NCBI GenBank assembly: GCA_007859835.1
Contig: SJPJ01000001.1
Coordinates: 333,169-397,168, forward strand
Origin: Novipirellula herctigrandis
Lineage (GTDB): Bacteria; Planctomycetota; Planctomycetia; Pirellulales; Pirellulaceae
DNA length: 64,000 bases
Direction: 5' to 3'
Position numbers and translations under genes: made by a program. How positions within the stretch are numbered: the stretch's first letter is position 1; every line of letters begins with the position of its first letter. Under the pieces are notes generated by a model. The model was not told where the DNA came from, ran no database searches, and saw only the letters and a list, made by a program, of their open reading frames with translations. Positions 1 through 64,000 of this stretch are shown in pieces.

Positions 1-49
1 CTTTTATGCCACTGCCCTGTGGCCGGCTGCTGCGTTGTCTAGGAGCCAC

Positions 50-1582
50 TCACGGATTGAACGTATCCGTGCGGAACGGGTAAGCGGGTAACTCGGCTGC
101 ATTCACCAAATTGACGTTCGGCTTACCCGCAAAGCCGTAGCGGACGTAGAGTGGCTTCTTCAGTTTGGGAGAACTCAGCACGACCGTCTCACCTTTCAGC
201 TCGGTTTCGGCTTTCGTCCATTGAGCGGAGTCATCCGCCAGCCAGAATGCCTTCGGCGCATTCCCGTCAAGCGTCTTGAGTCCTTCGGCATGAGCGAAGT
301 GCACCACAAGTTGCGCGTCCTGAACCTTGACACGTTCCATCATTGGCCCCTGAGCTTCGATTTTCTGACCCATCGCTTCGCGGACGGCCAGCAGCGCCAG
401 CCTCTGACCGACGGGCAATTTGTCCTTGGGGTGAATGTTTTTCACGTCACCCAAGTCGATGGTGTTGACCACGGAGGTATGCTGCAACTCCAACGCTTTG
501 AGTTGTGATTCACGCATCCATGCCCAGGAGTGCGTGGTCGGATGTTCGGCTCCCATCTGCGGCCCCGTGCTCAACGGCTTGAAATAACCAGGCAGCATCA
601 CAACCAAAAAATGCATCTCTTCGTTGCCCCACCCTTTCCGGTAACGCGCGATCCATGCCTTGAGCGTATCCCCATACTTCAGCATGCCAGAGTTACGTGA
701 AAACCAGGGCTCCTTTAACATCCCGAACATTGACTGCGTATTCCGCTCGCCTTGATACCAGACCAGCCCACGACAGGCATACGGCACCAGCGGGTGAATC
801 ATCGCGTTATAGAGAATATTCGATTGACGGCGCAGGAAGATATCATCGGTTCTACTCCACGGTTTCGGCCCCTCCACGATCGAAACGATCCGGTCACGCG
901 TGGCGGTATCGGCATCAAATTCATCCATCATCGTTTTGAAATGCGGTACCGTCTGCGTCATGTCACGGGGCATCCACGCCTCGATCGATGAGCTACCCCA
1001 ACAAGCCAGGATAATGCCCACCGGCACATCGCCCGCCTGTTCCAAAAAATAGGCGAATGAAAAAGCCACTGCGCTATTAGGATGTTTCTCAACCCATTGT
1101 CCCTCAAGACTATCCTGTGCCGTCATAGCCACCGTCCTGTTTACCTCGAAACAACGGATGTTCTTTGCACCAGGGATCAAGGCTTTGATGTTCGGTACCG
1201 CATCCACCGAAAACTGCATATTGGATTGGCCCGAACAGATCCACACTTCTCCGATGAGAACGTTTTGGAAGGAAACCTGAGACTTGGAACCTGAAACGCG
1301 AAGCACCTGCGGTTCCGCATTCGCGACCATGGAATCCAGCTGAACTTTCCATTGTCCACTGGTATTGGCGACAGACGACTTCTTCTGGCCGGCAAACTCC
1401 ACCGTGACGGTTGTTCCGGCATTGGCAGTACCCCAAACCGGCACCCGCATATCCCGTTGCAACACCGCGTTGTCCGTAAACGGCGACGCCACAGTCAAAT
1501 CGGCCAACGCCAACGCAGGCCATAGAACCACTGCCAATAACCATCCCCGGAACATTGCCATTCTGAAACGATTGTTCTTCAT
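50..1582 (-). CDS. exported sialate O-acetylesterase-like SGNH hydrolase
   Basis: Probable carbohydrate O-acetylesterase of the SGNH/sialate O-acetylesterase family, acting outside the cytoplasm on acetylated glycans. The chosen ATG at 1582 gives a clean signal peptide (MKNNRFR, hydrophobic core, cleavage after ALA near residue 27); the frame stays open to 1648 but that adds a non-signal-like N-terminus. A beta-rich domain (about residues 30-110) precedes the block WICSGQSNMQFS with nucleophile Ser120. The second catalytic block is near the C-terminus, where DVKNIHPKDK carries the Asp-x-x-His pattern followed by GQRLA. The 510-residue length fits the family. Substrate is not readable; sialic acid is only the family name, and acetylated plant or algal polysaccharide is as likely. 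The C-terminus lies 49 bp from the window edge, so an operon partner could sit outside. Confidence 0.85.
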   Translation of the reverse strand: MKNNRFRMAMFRGWLLAVVLWPALALADLTVASPFTDNAVLQRDMRVPVWGTANAGTTVTVEFAGQKKSSVANTSGQWKVQLDSMVANAEPQVLRVSGSKSQVSFQNVLIGEVWICSGQSNMQFSVDAVPNIKALIPGAKNIRCFEVNRTVAMTAQDSLEGQWVEKHPNSAVAFSFAYFLEQAGDVPVGIILACWGSSSIEAWMPRDMTQTVPHFKTMMDEFDADTATRDRIVSIVEGPKPWSRTDDIFLRRQSNILYNAMIHPLVPYACRGLVWYQGERNTQSMFGMLKEPWFSRNSGMLKYGDTLKAWIARYRKGWGNEEMHFLVVMLPGYFKPLSTGPQMGAEHPTTHSWAWMRESQLKALELQHTSVVNTIDLGDVKNIHPKDKLPVGQRLALLAVREAMGQKIEAQGPMMERVKVQDAQLVVHFAHAEGLKTLDGNAPKAFWLADDSAQWTKAETELKGETVVLSSPKLKKPLYVRYGFAGKPNVNLVNAAELPAYPFRTDTFNP

Positions 1583-1810
1583 TTGGTGTCCATTTCTTTT
1601 CATTTTCAAAGTCTTCACGGATACCGGCCGCCGCTGACACACGCTCACTCGGCGGAGCCTCCGCCCGCGAATGACTTGCTCGGTAGAAAGCTATCAGTCT
1701 AGTCAGGTAGTTCTCGCAATGCTTGTTATACACCGCGGCCCCGAGAAACTCACAGGTGTTATTTAATGATGTGCCAGCGTTGGGGCGAGCGAGGGTGATT
1801 ACGCCGCACT

Positions 1811-1872
1811 GGATAATCTGCGTTGGATAATCTGCGCGGGTGAATAGGTGTTGGTGAATAGGTGTTGGTGAA
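1811..1872. repeat. two abutting 14-bp tandem duplications
   Basis: GGATAATCTGCGTT occurs at 1811-1824 and again, 12 of 14 bases, at 1825-1836. Four bases later GTGAATAGGTGTTG occurs at 1840-1853 and 1854-1867, followed by a partial third copy to 1872. The two units are unrelated in sequence but have the same length. No gene crosses them. Confidence 0.9.
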
Positions 1873-1951
1873 CCGGCCTGGGGCGATTTTCTTGAAGCGT
1901 CTGGCGTCTTGCCGGCTGGGTAACCACCGAGGCATCGCGCGAGGTGACGCC

Positions 1952-2044
1952 ATGATTACCGACGACTTCAAAGACACGCTCGTCGAACAACCGGCCATCG
2001 CCCTGTTCTCGGAACTCGGCTACGACTTGGCCAAAGGTTTCTAG
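1952..2044 (+). pseudogene. relic of type I restriction enzyme R subunit (HsdR N-terminus)
   Basis: A 30-codon ATG frame reads MITDDFKDTLVEQPAIALF and then SELGYDLAKGF before a TAG. The core LVEQPAIALFxELGY is the pattern expected at the very start of HsdR subunits of type I restriction systems, which normally run to roughly 1000 residues. A GAGGTGACGCC leader precedes the ATG at ribosome-binding distance. Nothing recognisable follows the stop and no hsdM or hsdS is nearby. I read it as the stump of a deleted restriction-modification locus. A chance match in so short a peptide cannot be excluded, though the motif match is good. Confidence 0.5.
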
Positions 2045-2152
2045 GAAAAGCGTCTTCCAGCGATTCGCCCCAGGGACGGGAAGTAGAACGAGATGGCGGT
2101 TGCATCTATCATTAGCTTTCTGACGTTCTAATTGGCATCATAAAAATCGTTA

Positions 2153-4867
2153 ATGGTTCGATTCAAGGCTAACCGTATGGCAACAATTTCTACGTTGAAG
2201 CATTTTGTGATGGCGGCGGTGGTTGGGTTGTTGCTGCAAAGCTCACTCGAAGGGCAACCTACTGAATCGATTAGCCCCGATGGGGTGTTGCGAGCCGAGT
2301 TGCCAAAGCCTCAATGGCGGGCGTCGTGGATCTGGATGCCCAACGGCGACGAGGCGGACATGTTGTTGGCACGCAAGGACTTCATGTTGGCGGACCAGCC
2401 CGAACAAGCAATGCTCTCGATTACGGCGAGTTCGCGATTCCAGTTATTCATTAATGGCAGCTATTTTTGTAACGGCCCCGCTCGCTGTGCTCCCCATCAT
2501 CAATCGTTTGATGTTTTGGATGTGGCCACGCGTTTACGGAAAGGACGAAATGTTATCGCAGTTCGCGTGCATCACCAACGCGGCGCAGTCTCTTACTACG
2601 AGCCTTCACGCGCGGGGTTGCTCGTGCAACTCGATATATCAGAGGAAAAGTTAAATGTCGCTATGCAAACCGATGCCAGTTGGCGAGTCACTGCGGATAA
2701 GAGTTGGCTGAACTCGTCACCGCCAATGGCGAGGTTTCATCTCGAAGCTTGTGACCGCGTCGATCTGCGCCGCAGACTCGATGGATGGAATGAAGTGGGT
2801 TTCGATGACACGCTTTGGTCGAAAGCGAGAGTCCTTAAGCGAGAGTCGGGATGGCCATCGCCTCAGCCAAATGATCGCCCAACGCACTTGATTCCGCCAT
2901 GGACATCACTCACGGCAAGGGACATTCCCTACTTGAGGGAAACCGTGGCTGAGCCACAGCGGATGCTGCCAATCATCAGTGTGCCGGATGTTCCGTCGCC
3001 GAAACATTTTGGTAGTGACACGTGGGACGACGCCCCATCGATTGGTCGTTTCACGGTACGTCCGCCAGAGAAGAACGGGACGCCGAGTGGCGTTTTAGAA
3101 TCGCCATTAGCTGGTGCAATGAGTAGCACGCTGACGATTCCAGCAAATGCTTCGGGGGGAAGCCGTACGCTTATTTACGACTTTGGCGAAGTCCATAATG
3201 GCCGCCCCGTTTTGGATATTATGGCCCCCGCCGGAACCGTGGTCGACATCGTGTCAAGCCCTTATCTGTTTAACGATGTGTTTCCTGATCCGGTGGTTGC
3301 GTCCCGCTATGTGGATCGTGTCGTGCTATCGGGAAAACGCGAACAGTGGGAGTCGTTTTATGGGAAGCCGGTACGTTGGATGACGGTCATTTTTCGTCAC
3401 CTCGATGGTGAGGCGAAACTGTTTGGCGTGAATGCGAGGGTTAGTGAGTATCCTTTTGACCAGAAGGGGGCTTTCCGAACACCGGAATTTCCACAATTGG
3501 AGGAGCTTTGGAACGCTTCGGCAAAGACGATTCGGGTTTGCACGACTGATGCTTATACTGATAACTATCGTGAGCGACGGCAATACGCTCAGACCAGCTA
3601 CTACGCATGCTTGGGGAACTACCCGGTTTTCGCCGACAGTGCATTGCAACGTCGCTATTTGAAGCAAATTGCAGACGAACAATTGCCCAATGGAATGATG
3701 CCGGCCTACGCACCGCGCCATGGTGAGGACTTCATGGTGATTCTCGATTCGAATTGTTTTTGGCTCCGAGGTCTTCATCAATACTTGCTTTACACGGGTG
3801 ACGAAGCGACCGTACAGGGATTGTTGCCCGCAGCACGCAAACTGCTTTCTCATCTGCAAAGCTTTGCTAACGCGGATGGACTGATCGATAGTCCGGCTTA
3901 CGCCTATTGGTTGGACCATGCAATGAACGATCGGCGAGGTGCGAATTTCTGTTTGAACGGGCACTATTTGGCTGCGCTCGAGGATTTCGCCCAAGTGTTG
4001 CGATGGCTGGATATACCAAATGCCGAGAGCCCAAATGCCGAGAGCCCAAATGCTGAGAGCTACGAAGAACAGGCAAAACGGATGCGTGTTGCGCTGCGTG
4101 AACAGGCTTGGGACCCTGAAAAGCAACTCTTCGCTGATGCGATTGTTGATGGCGAACGGTCGGATCAGTTCAGTGAGCATGCCAATGCAATGGCGATGGC
4201 TCTGAGAATTGGAACTCCGAAACAAATCGAGGCGATCGCCTCGCAATTGAGCAAGGACGAGGACCACGATTTTATACACCGTGAATCGGGCATCGTGATG
4301 GTCACCCCGGCGATGTCCTACTTCCTGCACGCCGGTCTCTGTGAAGCCGGCTTTCTAGATCAATCAATGGAGCTGGCTTGGAGCCGATTTGCTCACATGC
4401 TAACGCCCGTGGCAAACGGAACGCTTTGGGAAGAGTGGTGGTTAGACGGTACAGGTCGGACGGGGCGTTTCCGCAAGATCAATTACGGACGCAGTGACGC
4501 ACAGACCGAGAGTGCGTTTTTCCCCGCACTTTTCGCGCGGTACATACTCGGTATCGAGCCAATGCAGCCCGGGTTGCGAGACGTGGTGTTGCGCTACCAT
4601 GCGTCGAGTCGCCTGCTTCACCGCCATGGCGTGATTCCGACACCCTCGGGACTTCTTGAAGTGAATTGGGATACGAGTTCAGCAGAGTTTCGCTTGACAT
4701 TGGGTGTGCCTGCGGGGACGACGGCCCGAGTGGATCTGGCGAGTCTCGAACGGCCCCCTCACAATCGCATTTCATTGAATACAAGACCGGCATCGCATGA
4801 TCAAATTAAAAACGGTTTTCTCATCCTGCCGCCAGGAAAGCACAACGTGATCGTCAAACGCCAGTGA
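2153..4867 (+). CDS. exported GH78-like alpha-L-rhamnosidase
   Basis: Likely exported glycoside hydrolase of the alpha-L-rhamnosidase type, releasing rhamnose or a related 6-deoxysugar from polysaccharide. A second ATG at 2177 starts a cleaner signal peptide (MATISTLKHF then a hydrophobic run) and has AAGG eight bases upstream, so the true start may be there. N-terminal beta-sandwich: WRASWIWMP and FQLFINGSYFCNGPARCAP near residues 55-115, the usual sugar-binding fold before the catalytic barrel. The (alpha/alpha)6 catalytic part has DNYRERRQYAQTSYY near 467-481, corresponding to the acidic catalytic loop of GH78, and GTLWEEWW toward the C-terminus. Residues 622-636 are three near-identical NAESP repeats encoded by a 15-bp tandem repeat in the catalytic region, probably in a surface loop. 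Family assignment is fairly sure; substrate is inferred. Confidence 0.8.
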   Translation: MVRFKANRMATISTLKHFVMAAVVGLLLQSSLEGQPTESISPDGVLRAELPKPQWRASWIWMPNGDEADMLLARKDFMLADQPEQAMLSITASSRFQLFINGSYFCNGPARCAPHHQSFDVLDVATRLRKGRNVIAVRVHHQRGAVSYYEPSRAGLLVQLDISEEKLNVAMQTDASWRVTADKSWLNSSPPMARFHLEACDRVDLRRRLDGWNEVGFDDTLWSKARVLKRESGWPSPQPNDRPTHLIPPWTSLTARDIPYLRETVAEPQRMLPIISVPDVPSPKHFGSDTWDDAPSIGRFTVRPPEKNGTPSGVLESPLAGAMSSTLTIPANASGGSRTLIYDFGEVHNGRPVLDIMAPAGTVVDIVSSPYLFNDVFPDPVVASRYVDRVVLSGKREQWESFYGKPVRWMTVIFRHLDGEAKLFGVNARVSEYPFDQKGAFRTPEFPQLEELWNASAKTIRVCTTDAYTDNYRERRQYAQTSYYACLGNYPVFADSALQRRYLKQIADEQLPNGMMPAYAPRHGEDFMVILDSNCFWLRGLHQYLLYTGDEATVQGLLPAARKLLSHLQSFANADGLIDSPAYAYWLDHAMNDRRGANFCLNGHYLAALEDFAQVLRWLDIPNAESPNAESPNAESYEEQAKRMRVALREQAWDPEKQLFADAIVDGERSDQFSEHANAMAMALRIGTPKQIEAIASQLSKDEDHDFIHRESGIVMVTPAMSYFLHAGLCEAGFLDQSMELAWSRFAHMLTPVANGTLWEEWWLDGTGRTGRFRKINYGRSDAQTESAFFPALFARYILGIEPMQPGLRDVVLRYHASSRLLHRHGVIPTPSGLLEVNWDTSSAEFRLTLGVPAGTTARVDLASLERPPHNRISLNTRPASHDQIKNGFLILPPGKHNVIVKRQ
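4016..4060 (+). repeat. in-frame 15-bp x 3 tandem repeat inside the GH78-like gene
   Basis: CCAAATGCCGAGAGC is present three times (4016-4030, 4031-4045, 4046-4060), the last copy with one base changed. It encodes NAESP repeats and keeps the reading frame. Confidence 0.95.
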
Positions 4868-4908
4868 CTTTGTACGAGTGGAGCATCTCGGATGACGCGG
4901 TTGACGAC

Positions 4909-4932
4909 TTTTTTTTGTTGCGATGCTAGACT
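4909..4932 (+). promoter_or_regulatory. T8-GTTG-YGATGYTAGMCT motif, copy 1
   Basis: Eight T residues followed by GTTGCGATGCTAGACT. Almost the same 24 bp recurs at 21081-21104 with only three differences. TAGACT could serve as a -10 element and TTGTTG or the T-tract as an upstream element for the methyltransferase starting 100 bp downstream. Promoter function is inferred. Confidence 0.35.
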
Positions 4933-5032
4933 TATCGCAGCGTGGACAAACCTCCGTGATCGAAACGAAGTGCGGTTCGCATCAGCATGCTCTCGCCATT
5001 TTTATTGTCGTTACTAGCCAACAAGGCCACCC

Positions 5033-5647
5033 GTGACTTTACAACGAATTGAAATTCCCGATTCAATAACCAGGATACCGATTTCCGATCGTGCCAACAA
5101 ATTGATTGATGAGGCGAACGAACGAATCGAAGCATTTATGTTAGCGGATCAGTCGGTGATAGAGGACTTTGTGACTTGTGATTTTGACTTGTTAGATCAG
5201 TCACTGGGATGGATCCAGGAGCATCATTTGCCGAAAGGTGGGCGATTTTGCGAGCTGGGTAGCGGGTTTGGCGTCGCAGGATTGTTGGCGACGATTCGAG
5301 GAATCGAGTCGGTGGGCATTGAAATTGAATCGGCGTTGGTGGAACAAGCCCAACGTTTAGCAGACGACATGGGATTGGCCGCTAAGTTTTACTGTGGCAG
5401 CTTTGTTCCACGTGATGCGGTTGGGGCGTTGGACTTGGCGCCTAAGTTCAAACCCATTGATAGGCATGGATGTGATGTATACGAAGAGATGGGTTTGTCC
5501 ATGCAAAAGTTTGATTTGTTCTTTGCGTTTCCTTGGCCGAATCAGCACAGTTTTTTTGAGGCGTTTTTTAAAAACGGTGCGGCCGATGGTTCGCTGTTGT
5601 TAACCTACCGAGGTCGAGAGGGGATGAATCTGGTTCGCAAAATTTGA
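5033..5647 (+). CDS. class I SAM-dependent methyltransferase
   Basis: Probable cytoplasmic S-adenosylmethionine-dependent methyltransferase of 204 residues with a GTG start. Motif I is CELGSGFGVAGLLAT (about residues 76-90), followed by the acidic strand end GIEIE that would bind the ribose of SAM. The later FDLFFAFPWPNQHSFF segment occupies the motif IV position (DLFFxFPWP), suggesting a catalytic loop resembling the NPPY/DPPW type. No signal peptide. It stands alone, 165 bp after the rhamnosidase-like gene. A T-tract motif of promoter-like appearance lies about 100 bp upstream (4909-4932). Substrate cannot be deduced. Confidence 0.75.
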   Translation: MTLQRIEIPDSITRIPISDRANKLIDEANERIEAFMLADQSVIEDFVTCDFDLLDQSLGWIQEHHLPKGGRFCELGSGFGVAGLLATIRGIESVGIEIESALVEQAQRLADDMGLAAKFYCGSFVPRDAVGALDLAPKFKPIDRHGCDVYEEMGLSMQKFDLFFAFPWPNQHSFFEAFFKNGAADGSLLLTYRGREGMNLVRKI

Positions 5648-5916
5648 AACGCGGCGTTCGTCGGCGTCTGACAGTGGGAACTGCGGTGACGGCGTTAGTG
5701 TCTGGCTGTTGCTTTCTCTTAATCGTGTATTCCGAACCATCGATGGAAGGATACATCGTAGATCGAACGCCGATTTTCAAAAATGCACCAAATGGAGTTG
5801 TGCACAGTTACGCCTTTCTGATTAACGCTCGATTGACAGTCAAGATCCCGGTAACGAAGTTCGGAGTCTCTATTTGCAGCAGAAAAGCGGGCCACACACG
5901 AGTGCCACGCACTTAA
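5644..5916 (+). pseudogene. short, possibly degenerate DUF1573-like membrane-anchored protein
   Basis: A 90-codon frame overlaps the end of the methyltransferase and would start at TTG. It has one N-terminal hydrophobic segment (TAVTALVSGCCFLLIVYS) and then NGVVHSYAFLINA followed by TVKIPVTKFGVSICS. The pattern V-x-H-x-F-x-x-x-N then V-x-I and a Cys-containing turn resembles the opening of DUF1573 domains, which usually continue with a CGCT motif and another 50-80 residues. Here the CGC motif is absent and the frame ends soon after. Either a small divergent family member translationally coupled to the methyltransferase, or a decayed copy. Confidence 0.3.
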
Positions 5917-5928
5917 GCGATTTTCAAT

Positions 5929-6006
5929 GTGAGCCGACGACGCTAGCTGCGGGTAGCGCAAGGGAATAGCGACAATCGGAACCCCCAGCTAGCGCCGGCG
6001 GTTCAC
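5929..6006. repeat. REP/BIME-like 26-bp imperfect inverted repeat
   Basis: The left arm 5929-5954 begins GTGAGCCGACGACGCTAGCT; the right arm 5981-6006 ends AGCTAGCGCCGGCGGTTCAC. The arms are complementary at 22 of 26 positions, with a perfect 9-bp core (CGCTAGCTG / CAGCTAGCG), around a 26-bp centre. The size, intergenic position and GC-rich palindromic ends are those of a repetitive extragenic palindromic element. No other copy was spotted in this window. Confidence 0.6.
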
Positions 6007-6066
6007 TAAGTTCGTGCCATTCAGATGTGACTATTGTTTTTATCTTATGGAATATTTGATAGTACT

Positions 6067-7758
6067 ATGAAGCACTTTCCTTTGTCACTAATCGTTGCTG
6101 CCCCCTTACTCGTTTTATTCCTATTGCCGGAGGCGGTCCGTGCGGTGGATCGGAGCCCAACAGTATCGATTGAAGTGGATGCTGCGTCTGACGAAGGCGA
6201 ATTGCATCGGATTTGGAGATATTTTGGCGCCGACGAACCGAATTATGCGTACATGAAAGATGGCCGTAAACTCCTTGGGCAACTGGGTGAACTTGCACCC
6301 GGTGAAGTCTTTTTTCGGACGCATAACTTGATGAACACCGGGCCCGGGGCGCCAGCGCTCAAATGGGGAAGTACGGGTCTTTACAGTGAAGATGTCAACG
6401 GTAGTCCGGTATATGACTATCGAATCGTGGATCTGATTTTTGATACCTATATCGAAAACGGCGTGCGGCCCTATGTCCAATTGGGATTCATGCCGCAAGC
6501 AATGTCCACCACACCAGATCCGTACAAGCACCAGTGGCGACCGGGTATGCCGTACGACGAGGTCTTCACAGGCTGGGCTTATCCGCCAAAGGATTTTGAA
6601 AAGTGGGGTGAGCTTGTCTATCAATGGACGAAACATTGTGTTGAGCGGTATGGTCGCGAAGAAGTGGAGAGGTGGTGGTGGCAAACTTGGAACGAATCCA
6701 ACATCGGGTACTGGCGCGGCACCGATGAGGAACTTCACAAGCTTCATGACTTCGCAATGGCGGGCGTACTGCGTGCGTTACCAACCGCACGAATCGGAGG
6801 ACCTGACACGGCCGGTCATGGGGGCGACTTCACACGAAGCTTTTTTCGGCATTGTCTAGACGGCACGAACTATGCAACCGGCGAAAAAGGGACACGACTC
6901 GATTTTGTATCCTTTCACGCCAAGGGTTCACCAAGGTGGGTAGGTGACCATATTCGCATGGGTATTTCGAATCAGTTAAGAACGATTGATGCTGGTTTTG
7001 GGATTGTCGCTGAATTTCCTCAGCTGAGGAACACGCCGATCGTGATCGGAGAATCCGACCCAGAGGGATGTGCTGCTTGCCAAGGCGACCAGTTTTCCTA
7101 TCGGAACGGTACCATGTATTCGAGTTACACGGCGGCTAGCTTTGCCCGCAAACATGACCTTGCAAAGAAACATGGCGTGAATCTGGAAGGGGCACTCACG
7201 TGGGCTTTCACGTTCGAGGACCAACCTTACTTTGCTGGTTTTCGTCAATTGGCCAGCAATGGACTGGCGATGCCCGTTCTAAATGTTTTTCGCATGATGA
7301 GCAAAATGAAGGGTCAGCGCATCACAGCAACAAGTTCACATGCGATCCCACTCGATGAGATTTTAAAGAAGGGAGTGCGTGAATCGGCCGACGTCGCTGC
7401 ATTTTCAAGTCGAACGGACAAGCAAACAGCAATCATGATTTGGCACTATCACGATGATGACCTACGTGGCCCCAATGCGATCATCCACTTAAGCGTCAAG
7501 GGCATTCCAAACATCGTGAAGTTGGCCGAGGTGACGCATTATCGTGTCGACGAATTCCACAGTAATTCCTATGACGCATGGCGACGGATGGGATCGCCCG
7601 TCGCACCAGGGCGAAAGCAGTACGCAGAACTGGAATCCGCTTCCAATTTGGCGACGATTGGCAATCCTGTATCGATCGCAGTCAAGGACGGCGACACGGC
7701 CTTGTCGTTTGAATTGCCGAGACAAGGAGTTTCGCTTGTGCTTTTGGACTACAAATAA
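6067..7758 (+). CDS. exported GH39-like glycoside hydrolase
   Basis: Probable exported retaining glycosidase of clan GH-A, closest by eye to GH39 (beta-xylosidase / iduronidase type). The ATG at 6067 gives a clear signal peptide (MKHFPLSLIVAAPLLVLFLL, cleavage near AVRA); the TTG at 6034 adds only 11 residues ahead of it. The expected pair of catalytic glutamates is visible: WWQTWNESNIGYW with acid/base Glu210, and TPIVIGESDPEGC with nucleophile Glu329. The FFRTHNLMNTGPG segment near residue 88 matches the start of the GH39 barrel, and a beta-sandwich tail follows (about 450-563). It is monocistronic, preceded by the REP-like element. Substrate is not deducible. Confidence 0.8.
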   Translation: MKHFPLSLIVAAPLLVLFLLPEAVRAVDRSPTVSIEVDAASDEGELHRIWRYFGADEPNYAYMKDGRKLLGQLGELAPGEVFFRTHNLMNTGPGAPALKWGSTGLYSEDVNGSPVYDYRIVDLIFDTYIENGVRPYVQLGFMPQAMSTTPDPYKHQWRPGMPYDEVFTGWAYPPKDFEKWGELVYQWTKHCVERYGREEVERWWWQTWNESNIGYWRGTDEELHKLHDFAMAGVLRALPTARIGGPDTAGHGGDFTRSFFRHCLDGTNYATGEKGTRLDFVSFHAKGSPRWVGDHIRMGISNQLRTIDAGFGIVAEFPQLRNTPIVIGESDPEGCAACQGDQFSYRNGTMYSSYTAASFARKHDLAKKHGVNLEGALTWAFTFEDQPYFAGFRQLASNGLAMPVLNVFRMMSKMKGQRITATSSHAIPLDEILKKGVRESADVAAFSSRTDKQTAIMIWHYHDDDLRGPNAIIHLSVKGIPNIVKLAEVTHYRVDEFHSNSYDAWRRMGSPVAPGRKQYAELESASNLATIGNPVSIAVKDGDTALSFELPRQGVSLVLLDYK

Positions 7759-8684
7759 AACGCTGCTGGGAAGAACTCACTCTTAAGGTTGGGTCGAGCA
7801 GTAATCACGGTTAGGTTGCTGGAGAGCCCGTTGGCCGAGGAAGTTGTTTCATCGCGTCTGTTTGTCCTGGATCCGCACCGACCATGACTACGCAAAACGC
7901 CAGTAATGGTGTCTCATTTTCTAGAGGGAAAGATTACAGGGTTCGTCGGGTCGTCATGAACGGTTGCCATAATGTCACCCGGCTACCACTGTATTCCAGC
8001 CCTAAAGGAAGCGACCTTCGATTGGTCAATCACTCAATTATGTGTCAGGTCGACGCTCGGGCAACTTGTGTCGTCGAAATCATGCTTCACGATGGGAAAG
8101 TCGTCGCCGGGGAAGACGGGTCAGACGCATAAGCCGATTGCCAGCATCTGCGATAAGGCTGATCTTTCGTTGCCTCTACTTTCCCGGCACACGTTGGTTC
8201 TGCGTCTTTAAAGGGGCTCCATGAGCATCCAAACCGTGTTGATATGCAAGTTGCCATTTGTGCACCGGTCAGCCGTTAACCGGCTATGCAACCGGTTGCA
8301 GTTTGGTTCTCATCACAATCCTTCGATTCCTATCGTAGCTCCGAGCGATTAGTGAGAGCCCGGTGTTCAAGCTTGAAATGTTTGCTGAAATCCCAACGTC
8401 GAACGCATCGTAGGGACCAGAGGCATTTTGGGGCCATGATTTGCTGCTAGCCGCATCGCGCTCCACAATTTGCAGGGTTTTTAACCCATTTATCATCGCC
8501 CGCGCCCATTTTTTCATCACCGACGCCATGTCTTTGCCGCAGTTAGTTAAGGGCTGGCATGTTAAATCGGGTGGGTTATTGATCCAGCATCCATAGACTT
8601 CCGCCATTTTCCGTTAAGCGAGTTGATCGACAATTCCGAAATTGCCGAATTTACCATTGTTTCCAGGAATACCGTAAAAGTGGG
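7759..8684. other. about 0.9 kb without a convincing gene
   Basis: No open frame here has coding character plus a plausible start. The only structured element is the perfect 14-bp palindrome at 8287-8300. The far end carries the promoter and operator of the PEP-CTERM gene. Confidence 0.55.
8287..8300. promoter_or_regulatory. LacI/GalR-type operator candidate 1 (perfect palindrome)
   Basis: TGCAACCGGTTGCA is a perfect 14-bp palindrome with the central CG and outer TG/CA that LacI-family repressors typically recognise. A near-identical site lies 430 bp downstream at the promoter of the PEP-CTERM gene, a spacing that would suit DNA looping. Confidence 0.5.
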
Positions 8685-8712
8685 TTGACGAGGCAAAAGC
8701 GCCCATTAAAAT
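8685..8712 (+). promoter_or_regulatory. sigma-70-type promoter ahead of the PEP-CTERM gene
   Basis: TTGACG at 8685-8690 and TAAAAT at 8707-8712 are separated by 16 bp, close to the housekeeping consensus. Transcription would begin around 8719, directly over the operator candidate, about 100 bp before the gene. Confidence 0.55.
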
Positions 8713-8716
8713 GGTG

Positions 8717-8730
8717 TGCAACCGGTTTCA
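8717..8730. promoter_or_regulatory. LacI/GalR-type operator candidate 2, over the start site
   Basis: TGCAACCGGTTTCA matches the upstream palindrome at 13 of 14 positions and begins four bases after the -10 hexamer. A bound repressor would block transcription of the PEP-CTERM gene, and perhaps of the GH16 gene if transcription passes the intervening terminator. Confidence 0.55.
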
Positions 8731-8820
8731 AGTTGCGGTTGCCTAATTGACGTCATTGTCGGTAATACCATCTGACGAAAGGGCAGACTGCATTCACTCG
8801 CACTATTTAGGAATACTTCT

Positions 8821-9501
8821 ATGAGGACGCGAAGAGTTTCGATCGCCGCGTGCGCGATCATGGTTTCTTTACTCAGTTTCACCACGGCGAAAGCCGCGGT
8901 GACGGTGACGGTCGACCCTGGTGCCGCTTGGCAAGGGTTTATGAATGTGTCTGAACTGGATAACACACCTGTGTTCAGTTCAGGCTGGGGAGTACCGGAT
9001 CTCAATGCCACTTTTAACGTCGACACATTAGTGCTGTCCCCAAACACGATTGGCGACCCCGATCCGTTTTGGTACATTGGTGGCGGTGCACCAGGGAATC
9101 CTGGTAACAAGATCATGGATGCTAATTTGTTTGTTCAAGTAGACGATACGTTCGCTGGCGAGACCGTTACATTTGAAGGTGTGGTTGAAGCAAACACGTT
9201 TACGACGGCTCATCAAGCAAGTATCTTCATTCGCGACTTCGCTCCTGATTTCTCCTCGTTCACGGATACGACAATTCCTTTGACACTAGGTGCGTTCAGC
9301 ATCGATTTGGCAGCGGATCCAGGTGTCGGACGTCACGTTCAGTACGGATTCAATGTTGTTGGCGAGAACGTTTGGGTGACGGATACGGCGCCGTTTGGCA
9401 GCGCGACTATCTCGGTCCCGAGTGCCGTTCCTGAACCAGGTAGCTTAGGTTTTCTTGCCTTGGCAGCAGTTGGCCTGGTAACGCGGCGTCGCCGTAGTTA
9501 G
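8821..9501 (+). CDS. PEP-CTERM surface/exported protein
   Basis: An exported 226-residue protein of unknown role carrying a PEP-CTERM sorting tail. The signal peptide is MRTRRVSIAACAIMVSLLSF. The body is rich in beta-forming, Thr/Asp-rich sequence with no recognised catalytic motif. The C-terminus shows VPEPGSLGFLAL, a hydrophobic segment and the basic end TRRRRS, the tripartite signal recognised by exosortase. No exosortase gene is in the window. It is followed by a strong terminator and then by a second PEP-CTERM gene (GH16), and is preceded by a good promoter with a LacI-type operator, suggesting carbohydrate-responsive expression. It may be a carbohydrate-binding partner of the GH16 enzyme, which is inference. 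Confidence 0.8.
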   Translation: MRTRRVSIAACAIMVSLLSFTTAKAAVTVTVDPGAAWQGFMNVSELDNTPVFSSGWGVPDLNATFNVDTLVLSPNTIGDPDPFWYIGGGAPGNPGNKIMDANLFVQVDDTFAGETVTFEGVVEANTFTTAHQASIFIRDFAPDFSSFTDTTIPLTLGAFSIDLAADPGVGRHVQYGFNVVGENVWVTDTAPFGSATISVPSAVPEPGSLGFLALAAVGLVTRRRRS

Positions 9502-9546
9502 AACGACTGCGATTGTCATTCGAATCCGCAGAACGTCTGCAAAATA

Positions 9547-9585
9547 CAAAAGGCAGCCATAGAATTGGCTGCCTTTTGCCGTTTT
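9547..9585 (+). terminator. rho-independent terminator after the PEP-CTERM gene
   Basis: A perfect 12-bp stem (CAAAAGGCAGCC at 9547-9558, GGCTGCCTTTTG at 9567-9578) with an 8-base loop is followed by CCGTTTTT. Confidence 0.85.
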
Positions 9586-9649
9586 TGGATCGGTGACGTG
9601 GTATCGCACCATCTTTCAAGTACTTAGTCATCAGTCGGAGTTGAACCCT

Positions 9650-11050
9650 ATGACCAAGCTTCCTTTGTGTTTCATGTTGCTGGCGTGTTCGCTGTTTGTG
9701 GTCACACCGTTAGCTTCTGCACAACCTCCGACGCGTTCAGGCTATGACGTTTCATGGTTCGACGAGTTCGATTCGAGTTCGCTCAATACTTCGCTGTGGA
9801 CAGCAGCCAACACAAACGTCACCACGAACAACTCATTGCAGGACTACTTGCCGGAACAGGTGAGTGTCACGGGCGGAAACCTGACGATCACGTCGGAGAA
9901 TGTTGCCTCCCGTGGTCTGCCGCACAAAAGTGGACTAGTCACCAGTACCGCGTTACAAAAGCATGGTCGTTGGGATGTTCGGGCGAAACTTCCGACTTCC
10001 AAGGGCATGTGGCCGGCGATCTGGTTGCTAGCCGATGCGCCGTGGCCAAGCCAAGGCGAAATCGACATCATGGAGAATCGCGGCGACCAGCCGAATCTAA
10101 CCAGCAGCGCATTCCACTATGGAACCAATCCGCCGTTCGAACACAATTTCCGGTACGCTGAGCAGACTGCCGTCCACGACGGAGCGGATGCTGACTATCA
10201 CGACAGCTTCCATACATACTCCGTCGAGTGGGATCCAAACCAAATTCGATTTTATGTTGACGATGTTCACCATTGGTCGCTTAGGGATAGCGATGTCGGC
10301 GGCTTTCTGACCAACGACGTTGGCGATATGCGTCTGATTATCAACACGGCGGTAGGTGGCGATTTCTTGGACAACCCCGATGCGTCGACGGTGTGGTCAC
10401 AGAAATTGGAAGTGGATTATGTGCATGCCTACACAAAATCTTCGACGGGACCAATTCTGAGTTTCGAAAACGGAGGTTTTGAAGAGCAGGGTGGTTCGTT
10501 AGCTCAGTGGTCCAAGTTTGGCGATGCGATCAACAATGTGAGCTCAGGAAACGAGCGAATTGAGTTGGGCGACGAGGCGCTAAAGCTATTCGGTCAGTTC
10601 AACGGCGAGACAAACTACTCAGGCATCGAGCAAGGTATCTCGGTCAAAGCTGGCGATGAGTTACTGGCTTCGGCGGACGCCTTCATCGCCTCGATTGATT
10701 CGATTACAGGATCGGGCAATCAGGTTGAATTGAAGATTGACTACTACAGTGAACTCTATGGCCAATTTGGTTCGAGCGACTACATCAGCACCGACTCGAT
10801 TGTGTTGGCCGATGGAGGTTCACTCAATGACAGTTGGCTCAATAGACAACTCAGTTCGTTCGCGCCAGCTAACGCCGTCGAAGCGCGGCTAGCGATCGTG
10901 TTCACGCAACAAGGCAACGCCGGCGGCGCTGTCTATATCGACAACGCGTCTTTCTCAGTGGTTGCCGTTCCTGAGCCATCAAGCTCGGTGTTGTTTCTAC
11001 TTACCGGAATCGTTGTTGGCGTCCGGCGAAAACGCAAGTCGACAAACTAG
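9650..11050 (+). CDS. GH16 endo-beta-glycanase with PEP-CTERM anchor
   Basis: Probable exported endo-acting beta-glucanase or galactanase of family GH16. The ATG at 9650 starts a signal peptide (MTKLPLCFMLLACSLF, cleavage near ASA). The GH16 jelly roll spans about residues 30-265; the active-site block GEIDIMENRG has nucleophile Glu137, Asp139 and acid/base Glu142. The substrate cleft strand WPAIWLLADAPWP precedes it. Residues 275-430 form a beta-sandwich-like module (FENGGFEEQ to AVYIDNASF), probably carbohydrate binding. The tail VAVPEPSSSVLFLL plus VRRKRKS is a PEP-CTERM signal, so the enzyme is likely surface-attached. Laminarin, agar or carrageenan are all possible substrates. Confidence 0.88.
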   Translation: MTKLPLCFMLLACSLFVVTPLASAQPPTRSGYDVSWFDEFDSSSLNTSLWTAANTNVTTNNSLQDYLPEQVSVTGGNLTITSENVASRGLPHKSGLVTSTALQKHGRWDVRAKLPTSKGMWPAIWLLADAPWPSQGEIDIMENRGDQPNLTSSAFHYGTNPPFEHNFRYAEQTAVHDGADADYHDSFHTYSVEWDPNQIRFYVDDVHHWSLRDSDVGGFLTNDVGDMRLIINTAVGGDFLDNPDASTVWSQKLEVDYVHAYTKSSTGPILSFENGGFEEQGGSLAQWSKFGDAINNVSSGNERIELGDEALKLFGQFNGETNYSGIEQGISVKAGDELLASADAFIASIDSITGSGNQVELKIDYYSELYGQFGSSDYISTDSIVLADGGSLNDSWLNRQLSSFAPANAVEARLAIVFTQQGNAGGAVYIDNASFSVVAVPEPSSSVLFLLTGIVVGVRRKRKSTN

Positions 11051-11098
11051 AATGGCGAACTTGCGTCGGATCGACGTGATTGTATCGGGAACAAGGTA

Positions 11099-11788
11099 TC
11101 AATTGTGATTTGGGTTGTTCTTGGCCCAATAGATCTCGTCCAATTCCATTCGTACGCTCTGCAATTCAAAATCGGGTGACGTCAGTGGCGGTCCATGCTC
11201 GATGACGAAACTGCGAATCAGATCCGTTTGGTGTGCCAATTGACAATCAATCTCTTCATGGAGCGGCGTTACGCGATCAAATACCGGTTGATTGAGTATG
11301 TAACTATGCATGCATGTGATTTCGTTCGGAGCACAACGCAACAAATTTTTGTTGACGACTCCCTCGGGATACTTTGCGCTGCCAAGGTTTTCGTTGAAGT
11401 ACGAAAGGTGGCAAATGTCCCATTCCACCTCGTCGGGGAAATCAATGTCTGCCAGATATGAAAAGAAATGGGGTGAGATGATCGCGTCGTCTTCAAAAAC
11501 AATGATCGGCAATTCAGACGGATCCAACTTCATCAGATCGAGATGAGAGAGAGCGCAAGCGGCGGTTCCCCACATGTGTTGCAGGTCGGATTTCCATCTT
11601 CCTTTGAGTACCGGCGGCAGCCCACGGCCCTGAAAATCTTCGCCCTGCGGAGTTCGAGCTTGGAAAATTTCGACATTTCGAAAGCCAGCCAGTTCAAGAT
11701 GCTTTTCGATTCGTCGCATCCGCTCGCGAGCCCGATCATCGAGGGTGCTGATCACGACCGTTCGGGTTTCTTCGTTGATGTTCTTCAA
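11099..11788 (-). CDS. GT25-family glycosyltransferase
   Basis: Putative glycosyltransferase of the LPS/collagen-type GT25 family (229 residues), using a nucleotide sugar to modify a glycan or protein in the cytoplasm. Visible features are the N-terminal beta strand TVVISTLDDRARERM with following basic helix, the conserved ACALSHLDLMK segment (residues 77-87), and IIVFEDDAIISP (95-106) holding the metal-binding acidic pair. No signal peptide or membrane segment. It is the last gene of a three-gene minus-strand group with the two-domain transferase (73 bp upstream) and a small unknown protein. The group suggests modification of one acceptor, possibly a surface polymer. Confidence 0.75.
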   Translation of the reverse strand: MKNINEETRTVVISTLDDRARERMRRIEKHLELAGFRNVEIFQARTPQGEDFQGRGLPPVLKGRWKSDLQHMWGTAACALSHLDLMKLDPSELPIIVFEDDAIISPHFFSYLADIDFPDEVEWDICHLSYFNENLGSAKYPEGVVNKNLLRCAPNEITCMHSYILNQPVFDRVTPLHEEIDCQLAHQTDLIRSFVIEHGPPLTSPDFELQSVRMELDEIYWAKNNPNHN

Positions 11789-11861
11789 AGATCGACTTTC
11801 GATTCCTATGGAAGTGACCGATGCGGATAGGCAGGTCGATAACGATGTCCATATCGATGAA

Positions 11862-13244
11862 CTAACGCACGATGGCCAATTGTGCTAATGACCGCGCGTT
11901 GCCATGGGCGATATGGATCGGCATCCCGCTACGGCAAGTGACTCGTCCATTGGGCATCACGCTAACTTCGCCAACAGGGCGATCGTGGACGCAATAGTTC
12001 CAACTTTCGGGTATCTCTTTCCAACGTTTTGGATCGCTATGGCAATAAAGATTGAATGCAGATTGATCACCCCAATCGGTGGTGCCACGGAGTTCGGCTG
12101 AATTGCGAAGACGGTCGGCTTCCTTAAAATAGCGGTGCATTGCTCCGGCAGTGCCGGCACTGAAGCCGCTGTTAAGAAACGGCCGCGTCGAAAATAATTC
12201 AAATGCACGTTGACGCATGGCAGGATTCTGAATGGTGCGGGTCCAACCGACGACCGCCATATTGTGAGGATAACCGAGTGGTTCGCGAACGCCGAAAATT
12301 TTGTCTGGATGATCCTGGGTCATTTTCCAGAGCGGATCGAGGCTCGCTTGAATGATCACATCGCTGGCATCCCAATAGGCGACCGGCAGTTGTGGATCAA
12401 GTGTTTCGGTGATTTCAGCAAAATCGGTCAACCGACGCACCGGTGGCATCTGACCGTTCGCCACCTTATGAATGAAACGAACGCCACGACACGAGGCCAC
12501 CAATCGACTTTCGCTCGGATACAGGCCATAGCCAACTGCAATGACCTCTTGTTCGTTACCGGACGCTCGCATCATGCGAAGAAAGACATCCCGAAAGCGA
12601 TTGACATCGCGTCGATTGAAAGCGACCAGCACCTTTGCGTCGCTACTAAGCGAAGGACAACTCACCGAATTAGATTCGGGCGAATTGGATTCGGATGACG
12701 CGATTTCGCAATGGTCTTCATCGCGGTGGGCTGCTAAGTGTGATGCCGTTGCGCCCGCCAAATATTCGATTCGCGATCCAGTTCGTCGAATATCTTCGCA
12801 GCAGCAAAGACACTCGCATTTGCTCGTTTCCCACCGAAAGGCGATACGTTGGAGCACCGATCGGCGAAAAAGTGTAGCCCCCATCGAAACGTGGGGAGAA
12901 GTCCCGTGTCGAGCGGCCTCCCCTAAATAGTCGGCCCCGAAGGCAGAAAATTCAGGACGCGAAGCGAGGGCATGGTGAAGCCGCGCGATGCAATCAGGGC
13001 CTAGTGCGACATCATCATCAACAAACATCAACCAAGGGCTTGTCCCCAATCCAATCGCCTCGTTCCGTGCACGCGTGATGGTCGCGATCCGATGCGGATC
13101 GTCCGCCGATGGAGTGCCGACGACGCGATGCAGTTGGATACGCACACCTCGTTGCTGACGAAGCGCGTCGAGTACGGGCGCAGGTAAGTCGTTGTCGTCA
13201 CGTGTCAGGATAACGACATCGATGATGGGGACATCGAATCTCAC
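11862..13244 (-). CDS. two-domain glycosyltransferase (GT2-like plus a second GT-A-like domain)
   Basis: A 460-residue protein with two apparent nucleotide-sugar transferase domains. Residues 1-170 are GT2-like: VDVVILTRDD-type opening strand, ARNEAI, and the metal-binding WLMFVDDDVALG at 71-82. Residues about 205-460 look like a separate transferase: KVLVAFNRRDVNRFRDVF opens it, VAYWDASDVII supplies a D-x-x-D acidic site, and PFLNSGFSAG plus TTDWGDQSAFN resemble acceptor-side motifs of GT-A enzymes acting on glycoproteins or short glycans. The linker contains a degenerate 15-bp tandem duplication encoding SESNSPESNS (12667-12695). It lies 25 bp downstream of the small unknown gene, so the three genes are likely co-transcribed. 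Confidence 0.7.
   Translation of the reverse strand: MRFDVPIIDVVILTRDDNDLPAPVLDALRQQRGVRIQLHRVVGTPSADDPHRIATITRARNEAIGLGTSPWLMFVDDDVALGPDCIARLHHALASRPEFSAFGADYLGEAARHGTSPHVSMGATLFRRSVLQRIAFRWETSKCECLCCCEDIRRTGSRIEYLAGATASHLAAHRDEDHCEIASSESNSPESNSVSCPSLSSDAKVLVAFNRRDVNRFRDVFLRMMRASGNEQEVIAVGYGLYPSESRLVASCRGVRFIHKVANGQMPPVRRLTDFAEITETLDPQLPVAYWDASDVIIQASLDPLWKMTQDHPDKIFGVREPLGYPHNMAVVGWTRTIQNPAMRQRAFELFSTRPFLNSGFSAGTAGAMHRYFKEADRLRNSAELRGTTDWGDQSAFNLYCHSDPKRWKEIPESWNYCVHDRPVGEVSVMPNGRVTCRSGMPIHIAHGNARSLAQLAIVR
12667..12695 (-). repeat. 15-bp tandem duplication in the linker of the two-domain glycosyltransferase
   Basis: GAATTAGATTCGGGC (12667-12681) is followed by GAATTGGATTCGGA (12682-12695), one mismatch. 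It encodes the ESNSP / ESNS repeat between the two transferase domains and keeps the frame. Confidence 0.8.
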
Positions 13245-13269
13245 GGCATCGTTCCCTTGGAAAGAAACC

Positions 13270-13737
13270 TTAATGACAACCTGCCACTCGGCCGGATGGA
13301 TTCATGTTGTAGTGGTCGACGCTGCGGTCATCCGGTAGTGGCGGATAGTATTGGGCACTCTCGGCGGCTGTCAAACCGGCCTCGAGTTCAAGAATCGATT
13401 GCGCGTGCTCTCGAACGTAGATGATTCCGCTGCAGATGCTTTTGCCCAGCAAGTCGTAGACCTTGTTGGCAAGGGCCTCGCCCGCAAACCAAGCCCCATC
13501 TTCAAGATCGACATGTTTGGGATTGCATGGGATGAAAAGCGACGTCACATCTTCGGCAAAAAACGTTCGCTTAATCACCAGCTTTGGTGAAAGTCGCTGA
13601 GAGACAGTAATGAAAATTTGTCCATGGAGTTTCTCGGGGCGACTGAAAGAGACCTCCGCTACATCGGGAAATCGCGGTGGGATTGATACAGTCCCTGACA
13701 AGTACATTGCTCGTAATTGTTGATCATTCTTAGTCAC
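13270..13737 (-). CDS. unknown 155-residue protein heading the glycosyltransferase group
   Basis: I do not recognise this protein. It has no signal peptide or membrane segment. The N-terminal half reads as alternating beta strands (LHGQIFITVSQRLSPKLVIKRTFF), the middle has CNPKHVDLEDGAWFAGEALANKVYDLLGKS, and the last 25 residues are polar and proline-rich with a final GRVAGCH. ATG start at 13737. It lies directly upstream of the two glycosyltransferases on the same strand with short spacing, so it may be a helper, carrier or acceptor in that pathway; this is inference from position only. The papain-like peptidase gene diverges from it across a 202-bp gap. Confidence 0.6.
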   Translation of the reverse strand: MTKNDQQLRAMYLSGTVSIPPRFPDVAEVSFSRPEKLHGQIFITVSQRLSPKLVIKRTFFAEDVTSLFIPCNPKHVDLEDGAWFAGEALANKVYDLLGKSICSGIIYVREHAQSILELEAGLTAAESAQYYPPLPDDRSVDHYNMNPSGRVAGCH

Positions 13738-13939
13738 GTTGTCGTCCTATATGGTCGGATGCAAATCGAAACCCCTATGTATAGAATACGTTAACCCCCC
13801 GCTGGATGAAGTGCAAGCTTTTCGGATCAACAATGGTCTTTTAGAAGAAGATTGAAGGGCGCGGACGACAAATTGGGGAGTGGAAATTATTGAAACGTTG
13901 ACTCGCAAACACTCAATTAACTCAACGGAAACGAATCGA

Positions 13940-15421
13940 ATGCAATCTTACAAACTTGCTTTTACTGCGGTTACGATCGTCTTTTTCTTTTCCGCGGGTA
14001 GTTCATTCGGACAAGGTGCTCGGCTCAGTCCGCCCGAGATTTATCAGGCGATTCCTACGCGATTTGATCGCATTGACGATTTAGAAACCGATAATGCGGG
14101 GTTTGAAAATCCATCGGCTTCCGAGCAGGCAACTGTCACACCACAAACGGACGTCGAGGACCAAGAACAGGCGGATTGGCCAGAGCTTTCAAGTGGCATT
14201 GCAAGAAGCATGGCACCCGGGATCGATCAACGATTCGGGTTAGCATCCGACATCGACTTGCCGAGCAAGTTTGACTTGACAGCTTACTTGCCGACACCGG
14301 GCAAACAGGGACGCAACGATTGTGTCGCATGGGCGATTGCCTATTCCGCGTATTCGTGCCAGATCGGACAAGAACGTCGCAAGAAGCCGAGCGACCCCAG
14401 TGACCTATTTAGCCCTGCGTTCATTTTCAACCAGCTCAGCGTCAATGGTAATCCGCTTTACGCGACCCAAGCCATTGATTTCGTCAAGCAAAACGGTTGT
14501 GCGACCAAAGCCACCATGAGTTCTGAAGACACAACACCCAACGCACGTGCACTCGTGGAAGGAAAGACGTTTCGGATGCAAAGAAATGAAAAAGCGAACA
14601 CGCTTCATGAGATTGAGACGTACATTCACGAAGGCTATCCGGTCATCTTGATCGTTCGAATGGGAGGTGATTTCCGGTCCGACACGTCGAACGATTCCCC
14701 TTATGATTGGCGGCAGGAAAGCGACCGAAGGGATGGCTACCATGCAATAACAGCAGTCGGATACGACGACAGCAAACAAGCCGTCTTGGTGATGAATTCT
14801 TGGGGAACACAATGGAAAGACGATGGGTTTTGTTGGGTGTCGTATGACAACTTTGATCCGATCGGTGGCCAGAGTTGGTGCGCCGAAGCGCATGTGGTCG
14901 GCGTCAAAACTTTCGCGCCCATCAATGTATCCATGCAGAGCAGTGGGCGAACGCGAAATTTCAATCGGCGCTCCAGTCGATTTCAAAGACGACTGTTTCA
15001 ACTCGCTGCTGATCGTCGGGTCTACGAAGGCGGAAAAGCGATCTCTCCCAATGACTGGGTGTTCGATGATATCGCGTGCAACAAAGATTCACTGTTTGCA
15101 CTCGGTCGGTACCAAACGGTCTTTCGTATGAATGAGGACCTCAGTGGACGAAGTTGGACTCACCTCAATCATGGGAAGATGGCGAACAAAAAAGTAACCA
15201 TGTTGGCAGGTGATCGGACAACGGATCTATTGGCCCTCACCGGTAGCAATGAATTGTTCCATTACGTCGCGCGTAGTGGCAATTGGGAGCCGGTGCAAAT
15301 ATCGGAAACCGAACGCTCACCGGTTGATTTGCGGCTAGTGAACGGGAAAATTCGCGTCACGACGTCGGATGGATCGGTTTTCGTACATGATCGGGATAGC
15401 GATTGGTCACTAGCGCCGTAG
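13940..15421 (+). CDS. exported papain-like (C1A) cysteine peptidase
   Basis: Probable exported cysteine protease. The ATG at 13940 gives a signal peptide (MQSYKLAFTAVTIVFFFSAG); the GTG at 13880 is a weaker start. The papain triad is readable: QGRNDCVAWAIAYSAY with nucleophile Cys128, GYHAITAVGYDD with His268, and VLVMNSWGTQWKDDGF with Asn286. A short propeptide-like segment (about 25-105) precedes the catalytic domain (about 110-320). The C-terminal 130 residues (VFDDIACNKDSLFALGR onward) contain repeated short strand motifs suggestive of a small propeller-like substrate-binding domain. It lies divergent from the glycosyltransferase group and tail-to-tail with the giant kinase gene. Whether it acts with either is unknown. 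Confidence 0.85.
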   Translation: MQSYKLAFTAVTIVFFFSAGSSFGQGARLSPPEIYQAIPTRFDRIDDLETDNAGFENPSASEQATVTPQTDVEDQEQADWPELSSGIARSMAPGIDQRFGLASDIDLPSKFDLTAYLPTPGKQGRNDCVAWAIAYSAYSCQIGQERRKKPSDPSDLFSPAFIFNQLSVNGNPLYATQAIDFVKQNGCATKATMSSEDTTPNARALVEGKTFRMQRNEKANTLHEIETYIHEGYPVILIVRMGGDFRSDTSNDSPYDWRQESDRRDGYHAITAVGYDDSKQAVLVMNSWGTQWKDDGFCWVSYDNFDPIGGQSWCAEAHVVGVKTFAPINVSMQSSGRTRNFNRRSSRFQRRLFQLAADRRVYEGGKAISPNDWVFDDIACNKDSLFALGRYQTVFRMNEDLSGRSWTHLNHGKMANKKVTMLAGDRTTDLLALTGSNELFHYVARSGNWEPVQISETERSPVDLRLVNGKIRVTTSDGSVFVHDRDSDWSLAP

Positions 15422-15513
15422 TCCTGCGGGAACGCGACATGACGTTTATTTCTCGCGAAAGTCCCAGCAATTGTCACACTGAAAGGGACTTCGGGCGAAA
15501 CCCAATTTGTGTG

Positions 15514-18500
15514 TTATGGTTCCCGCGGTTCAGAGTCCAGCGGCGTTATGCGGGCGGCGGGCGTTATGCGGGCGGCGGGCATTGTACGGGCCACTCGAAG
15601 CCCCATGTACAGGTGATGTGCGACGGTCCGCGATTCTTCGCGTTTCGCGCTGCGTAACGTGGTTGGGACGTAAAAGACCGCGCTACCTCGTAGGATGTTG
15701 ACATCCGACCGCGAACGGCTTGAACCGATACGGTCGTCCAACACAACCGGTTGGGAAAAGTTCCTCGGAGGAGACACTTCACACCATTCCATCACGTTTC
15801 CAAGTGCATCGAACAGTCCGAACCCATTGGGCAATAGTTGCCCGGTCGGATGGAAACTCACTTGTGAATTGATGGTGGAACTTTCGGTCGTCCACGCATA
15901 CTTGGGCAGCAATTCGGATGCGTTTCCGAAAGGCCGTGGCGTGGTGGTCAACGCGCGGCAACAGTACTCCCATTCCGCTTCGGTAGGGAGTCGATATCCG
16001 GTTCGCTCTAAAAAATTGTCCGGAAGTGTAAAAGTATCCGAGGCATCAAGTTCCGCACGCATCTGATCAATCGGTGGGTAACACATTTGGTCCTCGGGAA
16101 TCCCTTCTTGTTCACTCAACCAACGACAATAGTTCATGGCGTCGTACCAGTTTACTGCGGTTACCGGGCAGTCCTTGCTTGGCGTATATTCCGTCGCATA
16201 CAACGCTGCCGGATTGAATCTTTGAAACTGTTCAACGGTGATTTCGGTTGAACCGATCGCGAAGCTTCGAGGGATGCGTAAATTCACAGAAACTTCCTTG
16301 TCGTGATCTCGAAACGCTTCGTGTCCAGGCGAGCCCATTCGGAATTCAACCGGTCCATCGATGGCGACCATCGTTTGTCCCTGGCCATTGCGAAACCATG
16401 TGGGATTACTTGTCGTGGAAACTTTGGAATGCGAAGGGGACACCGGCGAAGGGACGACCGGCGATGGGGCGTTTTCGATTTCGGCATGGATTGCGGGCCA
16501 ATTCCATTGTCGGCACAGGTAACCGCAAATCGAATGGATCGCAGCCGACGGGTCGCTGATACCCCAAACTCGGATTTTCTCACGCATTCGGAGCAACGCT
16601 TCGGGCGATAGTTGTTCCGGCCGATATCGGGAAAGGGCAGCGATGATTGCAAACCGTCGCGATTCACTTGGATCAATCATCATTCGATCAAAGAGCCGAT
16701 TTGGATCGGCGCCAAGCGGCGCCAAACGGTCAATCAAGAAAGACCGCAATCGACAATCAGGCTGACTACCTAAAAACGGCCAAAGATTCTCCGAAGAACC
16801 TAGTCGTAACATCGCGATCAGCGCATTGGCTTGCCGACTCGCAACTTCATCTTTAGCATCATCCGAGACGATTGGTCGGTGCCAAACGGATGAAACGACT
16901 AGATGGTCTGCGTGCTCATCGAGCACGACGGAGATGCTTACGGGGCGAAAGTCTTGATCAATGAAATCCTGGCATTTTCCAAGGTGCTGTTGGGGATCAA
17001 CCCGGGTCAGCGATTTTGACTCCATCTTGCCACCGTTCCACCAAACAGCGGCATAGCTGATATCCTGCTCATCGAATTCACCGGCGGCATTCATACGCAC
17101 ATCCGTTTGATGCCACCCGTCCAGCACTCGCGATTCATAGCCAAACTGCGAGTGGTTCCAAGCGTCGTCGCATCGCGGGTGTGCTACGGTTCGCCATCGA
17201 ACCGAACTGTAACGGTCGACTCCGTCCGAATGACGCAACTTCATGTTTGATTTAGGCACATAGCCACCGTCGACAAGCGGTCCCCATCCTTCTTCTTGAT
17301 GTTCCTCTTCGGTCAAACCAACGTAGATTCGCGAGTCAATCATCGATTCGAGGGCCTCGGTCCATAGAACACCGTATTCAATTTCATCACCGTTAATGTC
17401 AGGCTGCGGAAAGACAGTAAAATCCATCGGATAGAGACCTCGCTCTTTCATCCGATCTTGGGTGTCGGTAACTTCCTCACGATCGCGGTGACGCGTGAAT
17501 TCCCAATCCAATTTGTCTCGCATCCATATCGCTGCAACGTAGCTTTTATCAGCGAACTGGTACGCACGGACACAGCCGGGGCGGTAGCCAAACGGTTCCA
17601 GCTGTTGGGCGACTTCTTGAAACTGATCGAGCGGCAATCGTTGGCAGAAAACAAAGCTGGCAGTTGCAATTCCTTCAAAGCTCTCAATGTCTGAGCGTGT
17701 GGCCGCGTCGATTTCCATCGCAGTCTGTTGATCCGCAATGGCAAGCTCGGGCCACTTCGATGACGCTACCATTGTCAATTCTTCTTCGAGCCTGCTAATC
17801 ATCGACTTAGGATCCGACTCGGCCACCGGCAGCAACAATTCGAATTGAGCCGGTACCGCAGTGCTCAGCAAATCTTTCAACTCGGGATCGGTAGGTTTAA
17901 GGCATTTTGACAGAATAATCGCGGCGTTTAGTCTAACGTCATCTCGTTCGGGTTCACCGAAGTAGCCCTGGACGGGCTTGGATAAGTAACCTGCAATGTT
18001 CGCGATTCCAGGTGCTAATTCGACGACTAAAGTGGTGCGTTGGTTTACGATCGTGTGTGAGAGTCGTTCGACCTGTTCAAGCCAATGCGGGTTCCCGGGA
18101 TCGAGTTGAGCCAAAGCGAACGCAGCCTTCAACCAATGAGCCTCGTGGACCTCTTCGGACTGCACAATGTCCCAAAGCCGCATTGTCGACTCATCAAGTC
18201 GCAACCGCAGTCGCTCGCAAATCAACAGGATTTGATCTATATCTGCATGAACCAACGAATCAACGAGTGGCTGAGTTTGATCGGGATCACTGTCGACTAA
18301 CGCCAAGCGAGCGGCAAGAATCTCGTCCGTGGACCGATTCGGGTCGCCGATGACGGATCGTATTTCGGGTGCCGCCTGCTGTGCCATGGGTCGCAAAATC
18401 TCGATCGACTCAAGCACGTGATCCGTATCGGCTGCCAACAGCCGTTGCACGCTCATTTGTATTTCTTGCTTAGCTAGGTGCTGGCGTATTTGTTGGTTGG

Positions 18501-20928
18501 ACCAAAACACGGCCCAACCGATCAACATCGCTATCACTGCCATGAACGCCCACCGCGTACCATGATAACGTGTCGCCGCCTTTACTAGCTCTTGTTCGTC
18601 CGCAGTGCGGCCCGACGCGCTCGTTAGTGCCAAGAATCTCAAGTGCTCTAAACCACTCGGCAGGAAACGACTTTCCCGCTTGCGCCGCCAATATTGTGTC
18701 AACTCCTGAAGCCGCAGCTTCGCACGTCCTCGCCGCGTTTGTCGATCACTACGGGTCAACCACTCACGCAACGGCGGAACCAAGAAATCGTGCGTCAATT
18801 GGTAAGACCGTGATGAATTCCCGCCGTTACCTTCGTTACCGTCGTTACCGTCGTTACCGTCGATGGCAACGGTAGGCGTGATCATCCGCAATTCTTTATC
18901 AAGAGCATCAACCAATTCATCAAATTCGCGCTGATTCAATTTCGATACTTCCCGCAGCCGGGAAACATCTTTCATCTGGCCTTTGATATTGGTGCCGACT
19001 TCCGGCAGAAGTTCTCCCAAAACGGCCCGAGCTGGCACTTGCATCGAACGATGATGGGGCGAGGCGACCGAATCATTGAACGTTGCGTCGAGAAAGTTGA
19101 TGTCGACGCCCTCCGATCCACTGAATTCGGAAAGCGTTTTGAGGTTCCATTCACGTCCTTTTAGCATTTGTGCAAGGACGACCAAGTGAATGGAAATCAC
19201 TTTGCCATCCTCTTGCACCGAGTCGACTAAACCCCGCACAAACTCACTTTGCTCATTGGTCATCTCACTCGGGTCGTCCGGCAAACAACCGTACGCGCGG
19301 CCAAATTCAGTCAACACGTAACGGGCGTGGCGAAGTTCAAATCGATCCACCGCTGTGCTGTTGATGTCTTGAACCAACCGAATATCAAGTTCGTGAAAAA
19401 AACGCGTTGCAGGCATCCAGAAGTCGTCGCGGATCAACACAATGGATTGCAAATGGATGCCATCGCATTGGCGGATTGCGTTGAGCAGTTCGGTGTCATC
19501 GATGATGGAGTGGGAATGAAGCCATTGTTCGAATTGATCCAAGATGACGACGACTTTCTTGCCTCCCAGCACTCCGCCTTTGCGAATCGCAGCCATGACC
19601 TCGGTAAGCGATTTCGGCTGTTCTTGGTTTTCCAGCAGTGGTGTCAGCAAGTTCAACATGCGTGACTCCGTATTTTTGGCATCCGATTCCACGTAGATCA
19701 CATGAACCGAATCATCCAATAAGGGCACCAATCCTGCACGGATCAAAGAGGATTTTCCGGAACCTGATGATCCATACAGCAGACCAACACGAAACGACTC
19801 GTCGAGCTTGCGAGACTCGATCCGAATCTTCAGGCGGCGGATAATCTCAGGAATCCCGTGTGCGTCTCGAGTCCCCGGAACCAACTTCAAAAAGAAATTC
19901 TGATCGTGTTCATCAAAGGCACGCAACCCTTTGGGGATCACCGGCGCGTCGTTCAACAATCGGTTACGTGTGGGATGCTTCTCCAGCCCCGAAGCCCCCG
20001 AAACTGAGAAATCCATACTTTCGTCAGCTACCCCTTTGCGTTCCGCGAATCGGCGAAGATCATTCGCCATGTCGCTGCCGAGAAAGTAACGATCGGATAG
20101 TCGCTGCGCGAGTGCCTTCATGCAGATGCGTTCCAATTCAACGTCGATGTTGGGATCGAGTTGGCGCAGCGGTCGCGGTTCGGCACGAACGATGTTCTGA
20201 AGCAATTGTTGACTCGAACTGCCCGTGAAAGGACGTTTACCCAATAGCAATTCGTATAGAACGATGCCCAATGCGAAGATGTCGGCACGCCCGTCCACCA
20301 AATGACCTTCGCCACGAGCTTGCTCAGGACTCATGTACGAATAGGTTCCGACTAGCATTTTGCGTTCGGATTGGCGGATGACATCGTCATCTCGAATTGC
20401 GAGTCCAAAATCGGCCAGCCAAGATCGATTATTTTTTTCGATCAAGATGTTACTTGGCTTGACGTCGCGATGCACGATTCCTTTTTCATGTGCGTGCTGT
20501 AGTGCTTCGGCCATGTCGCGAATCCATGCAACGCTCTGCTCGATAGACGGGTTGCTCCGCTGTAGTCGTTCTCTTAGGTCATTGCCTTCAATGAACTTAG
20601 ACACAACGTAAAACGGAAATTGGTCCGTCGATCCGACATCGTAAACGGGAACGATATTCGGATGGTCGAGCATCGCGACCACCCGAGCTTCCGCGTTCCA
20701 CTTGGAAGGGTCAGCACGATCGGACGGCAATCGGTGAAGGACTTTGATCGCAACTTCACGGGCGAGCGAGTCGTCTATGGCCCGGAAAACCGTCCCAAAT
20801 CCGCCTTCTCCTATCGCTCCCAAAACTCGATAACGACCGATCGTTTTCGGAAGCGGAAGCGCTTTGCGTGATTCACGATCATCGGGTGTGAAATCAGCGC
20901 ACTTCGTACTTTCGTTGACATCCGACAC
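15514..20928 (-). CDS. giant Ser/Thr kinase - nSTAND NTPase - repeat - FGE-fold fusion
   Basis: An 1804-residue signalling protein with a GTG start. The kinase domain is at about 28-295: IGEGGFGTVFRA, VAIKVLH, HRDVKPSNIL, LADFGLA and YMSPEQARGE, all catalytic residues present. A STAND-type NTPase follows (about 335-700): Walker A GSSGSGKSS near 388 and Walker B KVVVILDQFEQW. A poly-GND stretch (about 689-701) comes from a 9-bp tandem repeat. A membrane helix lies near 790-810 (WAFMAVIAMLIGWAVFW). HEAT-like helices and several W-containing beta repeats (YVAAIWMRD, YAAVWWNGG, VVSSVWHRP) resembling bacterial tandem repeat domains follow. Residues about 1519-1785 are an FGE/sulfatase-modifying-factor fold (MVAIDGPVEFRMGSP, YRLPTEAEWEYCCRA, GNVMEWCE) lacking the catalytic cysteines. 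The tail repeats PAARIT twice. Role: presumably a membrane-anchored sensor that triggers a response on ligand binding. Confidence 0.85.
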   Translation of the reverse strand: MSDVNESTKCADFTPDDRESRKALPLPKTIGRYRVLGAIGEGGFGTVFRAIDDSLAREVAIKVLHRLPSDRADPSKWNAEARVVAMLDHPNIVPVYDVGSTDQFPFYVVSKFIEGNDLRERLQRSNPSIEQSVAWIRDMAEALQHAHEKGIVHRDVKPSNILIEKNNRSWLADFGLAIRDDDVIRQSERKMLVGTYSYMSPEQARGEGHLVDGRADIFALGIVLYELLLGKRPFTGSSSQQLLQNIVRAEPRPLRQLDPNIDVELERICMKALAQRLSDRYFLGSDMANDLRRFAERKGVADESMDFSVSGASGLEKHPTRNRLLNDAPVIPKGLRAFDEHDQNFFLKLVPGTRDAHGIPEIIRRLKIRIESRKLDESFRVGLLYGSSGSGKSSLIRAGLVPLLDDSVHVIYVESDAKNTESRMLNLLTPLLENQEQPKSLTEVMAAIRKGGVLGGKKVVVILDQFEQWLHSHSIIDDTELLNAIRQCDGIHLQSIVLIRDDFWMPATRFFHELDIRLVQDINSTAVDRFELRHARYVLTEFGRAYGCLPDDPSEMTNEQSEFVRGLVDSVQEDGKVISIHLVVLAQMLKGREWNLKTLSEFSGSEGVDINFLDATFNDSVASPHHRSMQVPARAVLGELLPEVGTNIKGQMKDVSRLREVSKLNQREFDELVDALDKELRMITPTVAIDGNDGNDGNEGNGGNSSRSYQLTHDFLVPPLREWLTRSDRQTRRGRAKLRLQELTQYWRRKRESRFLPSGLEHLRFLALTSASGRTADEQELVKAATRYHGTRWAFMAVIAMLIGWAVFWSNQQIRQHLAKQEIQMSVQRLLAADTDHVLESIEILRPMAQQAAPEIRSVIGDPNRSTDEILAARLALVDSDPDQTQPLVDSLVHADIDQILLICERLRLRLDESTMRLWDIVQSEEVHEAHWLKAAFALAQLDPGNPHWLEQVERLSHTIVNQRTTLVVELAPGIANIAGYLSKPVQGYFGEPERDDVRLNAAIILSKCLKPTDPELKDLLSTAVPAQFELLLPVAESDPKSMISRLEEELTMVASSKWPELAIADQQTAMEIDAATRSDIESFEGIATASFVFCQRLPLDQFQEVAQQLEPFGYRPGCVRAYQFADKSYVAAIWMRDKLDWEFTRHRDREEVTDTQDRMKERGLYPMDFTVFPQPDINGDEIEYGVLWTEALESMIDSRIYVGLTEEEHQEEGWGPLVDGGYVPKSNMKLRHSDGVDRYSSVRWRTVAHPRCDDAWNHSQFGYESRVLDGWHQTDVRMNAAGEFDEQDISYAAVWWNGGKMESKSLTRVDPQQHLGKCQDFIDQDFRPVSISVVLDEHADHLVVSSVWHRPIVSDDAKDEVASRQANALIAMLRLGSSENLWPFLGSQPDCRLRSFLIDRLAPLGADPNRLFDRMMIDPSESRRFAIIAALSRYRPEQLSPEALLRMREKIRVWGISDPSAAIHSICGYLCRQWNWPAIHAEIENAPSPVVPSPVSPSHSKVSTTSNPTWFRNGQGQTMVAIDGPVEFRMGSPGHEAFRDHDKEVSVNLRIPRSFAIGSTEITVEQFQRFNPAALYATEYTPSKDCPVTAVNWYDAMNYCRWLSEQEGIPEDQMCYPPIDQMRAELDASDTFTLPDNFLERTGYRLPTEAEWEYCCRALTTTPRPFGNASELLPKYAWTTESSTINSQVSFHPTGQLLPNGFGLFDALGNVMEWCEVSPPRNFSQPVVLDDRIGSSRSRSDVNILRGSAVFYVPTTLRSAKREESRTVAHHLYMGLRVARTMPAARITPAARITPLDSEPREP
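15544..15579 (-). repeat. in-frame 18-bp x 2 tandem repeat at the kinase C-terminus
   Basis: CGTTATGCGGGCGGCGGG occurs at 15544-15561 and 15562-15579. It encodes the PAARIT duplication just before the stop codon. Confidence 0.95.
18825..18860 (-). repeat. in-frame 9-bp x 4 tandem repeat in the kinase/nSTAND gene
   Basis: CGTTACCGT (first copy CGTTACCTT) repeats four times and encodes the Gly-Asn-Asp/Glu run that separates the NTPase helical region from the following domain. Confidence 0.9.
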
Positions 20929-21280
20929 AGAGCACTGTCCCTTATTTGGCCTTAAAGACGATAAACGCGTGTTCGTACGTGAGTGTACTCTGCGTTCGCG
21001 AGGGCTGAAAGCGAGACAAATCGACAGGTTTTGGACCGATGATCGCGACCGTCAAAAGAAGAGAGAACAGGGTTGGCGGATTTTTTTTGTTGTGATGTTA
21101 GCCTACAACGTTTCGTCTATTGGGGCGTCTCGAGAGTTCGGCGGGGCGGTTTTGATTTGGTTTTTACGCGAAAATCGCGTCTGACGTGGTGATACAGAGT
21201 CCGCAAAGGCAGCTCTCAGCCAATCCGATCAGCGAAAGCGGATCTGCACCACGAAGGATCCCACCGCAGTGCATCGAATG
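20929..21280. other. upstream region of the giant kinase gene, no gene seen
   Basis: No convincing gene on either strand. It contains the second T-tract motif (21081-21104) and presumably the kinase promoter. Confidence 0.5.
21081..21104 (+). promoter_or_regulatory. T8-GTTG-YGATGYTAGMCT motif, copy 2
   Basis: Eight T residues followed by GTTGTGATGTTAGCCT, matching 21 of 24 positions of 4909-4932 with identical spacing. No plus-strand gene follows closely; the kinase gene starts 153 bp away in the opposite direction. Function unknown. Confidence 0.3.
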
Positions 21281-21326
21281 AAAAAAGCACCCAAACCAAC
21301 GCGTAATTTAACGTGGGTGTGGGTGC
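21281..21326 (-). terminator. terminator of the small lipoprotein gene
   Basis: Read on the minus strand, GCACCCACACCCACG and GCGTTGGTTTGGGTGC form an imperfect stem followed by six T residues (A-tract 21281-21286 on the plus strand). It lies 72 bp past the lipoprotein stop. Confidence 0.65.
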
Positions 21327-21397
21327 TCCATCGAGTTGGTTGTGGCAATCCGCTATTCAGTTAACAGAAAGCATGGCCTTCTTTGCTTAGCCTTAGC

Positions 21398-21583
21398 TTA
21401 GCGTTTGCCGGCATTTTTGGCCGCGCTTTCGGCGGCATCTTTCATACCTTGCTCCATCGCGTCAGCCGGAATGTGGTATTTCGCGGCTTCATTCTTGTCG
21501 ACCACAATTTCTGAATCGGGCCCTTCACAGCCCACAAACGAAGTCATGGCCAAGACGGCGACAGCGAGTAAAATTTTCTTCAT
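21398..21583 (-). CDS. small putative lipoprotein
   Basis: A 61-residue protein with a lipoprotein signal: MKKILLAVAVLAMTSFVGC with the lipobox Cys at residue 19. The mature part is about 42 residues, acidic then helical (DAMEQGMKDAAESAAKNAGKR). No enzymatic motif. Its own terminator follows and the DUF1559 gene lies 130 bp upstream on the same strand, so the two may be co-expressed. Small lipoproteins of this kind commonly accompany DUF1559 genes in planctomycetes, but I cannot assign a role. Confidence 0.75.
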   Translation of the reverse strand: MKKILLAVAVLAMTSFVGCEGPDSEIVVDKNEAAKYHIPADAMEQGMKDAAESAAKNAGKR

Positions 21584-21629
21584 GATTCGATACTTTCTAT
21601 AGGAGCGACGTTTGATTACAACGGCCCGC

Positions 21630-21657
21630 TCAGTTCCAGGGACTCAGTTCCAGGGAC
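21630..21657. repeat. 14-bp x 2 tandem repeat between lipoprotein and DUF1559 genes
   Basis: TCAGTTCCAGGGAC is present at 21630-21643 and 21644-21657, identical copies in the 130-bp intergenic gap. Confidence 0.95.
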
Positions 21658-21713
21658 ACTAAGCGGGAATGTCATTTACAGAACTCAAACCCGAGACAGG
21701 GTTTGAGTGGGCG

Positions 21714-22961
21714 TTAGAATTCGTCCGAAATCGTCTCCTTGGACGCTTTCGTCCCTAGCGATCCCCACAAACCGAACGGGCTCTTGGCCCCTGGTCGGGA
21801 AGTTACAGCACTCGCATTTCGGGAGACTTGTTCGGCATTTTGATTGCCAGCTTCGATCGAATCAGTGATGAACTTAACCGCACCGTCGCTCATCAGTACG
21901 TGACAGCCACCTTGGTGGCGACTGCTTGCGGTGTAGTTGCCACCATGTACATCTGGGAACCAGTCACCGGTATTGAATGCGCAACTAGGACTGTTCGGTG
22001 GCAAGAGTGTCAAGAAGCCCGTGTTGGATTGATAGCCGCTGTGCCAACGGAAACCACGACCGTAACGAGCGGTCCAACCAGCATTGCCAATCGACAAGTC
22101 CGGTGAGAGATTCAAGTTCCAAAATTGTGGACGAAGCGGATCGCCAAAATTCTGAACAGCATAGTTCGGAATCGTGTTGCACTCGATTGCATTGAGGGCA
22201 TTCGTTCGGCGATCGTTGTCGCCTAAGTCCGTTGCAATTTCACCACACATGATTGTGTTAGAAAGCCCATCAAGGATGTCACGGAATCGACTTACTTGGC
22301 GTACGGTGAAAACGCCACGACTCGATTCTCGAGCGAGAGTCGAAAGCCACGAACTCTCTTTGTATCCGACGTAATTCCACTCCCAAGGACCATAATCGAA
22401 CGACGTGTCATTGTTGTAGGTCGCGGCCCACCACGCATCACCATGGCACGCTGCGTAATTAGTTCGCCCACGAGCGGGAAGCCCCGTACCCGGGTCGCTG
22501 GGACATCGGTAAGAAGCGATCTCCGTGATCCAAGGAACATAGTTGTCGCCTTGATCAGCATCAGGGGATGGGCCGAAGGGTAGCCAAACGAAGCCATTGC
22601 CATCGTTGTATGGGTTTGAAACTATTTCCCATACCGCTTGCTGTTCGATAAAGGGAAGCAGCCCAACCAAGAAACTATTCCCCATCATGCATGTCGCGTT
22701 TCCCTGTGCGTTACCCCATACACCGGCATCCACGCCAAGCGCAGGTCCGGACATTTGTTGAGGCATTTGGTTGTACGCTGAATGGTAATTGTGAATCCCC
22801 AAGCCCATTTGCTTGAAGTTGTTGCTGCAACTCATCCGGCGTGCCGCTTCACGCGCCGCTTGAACAGCAGGCAATAGTAAACCTACGAGAACACCAATGA
22901 TCGCAATGACCACTAAAAGTTCGACAAGTGTAAAGGCTAGGCGTTTACGAGCGTTTCTCAT
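21714..22961 (-). CDS. DUF1559 protein with type IV pilin-like N-terminus
   Basis: A 415-residue member of the DUF1559 family, greatly expanded in planctomycetes. The N-terminus is a prepilin signal: [20 protein letters not shown] with Glu at mature position 5, then [21 protein letters not shown], so it should be cleaved by a prepilin peptidase and inserted in the membrane as a pseudopilin. The C-terminal H-x9-DG block is present as [18 protein letters not shown] strong GGAGGT ribosome-binding site sits nine bases before the ATG. The central domain is beta-rich and of unknown function. These proteins are thought to form or decorate fibres or secretion-type pseudopili; that is family knowledge, not visible here. 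Confidence 0.9.
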
Positions 22962-23588
22962 TTGAGGTTACCTCCGGTAAGAAGAGAAACAAACAACAAA
23001 AATTTGGACAACACAGTCCAATCAAAAAAATCAAATTGCTGAACGGCAATTAGTCTTGAAACTTCGACTCGGTCCTACAAAAAACACATTCGGATCTTAA
23101 CACAACGTAAACACAGTTACCTGCAATTACATCGCGTACATTCAATTTGACTGATAAAGATCCGGATATCAACGGCGGAATACCTAACTGTAACGCAGCG
23201 CAACGGCCTGCCACACCCGGCGGGGCGGTTTCCAAACAGCCCCACGTGGGTAGTGCCATTCATGTTGGTTGCCACGTGAAAAGTACCTGTCGACTCGATC
23301 TCCCTCTCTATGGATGGCACCGGGAACGGCACCGGGAACGGCACCGGGAACGGCACCGGGAACGGCACCGGGAACGGCACCGGGAACGGCACCGGGAACG
23401 CGGTCGAAGCAAAATGGCTATCAAGCGGTCGGCAAGGCCTCCGCAATGGTCGGGATGTAATGTTGCCTTAATGGCACTGTACTGAATCATCAATGCGCTC
23501 CCTATCGCACACTTTGGCTTGGCTGCGTCGATAGCAGATTTCGACCGACTAATGCGGTCGGAATCGCAGGCTGACCGACCACTGTATT
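22962..23588. other. gene-poor stretch with a 12-bp tandem array
   Basis: No credible gene. The stretch carries the DUF1559 leader and the seven-copy 12-bp array at 23316-23399; frames crossing the array translate to simple repeats (FPVP, RHRE, APGT) and are artefacts of the array. Confidence 0.6.
23316..23399. repeat. 12-bp x 7 perfect tandem array
   Basis: GGCACCGGGAAC is repeated seven times without a mismatch. The unit is GC-rich. The perfect identity of all copies points to recent or ongoing expansion, making copy number a likely strain-variable marker. Confidence 0.95.
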
Positions 23589-24005
23589 TCAGCGAATGGG
23601 CCCGCGGAATCCAGATTCCCACGCATGGTTCAACTCACCATCTTCAACCAAAATCTCGCGGCGCTGAAACCAGTCAAATGGAAATCCAGGTAACAAGAGA
23701 ACGGGCCTCTCCATGCCATCGGGGTATCGATCGCCATAACGTCCCCGGTAGGTTCCCGTGACGACTTCGCATAGTCGCAGCACGCGTCCTCCTTGGTAGA
23801 TCTCTAAGTTTCCAAGTGTTTCAGTCCGATCCAGTGGCAAGCCATGCGTACCAATCCGAAACGTACTACCGCCGCCGACTATTTGGTGCCATTGGCACGT
23901 CCAACGCCCAGGGATGGAAAGCCTCCGGACAAAAACACGACACCGCTGCGGAAGTTCCCGTCGGTGATAGCGATCGACTCTGACAATTTGGAAGGTGGTA
24001 GACAT
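23589..24005 (-). CDS. hypothetical 138-residue protein
   Basis: Not recognised. The chosen ATG at 24005 follows a GAGAGAAA leader. The product is basic and rich in Arg, Gly and aromatic residues, with no signal peptide: MSTTFQIVRVDRYHRREL at the start, GGGSTFRIGTHGLPLDRTET in the middle, and GDRYPDGMERPVLLLPGFPF toward the end. The sequence looks like a compact beta-rich domain. It is isolated in an otherwise gene-poor region with its promoter side facing the tandem arrays at 24291-24386. It may be a genuine small orphan gene; a chance frame is possible. Confidence 0.5.
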   Translation of the reverse strand: MSTTFQIVRVDRYHRRELPQRCRVFVRRLSIPGRWTCQWHQIVGGGSTFRIGTHGLPLDRTETLGNLEIYQGGRVLRLCEVVTGTYRGRYGDRYPDGMERPVLLLPGFPFDWFQRREILVEDGELNHAWESGFRGPIR

Positions 24006-24612
24006 GCTTTTTCTCTCGTATGCCAAAGTGAGAAGAAGCCACATACGTCTCAAAGGCAAGCCTTCGTCGTGGCAAGGTCATCCGATGTCAGTCAATGAGT
24101 CACAACGCGAATCGTGTGCGAAAAACGAGATTTGGCGGTGGCAATTTTGACACGGGCGAGCGGGGATGGTCGAAGTGAGACTCTGCATTCGATCGTGTTT
24201 TGCATTCAGCACGTCAGAACACAACTTTGCCAATCACCTGATCTCGATTCAAACTTTGGAATACGTCTGTCGTGTGGGATCCTGCGACCAGTGGCATCGA
24301 TACTAAGTGGCATCGATACTAAGTGGCATCGATACTCATTGGCAAAGTCTTGATGTTGGCAAAGTCTTGATGTTGGCAAAGTCTTGCGATTTTCACTCGC
24401 CTTCGATTCCGCGTTCGCAGTAGTAGCGAACGTCGTCGAGGCGTATGGCATTATCTAGTAACGGCTGAAACTTTTGACGAATTCCGCTACCCTAAAAATA
24501 TGGGTTGACGAAACACAAGCCCTCACCCTGGATATGGGCATTGGGTGCGAATGGATTTTTAACCTTGACCGTTTTGTTGTCTGTCCCGTTACACATTCCT
24601 ATTTGGAAGAAG
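24006..24612. other. intergenic stretch with two abutting tandem arrays
   Basis: No gene seen apart from the leader of the sulfatase gene. The notable content is the pair of arrays at 24291-24386. Confidence 0.55.
24291..24386. repeat. abutting 16-bp x 3 and 17-bp x 2.8 tandem arrays
   Basis: GTGGCATCGATACTAA occurs at 24291-24306, 24307-24322 and 24323-24338 (last copy one mismatch). Immediately after it TTGGCAAAGTCTTGATG occurs at 24339-24355 and 24356-24372, with a partial third copy to 24386. The two units are unrelated. Confidence 0.95.
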
Positions 24613-26199
24613 ATGAAATCGCCAATCACTCTGGCCGCGATGCTATTGATCACACTCAGCGGTCCGCGGATGACCGACGCCGGTTCGGTTCAGCCAAACG
24701 TGATCGTGATTGTTGCCGACGACATGGGCTACAGTGACCCCGCGTGTTTTGGCGGTGAACTTGCCACGCCGGCTCTGGATCGCCTCGCAAGCGAAGGAAT
24801 TCGGTTTACTCATTGCTACAACGGAGGAATGTGTATCGTTTCTCGCGCCTCATTGTTGACCGGTCACTGGTGGCCAAAAGCATTGCCGGAGTTCACGCGT
24901 ACGCCTCTGCTCTCGGAGCGTTTGCAGCAAGCCGGTTACCGCACGGCAATCATTGGAAAGTGGCATCTCCCCGGGCATCCGATGGATCGTGGCTTCGACC
25001 ATTTCTTTGGTTTTCTTAATGGGTTCACCGATCACTTCGAAGGTTCCACCAGTTACCGTCTCGACCGCGAGCCATTTCGTGATTTTGGTGAGGACTACTA
25101 CAGTAGCGACGACTTCACCGATCGCGCGATCAAGTTCATCCGTTCATCACCAGAGAGCGATTCGGAACGTCCGTTTATGCTCTATCTGAGCTACCAGGCA
25201 CCTCACAATCCGTTGCAAGCACCCACAGCAGACATACGGAGGCATCGAGGAAAGTATCTACAAGGTTGGCAGGCCATCCGTGAAGCACGGTTTCGACGCC
25301 AACATAAATTGGGGATTGTTCCAGCTGATTCTGTGTTGCCGAAGTACCCCGATAATCTTCCCGATTGGGAATCGCTGAGTCCCGCACAACGAGATTTAGA
25401 GGACCTACGGATGTCGGTTTATGCGGCAATGGTCGAGCGTATGGACCAAGGAATTGGCCGACTGCTTGAAGCTCTTGAAGAATCGGGCCAAGCCGAAAGC
25501 ACGTTGGTGCTATTTATGAGCGATAACGGTACGGATTCCTTCTCCGTCGTCGATAAACCGATGTTGGCAAGCGGCAAGTTGCCGGGAGACCGCAAGTCGA
25601 ATTGGCAACCCGGGACAGGATGGGCCTATGCCTGTGTGACACCTTGGCGTCTCTACAAAATCAGTCAGCATGCCGGTGGCGTGACGACCGGCGCGATTGC
25701 TTGGTGGCCAACCGGAATCCGTGAACCCGGCCGTATCGAAACCAGCCACGTCCACATGGCTGATGTTTTGCCAACGATTCTGGCAGCCTCGCGGGTTGAT
25801 GTGCAAAATTCGGTTGCCGGTGAATGCTTTCTTCCCGTGTTTAAAGGCGAGGCATGGAAGCGGAAGGAGCCCCTGTTTTTCCAATTCATGGATAACCGAG
25901 CGATTCGTACTGCCGAGTGGACATTGGCGGAGGTCGACGGCACAGGCTGGGGTCTGTTCCACGTCGCTAGTGACCCTTTCGAAAACGATGACGTCAAAAG
26001 AAAGCATTCAAAGATTGCGACGGAACTCGCAGAATGCTGGGACCAGTGGTGGCGCGAGCAAAGTGGAAAACCGACCTATTTGGCTGAATCAACCAAGGAA
26101 AGTGAACACTATCGACCACAGGGTGACCGGGGGAGCGGAGCGGTTTATCGCCCAACGGCGATGCCTGCGAAGGATGCCGATCGTTATCCGATACCGTGA
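24613..26199 (+). CDS. exported sulfatase (S1 type) with atypical active-site motif
   Basis: Probable exported sulfatase releasing sulfate from polysaccharide. The ATG at 24613 (GGAAG seven bases upstream) starts the signal peptide MKSPITLAAMLLITLSG; the earlier TTG adds an unlikely extension. Metal-binding start PNVIVIVADDMGYSDPACFG is canonical. The formylglycine site reads MCIVSRASLLTGH with Cys74; the usual signature is C-x-P-S/T-R, so Pro is replaced by Val and the small residue after Cys by Ile. GKWHLPGHPMDRGFD and LVLFMSDNGTDS, the other conserved metal and sulfate-binding blocks, are intact. Length 528 residues is normal. It precedes the GH76 gene and a second sulfatase, suggesting a role in sulfated mannan breakdown. 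Whether the Cys is matured is uncertain. Confidence 0.85.
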   Translation: MKSPITLAAMLLITLSGPRMTDAGSVQPNVIVIVADDMGYSDPACFGGELATPALDRLASEGIRFTHCYNGGMCIVSRASLLTGHWWPKALPEFTRTPLLSERLQQAGYRTAIIGKWHLPGHPMDRGFDHFFGFLNGFTDHFEGSTSYRLDREPFRDFGEDYYSSDDFTDRAIKFIRSSPESDSERPFMLYLSYQAPHNPLQAPTADIRRHRGKYLQGWQAIREARFRRQHKLGIVPADSVLPKYPDNLPDWESLSPAQRDLEDLRMSVYAAMVERMDQGIGRLLEALEESGQAESTLVLFMSDNGTDSFSVVDKPMLASGKLPGDRKSNWQPGTGWAYACVTPWRLYKISQHAGGVTTGAIAWWPTGIREPGRIETSHVHMADVLPTILAASRVDVQNSVAGECFLPVFKGEAWKRKEPLFFQFMDNRAIRTAEWTLAEVDGTGWGLFHVASDPFENDDVKRKHSKIATELAECWDQWWREQSGKPTYLAESTKESEHYRPQGDRGSGAVYRPTAMPAKDADRYPIP

Positions 26200-26523
26200 A
26201 CACGCAAACCCTACATACCGGTTGTGATGTTGCCCTGCTCTGGTTCCAACAGCATCAGAATAGGCCGGTCCCTTAAGCGAAAATCATTCGGGCGCGGTGG
26301 ACCTTTGATTGTCGCCACCTGATTGTGTAGACTGCCGCGTTCATGATAAACACTCACGGTGTAACGGCCCCATTCAGACGGTTCCTTCGCGTGGGCGTTT
26401 TCTTGCCCCACCAATCACCCCCACCCAAAAGATCGTCACATTTTCTGATTTGACGAACATGCTAAGGATGATTCACTCTGTTGTGACTTGGAAAACAGAG
26501 TGCCTAATCCAGGAGATTAATCG
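26200..26523. other. intergenic leader of the GH76 gene
   Basis: No convincing gene. It contains a perfect 8-bp inverted repeat (26474-26502) just ahead of the AGGAG ribosome-binding site of GH76. Confidence 0.5.
26474..26502 (+). promoter_or_regulatory. inverted repeat in the GH76 leader
   Basis: CACTCTGT (26474-26481) and ACAGAGTG (26495-26502) are perfect complements separated by 13 bases. The element lies eight bases before AGGAG (26511-26515), so it could be a repressor site or a leader hairpin controlling translation of the mannanase. Confidence 0.45.
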
Positions 26524-27636
26524 ATGGAATCGGTTCAACACGTAACAAGTTTTCGTAATGCAGGTTTGATTTTACTGGCCATGGTTGTTAGCTCGTTCCT
26601 GTTTGCGTCGCCCGCAAGGGCGGTGACTCCTGCGGAAGCCGATGCAGCGTTCGGTGCATTGAATCAAGTCTATTGGGATTCATCATCGAAGTTCTTCCAC
26701 AAGGACGAGCAAGGTAAAGAGAATGCCGATTTTTGGTTTTCCGCTCAGCTCTGGGATACGGTGATGGACCAGTATGACCGAACCGGTCGAGAGGAAGTCA
26801 AGCAGCAGATTCACGATGTCTATGATGGTTTTATCGGTAAGTACCCCGATTGGACCACCAACAAATACAATGACGATATCATGTGGTGGGCAATTGCTTG
26901 CACCCGCGCCTTTATTATTACGAAAGACTCGCGTTACCTTGAAAAGGCAAAAGTCAGTTTTGATTTTGTCTATGATAATTTCTTGGATGACAAAATGGGG
27001 GGCGGACTGTATTGGCTCAATGAGCGAACGAGCAAGAACAGTTGCATAAATAGTCCTGCAGCGATTGCAGCTGTTCGACTATCTGTGTTACTAAAAGATG
27101 ACGCATATCTAGCGAAGGGCAAAAGTCTCTACGATTGGCAGAAACGGACGCTTACCGATGGAAACGGCAAGGTTTTTGACAGTATTGGATACAGCAATCG
27201 ACGACGTCGAAATCGGGTGGCCACTTTTTCGTTGACATATAACCAGGGAACCTTCGTCGGGGCTGCTGTGCTGCTGTACCAGCAAACCAATGACAAAACG
27301 TATCTCGACGATGCGATCATGACGGCCCAATGGACAAAGGATAACCTGTGTGTGACGGCGCAGAAAATTTTGAGAAGCGAGGGTACTGGCGACGGAGGTG
27401 CCTTCAAAGGAATTTTTGTGCGTTACATGAAGCTCTTGATTAACCAATGCGGTCGCAAGGAATTCTTGCCTTGGATGAAAGCGAACGCGGATTCGGCTTG
27501 GAAAAATCGCCGACTCGCTGACGACATCATGGGCGATGATTGGACGGTTTCGGCTGGGAATGATATTCAGAGTCAATCAGCGACAAGCGCCGTAGCAGCC
27601 TTATTGTGCTTTGCCGACGACGCCCCCCAAGACTAA
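26524..27636 (+). CDS. exported GH76-like endo-alpha-1,6-mannanase
   Basis: Probable exported alpha-mannan hydrolase of family GH76, 370 residues. Start ATG has AGGAG eight bases upstream. The signal peptide ends near ARA (residue 36). The double-Asp catalytic block of GH76 is present as KYNDDIMWWAIACTRAF (about residues 116-132), within an (alpha/alpha)6 barrel recognisable from repeated helix pairs (DFWFSAQLWDTVMDQ, GGGLYWLNERTSKNSCIN, FSLTYNQGTFVGAAVLLY). Length matches the family catalytic domain alone, with no binding module. It sits between two sulfatases on the same strand, and a GH92 alpha-mannosidase lies 12 kb downstream, together suggesting use of sulfated alpha-mannan. Confidence 0.85.
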   Translation: MESVQHVTSFRNAGLILLAMVVSSFLFASPARAVTPAEADAAFGALNQVYWDSSSKFFHKDEQGKENADFWFSAQLWDTVMDQYDRTGREEVKQQIHDVYDGFIGKYPDWTTNKYNDDIMWWAIACTRAFIITKDSRYLEKAKVSFDFVYDNFLDDKMGGGLYWLNERTSKNSCINSPAAIAAVRLSVLLKDDAYLAKGKSLYDWQKRTLTDGNGKVFDSIGYSNRRRRNRVATFSLTYNQGTFVGAAVLLYQQTNDKTYLDDAIMTAQWTKDNLCVTAQKILRSEGTGDGGAFKGIFVRYMKLLINQCGRKEFLPWMKANADSAWKNRRLADDIMGDDWTVSAGNDIQSQSATSAVAALLCFADDAPQD

Positions 27637-27873
27637 TGTTGAATTCAGCTTCGGCAACAAGGCCAAGCGAAGGTGTTTTCTTTTGCTTGATCCATCGACG
27701 CGCACCCTTGAGGCGGACCGATACGAAGCAAACGGATTGCGGAGAGGTTTGGCAAGTCGAACGGAGACGAAAACGTTCGTGTTTTTGGTGTACAATGCGA
27801 CTCCGATAGCGGCAAGCGGTAAAGTCTAACTGACGGAAGAACACTTCAAGGCGTCGCACCTCAATAGGAACAA

Positions 27874-29664
27874 ATGGCTAAATCTAGAATATTTGGGGAA
27901 TCTCTTTTCGCCTCCCAAACCACCGTCTTATGTGCATGCCTAATTGCGGGGTCGCATGTCATCACCGTGTCTGCTGAGCGGCCCAACGTCATCGTGATCA
28001 TGAGTGACGACCAAGGCGTCGGCGACTACGGCTTTGCCGGCAATCCTGTGATTCGGACGCCAGAACTTGACGCGATGCATGCGAAGAGCGGCTATCTAAG
28101 CAAATTTTATGTCAGCTCGGTTTGCGCGCCGACACGAGCAAGTTTGATGACCGGTCGATACAACTATCGAACGCGGTGTATCGACACGTGGATCGGTCGA
28201 GCAATGATGGATCCCGATGAAGTGACACTCGCGGAAGCCCTTCGCGATGCTGGCTATCGCACTGGAATCTATGGCAAATGGCATCTGGGGGATAACTACC
28301 CGATGCGTGCGATGGATCAGGGCTTTCAGGACAGCTTGGTGCATCGCGGGGGCGGCATCGGCCAACCGTCGGACCCGATCGGTGCAGAAGGCAAATATAC
28401 CGATCCCACCCTCATCAAAAACGGCAAGGAAGTGCCGATGACGGGTTACTGTACGGACCTCTATTTCGATGCGGCGATGGACTTCATCCAGGAAAGTACG
28501 GATAAGGGTAAACCGTTTTTTACGTACATTGCGACCAACGCGCCGCACGGTCCCTTTCATGATGTGCCGCACAAGTTGTACGACCAATATCGAAACATTG
28601 ATTTCACACCGATTCTGGTCGACACACTTAAACCAACGAAATTCGAGCAAGAAAGCGACAAGCTAGCCCGAATCGCAGCAATGATTACGAACATTGACCA
28701 AAACGTCGGGCGGCTATTCCATAAGCTCAATGAACTTGGAATTGGCGACAATACGATTGTTGTCTACCTGAATGATAACGGCCCCAATACAAGGCGTTTC
28801 GTCGGAAATATGCGAGGCATGAAGACAGCAGTGGATGACGGCGGCATCCGATCGCCGCTTCTATTTCACTGGCCCGCAAAGGTACAAGCTGGCAAGACTT
28901 CGGATGCTTTGTGCGCACACATCGATCTAATGCCAACGATTTTGGATGCTTGCGATATCCAATTGCCGCAGGGGCACAAAGTCGATGGGCGAAGTTTTCT
29001 AGGATTGTTGACCAGAGACCATCTGAATTGGCCCTCAAGGCGAGTTGTCTTTCAATCGCACCGAGGTGACAGACCGCAATTATTTCACCACTTCGCCATC
29101 CACGAAGATCCTTGGAAACTCGTGCATCCGAGTGGTTTTGGGAAAGAGGGGTTTACGGGGCAACCAAAATTGCAGCTCTACGATTTGAGCAAGGACCCAC
29201 GCCAAGAAAGCGATGTGTCGGCCGAATTCCCTGAGGTTTTCCAGCGTTTGAAGAAAGGATATGAGGCTTGGTTCCAAGATGTCAGTTCCACGCGACCGAA
29301 CAACTATGCCCCACCTCGGATCCTTGTTGGGACCGAACATGAAATGAGCAGCGTGTTAACGCGCCAGGATTGGCGACACTGTCAGGGCAAGCCGTGGGCA
29401 CCGGATTCGAACGGTTTTTGGTTGATCGAGGCTGCTGACGCAGGAGACTATGAGATCGAATTAATCTTTGCGCAGGATCATCCTGAGGGTACCGCAACGA
29501 TCACGTCCAACGATGTGCTGACGCAATTAAATATCCCCTCACACAAACAGCGCGGTCATATGACGCCATTGCATTTGCCCGCTGGTAAACAAAAACTCTT
29601 CGTGGAGGTGGTCTTTGGTGGAAAGACGCAAGGACCACATCAAGTGATTTTGACTCGCAAATGA
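27874..29664 (+). CDS. exported arylsulfatase (S1 type)
   Basis: Exported sulfatase of the arylsulfatase A type, 596 residues. A signal region precedes RPNVIVIMSDDQGVGDYGFA, the metal-binding start of the fold. The formylglycine motif is fully canonical: VCAPTRASLMTGR with Cys84 to be oxidised by an FGE enzyme. Other conserved blocks are YGKWHLGDNYPMRAMDQGF and VVYLNDNGPNTRRF. A C-terminal extension (about 485-596) is beta-rich (FWLIEAADAGDYEIELIF) and may bind glycan. It lies 237 bp after the GH76 gene on the same strand. Dedicated FGE is not found in the window; the FGE-fold domain in the giant kinase lacks the catalytic cysteines. Confidence 0.9.
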   Translation: MAKSRIFGESLFASQTTVLCACLIAGSHVITVSAERPNVIVIMSDDQGVGDYGFAGNPVIRTPELDAMHAKSGYLSKFYVSSVCAPTRASLMTGRYNYRTRCIDTWIGRAMMDPDEVTLAEALRDAGYRTGIYGKWHLGDNYPMRAMDQGFQDSLVHRGGGIGQPSDPIGAEGKYTDPTLIKNGKEVPMTGYCTDLYFDAAMDFIQESTDKGKPFFTYIATNAPHGPFHDVPHKLYDQYRNIDFTPILVDTLKPTKFEQESDKLARIAAMITNIDQNVGRLFHKLNELGIGDNTIVVYLNDNGPNTRRFVGNMRGMKTAVDDGGIRSPLLFHWPAKVQAGKTSDALCAHIDLMPTILDACDIQLPQGHKVDGRSFLGLLTRDHLNWPSRRVVFQSHRGDRPQLFHHFAIHEDPWKLVHPSGFGKEGFTGQPKLQLYDLSKDPRQESDVSAEFPEVFQRLKKGYEAWFQDVSSTRPNNYAPPRILVGTEHEMSSVLTRQDWRHCQGKPWAPDSNGFWLIEAADAGDYEIELIFAQDHPEGTATITSNDVLTQLNIPSHKQRGHMTPLHLPAGKQKLFVEVVFGGKTQGPHQVILTRK

Positions 29665-29824
29665 TATGGGATCCCAATCGCATGTTGTTGGCTTTACCCG
29701 TATCAACCAAGGCCCACCGCCACAGCATCATTGATCGCCATACCCGCGACTTCGGCTAACGAGATTGCGACCGATTTTGGTGATGCAATAGCGGCTGTTA
29801 ACATTGCATGCGTCATGTGGTGTC

Positions 29825-31558
29825 TTAGTCATTTGGGGCAATACTTGCGGATGGTATTGCAGGGGCTGGGGGTGTTTTGCTCACGGTGCCTTGATGGTTT
29901 GCCGCTTCGTAGAGTTCACGGATTTTCTCGATTGGTAAGGCATCGTGAAAAATTGCCAGCTCATCAATACAACCGTGCCAAAATCCTGGATTGCTAATGT
30001 CTGGTCGTGTTCCATCCGGAGAAAGTTTCGTGCCAATGCCAAGTTGTTTTGGACAGCTGATGTTGAGTCCTACGCAAGGCGTGCTTGCCACTTCCTTGCC
30101 GTTACGATACAGCCGCACGGCTTGGCCATCGACAATGAAACCAACAAATTGCCACTGATCAAGTGGAATGGGCACACCCTCACGAATGCTGATTAGTTCT
30201 CCATCGGCGTTTTGAACCTGGACTTCAAGATCGCCTTCGTCCCGATACAACCCGAAGTGAAACTGGCCCGCCTGATTGAAGTTGTAATCCTTTACGTCAT
30301 AGTTCAATTCGAAGGCCCAATTTTTCGCGATCGCCCCCCAACGAGCGCGACTCTTGGCGCGAACCCAAGCAAAAACGGAAATTTGGTTGTTAGCAGCCGG
30401 GACATATTCGGCAACGACCGCATAGGCCCTTGTTTCAGGTCCGCCGAGTCGAAGTGCATTTGCCAACCGTCCTGCCGCAAAGGGGGGCGAAAGCATCTGG
30501 CCGCCGACGATGGTGCCTGGAGTATTGATCGCGCCTTGGTCTAGCAGGGTGCGTCCATCGTCCGTCAGTTCCATTCGCAAAAACGTGACTGGATTCAAAG
30601 ACTCGACAATCCGACCATAGCGATCCGAGCGGGGGTCTGTCTGAACCAATTCTCGAAGAAAACGATCGTGGTCAATGTCAATCCCCTCGGGCATGTTTCC
30701 GGTTTTATTGATTCGAGTTGCGCGATCCGTGTGCAAACGCACGCCACTCGTTTTGGGTAGCGCTTTCTTTGGGGACACATCGACTTCACCGTCAAAAACG
30801 TGCACCTCGCTGCTTTTGTCTGCAAGGACTTCAACCGCAAATTCAGTCCCAAAGTCAACGATGTTCGCCGTGGGCGTTTCAACGGTAAAACCATCACCCT
30901 CCGGCGAGACCTTGGCAGCAAGCCGGCCGCTTTGCAGAATCATGAACATTTGCGATGCAATTTCGAAACTTGCAGGTGACTCCACAATCACTTCGACACC
31001 GTTGTCAAACGTCAGCTCCACAAAACCACCGGTCAGCTCGTATTTCCCGGTTCGAACCTGATCGCCGACGGAGAGTTCCATTGCAACATCGGGTGCCGTT
31101 AACTGAGCCCCCGATCGTTTCGTTACGACTGCGAGTATCTCGCGTCTGTTCCATGCCTCTATCGGTACGGCTAAAGGAGCGTCGACCGTGTCTACGTTGG
31201 CTATCGCAATAGCCGGACTTTGCGAACGATTGCGAATGTGCCAACCTGCACTGGTGACAAGCAACAGGGTTGCTGCGATCGCCAATTGTCGCCAACGTCG
31301 CATGGAACGGATTTCGCTAGAAGCATTTTTTTCGGAGTGCAAAAGCGAGGGCGAGCTATCATCGAATGTGACTTCGGGAAGCACGCCGTGTTCCCAGGCC
31401 AACATCGCGTGCATTTGGGAGTACTCGACGTAGTACGCTTGAGCCTCCGGATCGTCACGAAGCAGTTCAGCCAATCGACTCATCGTAGCTTCGTCAGCGC
31501 CCCCTTCGGTTTGGGCTTTCAAAACCTCACTGAGTTGCAGCTGTTTCCTATCGTTCAT
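29825..31558 (-). CDS. FecR-like anti-sigma / LamG domain membrane protein
   Basis: Probable membrane anti-sigma factor and glycan sensor partnered with the ECF sigma gene, which it overlaps by four bases (start at 31558, sigma stop at 31555). Cytoplasmic N-terminus about 1-95 (MNDRKQLQLSEVLKAQ, helical, typical of planctomycete FecR proteins), one membrane helix near 95-115 (LAIAATLLLVTSAGWHI), FecR domain about 150-290 (LSVGDQVRTG, GFVELTFDNGVEVIVESPAS, VDFGTEFAVEV), and a LamG/concanavalin-like domain about 380-550 (FAWVRAKSRARWGAIAKNW, QWQFVGFIVDGQAVRLYRNG). Expected role is to hold the sigma factor until an external carbohydrate is bound by the LamG part. It lies tail-to-tail with the second sulfatase. 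Confidence 0.85.
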   Translation of the reverse strand: MNDRKQLQLSEVLKAQTEGGADEATMSRLAELLRDDPEAQAYYVEYSQMHAMLAWEHGVLPEVTFDDSSPSLLHSEKNASSEIRSMRRWRQLAIAATLLLVTSAGWHIRNRSQSPAIAIANVDTVDAPLAVPIEAWNRREILAVVTKRSGAQLTAPDVAMELSVGDQVRTGKYELTGGFVELTFDNGVEVIVESPASFEIASQMFMILQSGRLAAKVSPEGDGFTVETPTANIVDFGTEFAVEVLADKSSEVHVFDGEVDVSPKKALPKTSGVRLHTDRATRINKTGNMPEGIDIDHDRFLRELVQTDPRSDRYGRIVESLNPVTFLRMELTDDGRTLLDQGAINTPGTIVGGQMLSPPFAAGRLANALRLGGPETRAYAVVAEYVPAANNQISVFAWVRAKSRARWGAIAKNWAFELNYDVKDYNFNQAGQFHFGLYRDEGDLEVQVQNADGELISIREGVPIPLDQWQFVGFIVDGQAVRLYRNGKEVASTPCVGLNISCPKQLGIGTKLSPDGTRPDISNPGFWHGCIDELAIFHDALPIEKIRELYEAANHQGTVSKTPPAPAIPSASIAPND

Positions 31559-32061
31559 TGGCTTGCCTCGATGGCGTTTACGCATTGAATGAGAGAGACA
31601 CGGGCGCGAAACAGGATTTGCTTGACAGCACCAACCGAGTTGCCCATTTCATCGGCGATCTTTGCCACCGTGGCGCCGCAACTGTAGCGACGATTAATGT
31701 ATTCGCGTTGTCGATCATTCAGCTTTTCGAGGCACCTGCGCATCAGCTTTTGGCGATGTTCGAACGTATCATCGCATTGACTAGCAACCTGAGCCAATTG
31801 ACCGATTAAATCGTCGTCAAACACCATCCGCTCTCGCTGTTTTTGTTTTCTTTGCGCAAGCACTTGGAAGTAGGCGATACGGAACGACCAAGCAATGAAG
31901 TTGCTGCCAAGCTCAAACTGTTCTTCCTTTTCCCAAAGCACAATATTCGTCTTTTGCAAGACATCGTCCGCTTGATCTGAATCAAAAACAAGCGACAGGA
32001 TATAGGCATACAAGCGACTTTGGTTACTTGTTAGCAATTGCATGAACTCAGGGGTTCTCAT
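31555..32061 (-). CDS. ECF RNA polymerase sigma factor
   Basis: A 168-residue extracytoplasmic-function sigma factor. Region 2: LYAYILSLVFDSDQADDVLQKTNIVLW, with the DADDxLQ-type core-binding motif and FIAWSFRIAYFQVLAQRK for -10 recognition. Region 4: LNDRQREYINRRYSCGATVAKIADEMGNSVGAVKQILFRARVSL, a helix-turn-helix for -35 recognition. It matches the Rhodopirellula/Verrucomicrobium subgroup in length and motifs. Its stop overlaps the start of the FecR-LamG gene, implying coupled translation. Targets are unknown; the flanking sulfatase and mannanase genes are natural candidates. Confidence 0.9.
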   Translation of the reverse strand: MRTPEFMQLLTSNQSRLYAYILSLVFDSDQADDVLQKTNIVLWEKEEQFELGSNFIAWSFRIAYFQVLAQRKQKQRERMVFDDDLIGQLAQVASQCDDTFEHRQKLMRRCLEKLNDRQREYINRRYSCGATVAKIADEMGNSVGAVKQILFRARVSLIQCVNAIEASQ

Positions 32062-32367
32062 TTGTCAGACCTCTCTTTTCAAGCGAATAGCGATTTCAAA
32101 ATCACAACCGGCCATGTAAAGCCGATCGGAAGAAACCGAGCCCGGAAAACCAAACGGGAAAGCTTGCCAGGCCAAACCAACGGCCGTGCGTCATTCCGAC
32201 TCCTACTGTAACCCTATAGCGATCCGTCGCAGTTGGTTACGGGGGGGCGTTCAGAAAAATGTGCAGCGTGAAGAAAGAATTCGTTACATCGTCCGCTACG
32301 GAATCGTGAAAACGGAAATGTGGACGCATCACCTGGTTTGTGCCACTTCGAGCGGACTTCTCAAGAT
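32062..32367. other. 306-bp upstream region of the sigma gene, nothing distinctive
   Basis: No gene. It should hold the promoter of the sigma/anti-sigma pair. A run of seven G (32239 region) is present; no clear hairpin was seen. Confidence 0.4.
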
Positions 32368-33108
32368 TCATCTCATCTTTCTGGTGATACACATGCCCCA
32401 TTTGGAAGCATCAATCAGCACCGATTCCAAATCGTCGTTATTGATAATCGCCGGAAAATAGTCCGTCAACTGATCCGCTTGTCCCGATGAATCATGAGCG
32501 ATGATCAGTCCTCCGACACGTACTTTTGGCAACAGTTGATTCAAGTAGTCAACAAACCCCTCTTTCTCTGCATCAAGCAACAGCACATCGATTGGTCCAT
32601 CGAGATTCCGAATGGTTTGATGGGCATCGCCTTCGACCAGGGTGATCAGTTCCTTGACTCTCGCTCGCTCAAAATTCGCTTTGGCCATTTTGATGCGAGT
32701 GGGATCGATTTCGTGTGTGATCACTTTGCCGCCTGTGGACCTAACCGCTAGGGAAAACCAGAGTGCCGAGTAACCATTGGACGTGCCAAGTTCGACGACT
32801 TTCTTCGCCTTAACGGATTCAGTCAGCATCCGCATCATCCGGCCGTCTTCGGGCGAGATATTTCCCATGCCACGCGCTTGGTTGGCCACCATATCATCCA
32901 TGACGTCAATGATTTTCTGCTCTGCGGCGTCTCTCGCTTTAGGGTGTTGCGGCAAAATTTGACGAGAAATCTCTTCCGCGGTTGGAAAGCGATTTAGAGG
33001 CGGCTTTGACTCTCCTGCGGCGTAACTGATTGCGCAGGGCGACCCCAGAATAGCCATGGACAGAACATACATCAGCAACTTGTCAACAGATCGAATCATC
33101 GAATTCAC
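32368..33108 (-). CDS. exported class I O-methyltransferase
   Basis: A catechol/caffeoyl-CoA O-methyltransferase-like protein of 246 residues. The start is GTG at 33108 or ATG at 33099. The SAM-binding block VVELGTSNGYSALWFSLAV (about 97-115), acidic GKVITHEIDPTRIKMAK, and the metal-site region IDVLLLDAEKEGFVDYL with GGLIIAHDSSGQ are all present, so the enzyme looks intact. Unusually, it has an N-terminal hydrophobic export signal (LLMYVLSMAILGSPCAISYA). It begins 17 bp after the Gfo/Idh oxidoreductase stop, so the two are probably one operon, and both carry export signals. SAM is not expected outside the cytoplasm, so the signal may be uncleaved or the protein may act at the membrane. Confidence 0.8.
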   Translation of the reverse strand: MNSMIRSVDKLLMYVLSMAILGSPCAISYAAGESKPPLNRFPTAEEISRQILPQHPKARDAAEQKIIDVMDDMVANQARGMGNISPEDGRMMRMLTESVKAKKVVELGTSNGYSALWFSLAVRSTGGKVITHEIDPTRIKMAKANFERARVKELITLVEGDAHQTIRNLDGPIDVLLLDAEKEGFVDYLNQLLPKVRVGGLIIAHDSSGQADQLTDYFPAIINNDDLESVLIDASKWGMCITRKMR

Positions 33109-33125
33109 TCAAACTTGTGAAGGGA

Positions 33126-34475
33126 CTAAACAGTCAATTTCCATGGGTCACGATATGGCTTGTTAACGAAACGATTCGCTTGCTCGTCATCAATAACCAC
33201 CTCTTTCTCACCATCCCATTGGATACTACGGCCGACTTCCCAGGAAACATTCATCAGATGGCCGAGGTTCGTTGCGTAATGGCCGGTTTGTGCATCGGTT
33301 TTTGGCTGAGCGCGATTGCGGAGATTGTCTAGAAAAATTTGGGTGTGATGGAAGTCATCCTTTGACGACACGATTTCCTCTTCTTTTCTGAGCAGATAAC
33401 TCGCGTCACTTTGCGAAATGTTTTTCTTCGGCTCCGGTGCAATCGAAATGCGACTGCGATCAAGTACCATGGTCGCCTCGGTGCCGTAAAAGCATTTTGC
33501 GTGCGAGCGTCGCACACGTCGCGACCCCATCCGCATGGTGTATTGAAGCAAGAATCCGTTCTTGGCGACCGGCCCAGGACCAAATTCCATCATCGCATCG
33601 AAGGTGTTCGGATATTCAAAGTTATCTTGGTAAGCAAAGTGCCCCCCCATGGCCGAGACTTGCTTAGGATACTTCACTCCCATTGCCCAGTTGACGATGT
33701 CAAAGTGGTGTACACCCCAGGCAACCTGATGCCCGCCGCCGGAGAGTCGAAACCAATCGTAACCGTAGTTGTAATAAATATTGGGATTGTAGTTTTGCAT
33801 GGGAGCTGGCCCGACATAGAAATCCCAATCAAGTTCCTGTGGCGAGTCGCAATCGGCAGGCGTCCCACGTCCGGGGGCCCAATAAGTGTGATCCCATACT
33901 TTTACTTCACTGATCTCGCCTAGACGTCCCGATTGAATGATGTCGACCGCTTTTCCGTAGTGCTCCATACTGTGTTGCTGTGTACCTACCTGCACGATTC
34001 GGCCGTATTTCTTTGCCGCCTCGATCAGGTATTGTCCTTCGCCGATCGAGTTTCCTAGCGGTTTTTCAACGTAGACGTCCTTACCGGCTTGGCACGCGGC
34101 AACGGCGATTGGCACATGCCAATGCGCCTGCGTCGCGACAATCACCGCATCAATGGTCTTGTCTTCAAGCAGTTCGCGGAAGTCTTTGTAAGCTTTAACC
34201 TTATTGCCACCTGCCTTTTCACGTCCTCGCTTTAGATGCTCCGAGTTCACGTCGCAAACCGCGGTGATTTGTACGCCCGGAAGTCGCTGGAAACTCGGCA
34301 TCACTTGATTTGCACCTCGAGCCCCGCAGCCGATCAAGGCGATATTGATCGTATCGTTAGAGCTTGCATATGCGGAATGCGTAGCTGCGTATCCAGTGGC
34401 GATCGACGCTGCTGCGGTTCCCAAAAACTCTCGACGGCTATTTACTCGACGGCTATTTACTCGGGCACGGATCAT
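33126..34475 (-). CDS. Tat-exported Gfo/Idh/MocA family oxidoreductase
   Basis: Probable periplasmic NAD(P)-dependent sugar oxidoreductase, 449 residues from the ATG at 34475. The twin-arginine signal reads RVNSRRVNSRREFLG, with SRREFLG the functional motif; a 15-bp tandem duplication (34431-34460) has doubled the RVNSR unit. Rossmann fold: INIALIGCGARGANQVMP, TAVCDVN, and the family signature DVYVEKPLGNSIGEGQYL with catalytic Lys. The C-terminal beta domain contains GGHQVAWGVHHFDIVNWAMG. Planctomycetes carry many such proteins, thought to act on unusual sugars. It is followed by the exported methyltransferase. Confidence 0.9.
   Translation of the reverse strand: MIRARVNSRRVNSRREFLGTAAASIATGYAATHSAYASSNDTINIALIGCGARGANQVMPSFQRLPGVQITAVCDVNSEHLKRGREKAGGNKVKAYKDFRELLEDKTIDAVIVATQAHWHVPIAVAACQAGKDVYVEKPLGNSIGEGQYLIEAAKKYGRIVQVGTQQHSMEHYGKAVDIIQSGRLGEISEVKVWDHTYWAPGRGTPADCDSPQELDWDFYVGPAPMQNYNPNIYYNYGYDWFRLSGGGHQVAWGVHHFDIVNWAMGVKYPKQVSAMGGHFAYQDNFEYPNTFDAMMEFGPGPVAKNGFLLQYTMRMGSRRVRRSHAKCFYGTEATMVLDRSRISIAPEPKKNISQSDASYLLRKEEEIVSSKDDFHHTQIFLDNLRNRAQPKTDAQTGHYATNLGHLMNVSWEVGRSIQWDGEKEVVIDDEQANRFVNKPYRDPWKLTV
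34431..34460 (-). repeat. 15-bp x 2 tandem repeat in the Tat signal peptide
   Basis: TCGACGGCTATTTAC at 34431-34445 and again at 34446-34460, identical. It encodes RVNSR twice and so creates a second Arg-Arg pair. Confidence 0.95.
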
Positions 34476-34798
34476 GGCGGGAACCTTCCTCAATTTGCGA
34501 AGCAATTTGATATTCAGAAAGCCTGGGGGGGGGGTAGGTAGAGGTTACTCTACTAACGAGTATACCAGTTTACTCCGTCCGGTTTCTATGTGCCGCTACC
34601 GATTCGCGGAATCGAGGGGACTCGATTTGAATTCTGAGAATCCGGTCAAGATTGGTTTGTTTCGGTTCTTGTAATTCTCGTAGGCACTGTTTGTTTTAGC
34701 AATTTGTCCGCTAGAGGTTCTCCTGCTGACCAGATCAGTTTCGGTTGCTGGTATGATGATCGCATCACCAAACCGAATTTCGTTTACTGGCGGGAAAT
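34476..34798. other. divergent promoter region, no gene
   Basis: This 323-bp gap between the minus-strand oxidoreductase and the plus-strand isomerase-like gene must contain both promoters. The only distinctive feature is the G10 tract. Confidence 0.45.
34525..34534. repeat. 10-bp homopolymeric G tract upstream of the Gfo/Idh gene
   Basis: Ten consecutive G (C on the coding strand) lie 50-59 bp upstream of the ATG, in the promoter/leader region. Tracts of this length are prone to slippage and could vary expression. Confidence 0.6.
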
Positions 34799-35680
34799 AT
34801 GAACAAACTAATGATCTTCGTAGGGGCTATTGTCACTGTTTTCTTTACGGCAAGCGGCACCGCGGAAGGCAAGGAGTCACGTTCGGGAATAGCCGTTATG
34901 GAAACGGCGCTCGGCAAGAGTGCTGATGTTAGCAGTATTCTGGATGCAAAAACCGCTGGCTATTCGGCGATCCAAATGCACTCGGGTAATCCAAAATCGA
35001 TGAGGAAAAAGCCGATTGACCCAGCAGCAGGCTTGCCGATTGGCGAAGATCCCTCGATCGTAAAGTCATGGAAGGAAGCTTCCGAGCAACACGGTATCGA
35101 AATCACATCGCTGTGTGCGGGAAGTCTAAACCGATGCCAGATCTTTGACCGGGATCGTGAAGTCTCGATGCGGATCGCGAAACAAACCATTGATGCATGC
35201 CACGCGCTAGACGTGAAGGTGATGCTCTTCCCTTTCTTTGGACCTTCCAATTTTCAAGAAAGCGATGAGGCACTGAACGGAGTCGCGGAATTCATGAAAG
35301 AGTTGCTGCCGTATGCGACAGCAAAAGATGTTGTCATCGGTATTGAAGCGCCGGTCACAACCGTACGCGTGCTCGAATTGTTGGAGTTGTTAGAGTTTCC
35401 AACGCACATGAAGGTCTATTATGACGTAGGGAATCTTTTCGAGAAGGAAGACATATACGAAACGATTCGCAAGTACGGCAAAGAACACTTCTGCGAAATT
35501 CACATCAAAGCGTCCGGACATTCCGTGGTCGGAGAAGGTCAAATCGATCTTGTGAAACTTGCCGAGGCGCTTGACGCGGCCAAGTACGATCATTGGTTGG
35601 TCTATGAAGGAAACCGCAATGGAAAAGATCCTATCGCCAATCGCAAGGTGATCGAGAAAATTGTCTCGCTGAGAAAGTAG
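34799..35680 (+). CDS. exported sugar phosphate isomerase/epimerase-like TIM-barrel protein
   Basis: A 293-residue xylose-isomerase-like TIM barrel protein with a signal peptide (MNKLMIFVGAIVTVFFTASG). Visible barrel elements: GYSAIQMHSGN, GIEITSLCAGSLN, ALDVKVMLFPFFGPSNF, DVVIGIEAPVTT (metal-ligand Glu), HMKVYYDVGNLF (Asp), FCEIHIKASGH (Glu/His) and HWLVYEGNRNG. The metal-binding acids of the family are therefore present. Divergent from the Gfo/Idh oxidoreductase, the two families being frequent neighbours in planctomycete sugar catabolism; both are exported here, supporting a periplasmic conversion step. Substrate unknown. Confidence 0.85.
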   Translation: MNKLMIFVGAIVTVFFTASGTAEGKESRSGIAVMETALGKSADVSSILDAKTAGYSAIQMHSGNPKSMRKKPIDPAAGLPIGEDPSIVKSWKEASEQHGIEITSLCAGSLNRCQIFDRDREVSMRIAKQTIDACHALDVKVMLFPFFGPSNFQESDEALNGVAEFMKELLPYATAKDVVIGIEAPVTTVRVLELLELLEFPTHMKVYYDVGNLFEKEDIYETIRKYGKEHFCEIHIKASGHSVVGEGQIDLVKLAEALDAAKYDHWLVYEGNRNGKDPIANRKVIEKIVSLRK

Positions 35681-35966
35681 GCAATGGTGGCGATGGAAAT
35701 TAGCAACTTCGGTGGCGATGCCGAGTTGCTTTCGCGGTTTCCATTGTTACTCAACCGGTCGTGTTTTCGGTGAAGATTGATTCCACAAATGGCGATGCGA
35801 GAAGACATGCTTTCGCGCATGGAACTCGGCTGTCGGGCAGTCTTTCGTCAAAGGTTCGCTTTGACAACGTGGTCTTGGTACGGTTGGACCTTGGTACCGT
35901 GCGGTGAAGTCATCATTATGTGGCGGAGCCAACTCGCAATGGGTCATATTCGGTAGGATGGAGATC

Positions 35967-36749
35967 ATGACAACCGAACCCGAACATCGATCGGATGCCA
36001 AATGGGCGGGACAGGGCAAAAGAGTCGCTCTGTTTCTGACTGTCGTGGTGGTTGTCTTGATTGCCTATACGCAATTCGGTGACTTGCTCAGCCTTGAGAG
36101 CCTTGCCAAACAAGAGTCACAACTGCGATCATTCCAAGCAAACCATCCGGTATTGGTCTATGGAGCGGCGTTTACCGTGTACGTCGTCGTTACCGGACTA
36201 TCGCTACCCGGTGCTGCCGTCTTGACGCTTGTTTACGGTTGGTACTTTGGCATGCTACGCGGTTTTCCGCTCATCAGTTTTGCATCGACCGCCGGGGCGA
36301 CGATGGCATTCTTGCTGAGCCGATTTCTATTTCGTGAAGCGATTCAGAAACGATTCGGCGAAAGATTGGTTAGCTTTAATGAGGCATTGGAAAGGGAAGG
36401 ACCGTTCTTTCTGTTCACTTTGCGACTCATTCCGGCAGTACCGTTTTTTGTCATTAACGCAGTCATGGGGTTAACCCCGATTAAGACTTTTACATTTTGG
36501 TGGGTCAGCCAAGTAGGAATGTTGGCGGGGACCGCCGTCTATGTATATGCCGGGTCAAGTGTCCCAGATTTGCAGACTTTGGCGGACAAGGGCATCGGCG
36601 CCGTGTTTAGTCCGAATCAACTAAGTCAAATTCTCATTGCTTTTGTACTGCTAGGTCTGTTTCCACTGATTGTGCGGTTCGTGATGAAGTTCATCCATCG
36701 GACCAAGGCGACTTCCAGTGTATCCGTTAACGATGAATCAAATCGTTGA
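35967..36749 (+). CDS. TVP38/TMEM64 (DedA-superfamily) membrane protein
   Basis: A 260-residue inner-membrane protein with about five or six hydrophobic segments (VALFLTVVVVVLIAYTQF, YGAAFTVYVVVTGLSLPGAA, LISFASTAGATMAFLLSRF, FTLRLIPAVPFFVINAVMG, ILIAFVLLGLFPLIVRFV). The family signature is clear: SLPGAAVLTLVYGWYFG, and FxxRLIPAxPFFxxNxxxGLTP as FTLRLIPAVPFFVINAVMG. The ATG at 35967 has GGAG upstream. DedA-like proteins are implicated in lipid scrambling and envelope homeostasis. The stop is 41 bp before the flavoprotein start; these two families are often neighbours or fused. Confidence 0.9.
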   Translation: MTTEPEHRSDAKWAGQGKRVALFLTVVVVVLIAYTQFGDLLSLESLAKQESQLRSFQANHPVLVYGAAFTVYVVVTGLSLPGAAVLTLVYGWYFGMLRGFPLISFASTAGATMAFLLSRFLFREAIQKRFGERLVSFNEALEREGPFFLFTLRLIPAVPFFVINAVMGLTPIKTFTFWWVSQVGMLAGTAVYVYAGSSVPDLQTLADKGIGAVFSPNQLSQILIAFVLLGLFPLIVRFVMKFIHRTKATSSVSVNDESNR

Positions 36750-36789
36750 TCGCTTCCGCTTCATCCTTGACTCCAATGACAAAACGTCG

Positions 36790-38310
36790 ATGACCACTTC
36801 CCGCTCAAACCAACTGTATCCGCAGGACCAATACAACCAAAAGCTGGAAGCGAACGTTCACCCGCGTCAATGGATCAACCCGACACCCGATGGACGCTAC
36901 AACCTGGTTGTGATCGGCGCGGGAACTGCGGGTTTGGTAACTGCGGCTGGCGCAGCCGGCCTTGGTGCAAAGGTTGCCTTGATCGAGCGCAATCTGATGG
37001 GCGGCGATTGTCTGAATGTTGGCTGTGTGCCATCCAAAGCGGTTATCAGTGCGGCTCGCGTGGCGGCAAACATCAAGCACGCTCGACATTTTGGTATCGA
37101 CGTCCACGAGGGCTTGAATGTCGATTTTGCAGCCGTCATGGAACGAATGCGAAAACTGAGGGCGAAGATCAGTTACAACGACTCGGCCGAACGGTTTCGT
37201 GACCTTGGGATCGATGTCTACTTTGGCCAAGCGAGTTTTGTTGACTCCACGTCGGTCGAAGTGGAGGGAACCAAGCTTCAATTCAAACGAGCCGTTATTG
37301 CGACGGGGGCTCGTGCGGCTGCGCCGCGAATTCCTGGCTTGGATAGCGTCGGTTACTTAACCAACGAGACCGTGTTCTCATTGACCGAGCTACCGCGCCG
37401 TTTGGGCATCATTGGTGCGGGGCCGATTGGTTGCGAAATGGCGCAATCGTTCGCCCAACTCGGAAGTGAAGTTCTGCTAGTCGAATCCGAGCATGGCATT
37501 TTGCCGCGAGAAGACCGTGATGCTGCCGAAATCGTTCAAAAGGCAATCTCGCATGATGGCGTTCATTTGCGTTGTTGCGGAAAGAAGCTGAAAATCAAAA
37601 ACGAACAGGGGATACGACTGACCGTGGAATCCCACGGGAAGAACTATGACGAACCGATCGACCAACTGCTTGTTGCTGTCGGGCGAGCACCGAATGTTGA
37701 AAGCTTGAACCTTGAAGCGGTTGATGTCGAATACGATAACAAGGGTGTGAAAGTTAACGACAAGATGCAAACGACTAACTCTCGCATCTACGCAGCCGGT
37801 GATATTTGCTCACGTTATCAATTCACTCACGCAGCCGACTTCATGGCTCGCATTGTGATCCAAAACTCGCTGTTTATGGGCCGAAAGAAATTAAGTGTCC
37901 TGACGATACCTTGGTCGACTTACACATCGCCCGAAATCGCTCATGTTGGATTGTATGAAGATGAGGCGAAGGATAGGGGCGTCGAAGTTGACACCTACAT
38001 TCAGCACTTCAGCGACGTGGACCGTGCGATCTTAGAGGGAGACGACGACGGGTTTGTGAAAGTGCACACCAAGATTGGCTCAGACGAGATTGTCGGAGCG
38101 ACCATTGTTGCTCGGAATGCGGGTGACATGATTTCGGAAATCACATTGGCAATGACACATCATCTTGGCTTGTCAAAGATTGGCAACACGATTCATCCCT
38201 ATCCCACGCAAGCCGAAGCGATCCGTAAACTTGGTGATCAATACAGCCGCACACGATTAACGCCGATGGTGAAAACAGCGTTCAACAAATGGCTAGCGTG
38301 GAGACGTTAG
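36790..38310 (+). CDS. MerA/Lpd-like FAD-dependent pyridine nucleotide-disulfide oxidoreductase
   Basis: A 506-residue cytoplasmic flavoprotein. FAD-binding YNLVVIGAGTAGLVTAAGAA near 37-56, the redox-active disulfide GGDCLNVGCVPSKA with Cys74 and Cys79, the NAD(P) site LGIIGAGPIGCEMAQSFAQLG, the second FAD motif TTNSRIYAAGDICSRYQF, and the C-terminal interface motif HPYPTQAEAIRKLGD with the catalytic His. It lacks the heavy-metal-associated N-terminal domain and C-terminal Cys pair of true mercuric reductases. An upstream ATG at 36733 would overlap the TVP38 gene; 36790 starts the usual N-terminus. Pairing with TVP38 suggests a membrane-linked redox function; mercury reduction is not supported. 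Confidence 0.88.
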   Translation: MTTSRSNQLYPQDQYNQKLEANVHPRQWINPTPDGRYNLVVIGAGTAGLVTAAGAAGLGAKVALIERNLMGGDCLNVGCVPSKAVISAARVAANIKHARHFGIDVHEGLNVDFAAVMERMRKLRAKISYNDSAERFRDLGIDVYFGQASFVDSTSVEVEGTKLQFKRAVIATGARAAAPRIPGLDSVGYLTNETVFSLTELPRRLGIIGAGPIGCEMAQSFAQLGSEVLLVESEHGILPREDRDAAEIVQKAISHDGVHLRCCGKKLKIKNEQGIRLTVESHGKNYDEPIDQLLVAVGRAPNVESLNLEAVDVEYDNKGVKVNDKMQTTNSRIYAAGDICSRYQFTHAADFMARIVIQNSLFMGRKKLSVLTIPWSTYTSPEIAHVGLYEDEAKDRGVEVDTYIQHFSDVDRAILEGDDDGFVKVHTKIGSDEIVGATIVARNAGDMISEITLAMTHHLGLSKIGNTIHPYPTQAEAIRKLGDQYSRTRLTPMVKTAFNKWLAWRR

Positions 38311-38338
38311 GACAACCGCCGGTAGTCACCCAATGGTC

Positions 38339-39352
38339 CTAAGGTTGTGGCACGCCAAATACTTCGGTATCGGGATGGAAGGCGTACCAGGCAAACCACA
38401 GCGAGTACATCCATCGAATACCGGGGTCCTGATCGAGGACTCGCAAGTTGCGGCTGTTTGGGTTGTACTCGATGGTAAACTTCTTGCCGTCTAATTGGTC
38501 ACTGATTCGGCGTCGATCAGCGCTGAACATCTCCGTCTTGTAGACTCGCGCCGCGCGGTCGGTCCATACGCCAAGAACCGGCGTCTTGATTGGCATTGCA
38601 TCGCTTTTTAACGCAACCGGAAACATTAATTTTGGTGAACTGAAATAGTTGCTATAGGGATTTCGGCGATAATTTCGCGGATGTCCTGTTTCATCATCAA
38701 GAACTTGCGTATCTGGATAGCGTGTGACCCAGTTTTTCCATGTCGTTAATTCAAACGGCAATGAGGTCAACGCTTGCCCGACGGCTGGTCCCGATATGCC
38801 TTCTGCTTTCAGTTGTGACCATAGACTTTGGGTTTTGCCTTCACGATCGTAGATCAGCACGTTGCTGTTGTAGAGCAAACCGGAAACGCCAAATTCACGT
38901 TCGCCCAACGGTGTGCGACGATCAAACACGGCAGCCGAGTCACACAATGGACAGTACGTTACAGCGATGGGAAGCTCGCCGATTCGATCATTGACGATTT
39001 CGTGGTAGTTCAATATCGCCAACGGGTATGCACGGGCTTCGTTGTTGGATACCAAGCCGATCACGCGATCGTCGTCTTCCATGAAGTCGGCATCGGTCGC
39101 GCCGACAAATTTTGGATTTGATAATGCGGGGATTCCGTCTTTCGCGGGCCCGCCAGAGCGAATTTCATTTTCGGGGACGCTTGCCTGGCTTAAGTCAAAC
39201 GGGCTCGGCGCGGTTCCGTGATGTTGCACCAACTGTGCAGTCGGCTGGGTCAAACCGACTCCGTCAACGGGTGTATTCCAATCCCATGTAATCGCGCTAG
39301 CGAACACGGCAAACAATAGACAACTACCACGTGTTACGGGAATTTGATGCAT
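38339..39352 (-). CDS. exported DUF3179 domain protein
   Basis: A 337-residue exported protein of the DUF3179 family, function unknown. The ATG at 39352 is chosen because AGGAG precedes it at good distance and MHQIPVTRGSCLLFAVFASA is a signal peptide; longer frames upstream lack one. Conserved family blocks: FVGATDADFMEDDDRVIGL, EARAYPLAILNYHEIVND, VTYCPLCDSAAVFDR with the CPLC pair, GVSGLLYNSNVLIYDRE, SLWSQLKAEGISGP and YRRNPYSNYFSS. The CPLC motif hints at metal or redox chemistry. It stands alone, convergent with the flavoprotein gene across 28 bp. Confidence 0.88.
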   Translation of the reverse strand: MHQIPVTRGSCLLFAVFASAITWDWNTPVDGVGLTQPTAQLVQHHGTAPSPFDLSQASVPENEIRSGGPAKDGIPALSNPKFVGATDADFMEDDDRVIGLVSNNEARAYPLAILNYHEIVNDRIGELPIAVTYCPLCDSAAVFDRRTPLGEREFGVSGLLYNSNVLIYDREGKTQSLWSQLKAEGISGPAVGQALTSLPFELTTWKNWVTRYPDTQVLDDETGHPRNYRRNPYSNYFSSPKLMFPVALKSDAMPIKTPVLGVWTDRAARVYKTEMFSADRRRISDQLDGKKFTIEYNPNSRNLRVLDQDPGIRWMYSLWFAWYAFHPDTEVFGVPQP

Positions 39353-39898
39353 CGTCACCGACTCCTCTTTCTTGCTCTTGATAGACCATTCTTTGCGAAC
39401 CTTCGGCGAATCGCCGAAATGTATCATTGTTAACCGCCCGTCACGTCCGTCTGTTGGCGCTGCGACACTAGGTACCATCGAGGCTGGGTTGGGGAGCAAT
39501 TGGTTGTTATCGGGGGGCACCGAACGAAACGCCAATTGATGTTCTTTGTGCTGTGTCGGATCTTGCCCTGGAGAAAATTAACGTACCATCACTACGCTCA
39601 TCGAGCAAATGCGATCCGGTCTTTGGGGACAGTCAGCCTGCGTGCGGTGTTGCGAGTTTTGAGATGCTTTGCCGTTGGTTTTATAGGTAGCTGATGAGTT
39701 CGCTGTTTAATGTACCATCCGTAATTTGTGGGCCATCCCATAGCATCAATCACGAGCCCAGATAGACTGTGCGGCAACCGGATTCTGTGCAACCCAATCG
39801 AAGGTTTGCTTCGACGATTGTCGTTGCAGCTCGTGGCCAGACTTCCCTGGCATGGTCCACCTTCCATTCGCTTCCTCCCTGCTGCAAGGTTGATATAT
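39353..39898. other. 546-bp divergent intergenic region, no gene seen
   Basis: No frame with coding character. It must contain the promoters for the DUF3179 gene and the GH92 gene. Confidence 0.45.
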
Positions 39899-42124
39899 AT
39901 GATTCGACAAAAGCTTGTTTTGACACTTCTATTGTTACCCCTGTTTTTAGCGGAAACGGCGACTGCGGAGACCGATTACGCTGAATTGGTGCGACCATTG
40001 ATTGGGACCGATTCGGAGGTGTCATTCTCGAACGGCAACACCTATCCCGCTGTGGCTACGCCATTTGGTATGACGTTCTGGACGCCTCGGACTGGCGACG
40101 AGACGGGTTGGATCTATCAATACAAGGCGGACCGCATGCGCGGTTTCCATGCAACGCATCAACCGAGCCCGTGGATGGGCGACTATGGCAATTTTGGTGT
40201 GATGCCATTCACTGGCGTCGCATCGCCGGAGCTGCCTTCATCGGCGTTTTCGCATGATACCGAGGAATCAAAGGCGTACTACTATGGTGTCACGCTTGAG
40301 GACAGCGATATCCGTGCTGAGATGACGGCCACGACACGATGTTCGGTAATGCGTTTTCGCTACCCCGATCAATCCCGAGCATGGGTGCACTTAGATACCT
40401 ACGCGCCTGGAAGTTTTGAAGCCGACGAAGAAGCGGGGATTATCAAAGGCGTGGGGCCCTTTAATCGAGGCGGCGTTGAAGGTGATTTCGGGTGTCGTTT
40501 TGTCGCTCACTTCAGCGTGCCGATTCGGTCGATCTACCGCTCGCCCGATGGACATTGGGTTGCGGTTGAATTGGAACTTCCTGCGTCCTCCACTGCGGAG
40601 GTCAAGTTTGGGACGTCCTTTATCAGCCACGAACAGGCAACAGTAAACCTCAACCGCGAAATTGGTGAGAAATCATTTGACGATGTCGTTGCCGTTAGCA
40701 AGGCGGTGTGGAACAAGCGTTTGAACGTGATCGACATCGAAGGAGCTAGCCAGGATCAACGGATCACCTTCTATTCCAATCTCTACCGAGCGTTGCTATT
40801 CCCGCGAATTCTGCATGAGGAAAACGAGGCGGGTGACTTGGTGCACTACAGCCCGTATTCAGGCAAGGTCGAGCCAGGCGAAATGTACGGCGACAATGGA
40901 TTTTGGGACACATTCCGGGCCGTCTATCCGTTGCTAAGCATCATCGATCCAGAAATCAATGCGTCGATGGTACGCGGTTGGATTAACGCATACAAAGAAG
41001 GTGGTTGGTTTCCCAAATGGGCGAGCCCCGGCTATCGAGACTGTATGATCGGTACGCATGTCGAAAGTGTCATTGCGGACGCGTTATGTAAAGGGATCAA
41101 CGACTTCGACCTCGAAGCCGCTGCCGAGGCATCGATCAAGGACGCCACGGCGTTGAGCGATAATAACGCGTATGGTCGCAAGGGTTTAAAGAGTTATCTC
41201 GAGCGTGGCTATGTTGCGAGTGACGAAACGGGCGAGGCGACCGCACGCACGTTGGAATTTGCTTATGACGATTGGTGCGTCGCTTTGGTATGCAAGTATG
41301 CCGGGCGGACCGATGTGATCCCGCAATTGCTCGAGCGTGCTCAGAACTACCGCAACGTATTTGATCCCAAGGTCGGCCTGATGCGTGGTCGCCAAGCCGA
41401 CGGCTCGTGGCGACCCGACTTCAAGGCCGACGAGTGGGGTGGACCCTTCACCGAAGGTTGCTCGTGGCACTATAGCTGGAGCGTTTTGCATGACATGCCA
41501 GGATTGATTGAACTGATGGGCGGCGACAAGGCTTTCGTTGCCAAACTGGACGCCATGCTAGCGGCTGAACCTACTTTTGGCGTCGGTCACTATGGCGGCG
41601 TGATCCATGAAATGACAGAGATGGTCGCGTGCAAGATGGGTCAGTACGCTCATGGCAATCAACCGGTCCATCATGTGCTTTACCTTTACAACTTCGCGGG
41701 TGAACCATGGAAAACGGCCGCGCCGGTTCGGCAAGTCGTTGACACCCTTTACGGACCGGGGCCGGATGGCTACTGCGGCGACGAGGATAACGGTCAAATG
41801 TCAGCGTGGTACCTTTTCAGCACGCTTGGATTTTACCCGGTTTGCCCTGGTAAGGCGGGCTACGTGATTGGAAGCCCACGGTTTCCCAAGGCGACGATTC
41901 ATCTGCCAGGTGGTGGAGATTTTGTTATCGAAGCGTCAGGCGTTTCGGACAAAGCTATCCATATCGAAGAAGCGCGAATCGATGATCAATCGCTGTCGCG
42001 TTCGTGGATCAAGCACGAAGAAATTGCCGCCGGAAGCACTCTATCGTTCAAAATGAGCGAACAGCCGAACAAGTCATGGGGCACGTCACCTGCGGACCGC
42101 CCTTTCGGTGAAGAGGCGAAATAA
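39899..42124 (+). CDS. exported GH92 alpha-mannosidase
   Basis: Probable exported calcium-dependent exo-alpha-mannosidase of family GH92 (741 residues). The ATG at 39899 begins the signal peptide MIRQKLVLTLLLLPLFLAE. Family blocks in order: YAELVRPLIGTDSEVSFSNG and TYPAVATPFGMTFWTP at the N-terminal sandwich; RMRGFHATHQPSPWMGDYG; EMYGDNGFWDTFRAVYPLL; GGWFPKWASPGYRDCMIGTH; GCSWHYSWSVLHDMPGLIEL; and DEDNGQMSAWYLFSTLGFYP, which carries the catalytic acidic residues and calcium ligands. All expected motifs are intact. With GH76 and two sulfatases upstream it supports an alpha-mannan degradation capacity. Confidence 0.93.
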   Translation: MIRQKLVLTLLLLPLFLAETATAETDYAELVRPLIGTDSEVSFSNGNTYPAVATPFGMTFWTPRTGDETGWIYQYKADRMRGFHATHQPSPWMGDYGNFGVMPFTGVASPELPSSAFSHDTEESKAYYYGVTLEDSDIRAEMTATTRCSVMRFRYPDQSRAWVHLDTYAPGSFEADEEAGIIKGVGPFNRGGVEGDFGCRFVAHFSVPIRSIYRSPDGHWVAVELELPASSTAEVKFGTSFISHEQATVNLNREIGEKSFDDVVAVSKAVWNKRLNVIDIEGASQDQRITFYSNLYRALLFPRILHEENEAGDLVHYSPYSGKVEPGEMYGDNGFWDTFRAVYPLLSIIDPEINASMVRGWINAYKEGGWFPKWASPGYRDCMIGTHVESVIADALCKGINDFDLEAAAEASIKDATALSDNNAYGRKGLKSYLERGYVASDETGEATARTLEFAYDDWCVALVCKYAGRTDVIPQLLERAQNYRNVFDPKVGLMRGRQADGSWRPDFKADEWGGPFTEGCSWHYSWSVLHDMPGLIELMGGDKAFVAKLDAMLAAEPTFGVGHYGGVIHEMTEMVACKMGQYAHGNQPVHHVLYLYNFAGEPWKTAAPVRQVVDTLYGPGPDGYCGDEDNGQMSAWYLFSTLGFYPVCPGKAGYVIGSPRFPKATIHLPGGGDFVIEASGVSDKAIHIEEARIDDQSLSRSWIKHEEIAAGSTLSFKMSEQPNKSWGTSPADRPFGEEAK

Positions 42125-42475
42125 CGCAGTCGCCTATTGTCGCCCGATGCTTCTTTTACAGTTCGCCAAATGCGAGCTGTTCAAGATACGCGGTCGAACT
42201 CGTTATTGGCTTTTGCTGCGAGCGTCTTCGATGACAGAGTAATGAATTTGTGCGTATGGTCAGTACGCTTGCCGCAACATTGGTTCGCGACCAATTCATG
42301 TCGCGTTGGCCATGTTGCGGCCATCCAACATGGCACACGCTGTCATGGACTGCCACGTCGCGTTCGAATTTTCCAAATACTCTTTTGGGCCAATTAGGCA
42401 TGGAGAGATCTCTCTGGATGCAAATTCAAATATGGCCACATCAATGATGGAACAAACATTACGGACTTCGTCGAA
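42125..42475. other. 351-bp gap, no gene; small hairpin
   Basis: No credible gene. A perfect 8-bp inverted repeat GCCATGTT (42309-42316) / AACATGGC (42327-42334) could form a hairpin but lacks a T tract, so it is not a classic terminator. Confidence 0.4.
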
Positions 42476-43475
42476 ATGAATCGCATTGCATTGATCGTTT
42501 TTGGGGTTGGACTTTGCTTCCACTCTACGGTGGTGGTTGCTAATCAGGCACACGCTCCGCGGATCGTGAATCTCATCAACTTCATTCGTGGTGTCGAACC
42601 GCGTGAGCCGCGAGACCTCGTTGAATCGGTGCGAGAACAAATTCGTCTGGGAAAGGAATGCGGGCTTCCGTCCACATTCCTTGTGCAATACGACGCGATG
42701 CTCATTCCCGAGATTGTAGCGCTGTTAAAGAATGAACTCGGTCCCGATGACGAAATTGGTGCGTGGCTTGAGGTGGTGCAGCCACAGGTAGAAGCAGCGG
42801 GCCTTCAATGGCATGGACGGTTCCCGTGGGATTGGCACACGGACGTTGGTTTTACGGTGGGCTACACACCCCAGCAACGTCGGCTGCTTATGGACGAATA
42901 CATGCGCAAATTCGAGCATTTGTTCGAAAAGCGCCCGATTTCCGTTGGTTGTTGGATTATCGATGCGCCAACGTTGAACTATGTCGCCGACAAATACGGC
43001 GTCACCGCTGCATGCATTTGCAAGGACCAAAACGGGACCGATGGCTACACACTTTGGGGTGGCTATTGGAGCGGGGCGTGACGGTGAACTTGCAGGAATC
43101 CGACTTGTCCGCATGAAGCCGAACGGTGGTTTTGAAACCATTCCAACGGGCGAGCCTACGGTGAAGGAAACGGCGAAAGACGCACTGATGATCAACGTCC
43201 CAATTGCCGCCGGTGGAGAATTGACGATCGACTGCACGCCAAATTCGATGACCTTCGAAGCTACCGGGGTTGGTGCCCCGAAGGATTGGGCGCTTGAATT
43301 GAGTTGGGCCTCAAGCCAAAAGACGGCCGTCAAGCAAGTCGAGCCGCAGGCGATCAAGTATCAACACAACGGTTTCGATTACAGCTTGAAGTGCGATTGT
43401 GGATCTGTGCAAAAGCGAGGAGAATCGGCGATTGTCATCACCCCCAGTGACACGGGGGTCCGATTTGCGTTCTGA
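42476..43475 (+). pseudogene. exported (deacetylase-like barrel?) protein broken by an internal deletion
   Basis: Both ends of one gene seem preserved but in different frames. 42476-43081 reads a signal peptide (MNRIALIVFGVGLCFHSTVV) and a barrel start (RIVNLINFIRGVEPREP, FLVQYDAMLIPEIVALL, IGAWLEVVQPQVEAAGLQWH, GYTPQQRRLLMDEYMRKF), stopping abruptly at YTLWGGYWSGA. From about 43078 a second frame, shifted by one, continues without start codon as RDGELAGIRLVRMKPNGGF to the stop at 43475, a beta-rich C-terminal domain. The first part resembles secreted proteins of roughly 650-700 residues whose barrel continues well past this point, so about 1 kb seems lost at the junction near 43065-43085. 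The exact family is uncertain. Confidence 0.65.
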
Positions 43476-43557
43476 TGGTATCCAGTCCCAACGAACAGGG
43501 GCCTAACATTTCATAAGCCCGATCGCGTCGGACTTAGCGAAAGCCCGGATGCGATTC

Positions 43558-45309
43558 TCAACGATTCGTGATCCACAACGATTGATATGGGGTCATTTCT
43601 AAGACGGCCGTCTGATCATCGAAGCGACATTCCGAAATGGCATCGTACCAGGAATCGTTAGCGATCAAGTTTAGGTCTGATAACCGCAGTTCCTGTGTGG
43701 TGTCGGTCATGTTGTGAACGCAAAAAATGCTTTGACTGCGGTCGGAGCTCTGACGCCAAAACGCGAAAACGCCATCACTAAGCTGCAGCGTGAACTGCGT
43801 TGCATTGGGATGGAAAGGTGCGTGGCTGCGTCGTAGTTGCATTCGCCGCGTGAGTTCGTGGAAAACCTGACTATGTACCGATTGGTCGTCACCGAGCAAC
43901 TCCTTCAGTTCCGGCCAATTCCACTTGTGCCGATTGATGCTGCGGTTGTGCTCGGTTGCTGCCACACCTTGCTGGTCATTGGGGGTGGCGAGAAGACTGT
44001 GAATGTAAAACGCGGGTATCCCCTCGAGTCCAAGCATGACCGTTTGAGAGCACAGGAATCGCTCTACTTGCCATTGGTCTTCACCGCCGACGGTGCCGCG
44101 AAGCGCGTCAAAAAGAGCCACATTCAATTCGTACACACGCTGGCCACCATCCGCAGTACGACGCGTTGAAATTTTCCCGCCGAAACGACTCACTGTCTCG
44201 ACCATTTCGAACTGTTCTTCGTCCGACAACAACCCTTCGGCCGGCCGCATACCAATTCCGTCATGCGAGGCGGTGAAGTTCAAGTACGTGCAACCCACCG
44301 GCGCGGGAGGCATGCTCATCATCCAACGTTTCAAATATTCCGTTTTGCCAGTTAGCAACGCATGCACCAAAAGTGGCGCCAGGCTGAAATTATAGATCAC
44401 ATGCGCTTCGTTACGGTTGCCGAAATAGGTCAAGTTCTCGTGGTTCGGCACGTTGGTTTCGGTAATCAGCAAAGTTCCTGGCGCAAACGAATCCGTAACG
44501 GTGCGGATCAGCTTTACGACTTCGTGCGTCTGAGGCAGGTGCATGCAGTTGGTTCCGGGCTCCTTCCATAGAAAGCCGACGGCGTCGAGTCGAAAAATGC
44601 TAACGCCACGTTGCAAATAGACTCGAATGATTCTCAGAAATTCCATCAACACCTTAGGATTGCGGAAATTCAGATCAATCTGGTCGTGGCTGAACGTGCA
44701 CCAAACGTGTTTCATGCCGTTTGCCGTTTCAGTAGGACGCAGTAGCGGTGTGGCTCGGGGACGCACGACCGCCGATAGATCGTCACCGACTTTGGCTTCG
44801 ATGAAATACGACGCCCCAGGTTCAACTCCCTTACAGTAATTCCGAAACCACTGGCTCTTCGAAGAAACATGGTTAATGACGATATCAGCCATTAACCGGT
44901 ATTGGTCCGAAATTTCGGATATCTGCGACCACTGACCCAACTTCGCGTTGACCTTGGTGTAGTCGATCACAGCAAAGCCATCGTCCGAACTGAACGGACA
45001 AAACGGCAGCACGTGAACGGCCGATACGGAATCATTCAAATGTCCATGCAGGAATTGTTGAAGTATTTCCAGCGGCACGGAATTGTCATCAACGATCGAG
45101 TCCCCATAAGTGATCAGCATGCAATCCTTTTCGGACCACAGCTGATGCAGCGGAAGCGGACGTTGCTGTTTTAGATCGTCAAAGATCGAGATCACTTCAT
45201 CCGCAAGTAACTCCGCATTCGCTTCGGGATACAAGAAAGCGAGGTGCTGACACAACTGAGAACGTACGGCTAAGTCATCCTTGTCCGAAGCAGAATCGAC
45301 ATCAGGCAT
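43558..45309 (-). CDS. ggaP: GH13_18 phosphorylase, probably glucosylglycerate phosphorylase
   Basis: A 583-residue GH13 enzyme of the sucrose phosphorylase subfamily. Motifs: YGDSIVDDNSVPLEILQQFL at the N-terminus, VHVLPFCPFSSDDGFAVIDY, DIVINHVS, FRLDAVGFLWKEPGTNCMH with nucleophile Asp, LLITETNVPNHENLTYFG with acid/base Glu, and FTASHDGIGMRPAEG with the transition-state Asp. The length exceeds plain sucrose phosphorylases (about 500) and fits glucosylglycerate phosphorylases. The start overlaps the GT81-like gene by eight bases and a cognate phosphatase lies upstream, so phosphorolysis of glucosylglycerate is the best call. Sucrose or glucosylglycerol phosphorylase are alternatives, given the sucrose genes next door. 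Confidence 0.75.
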   Translation of the reverse strand: MPDVDSASDKDDLAVRSQLCQHLAFLYPEANAELLADEVISIFDDLKQQRPLPLHQLWSEKDCMLITYGDSIVDDNSVPLEILQQFLHGHLNDSVSAVHVLPFCPFSSDDGFAVIDYTKVNAKLGQWSQISEISDQYRLMADIVINHVSSKSQWFRNYCKGVEPGASYFIEAKVGDDLSAVVRPRATPLLRPTETANGMKHVWCTFSHDQIDLNFRNPKVLMEFLRIIRVYLQRGVSIFRLDAVGFLWKEPGTNCMHLPQTHEVVKLIRTVTDSFAPGTLLITETNVPNHENLTYFGNRNEAHVIYNFSLAPLLVHALLTGKTEYLKRWMMSMPPAPVGCTYLNFTASHDGIGMRPAEGLLSDEEQFEMVETVSRFGGKISTRRTADGGQRVYELNVALFDALRGTVGGEDQWQVERFLCSQTVMLGLEGIPAFYIHSLLATPNDQQGVAATEHNRSINRHKWNWPELKELLGDDQSVHSQVFHELTRRMQLRRSHAPFHPNATQFTLQLSDGVFAFWRQSSDRSQSIFCVHNMTDTTQELRLSDLNLIANDSWYDAISECRFDDQTAVLEMTPYQSLWITNR

Positions 45310-46513
45310 TGTCTGCCTCCACCGCGCCCAGGATCTGTTGATAAATGTCAGGCAAAGCGCTGGTCACACGGGACCAATTGTGTATGAACGGGGCTTCGTC
45401 ACGACGATGCAGAAACTCCTCGCCTGCCGACAGAATGATGCGACTGAACAGCTCAACGGTGGCTTCCTCCTGATGACGGTCCAGATTCAAACCACTCATC
45501 ACGGCGTCGTTGTGGTAATGATCCACTACGTCTAATGCGGTGCGGTAGTAGCAAGCTTTCAGGGTTCGCAACATGCTATTGGTGAACACGATCCCTTCGA
45601 CAGCCAATTTGCGGATGAACGTCTTGCAGATGTCGTTGGCCATTCGATGCAATCCGCCAGTACAGTCGTCTTCGGACACCGTCTGATGCTTGTGATCGTA
45701 GGCATCGGCAATGTCTACTTGGCAAATGCGATTCAGGTTACAGTTGCGGTACATTTCCGATAGCGTCCCAATCTCGAGACCCCAATCACTGGGAAACCTG
45801 AGGGATGTCACGACCTCGGATCTCATCGAAAATTCACCAGAAAGCGCATAGCGAAAACTGCCCATGTAATCGAGATATTCGACGCGTCCTAGCATGGTCT
45901 TCAGGGCTCGGATGAGCGGAATGACAAGCAACCGAAAGACGCGGCCATTGAGTTTTCCGTTGGCAGCTCGATAGTAATAGCCTTTACAGAACTGATAATG
46001 GAACGAAGGGTGAGCCAGCGGATACAAGAGTCGAGCGGGCATCGATCGGTTGTACGTCAGAATGTCGCAATCGTGCAGTGCGACGGCTTTAGATTTTCCC
46101 GATGCGAGGAAGTAACCCAGGCAATACCAAACGTTGCGGCCTTTACCTAGTTGGGTGGGAGCAAGCCCTTCGGTTTGCAATGCTGCATCGACATGCCGAA
46201 GTCGAGTCCCGTCATTCCATAGCACGACGTAGTTCTGGGGAAGTTTATCGAAGAACTTTTTCGCAGCTTCGAATTGGTGCTCATTGGCTCGATCCAACCC
46301 GATGATGATTTCACTCAAGTAGGGGATCTTTGCAAGCTCTTCAACAATCGGCCCCATTGCCGGGCCTTCCAGTTCCGAATACAGACACGGCAATAGCAAC
46401 GACATGGGCGTCTCATCCGAAAACTGTACTAGTTCCGCTTCGAGTTCCTCTGTCGAACGATTCCGCAAATTATGCAGCGTTCCAATAATACCGTTTTGTG
46501 CAAAGTCGGCCAT
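45302..46513 (-). CDS. gpgS: GT81-like glucosyl-3-phosphoglycerate synthase
   Basis: A 403-residue nucleotide-sugar glycosyltransferase with the hallmarks of glucosyl-3-phosphoglycerate synthase: SLLLPCLYSELEGPAMGPIV near residue 38, IIIGLDRANEHQF, GKGRNVWYCLGYFLASG, the metal-binding VALHDCDILTYNRSM, and the acceptor region VEYLDYMGSFRYALSGEFSM with FPSDWGLEIGTLSEMYRN. It would transfer glucose (or mannose) from an NDP-sugar to 3-phosphoglycerate. It sits between the phosphatase gene (31 bp upstream) and the phosphorylase (8-bp overlap), forming a three-gene operon for a glycosylglycerate solute. Donor sugar cannot be fixed from sequence. Confidence 0.8.
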   Translation of the reverse strand: MADFAQNGIIGTLHNLRNRSTEELEAELVQFSDETPMSLLLPCLYSELEGPAMGPIVEELAKIPYLSEIIIGLDRANEHQFEAAKKFFDKLPQNYVVLWNDGTRLRHVDAALQTEGLAPTQLGKGRNVWYCLGYFLASGKSKAVALHDCDILTYNRSMPARLLYPLAHPSFHYQFCKGYYYRAANGKLNGRVFRLLVIPLIRALKTMLGRVEYLDYMGSFRYALSGEFSMRSEVVTSLRFPSDWGLEIGTLSEMYRNCNLNRICQVDIADAYDHKHQTVSEDDCTGGLHRMANDICKTFIRKLAVEGIVFTNSMLRTLKACYYRTALDVVDHYHNDAVMSGLNLDRHQEEATVELFSRIILSAGEEFLHRRDEAPFIHNWSRVTSALPDIYQQILGAVEADNA

Positions 46514-46544
46514 AAGAATCCATTTGACTAGACAAGAGTTGTAA

Positions 46545-47375
46545 TTAGTTTTCGGACGAAGTCACGTTGAGTTGGGACAGCAATTTCGCAACCGCCTCCG
46601 CCCATCCCGCTGCGCCTTGTGCCGTGGCAACAATGCCGCGATCCGCATCTACACGAACGCCAAGCCCGTTAGGAGTCGGGATACCGATCGGCACATCCGC
46701 TAGATCTAGCATGCTTTGGTCAATCGGACTATCACCGATGGCCGCCACCACGGCATTTCCATCGGGGTGCAACAAACGTTTCGCGACTTGCTGCATCGCT
46801 TTACCCTTGCTAGTTCGCCCCGCGACATGCCAAAAGCGACCGCCCTTGGTTAATGTCAGTTGATGTTTATTTAAGGTTTGCTCAAACTCAGAGCGATGCG
46901 CTTCGCTGTCATCCCACAACAAAGGTTCGGTCCCCTGACGCGCAAGTGCCATCTGGGCTTTGTCCTCCGATAACTGTGTCTCGCTCATCACGCCCGCCAG
47001 CCCCAGGTCAGCAAAGGAACGAAACCGAAACTGCGGTTTCAGGCTATGGAGCAGATCAAGAATAACGTCACGTGATGCACCGATTACCTCGCTCTTGCTC
47101 GCGGGTTTGGATTCTTCGTTGCCACAGTGAAGGCCAGAGCCCCAGTAAATGACAGACCCGTTTTCGGAGATGAACGGATTGCCTGTGAGACCTAGCTCAT
47201 TGGCGAGCTGCTTCATTTCCAGCACCGTTTTGCTGGAATTCATCACTACAGGAATCTTGCATTGTCGCAACGCGTCGAGTGTCTCCGACGCCGGAGTCCA
47301 GTCGTAATCGTGCTTATTCAGCAGACATCCATCTAGGTCCGTGAAGAGTATCAGTGGTGTCGCAGTAGGCAGCAT
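46545..47375 (-). CDS. HAD phosphatase, mannosyl/glucosyl-3-phosphoglycerate phosphatase type
   Basis: A 276-residue HAD-IIB phosphatase. The ATG at 47375 starts directly before the catalytic motif LILFTDLDGCLLNKHDYDW (nucleophile and acid Asp pair). Motif II VVMNSSKTVLEMKQLANELG and the family-specific PFISENGSVIYWG match mannosyl-3-phosphoglycerate phosphatase; motif III/IV is AAIGDSPIDQSMLDLAD. It would dephosphorylate the GT81 product to give the free solute. First gene of the three-gene minus-strand operon. Members act on both glucosyl and mannosyl substrates, so specificity follows the synthase. Confidence 0.85.
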   Translation of the reverse strand: MLPTATPLILFTDLDGCLLNKHDYDWTPASETLDALRQCKIPVVMNSSKTVLEMKQLANELGLTGNPFISENGSVIYWGSGLHCGNEESKPASKSEVIGASRDVILDLLHSLKPQFRFRSFADLGLAGVMSETQLSEDKAQMALARQGTEPLLWDDSEAHRSEFEQTLNKHQLTLTKGGRFWHVAGRTSKGKAMQQVAKRLLHPDGNAVVAAIGDSPIDQSMLDLADVPIGIPTPNGLGVRVDADRGIVATAQGAAGWAEAVAKLLSQLNVTSSEN

Positions 47376-48130
47376 GCGGGCAAGTTTAGGCAAACGGCGA
47401 GCCGTTCGCAACTGAGCAAAAAAAAGACCAAATTGCGATGGCAGATGCGATGGAAAACCCTGGCTAACTGCTACGAATACCAATCATTGGCCGATCAAGT
47501 GTGACGATCGGGAGCTTCAGCGATACTTTGACGAATCAAGCCGGGTAAATGGATCTTGGGTTGGTTCGCTCAGCGGGGACACCCCCGAGACGTATCATAA
47601 ACACGGGCATCGTTAAACAAGCGAGCGAGGTGAAGAACGTCAACACAAATGGCCGAAATCTTGATTCCCAATGTTCGCCCAAAGTTGCCTTGGTGACCTA
47701 CAAGGCGCAACCTAGCCCCCAAACGCCGTGCCAACGCGATTTCGTTTGCCCGCGGGTTGCGGTGGCTAAAACGGTCTGCTGCAGGAATTCAGTTGGAACG
47801 AGTTTTTTCAATTTTTACCGTTAGCGAAACTTTTGCGACGCCTACCGCAGAGTTTCAACCACACACCAAACGAGTCACCTCGAAACCGATAGCCATTTAC
47901 TGTACAATGTATACCGATTGCGACAGACTCCCGACAGTTGCGACGTTCGTTCTACATCTATTCGTTTGCTGTTCAATTATCGCCGCACTTGTGGACTGAG
48001 TTTGCGTCGAATTCTGGTATCGGTCGAATTCTGGTATCGGTCGAATTCTGGTATCGTTGGTGAAGATGCCCATCCGGGCAACCAACTTGGAATTGATTGG
48101 CAGCGGACCTCATTATCGCGGGAGAGACCT
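47376..48130. other. 755-bp divergent control region of the solute locus
   Basis: No convincing gene. The region separates the glycosylglycerate operon (leftward) from the sucrose operon (rightward) and should contain both promoters and any osmotic control sites. It carries the 17-bp x 3 repeat at 48006-48056. Confidence 0.5.
48006..48056. repeat. 17-bp x 3 perfect tandem repeat upstream of sucrose-phosphate synthase
   Basis: GTCGAATTCTGGTATCG occurs at 48006-48022, 48023-48039 and 48040-48056 without a mismatch, ending 74 bp before the ATG of the synthase, in the probable leader or promoter. Confidence 0.95.
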
Positions 48131-50353
48131 ATGTCGACCACAAACGCAACCGACTGGGAACATCTACTCACAACGAGACAACAACCCGTCATGAGCCTTC
48201 TCGACAAAGAGAATCATCTTAAAATTACACTTATCAGCCTGCATGGGCTGGTTCGAGCGAATGATCCCGAATTGGGTTGCGATGCTGATACGGGAGGCCA
48301 AGTCAAGTACGTTTTAGAACTTGCCAAGGAACTAGCCGCTCAGCCGCAAGTGCGCGAAGTGGAGTTGCTGACAAGACAGATACTGGATTCCAAAGTAGAT
48401 CCTTGTTACGCGCAGTTGGAAGAACAGATTGCTGAGAATGCGAAGCTGATTCGAATTCCGTTTGGTCCCAAACGATACTTAAAGAAAGAAGCCTTGTGGG
48501 CTCATCTCGAATTATTTGTTGATCAAACGCTCGTCCATTTCCGTCGGCACGGATTACCCGACATCATTCACGGGCACTATGCCGACGCCGGGATGGCCGG
48601 AGCTCAGTTAGCTCGATTGTTGCATATCCCCTATGTATTTACCGGCCATTCACTTGGACGCGTCAAACGCCAGCGACTTTCGACGGGAAAGAAAAGTAGT
48701 GAGTTATTGGAACGTCGCTATCGATTTGGGCCGCGAACCGAAGCGGAAGAGTTCGCACTCGAAACGGCCGCGATGGTCGTTACCAGCACAAGCCAAGAAG
48801 TCGAACAACAATACTCGTTGTACGACCACTATGTACCGGACCGCATGGAAGTGATTCCTCCGGGAGTCGACTTGGATCAGTTTTCGCCGCCGACCGACGA
48901 CTGGGAGCCGCCGAAAATTGGCGATGAATTAGCTCGGTTTTTGCAGCATCCCGACAAGCCAATGATCTTAACCTTGGCTCGCCCTGATGAACGTAAAAAC
49001 TTAGAAAAGTTGGTCGAAGTTTACGGTAATAGCGAGGAACTGCAAAAGGTCGCCAACTTGGTGATGCTGATGGGAACTCGCGACGATCTCTCCGACCTGC
49101 CCAAGGGACAGCGCACCGTTCTTCAAAATGTGATGCGTCTGATTGATCACTACGATCTATACGGCAAAGTCGCTTATCCGAAATCCCATACAACGTTTGA
49201 TGTTCCGGAGCTTTACCGGTTGGCAACTGCTGGCAAAGGCGTCTTTATTAATCCTGCGTTGACTGAGCCCTTTGGATTAACATTGCTTGAAGCTGGTGCG
49301 ACTGGCTTACCGATCGTCGCAACCAACGATGGTGGCCCGCGAGACATCGTCGCGAATTGCAACAACGGTTTGCTAATCGACCCGCATGATGGCGAGGCAA
49401 TCGAGAAGGCGCTGCTGCGAGTCCTTACGGAACCGGAACAGTGGCAAGAATGGTCCGAAGCAGGAATCGTTGGAACGCGTAAGCACTACTCTTGGCATAA
49501 CCATGCGCGTCGGTACTTGAGAGATTTGAATGACATTTTGGAACATTCGGCCAAGCCAGTGTTGCAAGATGGTGCGCGTGCTCGCCGGATACCCGAATTT
49601 GATCGATTGATAATCACCGATTTGGATAACACACTCACGGGAGATGACGAGGCACTCGGTGAATTCAATGAATTGATTCGGGAACACGAGAACATTGGGT
49701 TCGGTATTGCCACCGGGCGAACGTTGGATTCAGCGATGAATTTGATTGAAGACCTTGGGTTGCCTCGCCCCGATTTAATCGATACCGACGCAGGAACGCA
49801 GTTGCACTATGGCGAAAAACTGACCCCCGACCGATCATGGCAAAACCAGATTGCGGATGCTTGGCAGCCCGAGGAGATTCGCAAGGTCTTGGACAACTTA
49901 CCTGGGTTCTATCTCCAGCCGGATGATCACCAATCAAAATACAAGATCAGCTACGAAATCGATCCCGAAAAATCGCCATCCCCGACTGCCGTAAAAAAAA
50001 TTCTACGCGCGGCGGGGTTACGTGCTAAGGTTATATTGTCCTTGGAAATGTATCTGGACATTCTGCCAGTACGCGGTGGCAGCGACTTGTCGATGCGACA
50101 TTTGCTTTGGAAATGGGGTTTTTCTCCTGAACATGTGCTGGTTGCAGGGGATTCGGGCAACGATGCCGGAATGTTATTGGGCCGTACGCTCGGTGTTGTG
50201 GTAGCCAATCACGGGCCGGAATTGAACCGTTTGCGAAACCGACCTCGAATATATTTCGCAAAAGCTGCGCATGCCCGCGGAATACTTGAAGGCATTCAAT
50301 ACTACAACTTCCTGGATAACATTGTCATCCCGAATGATCGCATCGAATCCTAA
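48131..50353 (+). CDS. sps: sucrose-phosphate synthase with C-terminal HAD phosphatase domain
   Basis: A 740-residue bifunctional-type sucrose-phosphate synthase. The ATG at 48131 has GGGAGAG upstream. The GT4 synthase part (about 30-480) shows [32 protein letters not shown] (nucleotide-sugar site), [47 protein letters not shown] and [17 protein letters not shown]. The C-terminal HAD domain (about 490-730) has [16 protein letters not shown] and [12 protein letters not shown], so, unlike the plant SPS tail, both Asp residues of the first motif and the terminal acidic motif are kept. It could make sucrose-6-phosphate and also hydrolyse it. The stop lies 20 bp inside the amylosucrase gene, so translation is probably coupled. 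Confidence 0.9.
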
Positions 50354-52340
50354 TGGAACACCATCGCGCGGATCCCGTTCTGGCGACGTTCCCTACCAAT
50401 TCGAAGCTGATCTTTCGCTAAAGCGTCTACGCCCTCGTTTGGATATCACGTGGCAACAATTGGGCCTGGATTCGAAACGCGCACAAGAGTTCGAGGGACG
50501 CCTTGCCGAGCACTGGTATCCATTGTTCGGCTTGTTAATGGAGTTGTACGGCACGCGCTATGACTTCTTTTATCATCTAGAACGGATCCTGGTCACGACG
50601 GCGGAAGCATGGGCGACACGATCACCCGAACTTCGAGCCCAGGATCATCATCGCATTAACGAACCCGATTGGTTCGCGACTCAGAAAGTAGTCGGTGGTG
50701 CACTATATGTGGATCTATTCAGCGAAAATCTAGGCAAGTTGCGAGAGTACATTGGTTACTTCAAAGACTTGGGGCTAACCTATCTGCACTTGATGCCGTT
50801 ATTCGCCGTTCGACCGGGGGACAATGATGGCGGTTACGCGATCAGCAATTACCGAAGTATCGATCCTCGCTTGGGGACGATCGATGATTTACGTCTCCTT
50901 GCCGATGAAATGCGCGAAGCTGGAATCGTGTTGGTGCTCGATTTTGTCTTCAATCACACTTCCGAGGATCATCAATGGGCGTTACAAGCACAAGCAGGCG
51001 ATCCGGAATATCAGGACTTCTATTACATTTTTCCGAATCGTGATGTGCCGGATCAATATGAGCGAACGTTGCGCGAGATATTTCCGACGGTGCGACGGGG
51101 CAATTTCACGTGGCACGATGGAATGCAGCAATGGGTGTGGACAACGTTTAACAGTTTCCAATGGGATTTGAATTACAGCAATCCCGCCGTTTTTCGGTCG
51201 ATGCTCGAAGAGATGTTTTTCATTGCAAACACCGGTGTCGATATGCTCCGGCTAGACGCTGTGGCCTTCATCTGGAAAGAGATGGGCACCAGTTGTGAGA
51301 ATCTTGCCGAAGCTCACACCCTGATCCAAGCATTTAATCGCTTGACGCGGATCGCGACTCCGGGGTTATTGTTTAAGTCCGAGGCGATTGTGCACCCCGA
51401 CGATGTTGTGAAATACATCGGCGAGCATGAATGTCAACTATCGTACAACCCCACGTTGATGGCACTCTTGTGGGAATCATTGGCTACACGGAATGTCAAA
51501 CTGCTAGCGCGTTCGTTAAGCCACCGACATAAATTGCCGGGCCATACTGCGTGGGTCAATTATTTACGCTGCCATGATGACATCGGATGGACGTTTGATG
51601 ACGCGGATGCGGCAGCCGTCGGAATTAATGGATATGACCATCGAAATTTTTTGAATCGTTTTTACACCGGACAATTTGAAAATTCCTTTGCTCGTGGCGT
51701 TCCCTTCCAGGAAAACGCCGAAACCGGCGATATGCGAATTTCAGGGACCCTGGCTTCACTGGCAGGCCTTGAACAAGCGGTCGAGGAGGACTCCGAAGAG
51801 CTAAAAGAGCTTGCGATTCGGCGAATTCTTTTGTTGCAAGGCATCTCGATGAGCATCGGTGGAATTCCTTTGTTGTACCTTGGTGAAGAATGGGGCATGC
51901 TGAACGATTACGATTTCGTTAAAGATCCCGCCAAGGCCGGTGACACGCGATGGATTCATCGACCGAAAATGCAGTGGCAGTATTTGACCGAACTCGACGA
52001 CCACATCGCGTCGGGAACCGGTTCGATTCGTTCGCGGATCTTCCTCGCTTCCCAAAGTCTGATTACGTTGCGAAAGTCATTGCCCGCGCTATCGGGTCAG
52101 CAAATGAAAATTGTGGACATTGGCAATCCGCACGTTCTATGCTTCGTTCGCATGCACGAGGCCCATCGTTTGATTGTGCTTGCCAATTTCAGCGAATCAC
52201 CGCAAAAAGTCGCTGGCAACCTTTTGCGTACTTCGGGACTTGGAAGATTCTTTGAAGATGCAATTTCCGGCGAATCGGTTGCGACCAGTGAACCGAAACA
52301 ACTTGAACCTTATCAAATCATGTGGCTGCAACGAGCATAA
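50334..52340 (+). CDS. amylosucrase (GH13_4)
   Basis: A 668-residue amylosucrase-like enzyme, converting sucrose to an alpha-1,4-glucan and fructose or transferring glucosyl units. The ATG at 50334 overlaps the end of the synthase gene by 20 bp. Motifs: [76 protein letters not shown] with nucleophile Asp, [13 protein letters not shown] with acid/base Glu, and [14 protein letters not shown] with the third Asp. The length matches amylosucrases rather than sucrose phosphorylases. Sitting between sucrose synthesis and phosphatase genes, it would divert sucrose into glycogen-like storage or mobilise it. Confidence 0.88.
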
Positions 52341-52359
52341 AACATGATCGCGAAACGAC

Positions 52360-53166
52360 ATGAACAATAATCCTGGTGTCCTGGCAACCGATCTCGACGG
52401 AACGCTGATTCCCCTTAGCGGCAACCAATCAAACCATCGCGATCTGGTTCAGCTGAGTGAGCATTTCCAATCCTGTGAAGACACGCTTGTGTTCGTCACC
52501 GGCCGGCATTTTGATTCGGCTCATCAAGCCATACGCGATCACCAATTGCCGCGACCCGATTGGATTATTTGCGATGTCGGTACCACAATTTGTCGTTCCA
52601 AGGCCGATGGCAGTTGGGAGCCTTCTGAAGCCTATGCTGATGTTTTGACGAAGATCGTCTGTTCAAGTTCGTTCCACGAAATTCGAGCTCAGCTAGTTTC
52701 CATTCCCCAACTTCGTTTGCAGGAAGCTGAGAAACAAGGAAAATTTAAACTCAGCTTCTATTGTGAAGGACACGATGTCGACGTTTTGGCTAGCCGAGTG
52801 AAGGCCTGTGTCGGCAAACATCCTTTTAGTATCGTTTCCAGTGTCGATCCGTTCAATGGTGACGGGCTGATTGATCTGCTACCACTGAATGCTTCGAAAG
52901 CGTTTGCGTTAAGATGGTGGGCACAATCTCAGCAGCATGACGAAACACGAGTGGTTTTTGCGGGCGACTCAGGGAACGACATGGCAGCACTAACCGCGGG
53001 TTATCTATCGATTGTGGTTGGCAATGCGAGTGAGCATGTGATCGAGCACGCATCCAAAGCTCATCAGCGGGCTGGGTGGGTAGATCGACTCTATATTGCA
53101 AGTGCCGTTGCTACGAGCGGTGTGGTTGAAGGATGTCGCCATTACGGGATGATCCCTAGCGAGTAG
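52360..53166 (+). CDS. spp: sucrose-phosphate phosphatase-like HAD hydrolase
   Basis: A 268-residue HAD-IIB phosphatase of the sucrose-6-phosphate phosphatase group. Motif I VLATDLDGTLIPLSG, motif II LVFVTGRHFDSAHQAI, the cap segment PDWIICDVGTTICRSK (DVGT matches the SPP substrate-binding loop), and motif IV VVFAGDSGNDMAALTAG. No signal peptide. It follows the amylosucrase gene by 19 bp in the same operon as sucrose-phosphate synthase. The synthase also carries an apparently intact phosphatase domain, so this second enzyme may be a backup or prefer another sugar phosphate. Confidence 0.87.
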   Translation: MNNNPGVLATDLDGTLIPLSGNQSNHRDLVQLSEHFQSCEDTLVFVTGRHFDSAHQAIRDHQLPRPDWIICDVGTTICRSKADGSWEPSEAYADVLTKIVCSSSFHEIRAQLVSIPQLRLQEAEKQGKFKLSFYCEGHDVDVLASRVKACVGKHPFSIVSSVDPFNGDGLIDLLPLNASKAFALRWWAQSQQHDETRVVFAGDSGNDMAALTAGYLSIVVGNASEHVIEHASKAHQRAGWVDRLYIASAVATSGVVEGCRHYGMIPSE

Positions 53167-53337
53167 GTTTCTCGGTTCTGGCATCAATACTTTCCGCTTG
53201 GGCAAACGACGTTCCGCTTGGGCCGGCATCGTACTCGGCAATCCATACTGACATCCAAGTCTAGCTGTGGTCAAATGATCGTTGTTTTTTATCTTGCCAA
53301 GCGATGACCATTGCAGTCCTGAGGAAAGAGCAGACCA

Positions 53338-53943
53338 TTGGAACACATTTGGAACGAGCGCTATTCTGCAATCGGTTTTGCATATGGCTTGGAGCCGAAT
53401 TCATTTTTGGTGTCCGTCGCCCATCAAATGCCGCGTGGCCCGGTTCTGTCGTTCGGCGAAGGCGAAGGACGCAACGCGGTTTATCTTGCTAAACTTGGAT
53501 ACGATGTGACAGCGGTAGATCAAAGTGCAGTCGGCTTGGCAAAGGCAGTTGAGTTAGCTCGCAAACAGAATGTTTCGATCAAAACAATTCATGCTGACCT
53601 TCGTGATTTTGAGATCAAGCCGAACTCCTGGTCCGGGATCTACTCGATTTTCTGTCACTTACCAACCTCAATGCGGGTTTCGTTGCACTCACAGGTTGCG
53701 ACGGGACTTCGCACTGGTGGGATGTTTGCTTTGGAAGCTTACACGCCCGAGCAATGCGGACGGGGAACAGGCGGGCCGCCGAATCCGGACTTGATGATGT
53801 CGTTAGCGATGCTGCAACAGGAACTTGATGGTTTGGACATTCTGCATGGTTATGAGTTGGAACGCGAGGTCGTCGAAGGCAAGTACCATACCGGGATCGG
53901 TTCGGTTGTTCAAATTCTAGCGCGTCGAACATCCCAACTATGA
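53338..53943 (+). CDS. TehB-like class I SAM methyltransferase with TTG start
   Basis: A 201-residue methyltransferase. MEHIWNERYSAIGFAYGLEP is the usual opening of this family, so TTG at 53338 is the start; GAGGAAAGAG lies upstream as ribosome-binding site. SAM-binding motif VLSFGEGEGRNAVYLAKLGY (Asp/Glu-x-Gly-x-Gly form), then VTAVDQSAVGLAKA, and ADLRDFEI with SIFCHLP. Relatives are often annotated as TehB-like tellurite resistance enzymes or thiol/small-molecule methyltransferases. It is 172 bp after the sucrose operon and not obviously part of it. Confidence 0.85.
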   Translation: MEHIWNERYSAIGFAYGLEPNSFLVSVAHQMPRGPVLSFGEGEGRNAVYLAKLGYDVTAVDQSAVGLAKAVELARKQNVSIKTIHADLRDFEIKPNSWSGIYSIFCHLPTSMRVSLHSQVATGLRTGGMFALEAYTPEQCGRGTGGPPNPDLMMSLAMLQQELDGLDILHGYELEREVVEGKYHTGIGSVVQILARRTSQL

Positions 53944-54025
53944 ACCCTATTTTGGAAGTTGCTGGTCTATCGCTGCGTTGTTCCTCGATGGCGATAATAT
54001 GCAACTTTCTCGCGGATAGCATCTC

Positions 54026-55189
54026 ATGATTGATCGAATTTCGATTTCAGGCTACCGATCTCTTCGCTCGATCATTTTGCGTCTTGGCGCATTGAATGTT
54101 GTCACGGGCGCGAACGGTTCGGGAAAATCGAACTTGTATCGTGCATTGCGTCTGCTGGCTGACGCGGGGGATGGAAGACTTGTTCATTCACTCGCGAGCG
54201 AGGGTGGTTTTGACTCGGTTCGCTGGGCTGGTCCCGAACTGATCACAAACGAGATGATTCGAGGCGAAGTGCCGATCCAGGGTACCGTTCGTAAGAAGCC
54301 GGTCAGCTTGCGACTTGGCTTCACATCACAGCCCTTTAGTTACAGTCTCGAACTTGGGTTGCCTCAACCGTCCCAGTCGATGTTCGATAGTGATCCGGAG
54401 GTAAAACGAGAATGCCTGTGGCGTGGAATAAGTATGGAAGCCAAGACGCTCTGTGCCGACCGGCGGCAAGGTAACCTACGGTGCCGCTCTGCCAAAGGAA
54501 AATGGCGAGATGTGGAATTGCCTCTTGGAACGCATGACAGCATGTTGTCGGAATATGCAGATCCGTTCGCAGCGCCAGAGCTTATCGTCATGCGTGAGAT
54601 CCTACGCTCGTGGCGGTTCTATGACACGTTTCGTACGGACGCTGATGCACCGGCACGGCGTGCATCGGTTGGCACATTCACGCCGATTATGTCGAGTGAC
54701 GGCAGTGATTTAGCGGCAGCTTTACAGACGATCCGCGAAATCGGAGACGCACGCAGTTTATGCCGAGCGGTTGACGATGCGTTCCCAGGGTCGCAAATTC
54801 ACATTCGATCGTCTGAATTTGGCATGCAGTTGAGTTTGCAGCAACCAGGTATGTTACGCGAGCTATCGGCAGCGGAATTGTCCGATGGAACATTGAGGTA
54901 TTTGTTGCTCATCGCGGCACTGTTGACGCCGCGGCCACCTGAACTACTCGTATTGAACGAGCCCGAGAATAGCCTGCATCCGGATCTGATCCCATCACTT
55001 GCGAGTTTGATCACATTGGCATCGGAGCAAAGCCAAATCATTGTTGTCAGCCACAATAACGCCCTTGTAAAAGAACTTCACTCCGATGAAATTTGCGTGC
55101 CCATTCGTTTAGAGAAACGGTTGGGCGAAACGATCATTCAGAATGCGAACGCGTTAGACCAATACGGTTGGAATTGGCCATCAAGGTAG
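54026..55189 (+). CDS. AAA/ABC-type ATPase, RecF/OLD-like, no nuclease domain
   Basis: A 387-residue predicted P-loop ATPase. The N-terminus IDRISISGYRSLRSIILRLG plus Walker A VVTGANGSGKSNLYRALRLL is typical of the RecF/SMC-like AAA_21 group. The C-terminal half has the ABC signature-like ELSAAELSDGTLRYLLLIAAL, Walker B ELLVLNEPENSLHPDLIPSL and the H-loop SQIIVVSHNNALVKEL. No TOPRIM or other nuclease domain follows and no partner nuclease gene is adjacent. Relatives range from DNA repair proteins to OLD/Gabija-type defence components; with no effector nearby I would not call it defence. Confidence 0.8.
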   Translation: MIDRISISGYRSLRSIILRLGALNVVTGANGSGKSNLYRALRLLADAGDGRLVHSLASEGGFDSVRWAGPELITNEMIRGEVPIQGTVRKKPVSLRLGFTSQPFSYSLELGLPQPSQSMFDSDPEVKRECLWRGISMEAKTLCADRRQGNLRCRSAKGKWRDVELPLGTHDSMLSEYADPFAAPELIVMREILRSWRFYDTFRTDADAPARRASVGTFTPIMSSDGSDLAAALQTIREIGDARSLCRAVDDAFPGSQIHIRSSEFGMQLSLQQPGMLRELSAAELSDGTLRYLLLIAALLTPRPPELLVLNEPENSLHPDLIPSLASLITLASEQSQIIVVSHNNALVKELHSDEICVPIRLEKRLGETIIQNANALDQYGWNWPSR

Positions 55190-55351
55190 CTACTGCTATT
55201 ACGTTGCTGAAAACAGAAGCTCGTTTATCGCAGTTGTGTTTCGTGCATCGCAAGAATTCATTGAGCCACTCCGTACGCCGTTTAGATTTCTGCACAGCGT
55301 GGCGCTACGGTTCAGCGCGGCCTATGTAAAACTTAGCAAAGCACTTGGACT

Positions 55352-56503
55352 CTATTTCGGAACAGCGACTTCTTCGCCGAGCACACTTAGAATGAAGTTC
55401 GTTTGTTTCTTGCGAATGTCGGGTTTACTAAATTCTGGGCCACCGTGTCCCGCTCCTTCGATAATGTGAAGCGTGGTTGGAACGTTCGCTGCCTGAAGAG
55501 CTTTGTGCATCGCTTCACTTTGATTCGGAGGCACCGTGCGATCGCTTTTCCCGTGAAGGATCAGAAACGGAGGATCCTCTTTGTCAACATACGTGATCGG
55601 GTTGACTCGTTTGATTCCATCGGGCTTGTCAAGCACACGCCCACCGCCGAGAAGTTTGGATTCCGGAGAACCATCCTTGTTATGACTCTCGAAGCCGTTT
55701 GTAACGACGAATTTGTTAAAATCGGTGGGACCATAAAGGTCAACGACTGCTTGCACGCGGCTCGATTGATCCGGCCAACCGCCATTGCCCTCAAGCTCTG
55801 GGACGTCGCCAGACGTGCCTACCAACGCAGCAAGATGTCCCCCCGCGGAACTGCCACCAACGGCGATACGCTCAGGGTCAATGTTGTATTTCAAAGCGTG
55901 CGCTCGAAGGAAACGAATCGCGCATTTACAGTCTTGGATCTGCGCTGGGAATGACGCCTCTCCGGTCAATCGGTATTCGATCGTTGCCCCCACAAACCCG
56001 TTTTTCACTAGTGGCGTCACTTGGCGAATGCCACCGTCTTTGGTGCCGCCTTGCCAACCCCCGCCATGAATCCATACGTAAACCGGTGCCGGCGCGTCCG
56101 AGCGGTTCTTAGGCAGTACGAGATGCATTGTTAAATCGCGTTGCCCCCCTTTGCCGAAAACCAGATCTCGTTCAATTGCAACATCTCCGGCAGCGGCAAA
56201 ATTTCGCTGCCGCCCCATCCGTGATTGTCTTACCGATGCGGCAAAATCGAGTTGGGTGAGAACATCGTCGCGATCGAGATCAAAGCGTTGAAACAATCGG
56301 GGCGGGCCTTTGAATTCATCCTTGGTCACTTTGCCATCCTTGTTTGCGTCCTCACGCCGCAGAATCTCTTCGAATGTGATTCGAGGTCGCTGAGTCAGTG
56401 GTACCGCTATCGGTTGTCGCGGTGTTTCTGTTTGTGTCTGCTGACCAAAGGCCGAAGTGGCGACCAAGGTCACGATAAGAAATCCAATCTTCGTATGATG
56501 CAT
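55352..56503 (-). CDS. exported EF-hand / alpha-beta hydrolase esterase
   Basis: A 383-residue exported esterase. The ATG at 56503 starts the signal peptide MHHTKIGFLIVTLVATSAFG. Two calcium-binding EF-hand-like loops follow: DANKDGKVTKDEF (about 53-65) is canonical and DLDRDDVLTQLDF (75-87) is weaker. The hydrolase domain has the oxyanion motif YVWIHGGGWQGG, nucleophile elbow VGGSSAGGHLAA, and PPFLILHGKSDRTVPP with the acid, then EGAGHGGPEF with the catalytic His. It resembles the hormone-sensitive-lipase/BD-FAE group, which deacetylates plant and algal polysaccharides. The EF-hands suggest calcium-dependent folding in seawater. Confidence 0.87.
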   Translation of the reverse strand: MHHTKIGFLIVTLVATSAFGQQTQTETPRQPIAVPLTQRPRITFEEILRREDANKDGKVTKDEFKGPPRLFQRFDLDRDDVLTQLDFAASVRQSRMGRQRNFAAAGDVAIERDLVFGKGGQRDLTMHLVLPKNRSDAPAPVYVWIHGGGWQGGTKDGGIRQVTPLVKNGFVGATIEYRLTGEASFPAQIQDCKCAIRFLRAHALKYNIDPERIAVGGSSAGGHLAALVGTSGDVPELEGNGGWPDQSSRVQAVVDLYGPTDFNKFVVTNGFESHNKDGSPESKLLGGGRVLDKPDGIKRVNPITYVDKEDPPFLILHGKSDRTVPPNQSEAMHKALQAANVPTTLHIIEGAGHGGPEFSKPDIRKKQTNFILSVLGEEVAVPK

Positions 56504-56628
56504 GGTTGCCTCATGTGCGTTGTTTATTGCAGCTTGATAGTATCCAACCAAGCGATCCGCCATGCAACCATGGATCCATCAATTTGATTTGATTGAAGGC
56601 ACTGCGGAACTACGACCGAGCAACGAAA

Positions 56629-56663
56629 AATGGCGAGCGTTTCTTAATGAAACGTTCGCCATT
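56629..56663 (-). terminator. terminator downstream of the repeat-rich secreted protein gene
   Basis: AATGGCGAGCGTTTC (56629-56643) and GAAACGTTCGCCATT (56649-56663) pair over 15 bp with one G-T mismatch; on the minus strand the stem is followed by TTTTTCG. It ends the 56713-57585 gene. Confidence 0.75.
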
Positions 56664-56712
56664 GATTCAATCTCGATCATTGTGAGAGTTATGTTTGGCT
56701 CCGCTACTCGAA

Positions 56713-57585
56713 TCAGCTACGGGAAAAGCTTAGGCCGCCGTTGGTTGCACCATCGAGCTTGAAGGTGAAGCTATTCTCGCTCCCTGTCCACGTTCCCGTC
56801 ATTTGCTGCAAATCGTTGGACCGGACCAAGGTCAGTTGACCGTTTTCGAGTCGGAATTGGCCGCTGAAACTGCTGGACTTGCCCTCTTTTGTCGCTGTCC
56901 AAGCGAAGCTGCCATCGTTGTTCAATTTCAGATCTACCGATTGGTTTCCAGGCAAGCTAACTTTCCAGCTGCCGACATGGCTGGCGACCGGCTGTGAAGT
57001 GGATGTCGGTGAAGCCGCAGCGGTAAACTCTGGAATTTGCGACGCGGTCGTCGCTGCATTCTCCGTTGCCGGTGCGTTCAACGACGCCAGCATCTGCAAC
57101 GCGGACGATTCGGAGTTCGTTGACGTTGTCGCTTGCTGAACGACTACTGATGGTTTCTGTGCCGCGGCAACCGAACGTCCCGGCGAAGAGTTGCGTTGTG
57201 TCTTTGGAGTCGGTTGCGAAACAACGCGGGGTCTTGGGACCGATTGTGTGGGTGCAGATTGTACCGGGGCCGCTTGTACCGGGGCCGCTTGGATCGGGGC
57301 CGCTTGGATCGGGGCCGCTTGGATCGGAAGCGATTGGTAACTGACTTGTGAAGTAGCGGGAGCGTAAGTCGGCTGCTGGTAGGCAGGTTGTGAGTATACC
57401 GATTGCGAATAGCTTGGCTGATGGTAAGCAGGTTGTGAGTAGGAAGGCCGCGAATAGGAGGGACGCGAGACCGATCGGCGAAAACCGCCGCCACCGCCAC
57501 ATGCTTGCGCCGAAGGAATACCGGAGGTAGCTAAGGATGTTGCGGCAGCGAAAGCGACGACGATGTTTTTGAATGAACGTTTCAT
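56713..57585 (-). CDS. secreted Ser/Tyr/Pro/Gln-rich repeat protein with beta-barrel-like C-terminal module
   Basis: A 290-residue exported protein with no known function. Signal peptide MKRSFKNIVVAFAAATSLAT; then CGGGGGFRRS, then imperfect S-x-P-[SA]-Y repeats (RPSYSRPSYSQPAYHQPSY), then five PIQAA/PVQAA units encoded by a 15-bp tandem repeat (57261-57335). The C-terminal 80 residues (VGSWKVSLPGNQSVDLKLNN onward, ending FKLDGATNGGLSFSRS) form a beta-rich module whose pattern recurs at the C-terminus of the protein at 59097-60002. The repeats suggest an extended stalk, and the module perhaps a small ligand- or lipid-binding barrel. First of several small exported proteins between 56.7 and 61.6 kb. 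Confidence 0.7.
   Translation of the reverse strand: MKRSFKNIVVAFAAATSLATSGIPSAQACGGGGGFRRSVSRPSYSRPSYSQPAYHQPSYSQSVYSQPAYQQPTYAPATSQVSYQSLPIQAAPIQAAPIQAAPVQAAPVQSAPTQSVPRPRVVSQPTPKTQRNSSPGRSVAAAQKPSVVVQQATTSTNSESSALQMLASLNAPATENAATTASQIPEFTAAASPTSTSQPVASHVGSWKVSLPGNQSVDLKLNNDGSFAWTATKEGKSSSFSGQFRLENGQLTLVRSNDLQQMTGTWTGSENSFTFKLDGATNGGLSFSRS
57261..57335 (-). repeat. in-frame 15-bp x 5 tandem repeat (PIQAA/PVQAA)
   Basis: Two copies of GTACCGGGGCCGCTT, two of GGATCGGGGCCGCTT and one diverged copy follow one another from 57261 to 57335. The pairwise identity of neighbouring copies shows stepwise duplication. Confidence 0.95.
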
Positions 57586-57818
57586 GGTTTCGATTCCTAA
57601 TTACATGATAATGAGTGTGAGTTGCGGCGATTTGTCTTCTCTTGTGATCGCCTTCTAATACACCAAGCGAGACGCCGACCAAAGCGTTACAAGCTTTCCC
57701 AAGAAATTTTTCCCGCACACCCTATCGGTTTGAAAAGTGGCAAGTCCGCGATCGTGCCCGAGACCTTGCCGTGGCGCAAATTTCGCACTCGCGGATACTT
57801 CACAAGTCAAGCCGCCAA

Positions 57819-59015
57819 TCAGTTCGCCAACCATGAAGCAAGCGTTTCCTTTGCGGTCTTTTCCTCTGTTTTTGGCTTTAATTCCTTGTTCATGGCCGAG
57901 GCGATGCGGGCAACATATTCGATCGTTCCTTCGAGTGCCTCATCGGGAGCTGTGGCATCAAGCTTCGCGACGAAAATCACCAAATGTTCGCCTGAAGCAT
58001 TCTTTTCAACCGCCCACGATCCAATTTTGGTGGCCGAACTTTGGCGAAGCAGACGCATCATCAAGTCCGCTTTCGGTGCATCCTTGGAAACTGAAACCAG
58101 CGACCATATTTTTCGCACGTCCGCTCGTTTAAAGTACTCGGTGTCTTTGGCCACGAAGACCACTTGCGACTTACCCTCGGATAACGTTTGCTCGATTTCG
58201 TAATGACCCGTTGCATGTTTTTGATGTTTGATGTTCGCGGAATCGAGCAATTGCTTGGTCGGCAGTGGAGCTTGTTTCCAGTTGCTGCTAATGAACGACT
58301 TGATTTCGGTGACGTCGACACAGTAGCTGACCAAGGCGTTTTGCGGTGAAAACGACTGGGCGATGGCAATCAGTTTGCCCTCGCCATCGACCACTGGGCC
58401 TCCACTATCGCCAGGTTTGATGGGGCTTTGGATTTCGACGACCTGGAATTCGTGCTCGCCATGATTCGACTTAAACTTCTTGTCGTAGACGGTTCGAACC
58501 GTGCCCGAGGTATTGACCCACAACACATCACTGCCGCCGGGATTTCCGATCACGTCGACTGGTGAGCCCGTTTTCGTGCTCGATTCCGCCAACTCAATCA
58601 CTTTTGCTCGCTCAGGGACCTTGGGCAGCTGAATCAAAGCCAGATCCAATTTGCGGTCAATCGCAACCACTTTGCCCGGTTGGGCGAGTTTCAAGACATT
58701 ATCAAGGTAGTGTTTACGCTTCACCTTCGGCAAATCGTTGACCAGGTCGGGAAAAAACACCACTGCCGACCGACTGTCTCCGACGACGTGCGCGTTGGTC
58801 AAAACAAGCCGCTTTTCCTTGTCAACAAACACGCCAGTTCCCGTCGACGTTTCATCATCGGCATCGCTAGTGATGATCCACACCGTTGATTTAAGCGTTT
58901 GTGAGTACTTGTCGGCATCCGCGGAAGCGTTTTCCATCGGCAGCGTCAGAAAGCACGTCGCGAAAAGGCCGCAAATGATTGGCGGTAGTGACTGTTTTGA
59001 ATGGAGCAAGCTCAT
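57819..59015 (-). CDS. exported trypsin-like (S1C/HtrA-type) serine protease
   Basis: A 398-residue exported serine protease. Signal peptide SKQSLPPIICGLFATCFLTL; AGGTGA ribosome-binding site upstream. The catalytic triad is readable: VLTNAHVVGDS (His), KLDLALIQLPKV (Asp) and PIKPGDSGGPVVDGEG (Ser). No recognisable PDZ domain follows; instead a helical, charged region of about 170 residues of unknown function ends the protein, so it differs from classical DegP. It lies between two genes encoding exported proteins on the same strand, the upstream one ending 81 bp before it. Confidence 0.85.
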   Translation of the reverse strand: MSLLHSKQSLPPIICGLFATCFLTLPMENASADADKYSQTLKSTVWIITSDADDETSTGTGVFVDKEKRLVLTNAHVVGDSRSAVVFFPDLVNDLPKVKRKHYLDNVLKLAQPGKVVAIDRKLDLALIQLPKVPERAKVIELAESSTKTGSPVDVIGNPGGSDVLWVNTSGTVRTVYDKKFKSNHGEHEFQVVEIQSPIKPGDSGGPVVDGEGKLIAIAQSFSPQNALVSYCVDVTEIKSFISSNWKQAPLPTKQLLDSANIKHQKHATGHYEIEQTLSEGKSQVVFVAKDTEYFKRADVRKIWSLVSVSKDAPKADLMMRLLRQSSATKIGSWAVEKNASGEHLVIFVAKLDATAPDEALEGTIEYVARIASAMNKELKPKTEEKTAKETLASWLAN

Positions 59016-59096
59016 GGTATCACCTGTGGATGTTTTGTCGGGAATGGTTGGGGGCTCTAATTCAAAGCGGGAAAGTGGCGAAAGTGTTACAGACCG

Positions 59097-60002
59097 TTAT
59101 TTAGCTATCTTGAAATCCAAAGTCACAGCAGCGTTTCCCTTCGCATCGATCACTGCCAGCCGGAAACTCTCGGCTGTGGATTGCGAAACCGTACAGTTGA
59201 GCGTCGTCTTGTCGTCACCTGCCAAGGTCAACTTGTTTCCCGAACGTGACGCTTTGCCCTTTGATACAGTCGATTTGCCCGATTTGATATGAACCAATTG
59301 AAAACGGGCGTTGGAGCTAATTTGGATCGCAAACGCTTCGCCACTTGGCAACGACGCAGACCAGGTTCCCACGAGTGAAAACCACGTCTTTTCCTGTCGA
59401 GAGTCGGTTTTCCGGGCGATACCCGGATCATTTTTCTCCTCGGTCGTGGACCAAAGTTTGGCGTTTTGATCGGCCAAATTCGCCCGCTTGAGCAGATCGG
59501 CTTTCAAATCGGTCGCCGTGATGTCGCGATTGTCAAACGACCATCGCAATTGGATGCGTTTAGTATCGCTCTGATAGGCAAAGAACGCACCGTTTGCTGC
59601 GTCCCCGGCGGTCAGCAGCTGCAACAGCGTTTCTTTGTCGAGGCCTTGGCTCGCATCCACCTTAGCAAGCGACATTTCACAGACGATCCGATCTTTGTCG
59701 ACGTCTACGGTCATCGTGACGGGGAATGACCATCCGGCGTGTTTCAACTGAAATGCCGCCGAATTGCCTTTCGCTTTCGCGTCGTACCCGGCTGCCGTCA
59801 AGGTTCGCACTAGTAACGCGGTACTGGTGATTCGTCCGATTCGTTGGTCTTTCTCGATCACCGCGACCTCTTTCACTGTTTCGATGTCTTTCTCGAACAC
59901 CGATTCCATGGCGACTTGTGAAAACAGGGTCTCGTCAGCGTCAACGGAAACAACGTGGCTTAGCAATGTGAGCAGTACGGCAGTGGTAAGTCGGAAACGC
60001 AT
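59097..60002 (-). CDS. exported YbjN-like protein with C-terminal beta module
   Basis: A 301-residue exported protein. The ATG at 60002 begins the signal peptide MRFRLTTAVLLTLLSHVVSV. Residues about 35-165 resemble a YbjN/type III-chaperone-like fold (RITSTALLVRTLTAAGYDAK, FPVTMTVDVDKDRIVCEMSL, ETLLQLLTAGDAANGAFFAY). The C-terminal part from VGTWSASLPSGEAFAIQ onward matches, in spacing and motifs (GTW, SLP, LTL, SF), the C-terminal module of the protein at 56713-57585. Function unknown. With the protease downstream it may form an envelope quality-control group; that is inference from position. Confidence 0.65.
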   Translation of the reverse strand: MRFRLTTAVLLTLLSHVVSVDADETLFSQVAMESVFEKDIETVKEVAVIEKDQRIGRITSTALLVRTLTAAGYDAKAKGNSAAFQLKHAGWSFPVTMTVDVDKDRIVCEMSLAKVDASQGLDKETLLQLLTAGDAANGAFFAYQSDTKRIQLRWSFDNRDITATDLKADLLKRANLADQNAKLWSTTEEKNDPGIARKTDSRQEKTWFSLVGTWSASLPSGEAFAIQISSNARFQLVHIKSGKSTVSKGKASRSGNKLTLAGDDKTTLNCTVSQSTAESFRLAVIDAKGNAAVTLDFKIAK

Positions 60003-60267
60003 GGGCACGCCTTTGGATGTTTCAAGTCGGTTCATTGAGGTCAGGATTCGCGTGACACGCACGCGTTACTACTTATCCCAAGCGAAAAGGGGAGTGGAAT
60101 GTTACGCAGCAGCAAATCGAAAAAGCTTTTTCAAAATTTCCGTAACACATCGGCGATTCATTCGCTTGGCCAGTTAGTCAAGCAGACTCAGCAGCGACGG
60201 AGGGACAACGGCAGACCTCTCGCATGCTTCTATGAAACTTCTCTGCCAAACACTGGAGAACAGTACG

Positions 60268-60663
60268 ATGTTGAACCGAATCCTTTTCGCAGTTGCCCCG
60301 ATGATCTTGGTCGCTAGCTCGGTTGTCGCCGAGGACAACTTGTTGTCCAAAATCGCAAACATGGACCTGAACGACTCGATCGCCTCCGTCACCGACAGTG
60401 ACAATCTTGGCCAAGCCGATGTCGATTCCTTGCTGAACGAGGGCGAAGAAGCGAGTGGTGAAGAGGCGATCGCCGCTTGCTTCCGCCGCATCGGGTATGG
60501 CTATCGACACGGCGGCTACCGTAGCTATCACAGCTACTACCGCCCCTGCTACAACACTTATAGCTACGGCTACTCGTCTTCCTACTACCCACGGTACCGC
60601 AGCTACACGCCGTGCTACAGCTACTACACACCGGTTTACACTAGCTACTGGGGATGCTGGTAA
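60268..60663 (+). CDS. small secreted Tyr-rich protein
   Basis: A 131-residue exported protein. The ATG at 60268 has TGGAGAA upstream. Signal peptide MLNRILFAVAPMILVASSVV. The middle is acidic (MDLNDSIASVTDSDN, DSLLNEGEEASGEEAIA) and the last 55 residues are extremely rich in Tyr, Ser, Arg and Cys (YGYRHGGYRSYHSYYRPCY, ending TSYWGCW). Four cysteines in the tail could form disulfides; Tyr-rich tails can cross-link or coat surfaces. It has its own terminator. No homologue recognised by eye. The divergent gene at 59097-60002 shares its promoter region. Confidence 0.7.
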   Translation: MLNRILFAVAPMILVASSVVAEDNLLSKIANMDLNDSIASVTDSDNLGQADVDSLLNEGEEASGEEAIAACFRRIGYGYRHGGYRSYHSYYRPCYNTYSYGYSSSYYPRYRSYTPCYSYYTPVYTSYWGCW

Positions 60664-60700
60664 CACGATGGTTTGTTGAAGCAGAAACGATCTAACTCTC

Positions 60701-60742
60701 AAGCCCGGCAACCGAGTGCAATCACGGTTACCGGGCTTTTTT
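60701..60742 (+). terminator. terminator after the Tyr-rich protein gene
   Basis: AAGCCCGGCAACCG (60701-60714) and CGGTTACCGGGCTT (60725-60738) pair over 14 bp with one mismatch, followed by TTTT. Confidence 0.85.
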
Positions 60743-60779
60743 AATCAAAAAACAAAACACATTACAAAAGGCAAAACTC

Positions 60780-61586
60780 ATGAACCGTTCCATTCTCAGT
60801 CTCGTCGTCCTAACCGTTGGGCTATCCATCGGCATGTCGCGGCAAGCTCATTCACAACAGGTCAACGCATCCCAACTCTTTGGGCATGTCACGCGCTGTG
60901 ATCATGTGATCGATCTGATTGTTCAGCACGGCGTCAACAACTGCTTCAATCGATCGACATCGCTTCTACAGGCCACACCTTATGGGGCATTTCAGATCCA
61001 AAGCACGGAACTTGGTGATCTCGAAATCATTAGCGTAAACCAAATAGAAAACAGCGATTCCAATTGCGGTCCAACCTTCGCGGTCGTAATCCAAAACCAA
61101 AGTACGCGAAGCGTTTCAGGTTTCCATGTTTCTGCGGTCGCCGTGTTCGGGCGAATTTGTCCAACCTCACCAAGTGTGACAACAAAAATGGACTGTATCG
61201 AGGCGGGACAAGCAACCGAGGTACATCTGCAACTGCCAATCGACGCACTAGCGATGGGCATTCGAAACGGTCAACCTGTTGGTTACCAGCGGTTGGTCAT
61301 CGCAATCGACAGTTACGATGAACTGTTGGAAACCGATGAGGCGAATAACTTAAAAGCGTATGATGCCGCATCGATCGCGTTCGTTGCAACGGTATCAGAG
61401 CAAGCGGTTCAGGCCGTTACGGACGTTAACGAAACGGTTCAAACGCAAACGCATTCAATCACTCCGCAAACTGCGTCGCCCCAAACAATAGCACCTGTCG
61501 TTGAGGCAAAGCCGGATGCACTCCGTTCGGCAATCAAGATGCTCGATACTGGCAGCACGATTAGCGCTGCCGCCAGTCAACTGTGA
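60780..61586 (+). CDS. secreted CARDB-like beta-sandwich protein
   Basis: A 268-residue exported protein. Signal peptide MNRSILSLVVLTVGLSIGMS. Residues about 80-195 resemble a CARDB/immunoglobulin-like adhesion fold: FAVVIQNQSTRSVSGFHVSA, GQATEVHLQLPIDALAMG, and the hallmark end ETDEANNLKAYDA (typical D-E-x-N-N-L). The C-terminal tail is Thr/Gln/Pro-rich and probably disordered. Likely an adhesion or scaffolding component of the cell surface. It follows the Tyr-rich gene but behind a terminator, so it should have its own promoter. Confidence 0.7.
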   Translation: MNRSILSLVVLTVGLSIGMSRQAHSQQVNASQLFGHVTRCDHVIDLIVQHGVNNCFNRSTSLLQATPYGAFQIQSTELGDLEIISVNQIENSDSNCGPTFAVVIQNQSTRSVSGFHVSAVAVFGRICPTSPSVTTKMDCIEAGQATEVHLQLPIDALAMGIRNGQPVGYQRLVIAIDSYDELLETDEANNLKAYDAASIAFVATVSEQAVQAVTDVNETVQTQTHSITPQTASPQTIAPVVEAKPDALRSAIKMLDTGSTISAAASQL

Positions 61587-61671
61587 ACCTTGTAGAAATT
61601 GCATGCCTCGCAGGTGAAACGCAACGCAGGCTGCCGGCCTGCAACTGCCGTTGGAAATCGTCAGCTTGTGT

Positions 61672-63897
61672 TTAGGAATCCACCTCGCCAGGAACCGACG
61701 ATACTTTCCTGGATAAGACCGTTCCCATCATGCCCCACGCGTTGACGATCACACGGTAGGCGAAAAACGAAGCCAATAGACCAAGTAACGCGGCTCCGAT
61801 CACCGTCAAACGAAAGCCCTGCGAAGCGGTCTCGCTCAAAATCATTAACATCGCACCGAGTAGCGGAATGACTGCCGCGATCAACAAATAGTATTCGCAG
61901 CGACGCTCCATCTGCTTCGCACGTTGGTCAAATTCACGGTCCTGCATCGTACCGCTCAAACAAAGCGGATAAAAAACGTGCGTCGACAGCAATGCCATAC
62001 CAAAAAAAGGATAGATCATTGCCACACCGCCACAAATCATCGACGAGAGGACGAAATGCACAGCCTGCGTCCATACAAACTCGTGAAAGAGTGTCGACAT
62101 GACAAGCGAAAACACAATGCCCGACGTCAACCACAACGAACCACTCAACCTCGCTGCACGATGTCCCAGTTCTAACGCTTCTCCTAAGTCGGCTGAATCG
62201 ACTCGTACGCCACGCCTTGCTGCATCCACTGCGCGAACGATCCTTCGCGAATACCAAATCACAACGCATGCGGCAAACGGGAAAACTGTCAAGTTGACGA
62301 ACCACGAAACTTGCTGGAGTCCCAAACGCATTCCATCGGTCGACATCACCTGTTGGTAGTTGTATTCGTAGTTAAGAATTCCGGCAGCCATGTTTGGTAA
62401 CAGAATGACGGTCGACGCAACCACCCACGGTGGCCATTTCGCAACCCTAAGGCTGAACGATTTTTCAGCGGGATCAAACAAAGCTGCCGCTTCGGGGTGA
62501 AGCGACAACCGCAATCGACCTGCCATTTCGTCGCCATCGACAAAACGATCTTCGGGAGAATGCGATAAAGCTTTACGCAATACTTTCTCCAACACTCGCT
62601 CCGATGCACTACCGAATTGACGCGGCGCGGTCAATGGTTTGCTACGCGAAACTAACTGTGACTGCACCGCTTCGCTCCACGACATAGCGTAACGATCGTA
62701 ATCAAACGGACGCTCGCCCTGCCATAGTTCCCAAAGAAGAACCCCCAGCGAATACAGGTCGGCGCGTTCTTGAACCTGTTCAGGTTTGTCGAGTGCTTCG
62801 GCGCTGATCGCGCGCAAATGCTCGGGCGCCATATAGCCGATTGATCCACCGAATGACGCAGCGGCGCCCGCACGACCCGCAGCACCGGCGAAACTGACAT
62901 TGAAATCGGCCAACTGGGGGATGCACTCGGCGGACAACAACACGTTTGCCGGCTTTACGTCGCGATGTAGAACGCCGTGTCGATGTGCTTCACCAAGCGC
63001 CTTAGCCATCTGGACTCCCATCCAGGCAACCACTGCTGGCCACGGAGCCGATCGAATCCATTGACGAACCAATGAACGCTCGGGGACCGCCTGAGCGGCT
63101 CGCAACAAATTCCCATCAACAGCATCCACCAACAATCGGCTATCGCAATGCCCGTCTTGGCAATCTCGCGCGGCATAAACAACATCGGACAATGTGCCAC
63201 CGGGATGGTACTGCATGTAAAGCAAATGCAGACCCTGTTCCAAATCCGTTCGCTGGTCAAACACACGAACGATATTGGGATGGTCGAACTGAGCAAGTGC
63301 TTGGGATTCGTCGCCGCCGCCGCGTGAAATTTTTAGAGCGACAAGACGGTGCATCGAAACTTGCCGGGCCAAATAAACATGCGCGAATGCGCCTTGCCCA
63401 AGTTTTTGAATCAACAAGAAATCGTCGACCTGGCTACCCAACGGTAACTCAGGCGGTACCGAACGCGTTCGAACCGCCCCGGTTACTTCAGCCGAGTGGA
63501 GTAGTGGATGCAGAAGCTCGGCGTGTTGCGGAAAGCGTTCGCAGTAGTCTTCGTATGAGCAATCTTGACCTGCGTCCTTTCGTAACTGGATCTCTTCCAT
63601 CACCATGTCGAGCGGCACCTTCGATACCGACAATCGGTCCGGCATCGCTTCGATATAATCCTCAATCCGTTCGATCGTCCCTTTATCGGCCGCCAAAGCC
63701 ATGTTTAGTTTGATCAATTCCACCAGGACAAAGTGTTGCGTTTCGGTGTCCGTTTCGGGCAACATTTCTTGAAGACGCAGACGCTCGCCACAATGCCCTT
63801 GAATTGCTAACCGTTCCAACGCCAATTCGATGTTCGCATCGGCGTTCGCTTCGGCATCAAGCTTTGCTTTTTCAGAGGAAGCCATCGGGTCCGTCAT
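61672..63897 (-). CDS. membrane Ser/Thr protein kinase with DFN instead of DFG
   Basis: A 741-residue membrane kinase; start ATG at 63897 or 63885. The N-terminus (about 1-140) is the helical region often found before planctomycete kinases (RIEDYIEAMPDRL, SYEDYCERFPQHAELLHPLL). Kinase domain about 150-460: LGQGAFAHVYLARQ, LVALKISRGG (Lys), VLHRDVKPANVLLS, LADFNVSFAG where Asn replaces the DFG Gly, YMAPEHL and DLYSLGVLLWELWQGERPF. The C-terminal 250 residues hold about six membrane segments (VVASTVILLPNMAAGIL, WFVNLTVFPFAACVVIW, FVLSSMICGGVAMIYPFFGM, YYLLIAAVIPLLGAMLMI and others). Lys, HRD Asp and DFN Asp are kept, so it may be active. The signal sensed is unknown. Confidence 0.85.
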   Translation of the reverse strand: MTDPMASSEKAKLDAEANADANIELALERLAIQGHCGERLRLQEMLPETDTETQHFVLVELIKLNMALAADKGTIERIEDYIEAMPDRLSVSKVPLDMVMEEIQLRKDAGQDCSYEDYCERFPQHAELLHPLLHSAEVTGAVRTRSVPPELPLGSQVDDFLLIQKLGQGAFAHVYLARQVSMHRLVALKISRGGGDESQALAQFDHPNIVRVFDQRTDLEQGLHLLYMQYHPGGTLSDVVYAARDCQDGHCDSRLLVDAVDGNLLRAAQAVPERSLVRQWIRSAPWPAVVAWMGVQMAKALGEAHRHGVLHRDVKPANVLLSAECIPQLADFNVSFAGAAGRAGAAASFGGSIGYMAPEHLRAISAEALDKPEQVQERADLYSLGVLLWELWQGERPFDYDRYAMSWSEAVQSQLVSRSKPLTAPRQFGSASERVLEKVLRKALSHSPEDRFVDGDEMAGRLRLSLHPEAAALFDPAEKSFSLRVAKWPPWVVASTVILLPNMAAGILNYEYNYQQVMSTDGMRLGLQQVSWFVNLTVFPFAACVVIWYSRRIVRAVDAARRGVRVDSADLGEALELGHRAARLSGSLWLTSGIVFSLVMSTLFHEFVWTQAVHFVLSSMICGGVAMIYPFFGMALLSTHVFYPLCLSGTMQDREFDQRAKQMERRCEYYLLIAAVIPLLGAMLMILSETASQGFRLTVIGAALLGLLASFFAYRVIVNAWGMMGTVLSRKVSSVPGEVDS

Positions 63898-64000
63898 GAC
63901 TGACTTGATAGAAGAATAGTAGAACGAACAATAGGTAGACGAGGTGGGAAAATCATGGTTTTGCGATTCCACGACCTTACTGTAAGCTGTTAGGGGGATC

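Follow-up and report, generated by a model that had tools for sequence, protein, structure and literature searches.

What process scatters short tandem duplications of unrelated sequence along a planctomycete chromosome, and leaves those within genes in frame, is the question raised by the window analysed here, a 64-kb stretch of the Novipirellula herctigrandis genome (9.5 Mb) spanning bases 333169-397168 of an 8.58 Mb contig. When one window gene was searched in named genomes, its nearest matches were in planctomycetes such as Stieleria and Fuerstiella. A sequence-only reading had claimed thirteen arrays of 9-18 bp units in the window, and TRF recovered all 13 with the places and unit lengths it had given. 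Its division of the arrays into genic and intergenic was also right on inspection of the translations. On the plus strand, an alpha-L-rhamnosidase-like gene (2153/2177-4867) contained three 15-bp units encoding PNAES repeats (4016..4060), with a single substitution in copy 3. The other genic arrays were on the minus strand. Two imperfect 15-bp units (12666..12694) encoded SPESNSPESNS in ORF 11862-13244, whose 460-aa product had no Pfam match. An 18-bp unit (15542..15591), near the C-terminus, and an imperfect 9-bp unit in 4.7 copies (18821..18862) both lay in gene 15514-20928, which encodes an 1804-aa protein with protein kinase, STAND NTPase and FGE-sulfatase domains. The 18-bp array had been counted as two copies, for which TRF gave 2.8; mismatches inside the 12667 and 18825 arrays were a small correction to the earlier description. 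A 15-bp unit in 2.3 copies (34430..34463) encoded VNSRRVNSRR near the N-terminus of a Gfo/Idh/MocA oxidoreductase gene (33126-34505). The last genic array, placed at 57261 with a 15-bp unit, proved to be two overlapping 15-bp variants, together 4.6 copies (57259..57327), encoding PIQAA/PVQAA repeats in ORF 56713-57585. The automatic gene caller treated this array as intergenic but its translation favoured a genic position, in an ORF of 290 aa that abounds in Pro, Gln and Ser and has a sole Pfam match, Extensin_1, below cut-off.

Between genes, a 14-bp unit in 1.9 copies (1810..1836) was followed 2 bp later by an unrelated 14-bp unit in 2.4 copies (1839..1872), and a further 14-bp unit occurred in 2.1 copies at 21629..21657. 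A perfect array of 7.1 copies of 12 bp (23316..23400) was judged intergenic: the automatic gene caller predicted a 53-aa ORF made mostly of the repeat, but the translation favoured an intergenic position. Upstream of a sulfatase gene (24505/24541-26199), three 16-bp units (24290..24337) were immediately followed by a 17-bp unit for which TRF gave 2.8 copies (24339..24386), so that across 24290-24389 two different units, each in about three copies, abutted end to end; the 17-bp array started where a partial extra copy of the 16-bp unit would start (TTGGCA/GTGGCA in common). Finally, 3.0 copies of a 17-bp unit (48006..48056) lay upstream of a sucrose-synthase-like/S6PP gene placed at 48131-50353 by the automatic gene caller. 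No Rfam family was found in the window at gathering score. An exact-repeat scan of the window (9-25 bp) also gave 13 arrays, compared to an average of 0.12 in 50 first-order Markov shuffles; its rows differed from those of TRF in splitting 57259-57327 in two and missing the imperfect array at 12667. All six genic units were multiples of three, as against one of seven intergenic units (Fisher p=0.005), as had been claimed.

To place the window in context, exact arrays of 10-25 bp units were counted, one per cluster, in the window and 40 further 20-kb stretches of its contig (together 864 kb, ~9% of the genome), in two genomes of the same genus (G001, 400 kb; G002, 240 kb, sampled almost entirely from one contig) and in one of another genus of the same family (G014, 440 kb). 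The G014 sample had been extended since its first 40 kb was rich (5 arrays); of its 56 rows in 440 kb, 51 fell in the later 400 kb. Controls (1,433 kb) comprised 920 kb of 13 other planctomycete genomes and 513 kb of 36 named loci from planctomycetes and other phyla, obtained by a single-gene search of named genomes. Density was 87/Mb in N. herctigrandis (75 loci in 864 kb), 122/Mb in G001 (49 loci in 400 kb) and 107/Mb in G014 (47 loci in 440 kb), against 17/Mb in the pooled controls (25 loci in 1,433 kb; p<1e-13 for each of the three). G002 was lower at 38/Mb (9 loci in 240 kb). High density is not the trait of one species, since it recurs in the same-genus G001 and in another genus (G014). 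Individual control genomes, sampled at 40-120 kb, had between 0 and 50/Mb, and no array was found in 150 kb of E. coli K-12. Nine single-contig controls were also poor (together 11 arrays in 620 kb), so the low control density is not a product of draft assemblies. The arrays occurred all over the sampled N. herctigrandis genome, far more densely than chance predicts and more densely than most related genomes in the sample, in agreement with the earlier expectation, and their spread over the 40 20-kb stretches was consistent with Poisson (mean 1.45, variance 1.64, p=0.27). Pairs within 200 bp numbered 3 in N. herctigrandis (1.5 expected) and 6 in G001 (1.4 expected), and pairs within 1 kb numbered 9 (7.3 expected) and 14 (6.6 expected), which is suggestive of local clustering in G001 only.

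The sequence-only reading was correct that units are short, but its loose 9-18 bp range can be refined to a peak at 15. Exact intergenic arrays of 5-150 bp units, excluding units with an internal short period, were compared with shuffle expectation. Both N. herctigrandis and G001 peaked at 15 bp (11 and 8 arrays, respectively, with 0 expected in each). N. herctigrandis was close to shuffle at 7 and 8 bp (8 vs 5.4 and 2 vs 2.0) and had a small excess at 9 and 10 bp (2 vs 0.2 and 2 vs 0), with a single array, of 30 bp, above 25 bp. G001 showed some excess at 7-8 bp (13 vs 4.4; 8 and 5 vs 4.0 and 0.4), which was larger in controls (42 vs 8.2; 30 and 12 vs 5.6 and 2.6), whereas controls held just 4 arrays at 13-17 bp. 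Per Mb, exact intergenic arrays of 13-17 bp numbered 213 in N. herctigrandis, 355 in G001 and 28 in controls, and those of 7-8 bp numbered 85, 184 and 294. As controls were higher in the shorter class and far lower in the longer, the special class of the rich genomes is the 15-bp one. Mean intergenic unit size (9-25 bp) was 15.06 in N. herctigrandis, 15.28 in G001 and 15.18 in G014 (n=32, 29 and 28), with medians of 15 and standard deviations of 2.8-3.7 across the three; a slightly less strict criterion placed 70 of the 105 intergenic units in the 10-25 bp range at 13-17 bp. Most arrays had 2-4 copies, and some reached 7 or more. The size was already present in two-copy arrays (median 14.5, n=54; median 15 at three or more copies, n=35), though arrays of three or more copies had somewhat longer units (15.9 vs 14.7, p=0.04) and a slightly tighter spread (sd 2.7 vs 3.4). 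The low-rate genomes (controls and G002) yielded 12 intergenic arrays of 10-25 bp with a mean of 15.25, loci of Bacteroidales and Bacillota being among them; these 12 arrays, a small number, suggest a general size of ~15 bp with a lineage-dependent rate. Separately, G001 contained ten intergenic arrays of 35-81 bp, of which the 35-43 bp ones contain palindromes and were set aside as another class. G001 arrays built on a GAGACGC/GAGTCTC-type palindrome, many of them with 35-43 bp units (L079:11580-14244, L080:7353-7539, L087:13676-13929 and L147:4454-4621), form a REP-like family apart from the 15-bp arrays.

That selection removes frame-breaking events had been proposed from the window and appears to be so in the wider sample. 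We pooled N. herctigrandis, G001, G014 and G002, kept one array per 40-bp cluster, and dropped short weak ORFs, ORFs made mainly of repeat, and arrays near N or across gene borders. Units were multiples of three in 58 of 61 genic arrays and in 40 of 108 intergenic arrays (Fisher p=6e-15), the latter no different from one third (p=0.42). Excluding G002, counts at 12, 15, 18 and 21 bp were 10, 26, 10 and 7 in genes and 8, 19, 7 and 3 between them (p=0.89). Given this agreement, one source seems to feed both sets, with selection filtering the genic one by frame. Density in the three rich genomes was 37-41/Mb in genes and 294-486/Mb between them; since one third of the intergenic density is ~100-160/Mb, some 60-75% of in-frame genic events also seem to be lost. 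Genic arrays favoured the ends of genes: of 59, 14 fell in the final tenth and 18 in the initial two tenths. Convergent gaps carried 23 of 102 placed intergenic arrays on 13% of intergenic bases (p=0.007), a density of 618/Mb compared to 309 and 319 in other gap types. Genic units were enriched in E, S, P and G and depleted in L, I, W and Y; on the coding strand T was depleted (0.153 vs 0.229), and A was at 0.266 compared to 0.244 in host genes. We note that ~15-bp duplications supply large planctomycete genomes with in-frame protein repeats.

Many of the arrays are probably recent. Among 13-17 bp intergenic arrays, perfect copies outnumbered one-mismatch copies by 64 to 20 in rich genomes (10 to 7 in controls), whereas two- and three-mismatch arrays were similar in both, numbering, net of chance, 15.5 and 14.7 in 273 kb of rich genomes and ~14 each in 202 kb of controls. 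Such a profile is compatible with recent births over an old background shared by both sets, or with rapid turnover. G002 held the closest orthologues of the two array genes compared (81% and 67% identity), and both arrays (4016 and 34430) were absent from them, the rhamnosidase-like orthologue being 10 aa shorter at the site of the 4016 array. The G002 stretch upstream of this orthologue held no array, and window 1734-2152 could not be aligned to it. It is from the excess of perfect copies and the absence of the two arrays in G002 that we infer recency.

The units themselves gave little sign of sequence specificity. Units had been described as unrelated, with no single mobile repeat, and this was borne out in the three rich genomes, where only 2 of 2,211, 3 of 1,176 and 2 of 1,035 unit pairs had a 9-mer in common. 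The commonest 6-mer occurred in 3 of 37, 3 of 37 and 3 of 31 units, no more than the 3-5 seen in equal-sized sets of flanks. A dispersed repeat family (REP, CRISPR or small dispersed repeats) was rejected, as sampled loci of the three genomes had no unit sequence in common beyond chance. Visual inspection of base counts at 32 junctions showed no boundary motif, and no inverted repeats were found in window 23200-24600, the sole stretch tested. The 105 intergenic units showed no base bias relative to their flanks (A+T 0.475 vs 0.481; A/T imbalance 0.161 vs 0.173). Stem length in units did not exceed that in shuffled ones (2.79 vs 3.08), giving no hairpin excess, and slippage driven by hairpins was rejected. 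In contrast, junctions carried more homology than expected. At 34 clean two-copy intergenic junctions (arrays without a degenerate third copy alongside), extra homology of 0, 1, 2 and at least 3 bp was found in 11, 6, 5 and 12 cases, with 19.1, 9.6, 3.6 and 1.7 expected; at 25 clean two-copy genic junctions the counts were 12, 3, 1 and 9, with 14.1, 7.0, 2.6 and 1.3 expected. A simulation of blind duplication gave nearly identical null shares (0.55, 0.28 and 0.11). Flank identity beside two-copy arrays was 0.45-0.58, compared to 0.24 in the control. Clean intergenic arrays with three or more copies (n=20) had overhangs similar to those of the two-copy junctions, as whole-unit growth would leave. 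A reading in which runs one base short of the unit reflected a spacer base was dropped, because two copies with a single difference produce the same runs between them.

The best explanation, and in our view a reasonably probable one, is a sequence-independent duplication of ~15 nt, probably by strand slippage, followed by selection on reading frame. Under this explanation, a segment of ~15 nt (mostly 13-17) of any sequence would be copied beside itself at scattered chromosomal sites, most likely when, in the course of replication or repair, the strand being extended or displaced moves back by ~15 nt and pairs again, often with the help of some matching bases. From a pair of copies, more slippage would add whole units, so that arrays grow to 3 to 7 copies or beyond. 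Purifying selection would then strip nearly all frame-breaking and the larger part of in-frame genic events, leaving survivors in intergenic DNA, at the ends of genes and in frame. Arrays of this size were seen at low density in the other bacteria sampled, and were 5-7 times denser in the N. herctigrandis lineage and two others. The excess junction homology, the lack of motif, hairpin or base bias and the lack of Ku together favour slipped-strand mispairing and disfavour end joining and a site-specific enzyme, although homology would help rather than be required, since 11 of 34 intergenic and 12 of 25 genic junctions had none. A point against slippage is that ordinary slippage is expected to fall with length, not to peak at 15. 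Since units are slightly longer in arrays of three or more copies, the peak may owe something to retention as well; as a guess, the step could be held at 15 by a polymerase or primer footprint, or by helix geometry. ExoVII, RecJ and the PolA 5' nuclease guard against such duplications. All three (ExoVII as its large subunit) were encoded in 12 of 12 high- and low-rate genomes, MutS was present in N. herctigrandis, G001, G002 and G014, and, of 12 genomes from the window's family, none had SbcD (TIGR00619) above its curated cut-off and 11 had weak matches. Loss of one of these five genes was rejected as the cause of the raised rate, as no correlation was found. SbcD exceeded the same cut-off in 8 of 14 control genomes.

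Alternatively, staggered double-strand breaks or paired nicks ~15 nt apart could be filled in and end-joined, the stagger setting the length. End joining with fill-in yields duplications in eukaryotes, and such a model would account for both a fixed length without sequence specificity and junctions with zero homology. We nevertheless consider it unlikely, as Ku was absent from N. herctigrandis, G001 and G014, the sole Ku among 12 genomes being in the low-rate G021, and as both the excess homology and the lack of sequence bias at the boundaries of 32 junctions count against it. The size also resembles that of some integrases: a casposase leaves a 14-15 bp target-site duplication, and Cas1 is encoded in N. 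herctigrandis and G001. However, Cas1 was not found in the high-rate G014 and was found in the low-rate G015, G025 and G034, while lengths varying over 10-25 bp, copy numbers up to 7 or more and the missing boundary motif make target-site duplications of a since-excised integrase or transposon, for example of Cas1 type, a very improbable source. An assembly or sequencing artefact is scarcely credible. Some arrays do abut runs of N (gap or mask), and these rows were dropped from the junction, size-mean and frame sets and kept in the exact spectrum and density counts; but artefacts would ignore reading frame, which nearly all genic arrays respected, three separate assemblies agreed in size, and single-contig controls were equally poor.

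It is also quite unlikely that arrays of ~15 nt are kept by selection because a protein or RNA needs their spacing. Constant size with variable sequence has been read as functional in Bacillus repeats of 20-21 and 52 nt (PMC8161180), and the slightly tighter size at three or more copies is in line with such a role. Against it, the size is already there at two copies and genic lengths agree with intergenic ones, density is highest in convergent gaps and genic arrays favour gene ends, where constraint is presumably low, and units have no 6-mer in common beyond flank level. Moreover, density is high in G001 and G014 and low in the same-genus G002, which holds the closest orthologues of the two compared genes. 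A size present at two copies, equal inside and outside genes and found at presumably low-constraint places points to mutation. Returning to slippage, we offer more tentatively the broader proposal that ~15 nt, some 1.5 helical turns, is a general bacterial step set mechanically at birth rather than by selection, low-level in many bacteria and raised in scattered lineages. Slippage as the mechanism, unit-wise expansion, and selection as the cause of the frame bias are what we infer from these patterns.

The duplications are thus real and lineage-elevated, narrow in size and clearly filtered by frame; they are ordinary in kind, being tandem repeats probably made by slippage, and unusual in density and constancy of size. 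Like VNTRs and minisatellites, for which slippage is the usual explanation, they are short head-to-tail units, but they differ in having a single size peak and roughly 90-120 loci/Mb when two-copy arrays are included. No mechanism had been thought described for this group, and a search of openly licensed papers by titles and abstract starts found no ~15-bp duplications in planctomycetes; processes of this general kind have, however, been published for other organisms (PMC8161180, PMC9879509). The bacterial repeats of Subirana and Messeguer keep a constant size (20-21 or 52 nt) while varying in sequence, have a patchy taxonomic distribution and seldom conserve array length between strains (PMC8161180). 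As here, there are many units of near-fixed size and different sequence, rich species stand beside poor relatives, and repeats are mostly non-coding with a separate multiple-of-three class in genes. Their sizes (20-21 or 51-53 nt) differ from the 13-17 nt found here and vary by one nucleotide, a stricter spread than ours; the available text also reports shared short motifs and sequence families, neither of which we found. That survey needed 4 copies, whereas arrays here have mostly 2-4, and two-copy arrays, junctions and the frame filter are what the present analysis examined beyond its available text. Borg extrachromosomal repeats are pervasive, recent and unrelated, with ORF units all divisible by three compared to 14-38% of intergenic ones (PMC9879509). 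They resemble our arrays in their unrelated units, frame rule in ORFs, partial repeats at flanks and T depletion in ORF units. Borg units, however, have a strong A bias where our intergenic units have no base bias, and were collected at thresholds of at least 50 nt and at least 3 units, as against a 15-bp peak in a bacterial chromosome.

A further comparison is with satellites, which the available text of PMC6749651 puts at ~2-23/Mb in the bacteria it lists (four or more repeats; 4/Mb in Rhodopirellula baltica). At four or more exact copies, N. herctigrandis had 15/Mb by a different program, which is high yet within that range. The same source gives densities of 7 to 89 per Mb within Methanosarcina, and describes Burkholderia as having short satellites of 12, 14 and 16 nt that arose from 6-8 nt microsatellites. 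Our arrays are alike in their large within-genus density differences and predominance of short units, although short units in these two groups are microsatellite-derived or -related and units with an internal short period were excluded here. A 15-bp peak is not described in the available text of PMC8161180, PMC9879509, PMC6749651, PMC4060949 or PMC2884548. Repeats of constant size and variable sequence have been called enigmatic and their size read as functional (PMC8161180). If the general step is true, such repeats would instead record a mutational machine that steps by 15, 20-21 or 52 nt depending on lineage. Intergenic two-copy duplications, counted by unit length, provide a signature scannable over all genomes.

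Two other features of the window were seen during these comparisons. A 5.1-kb query (22500-27600) had matches in 57 of 60 relatives, and the end of a DUF1559 (SBP_bac_10) gene (22763-22935), present in several copies per genome, took nearly all matches among those listed. The Gfo/Idh/MocA oxidoreductase had at least 77 matches in N. herctigrandis, at least 81 in G002 and 18 in the same-genus G001.
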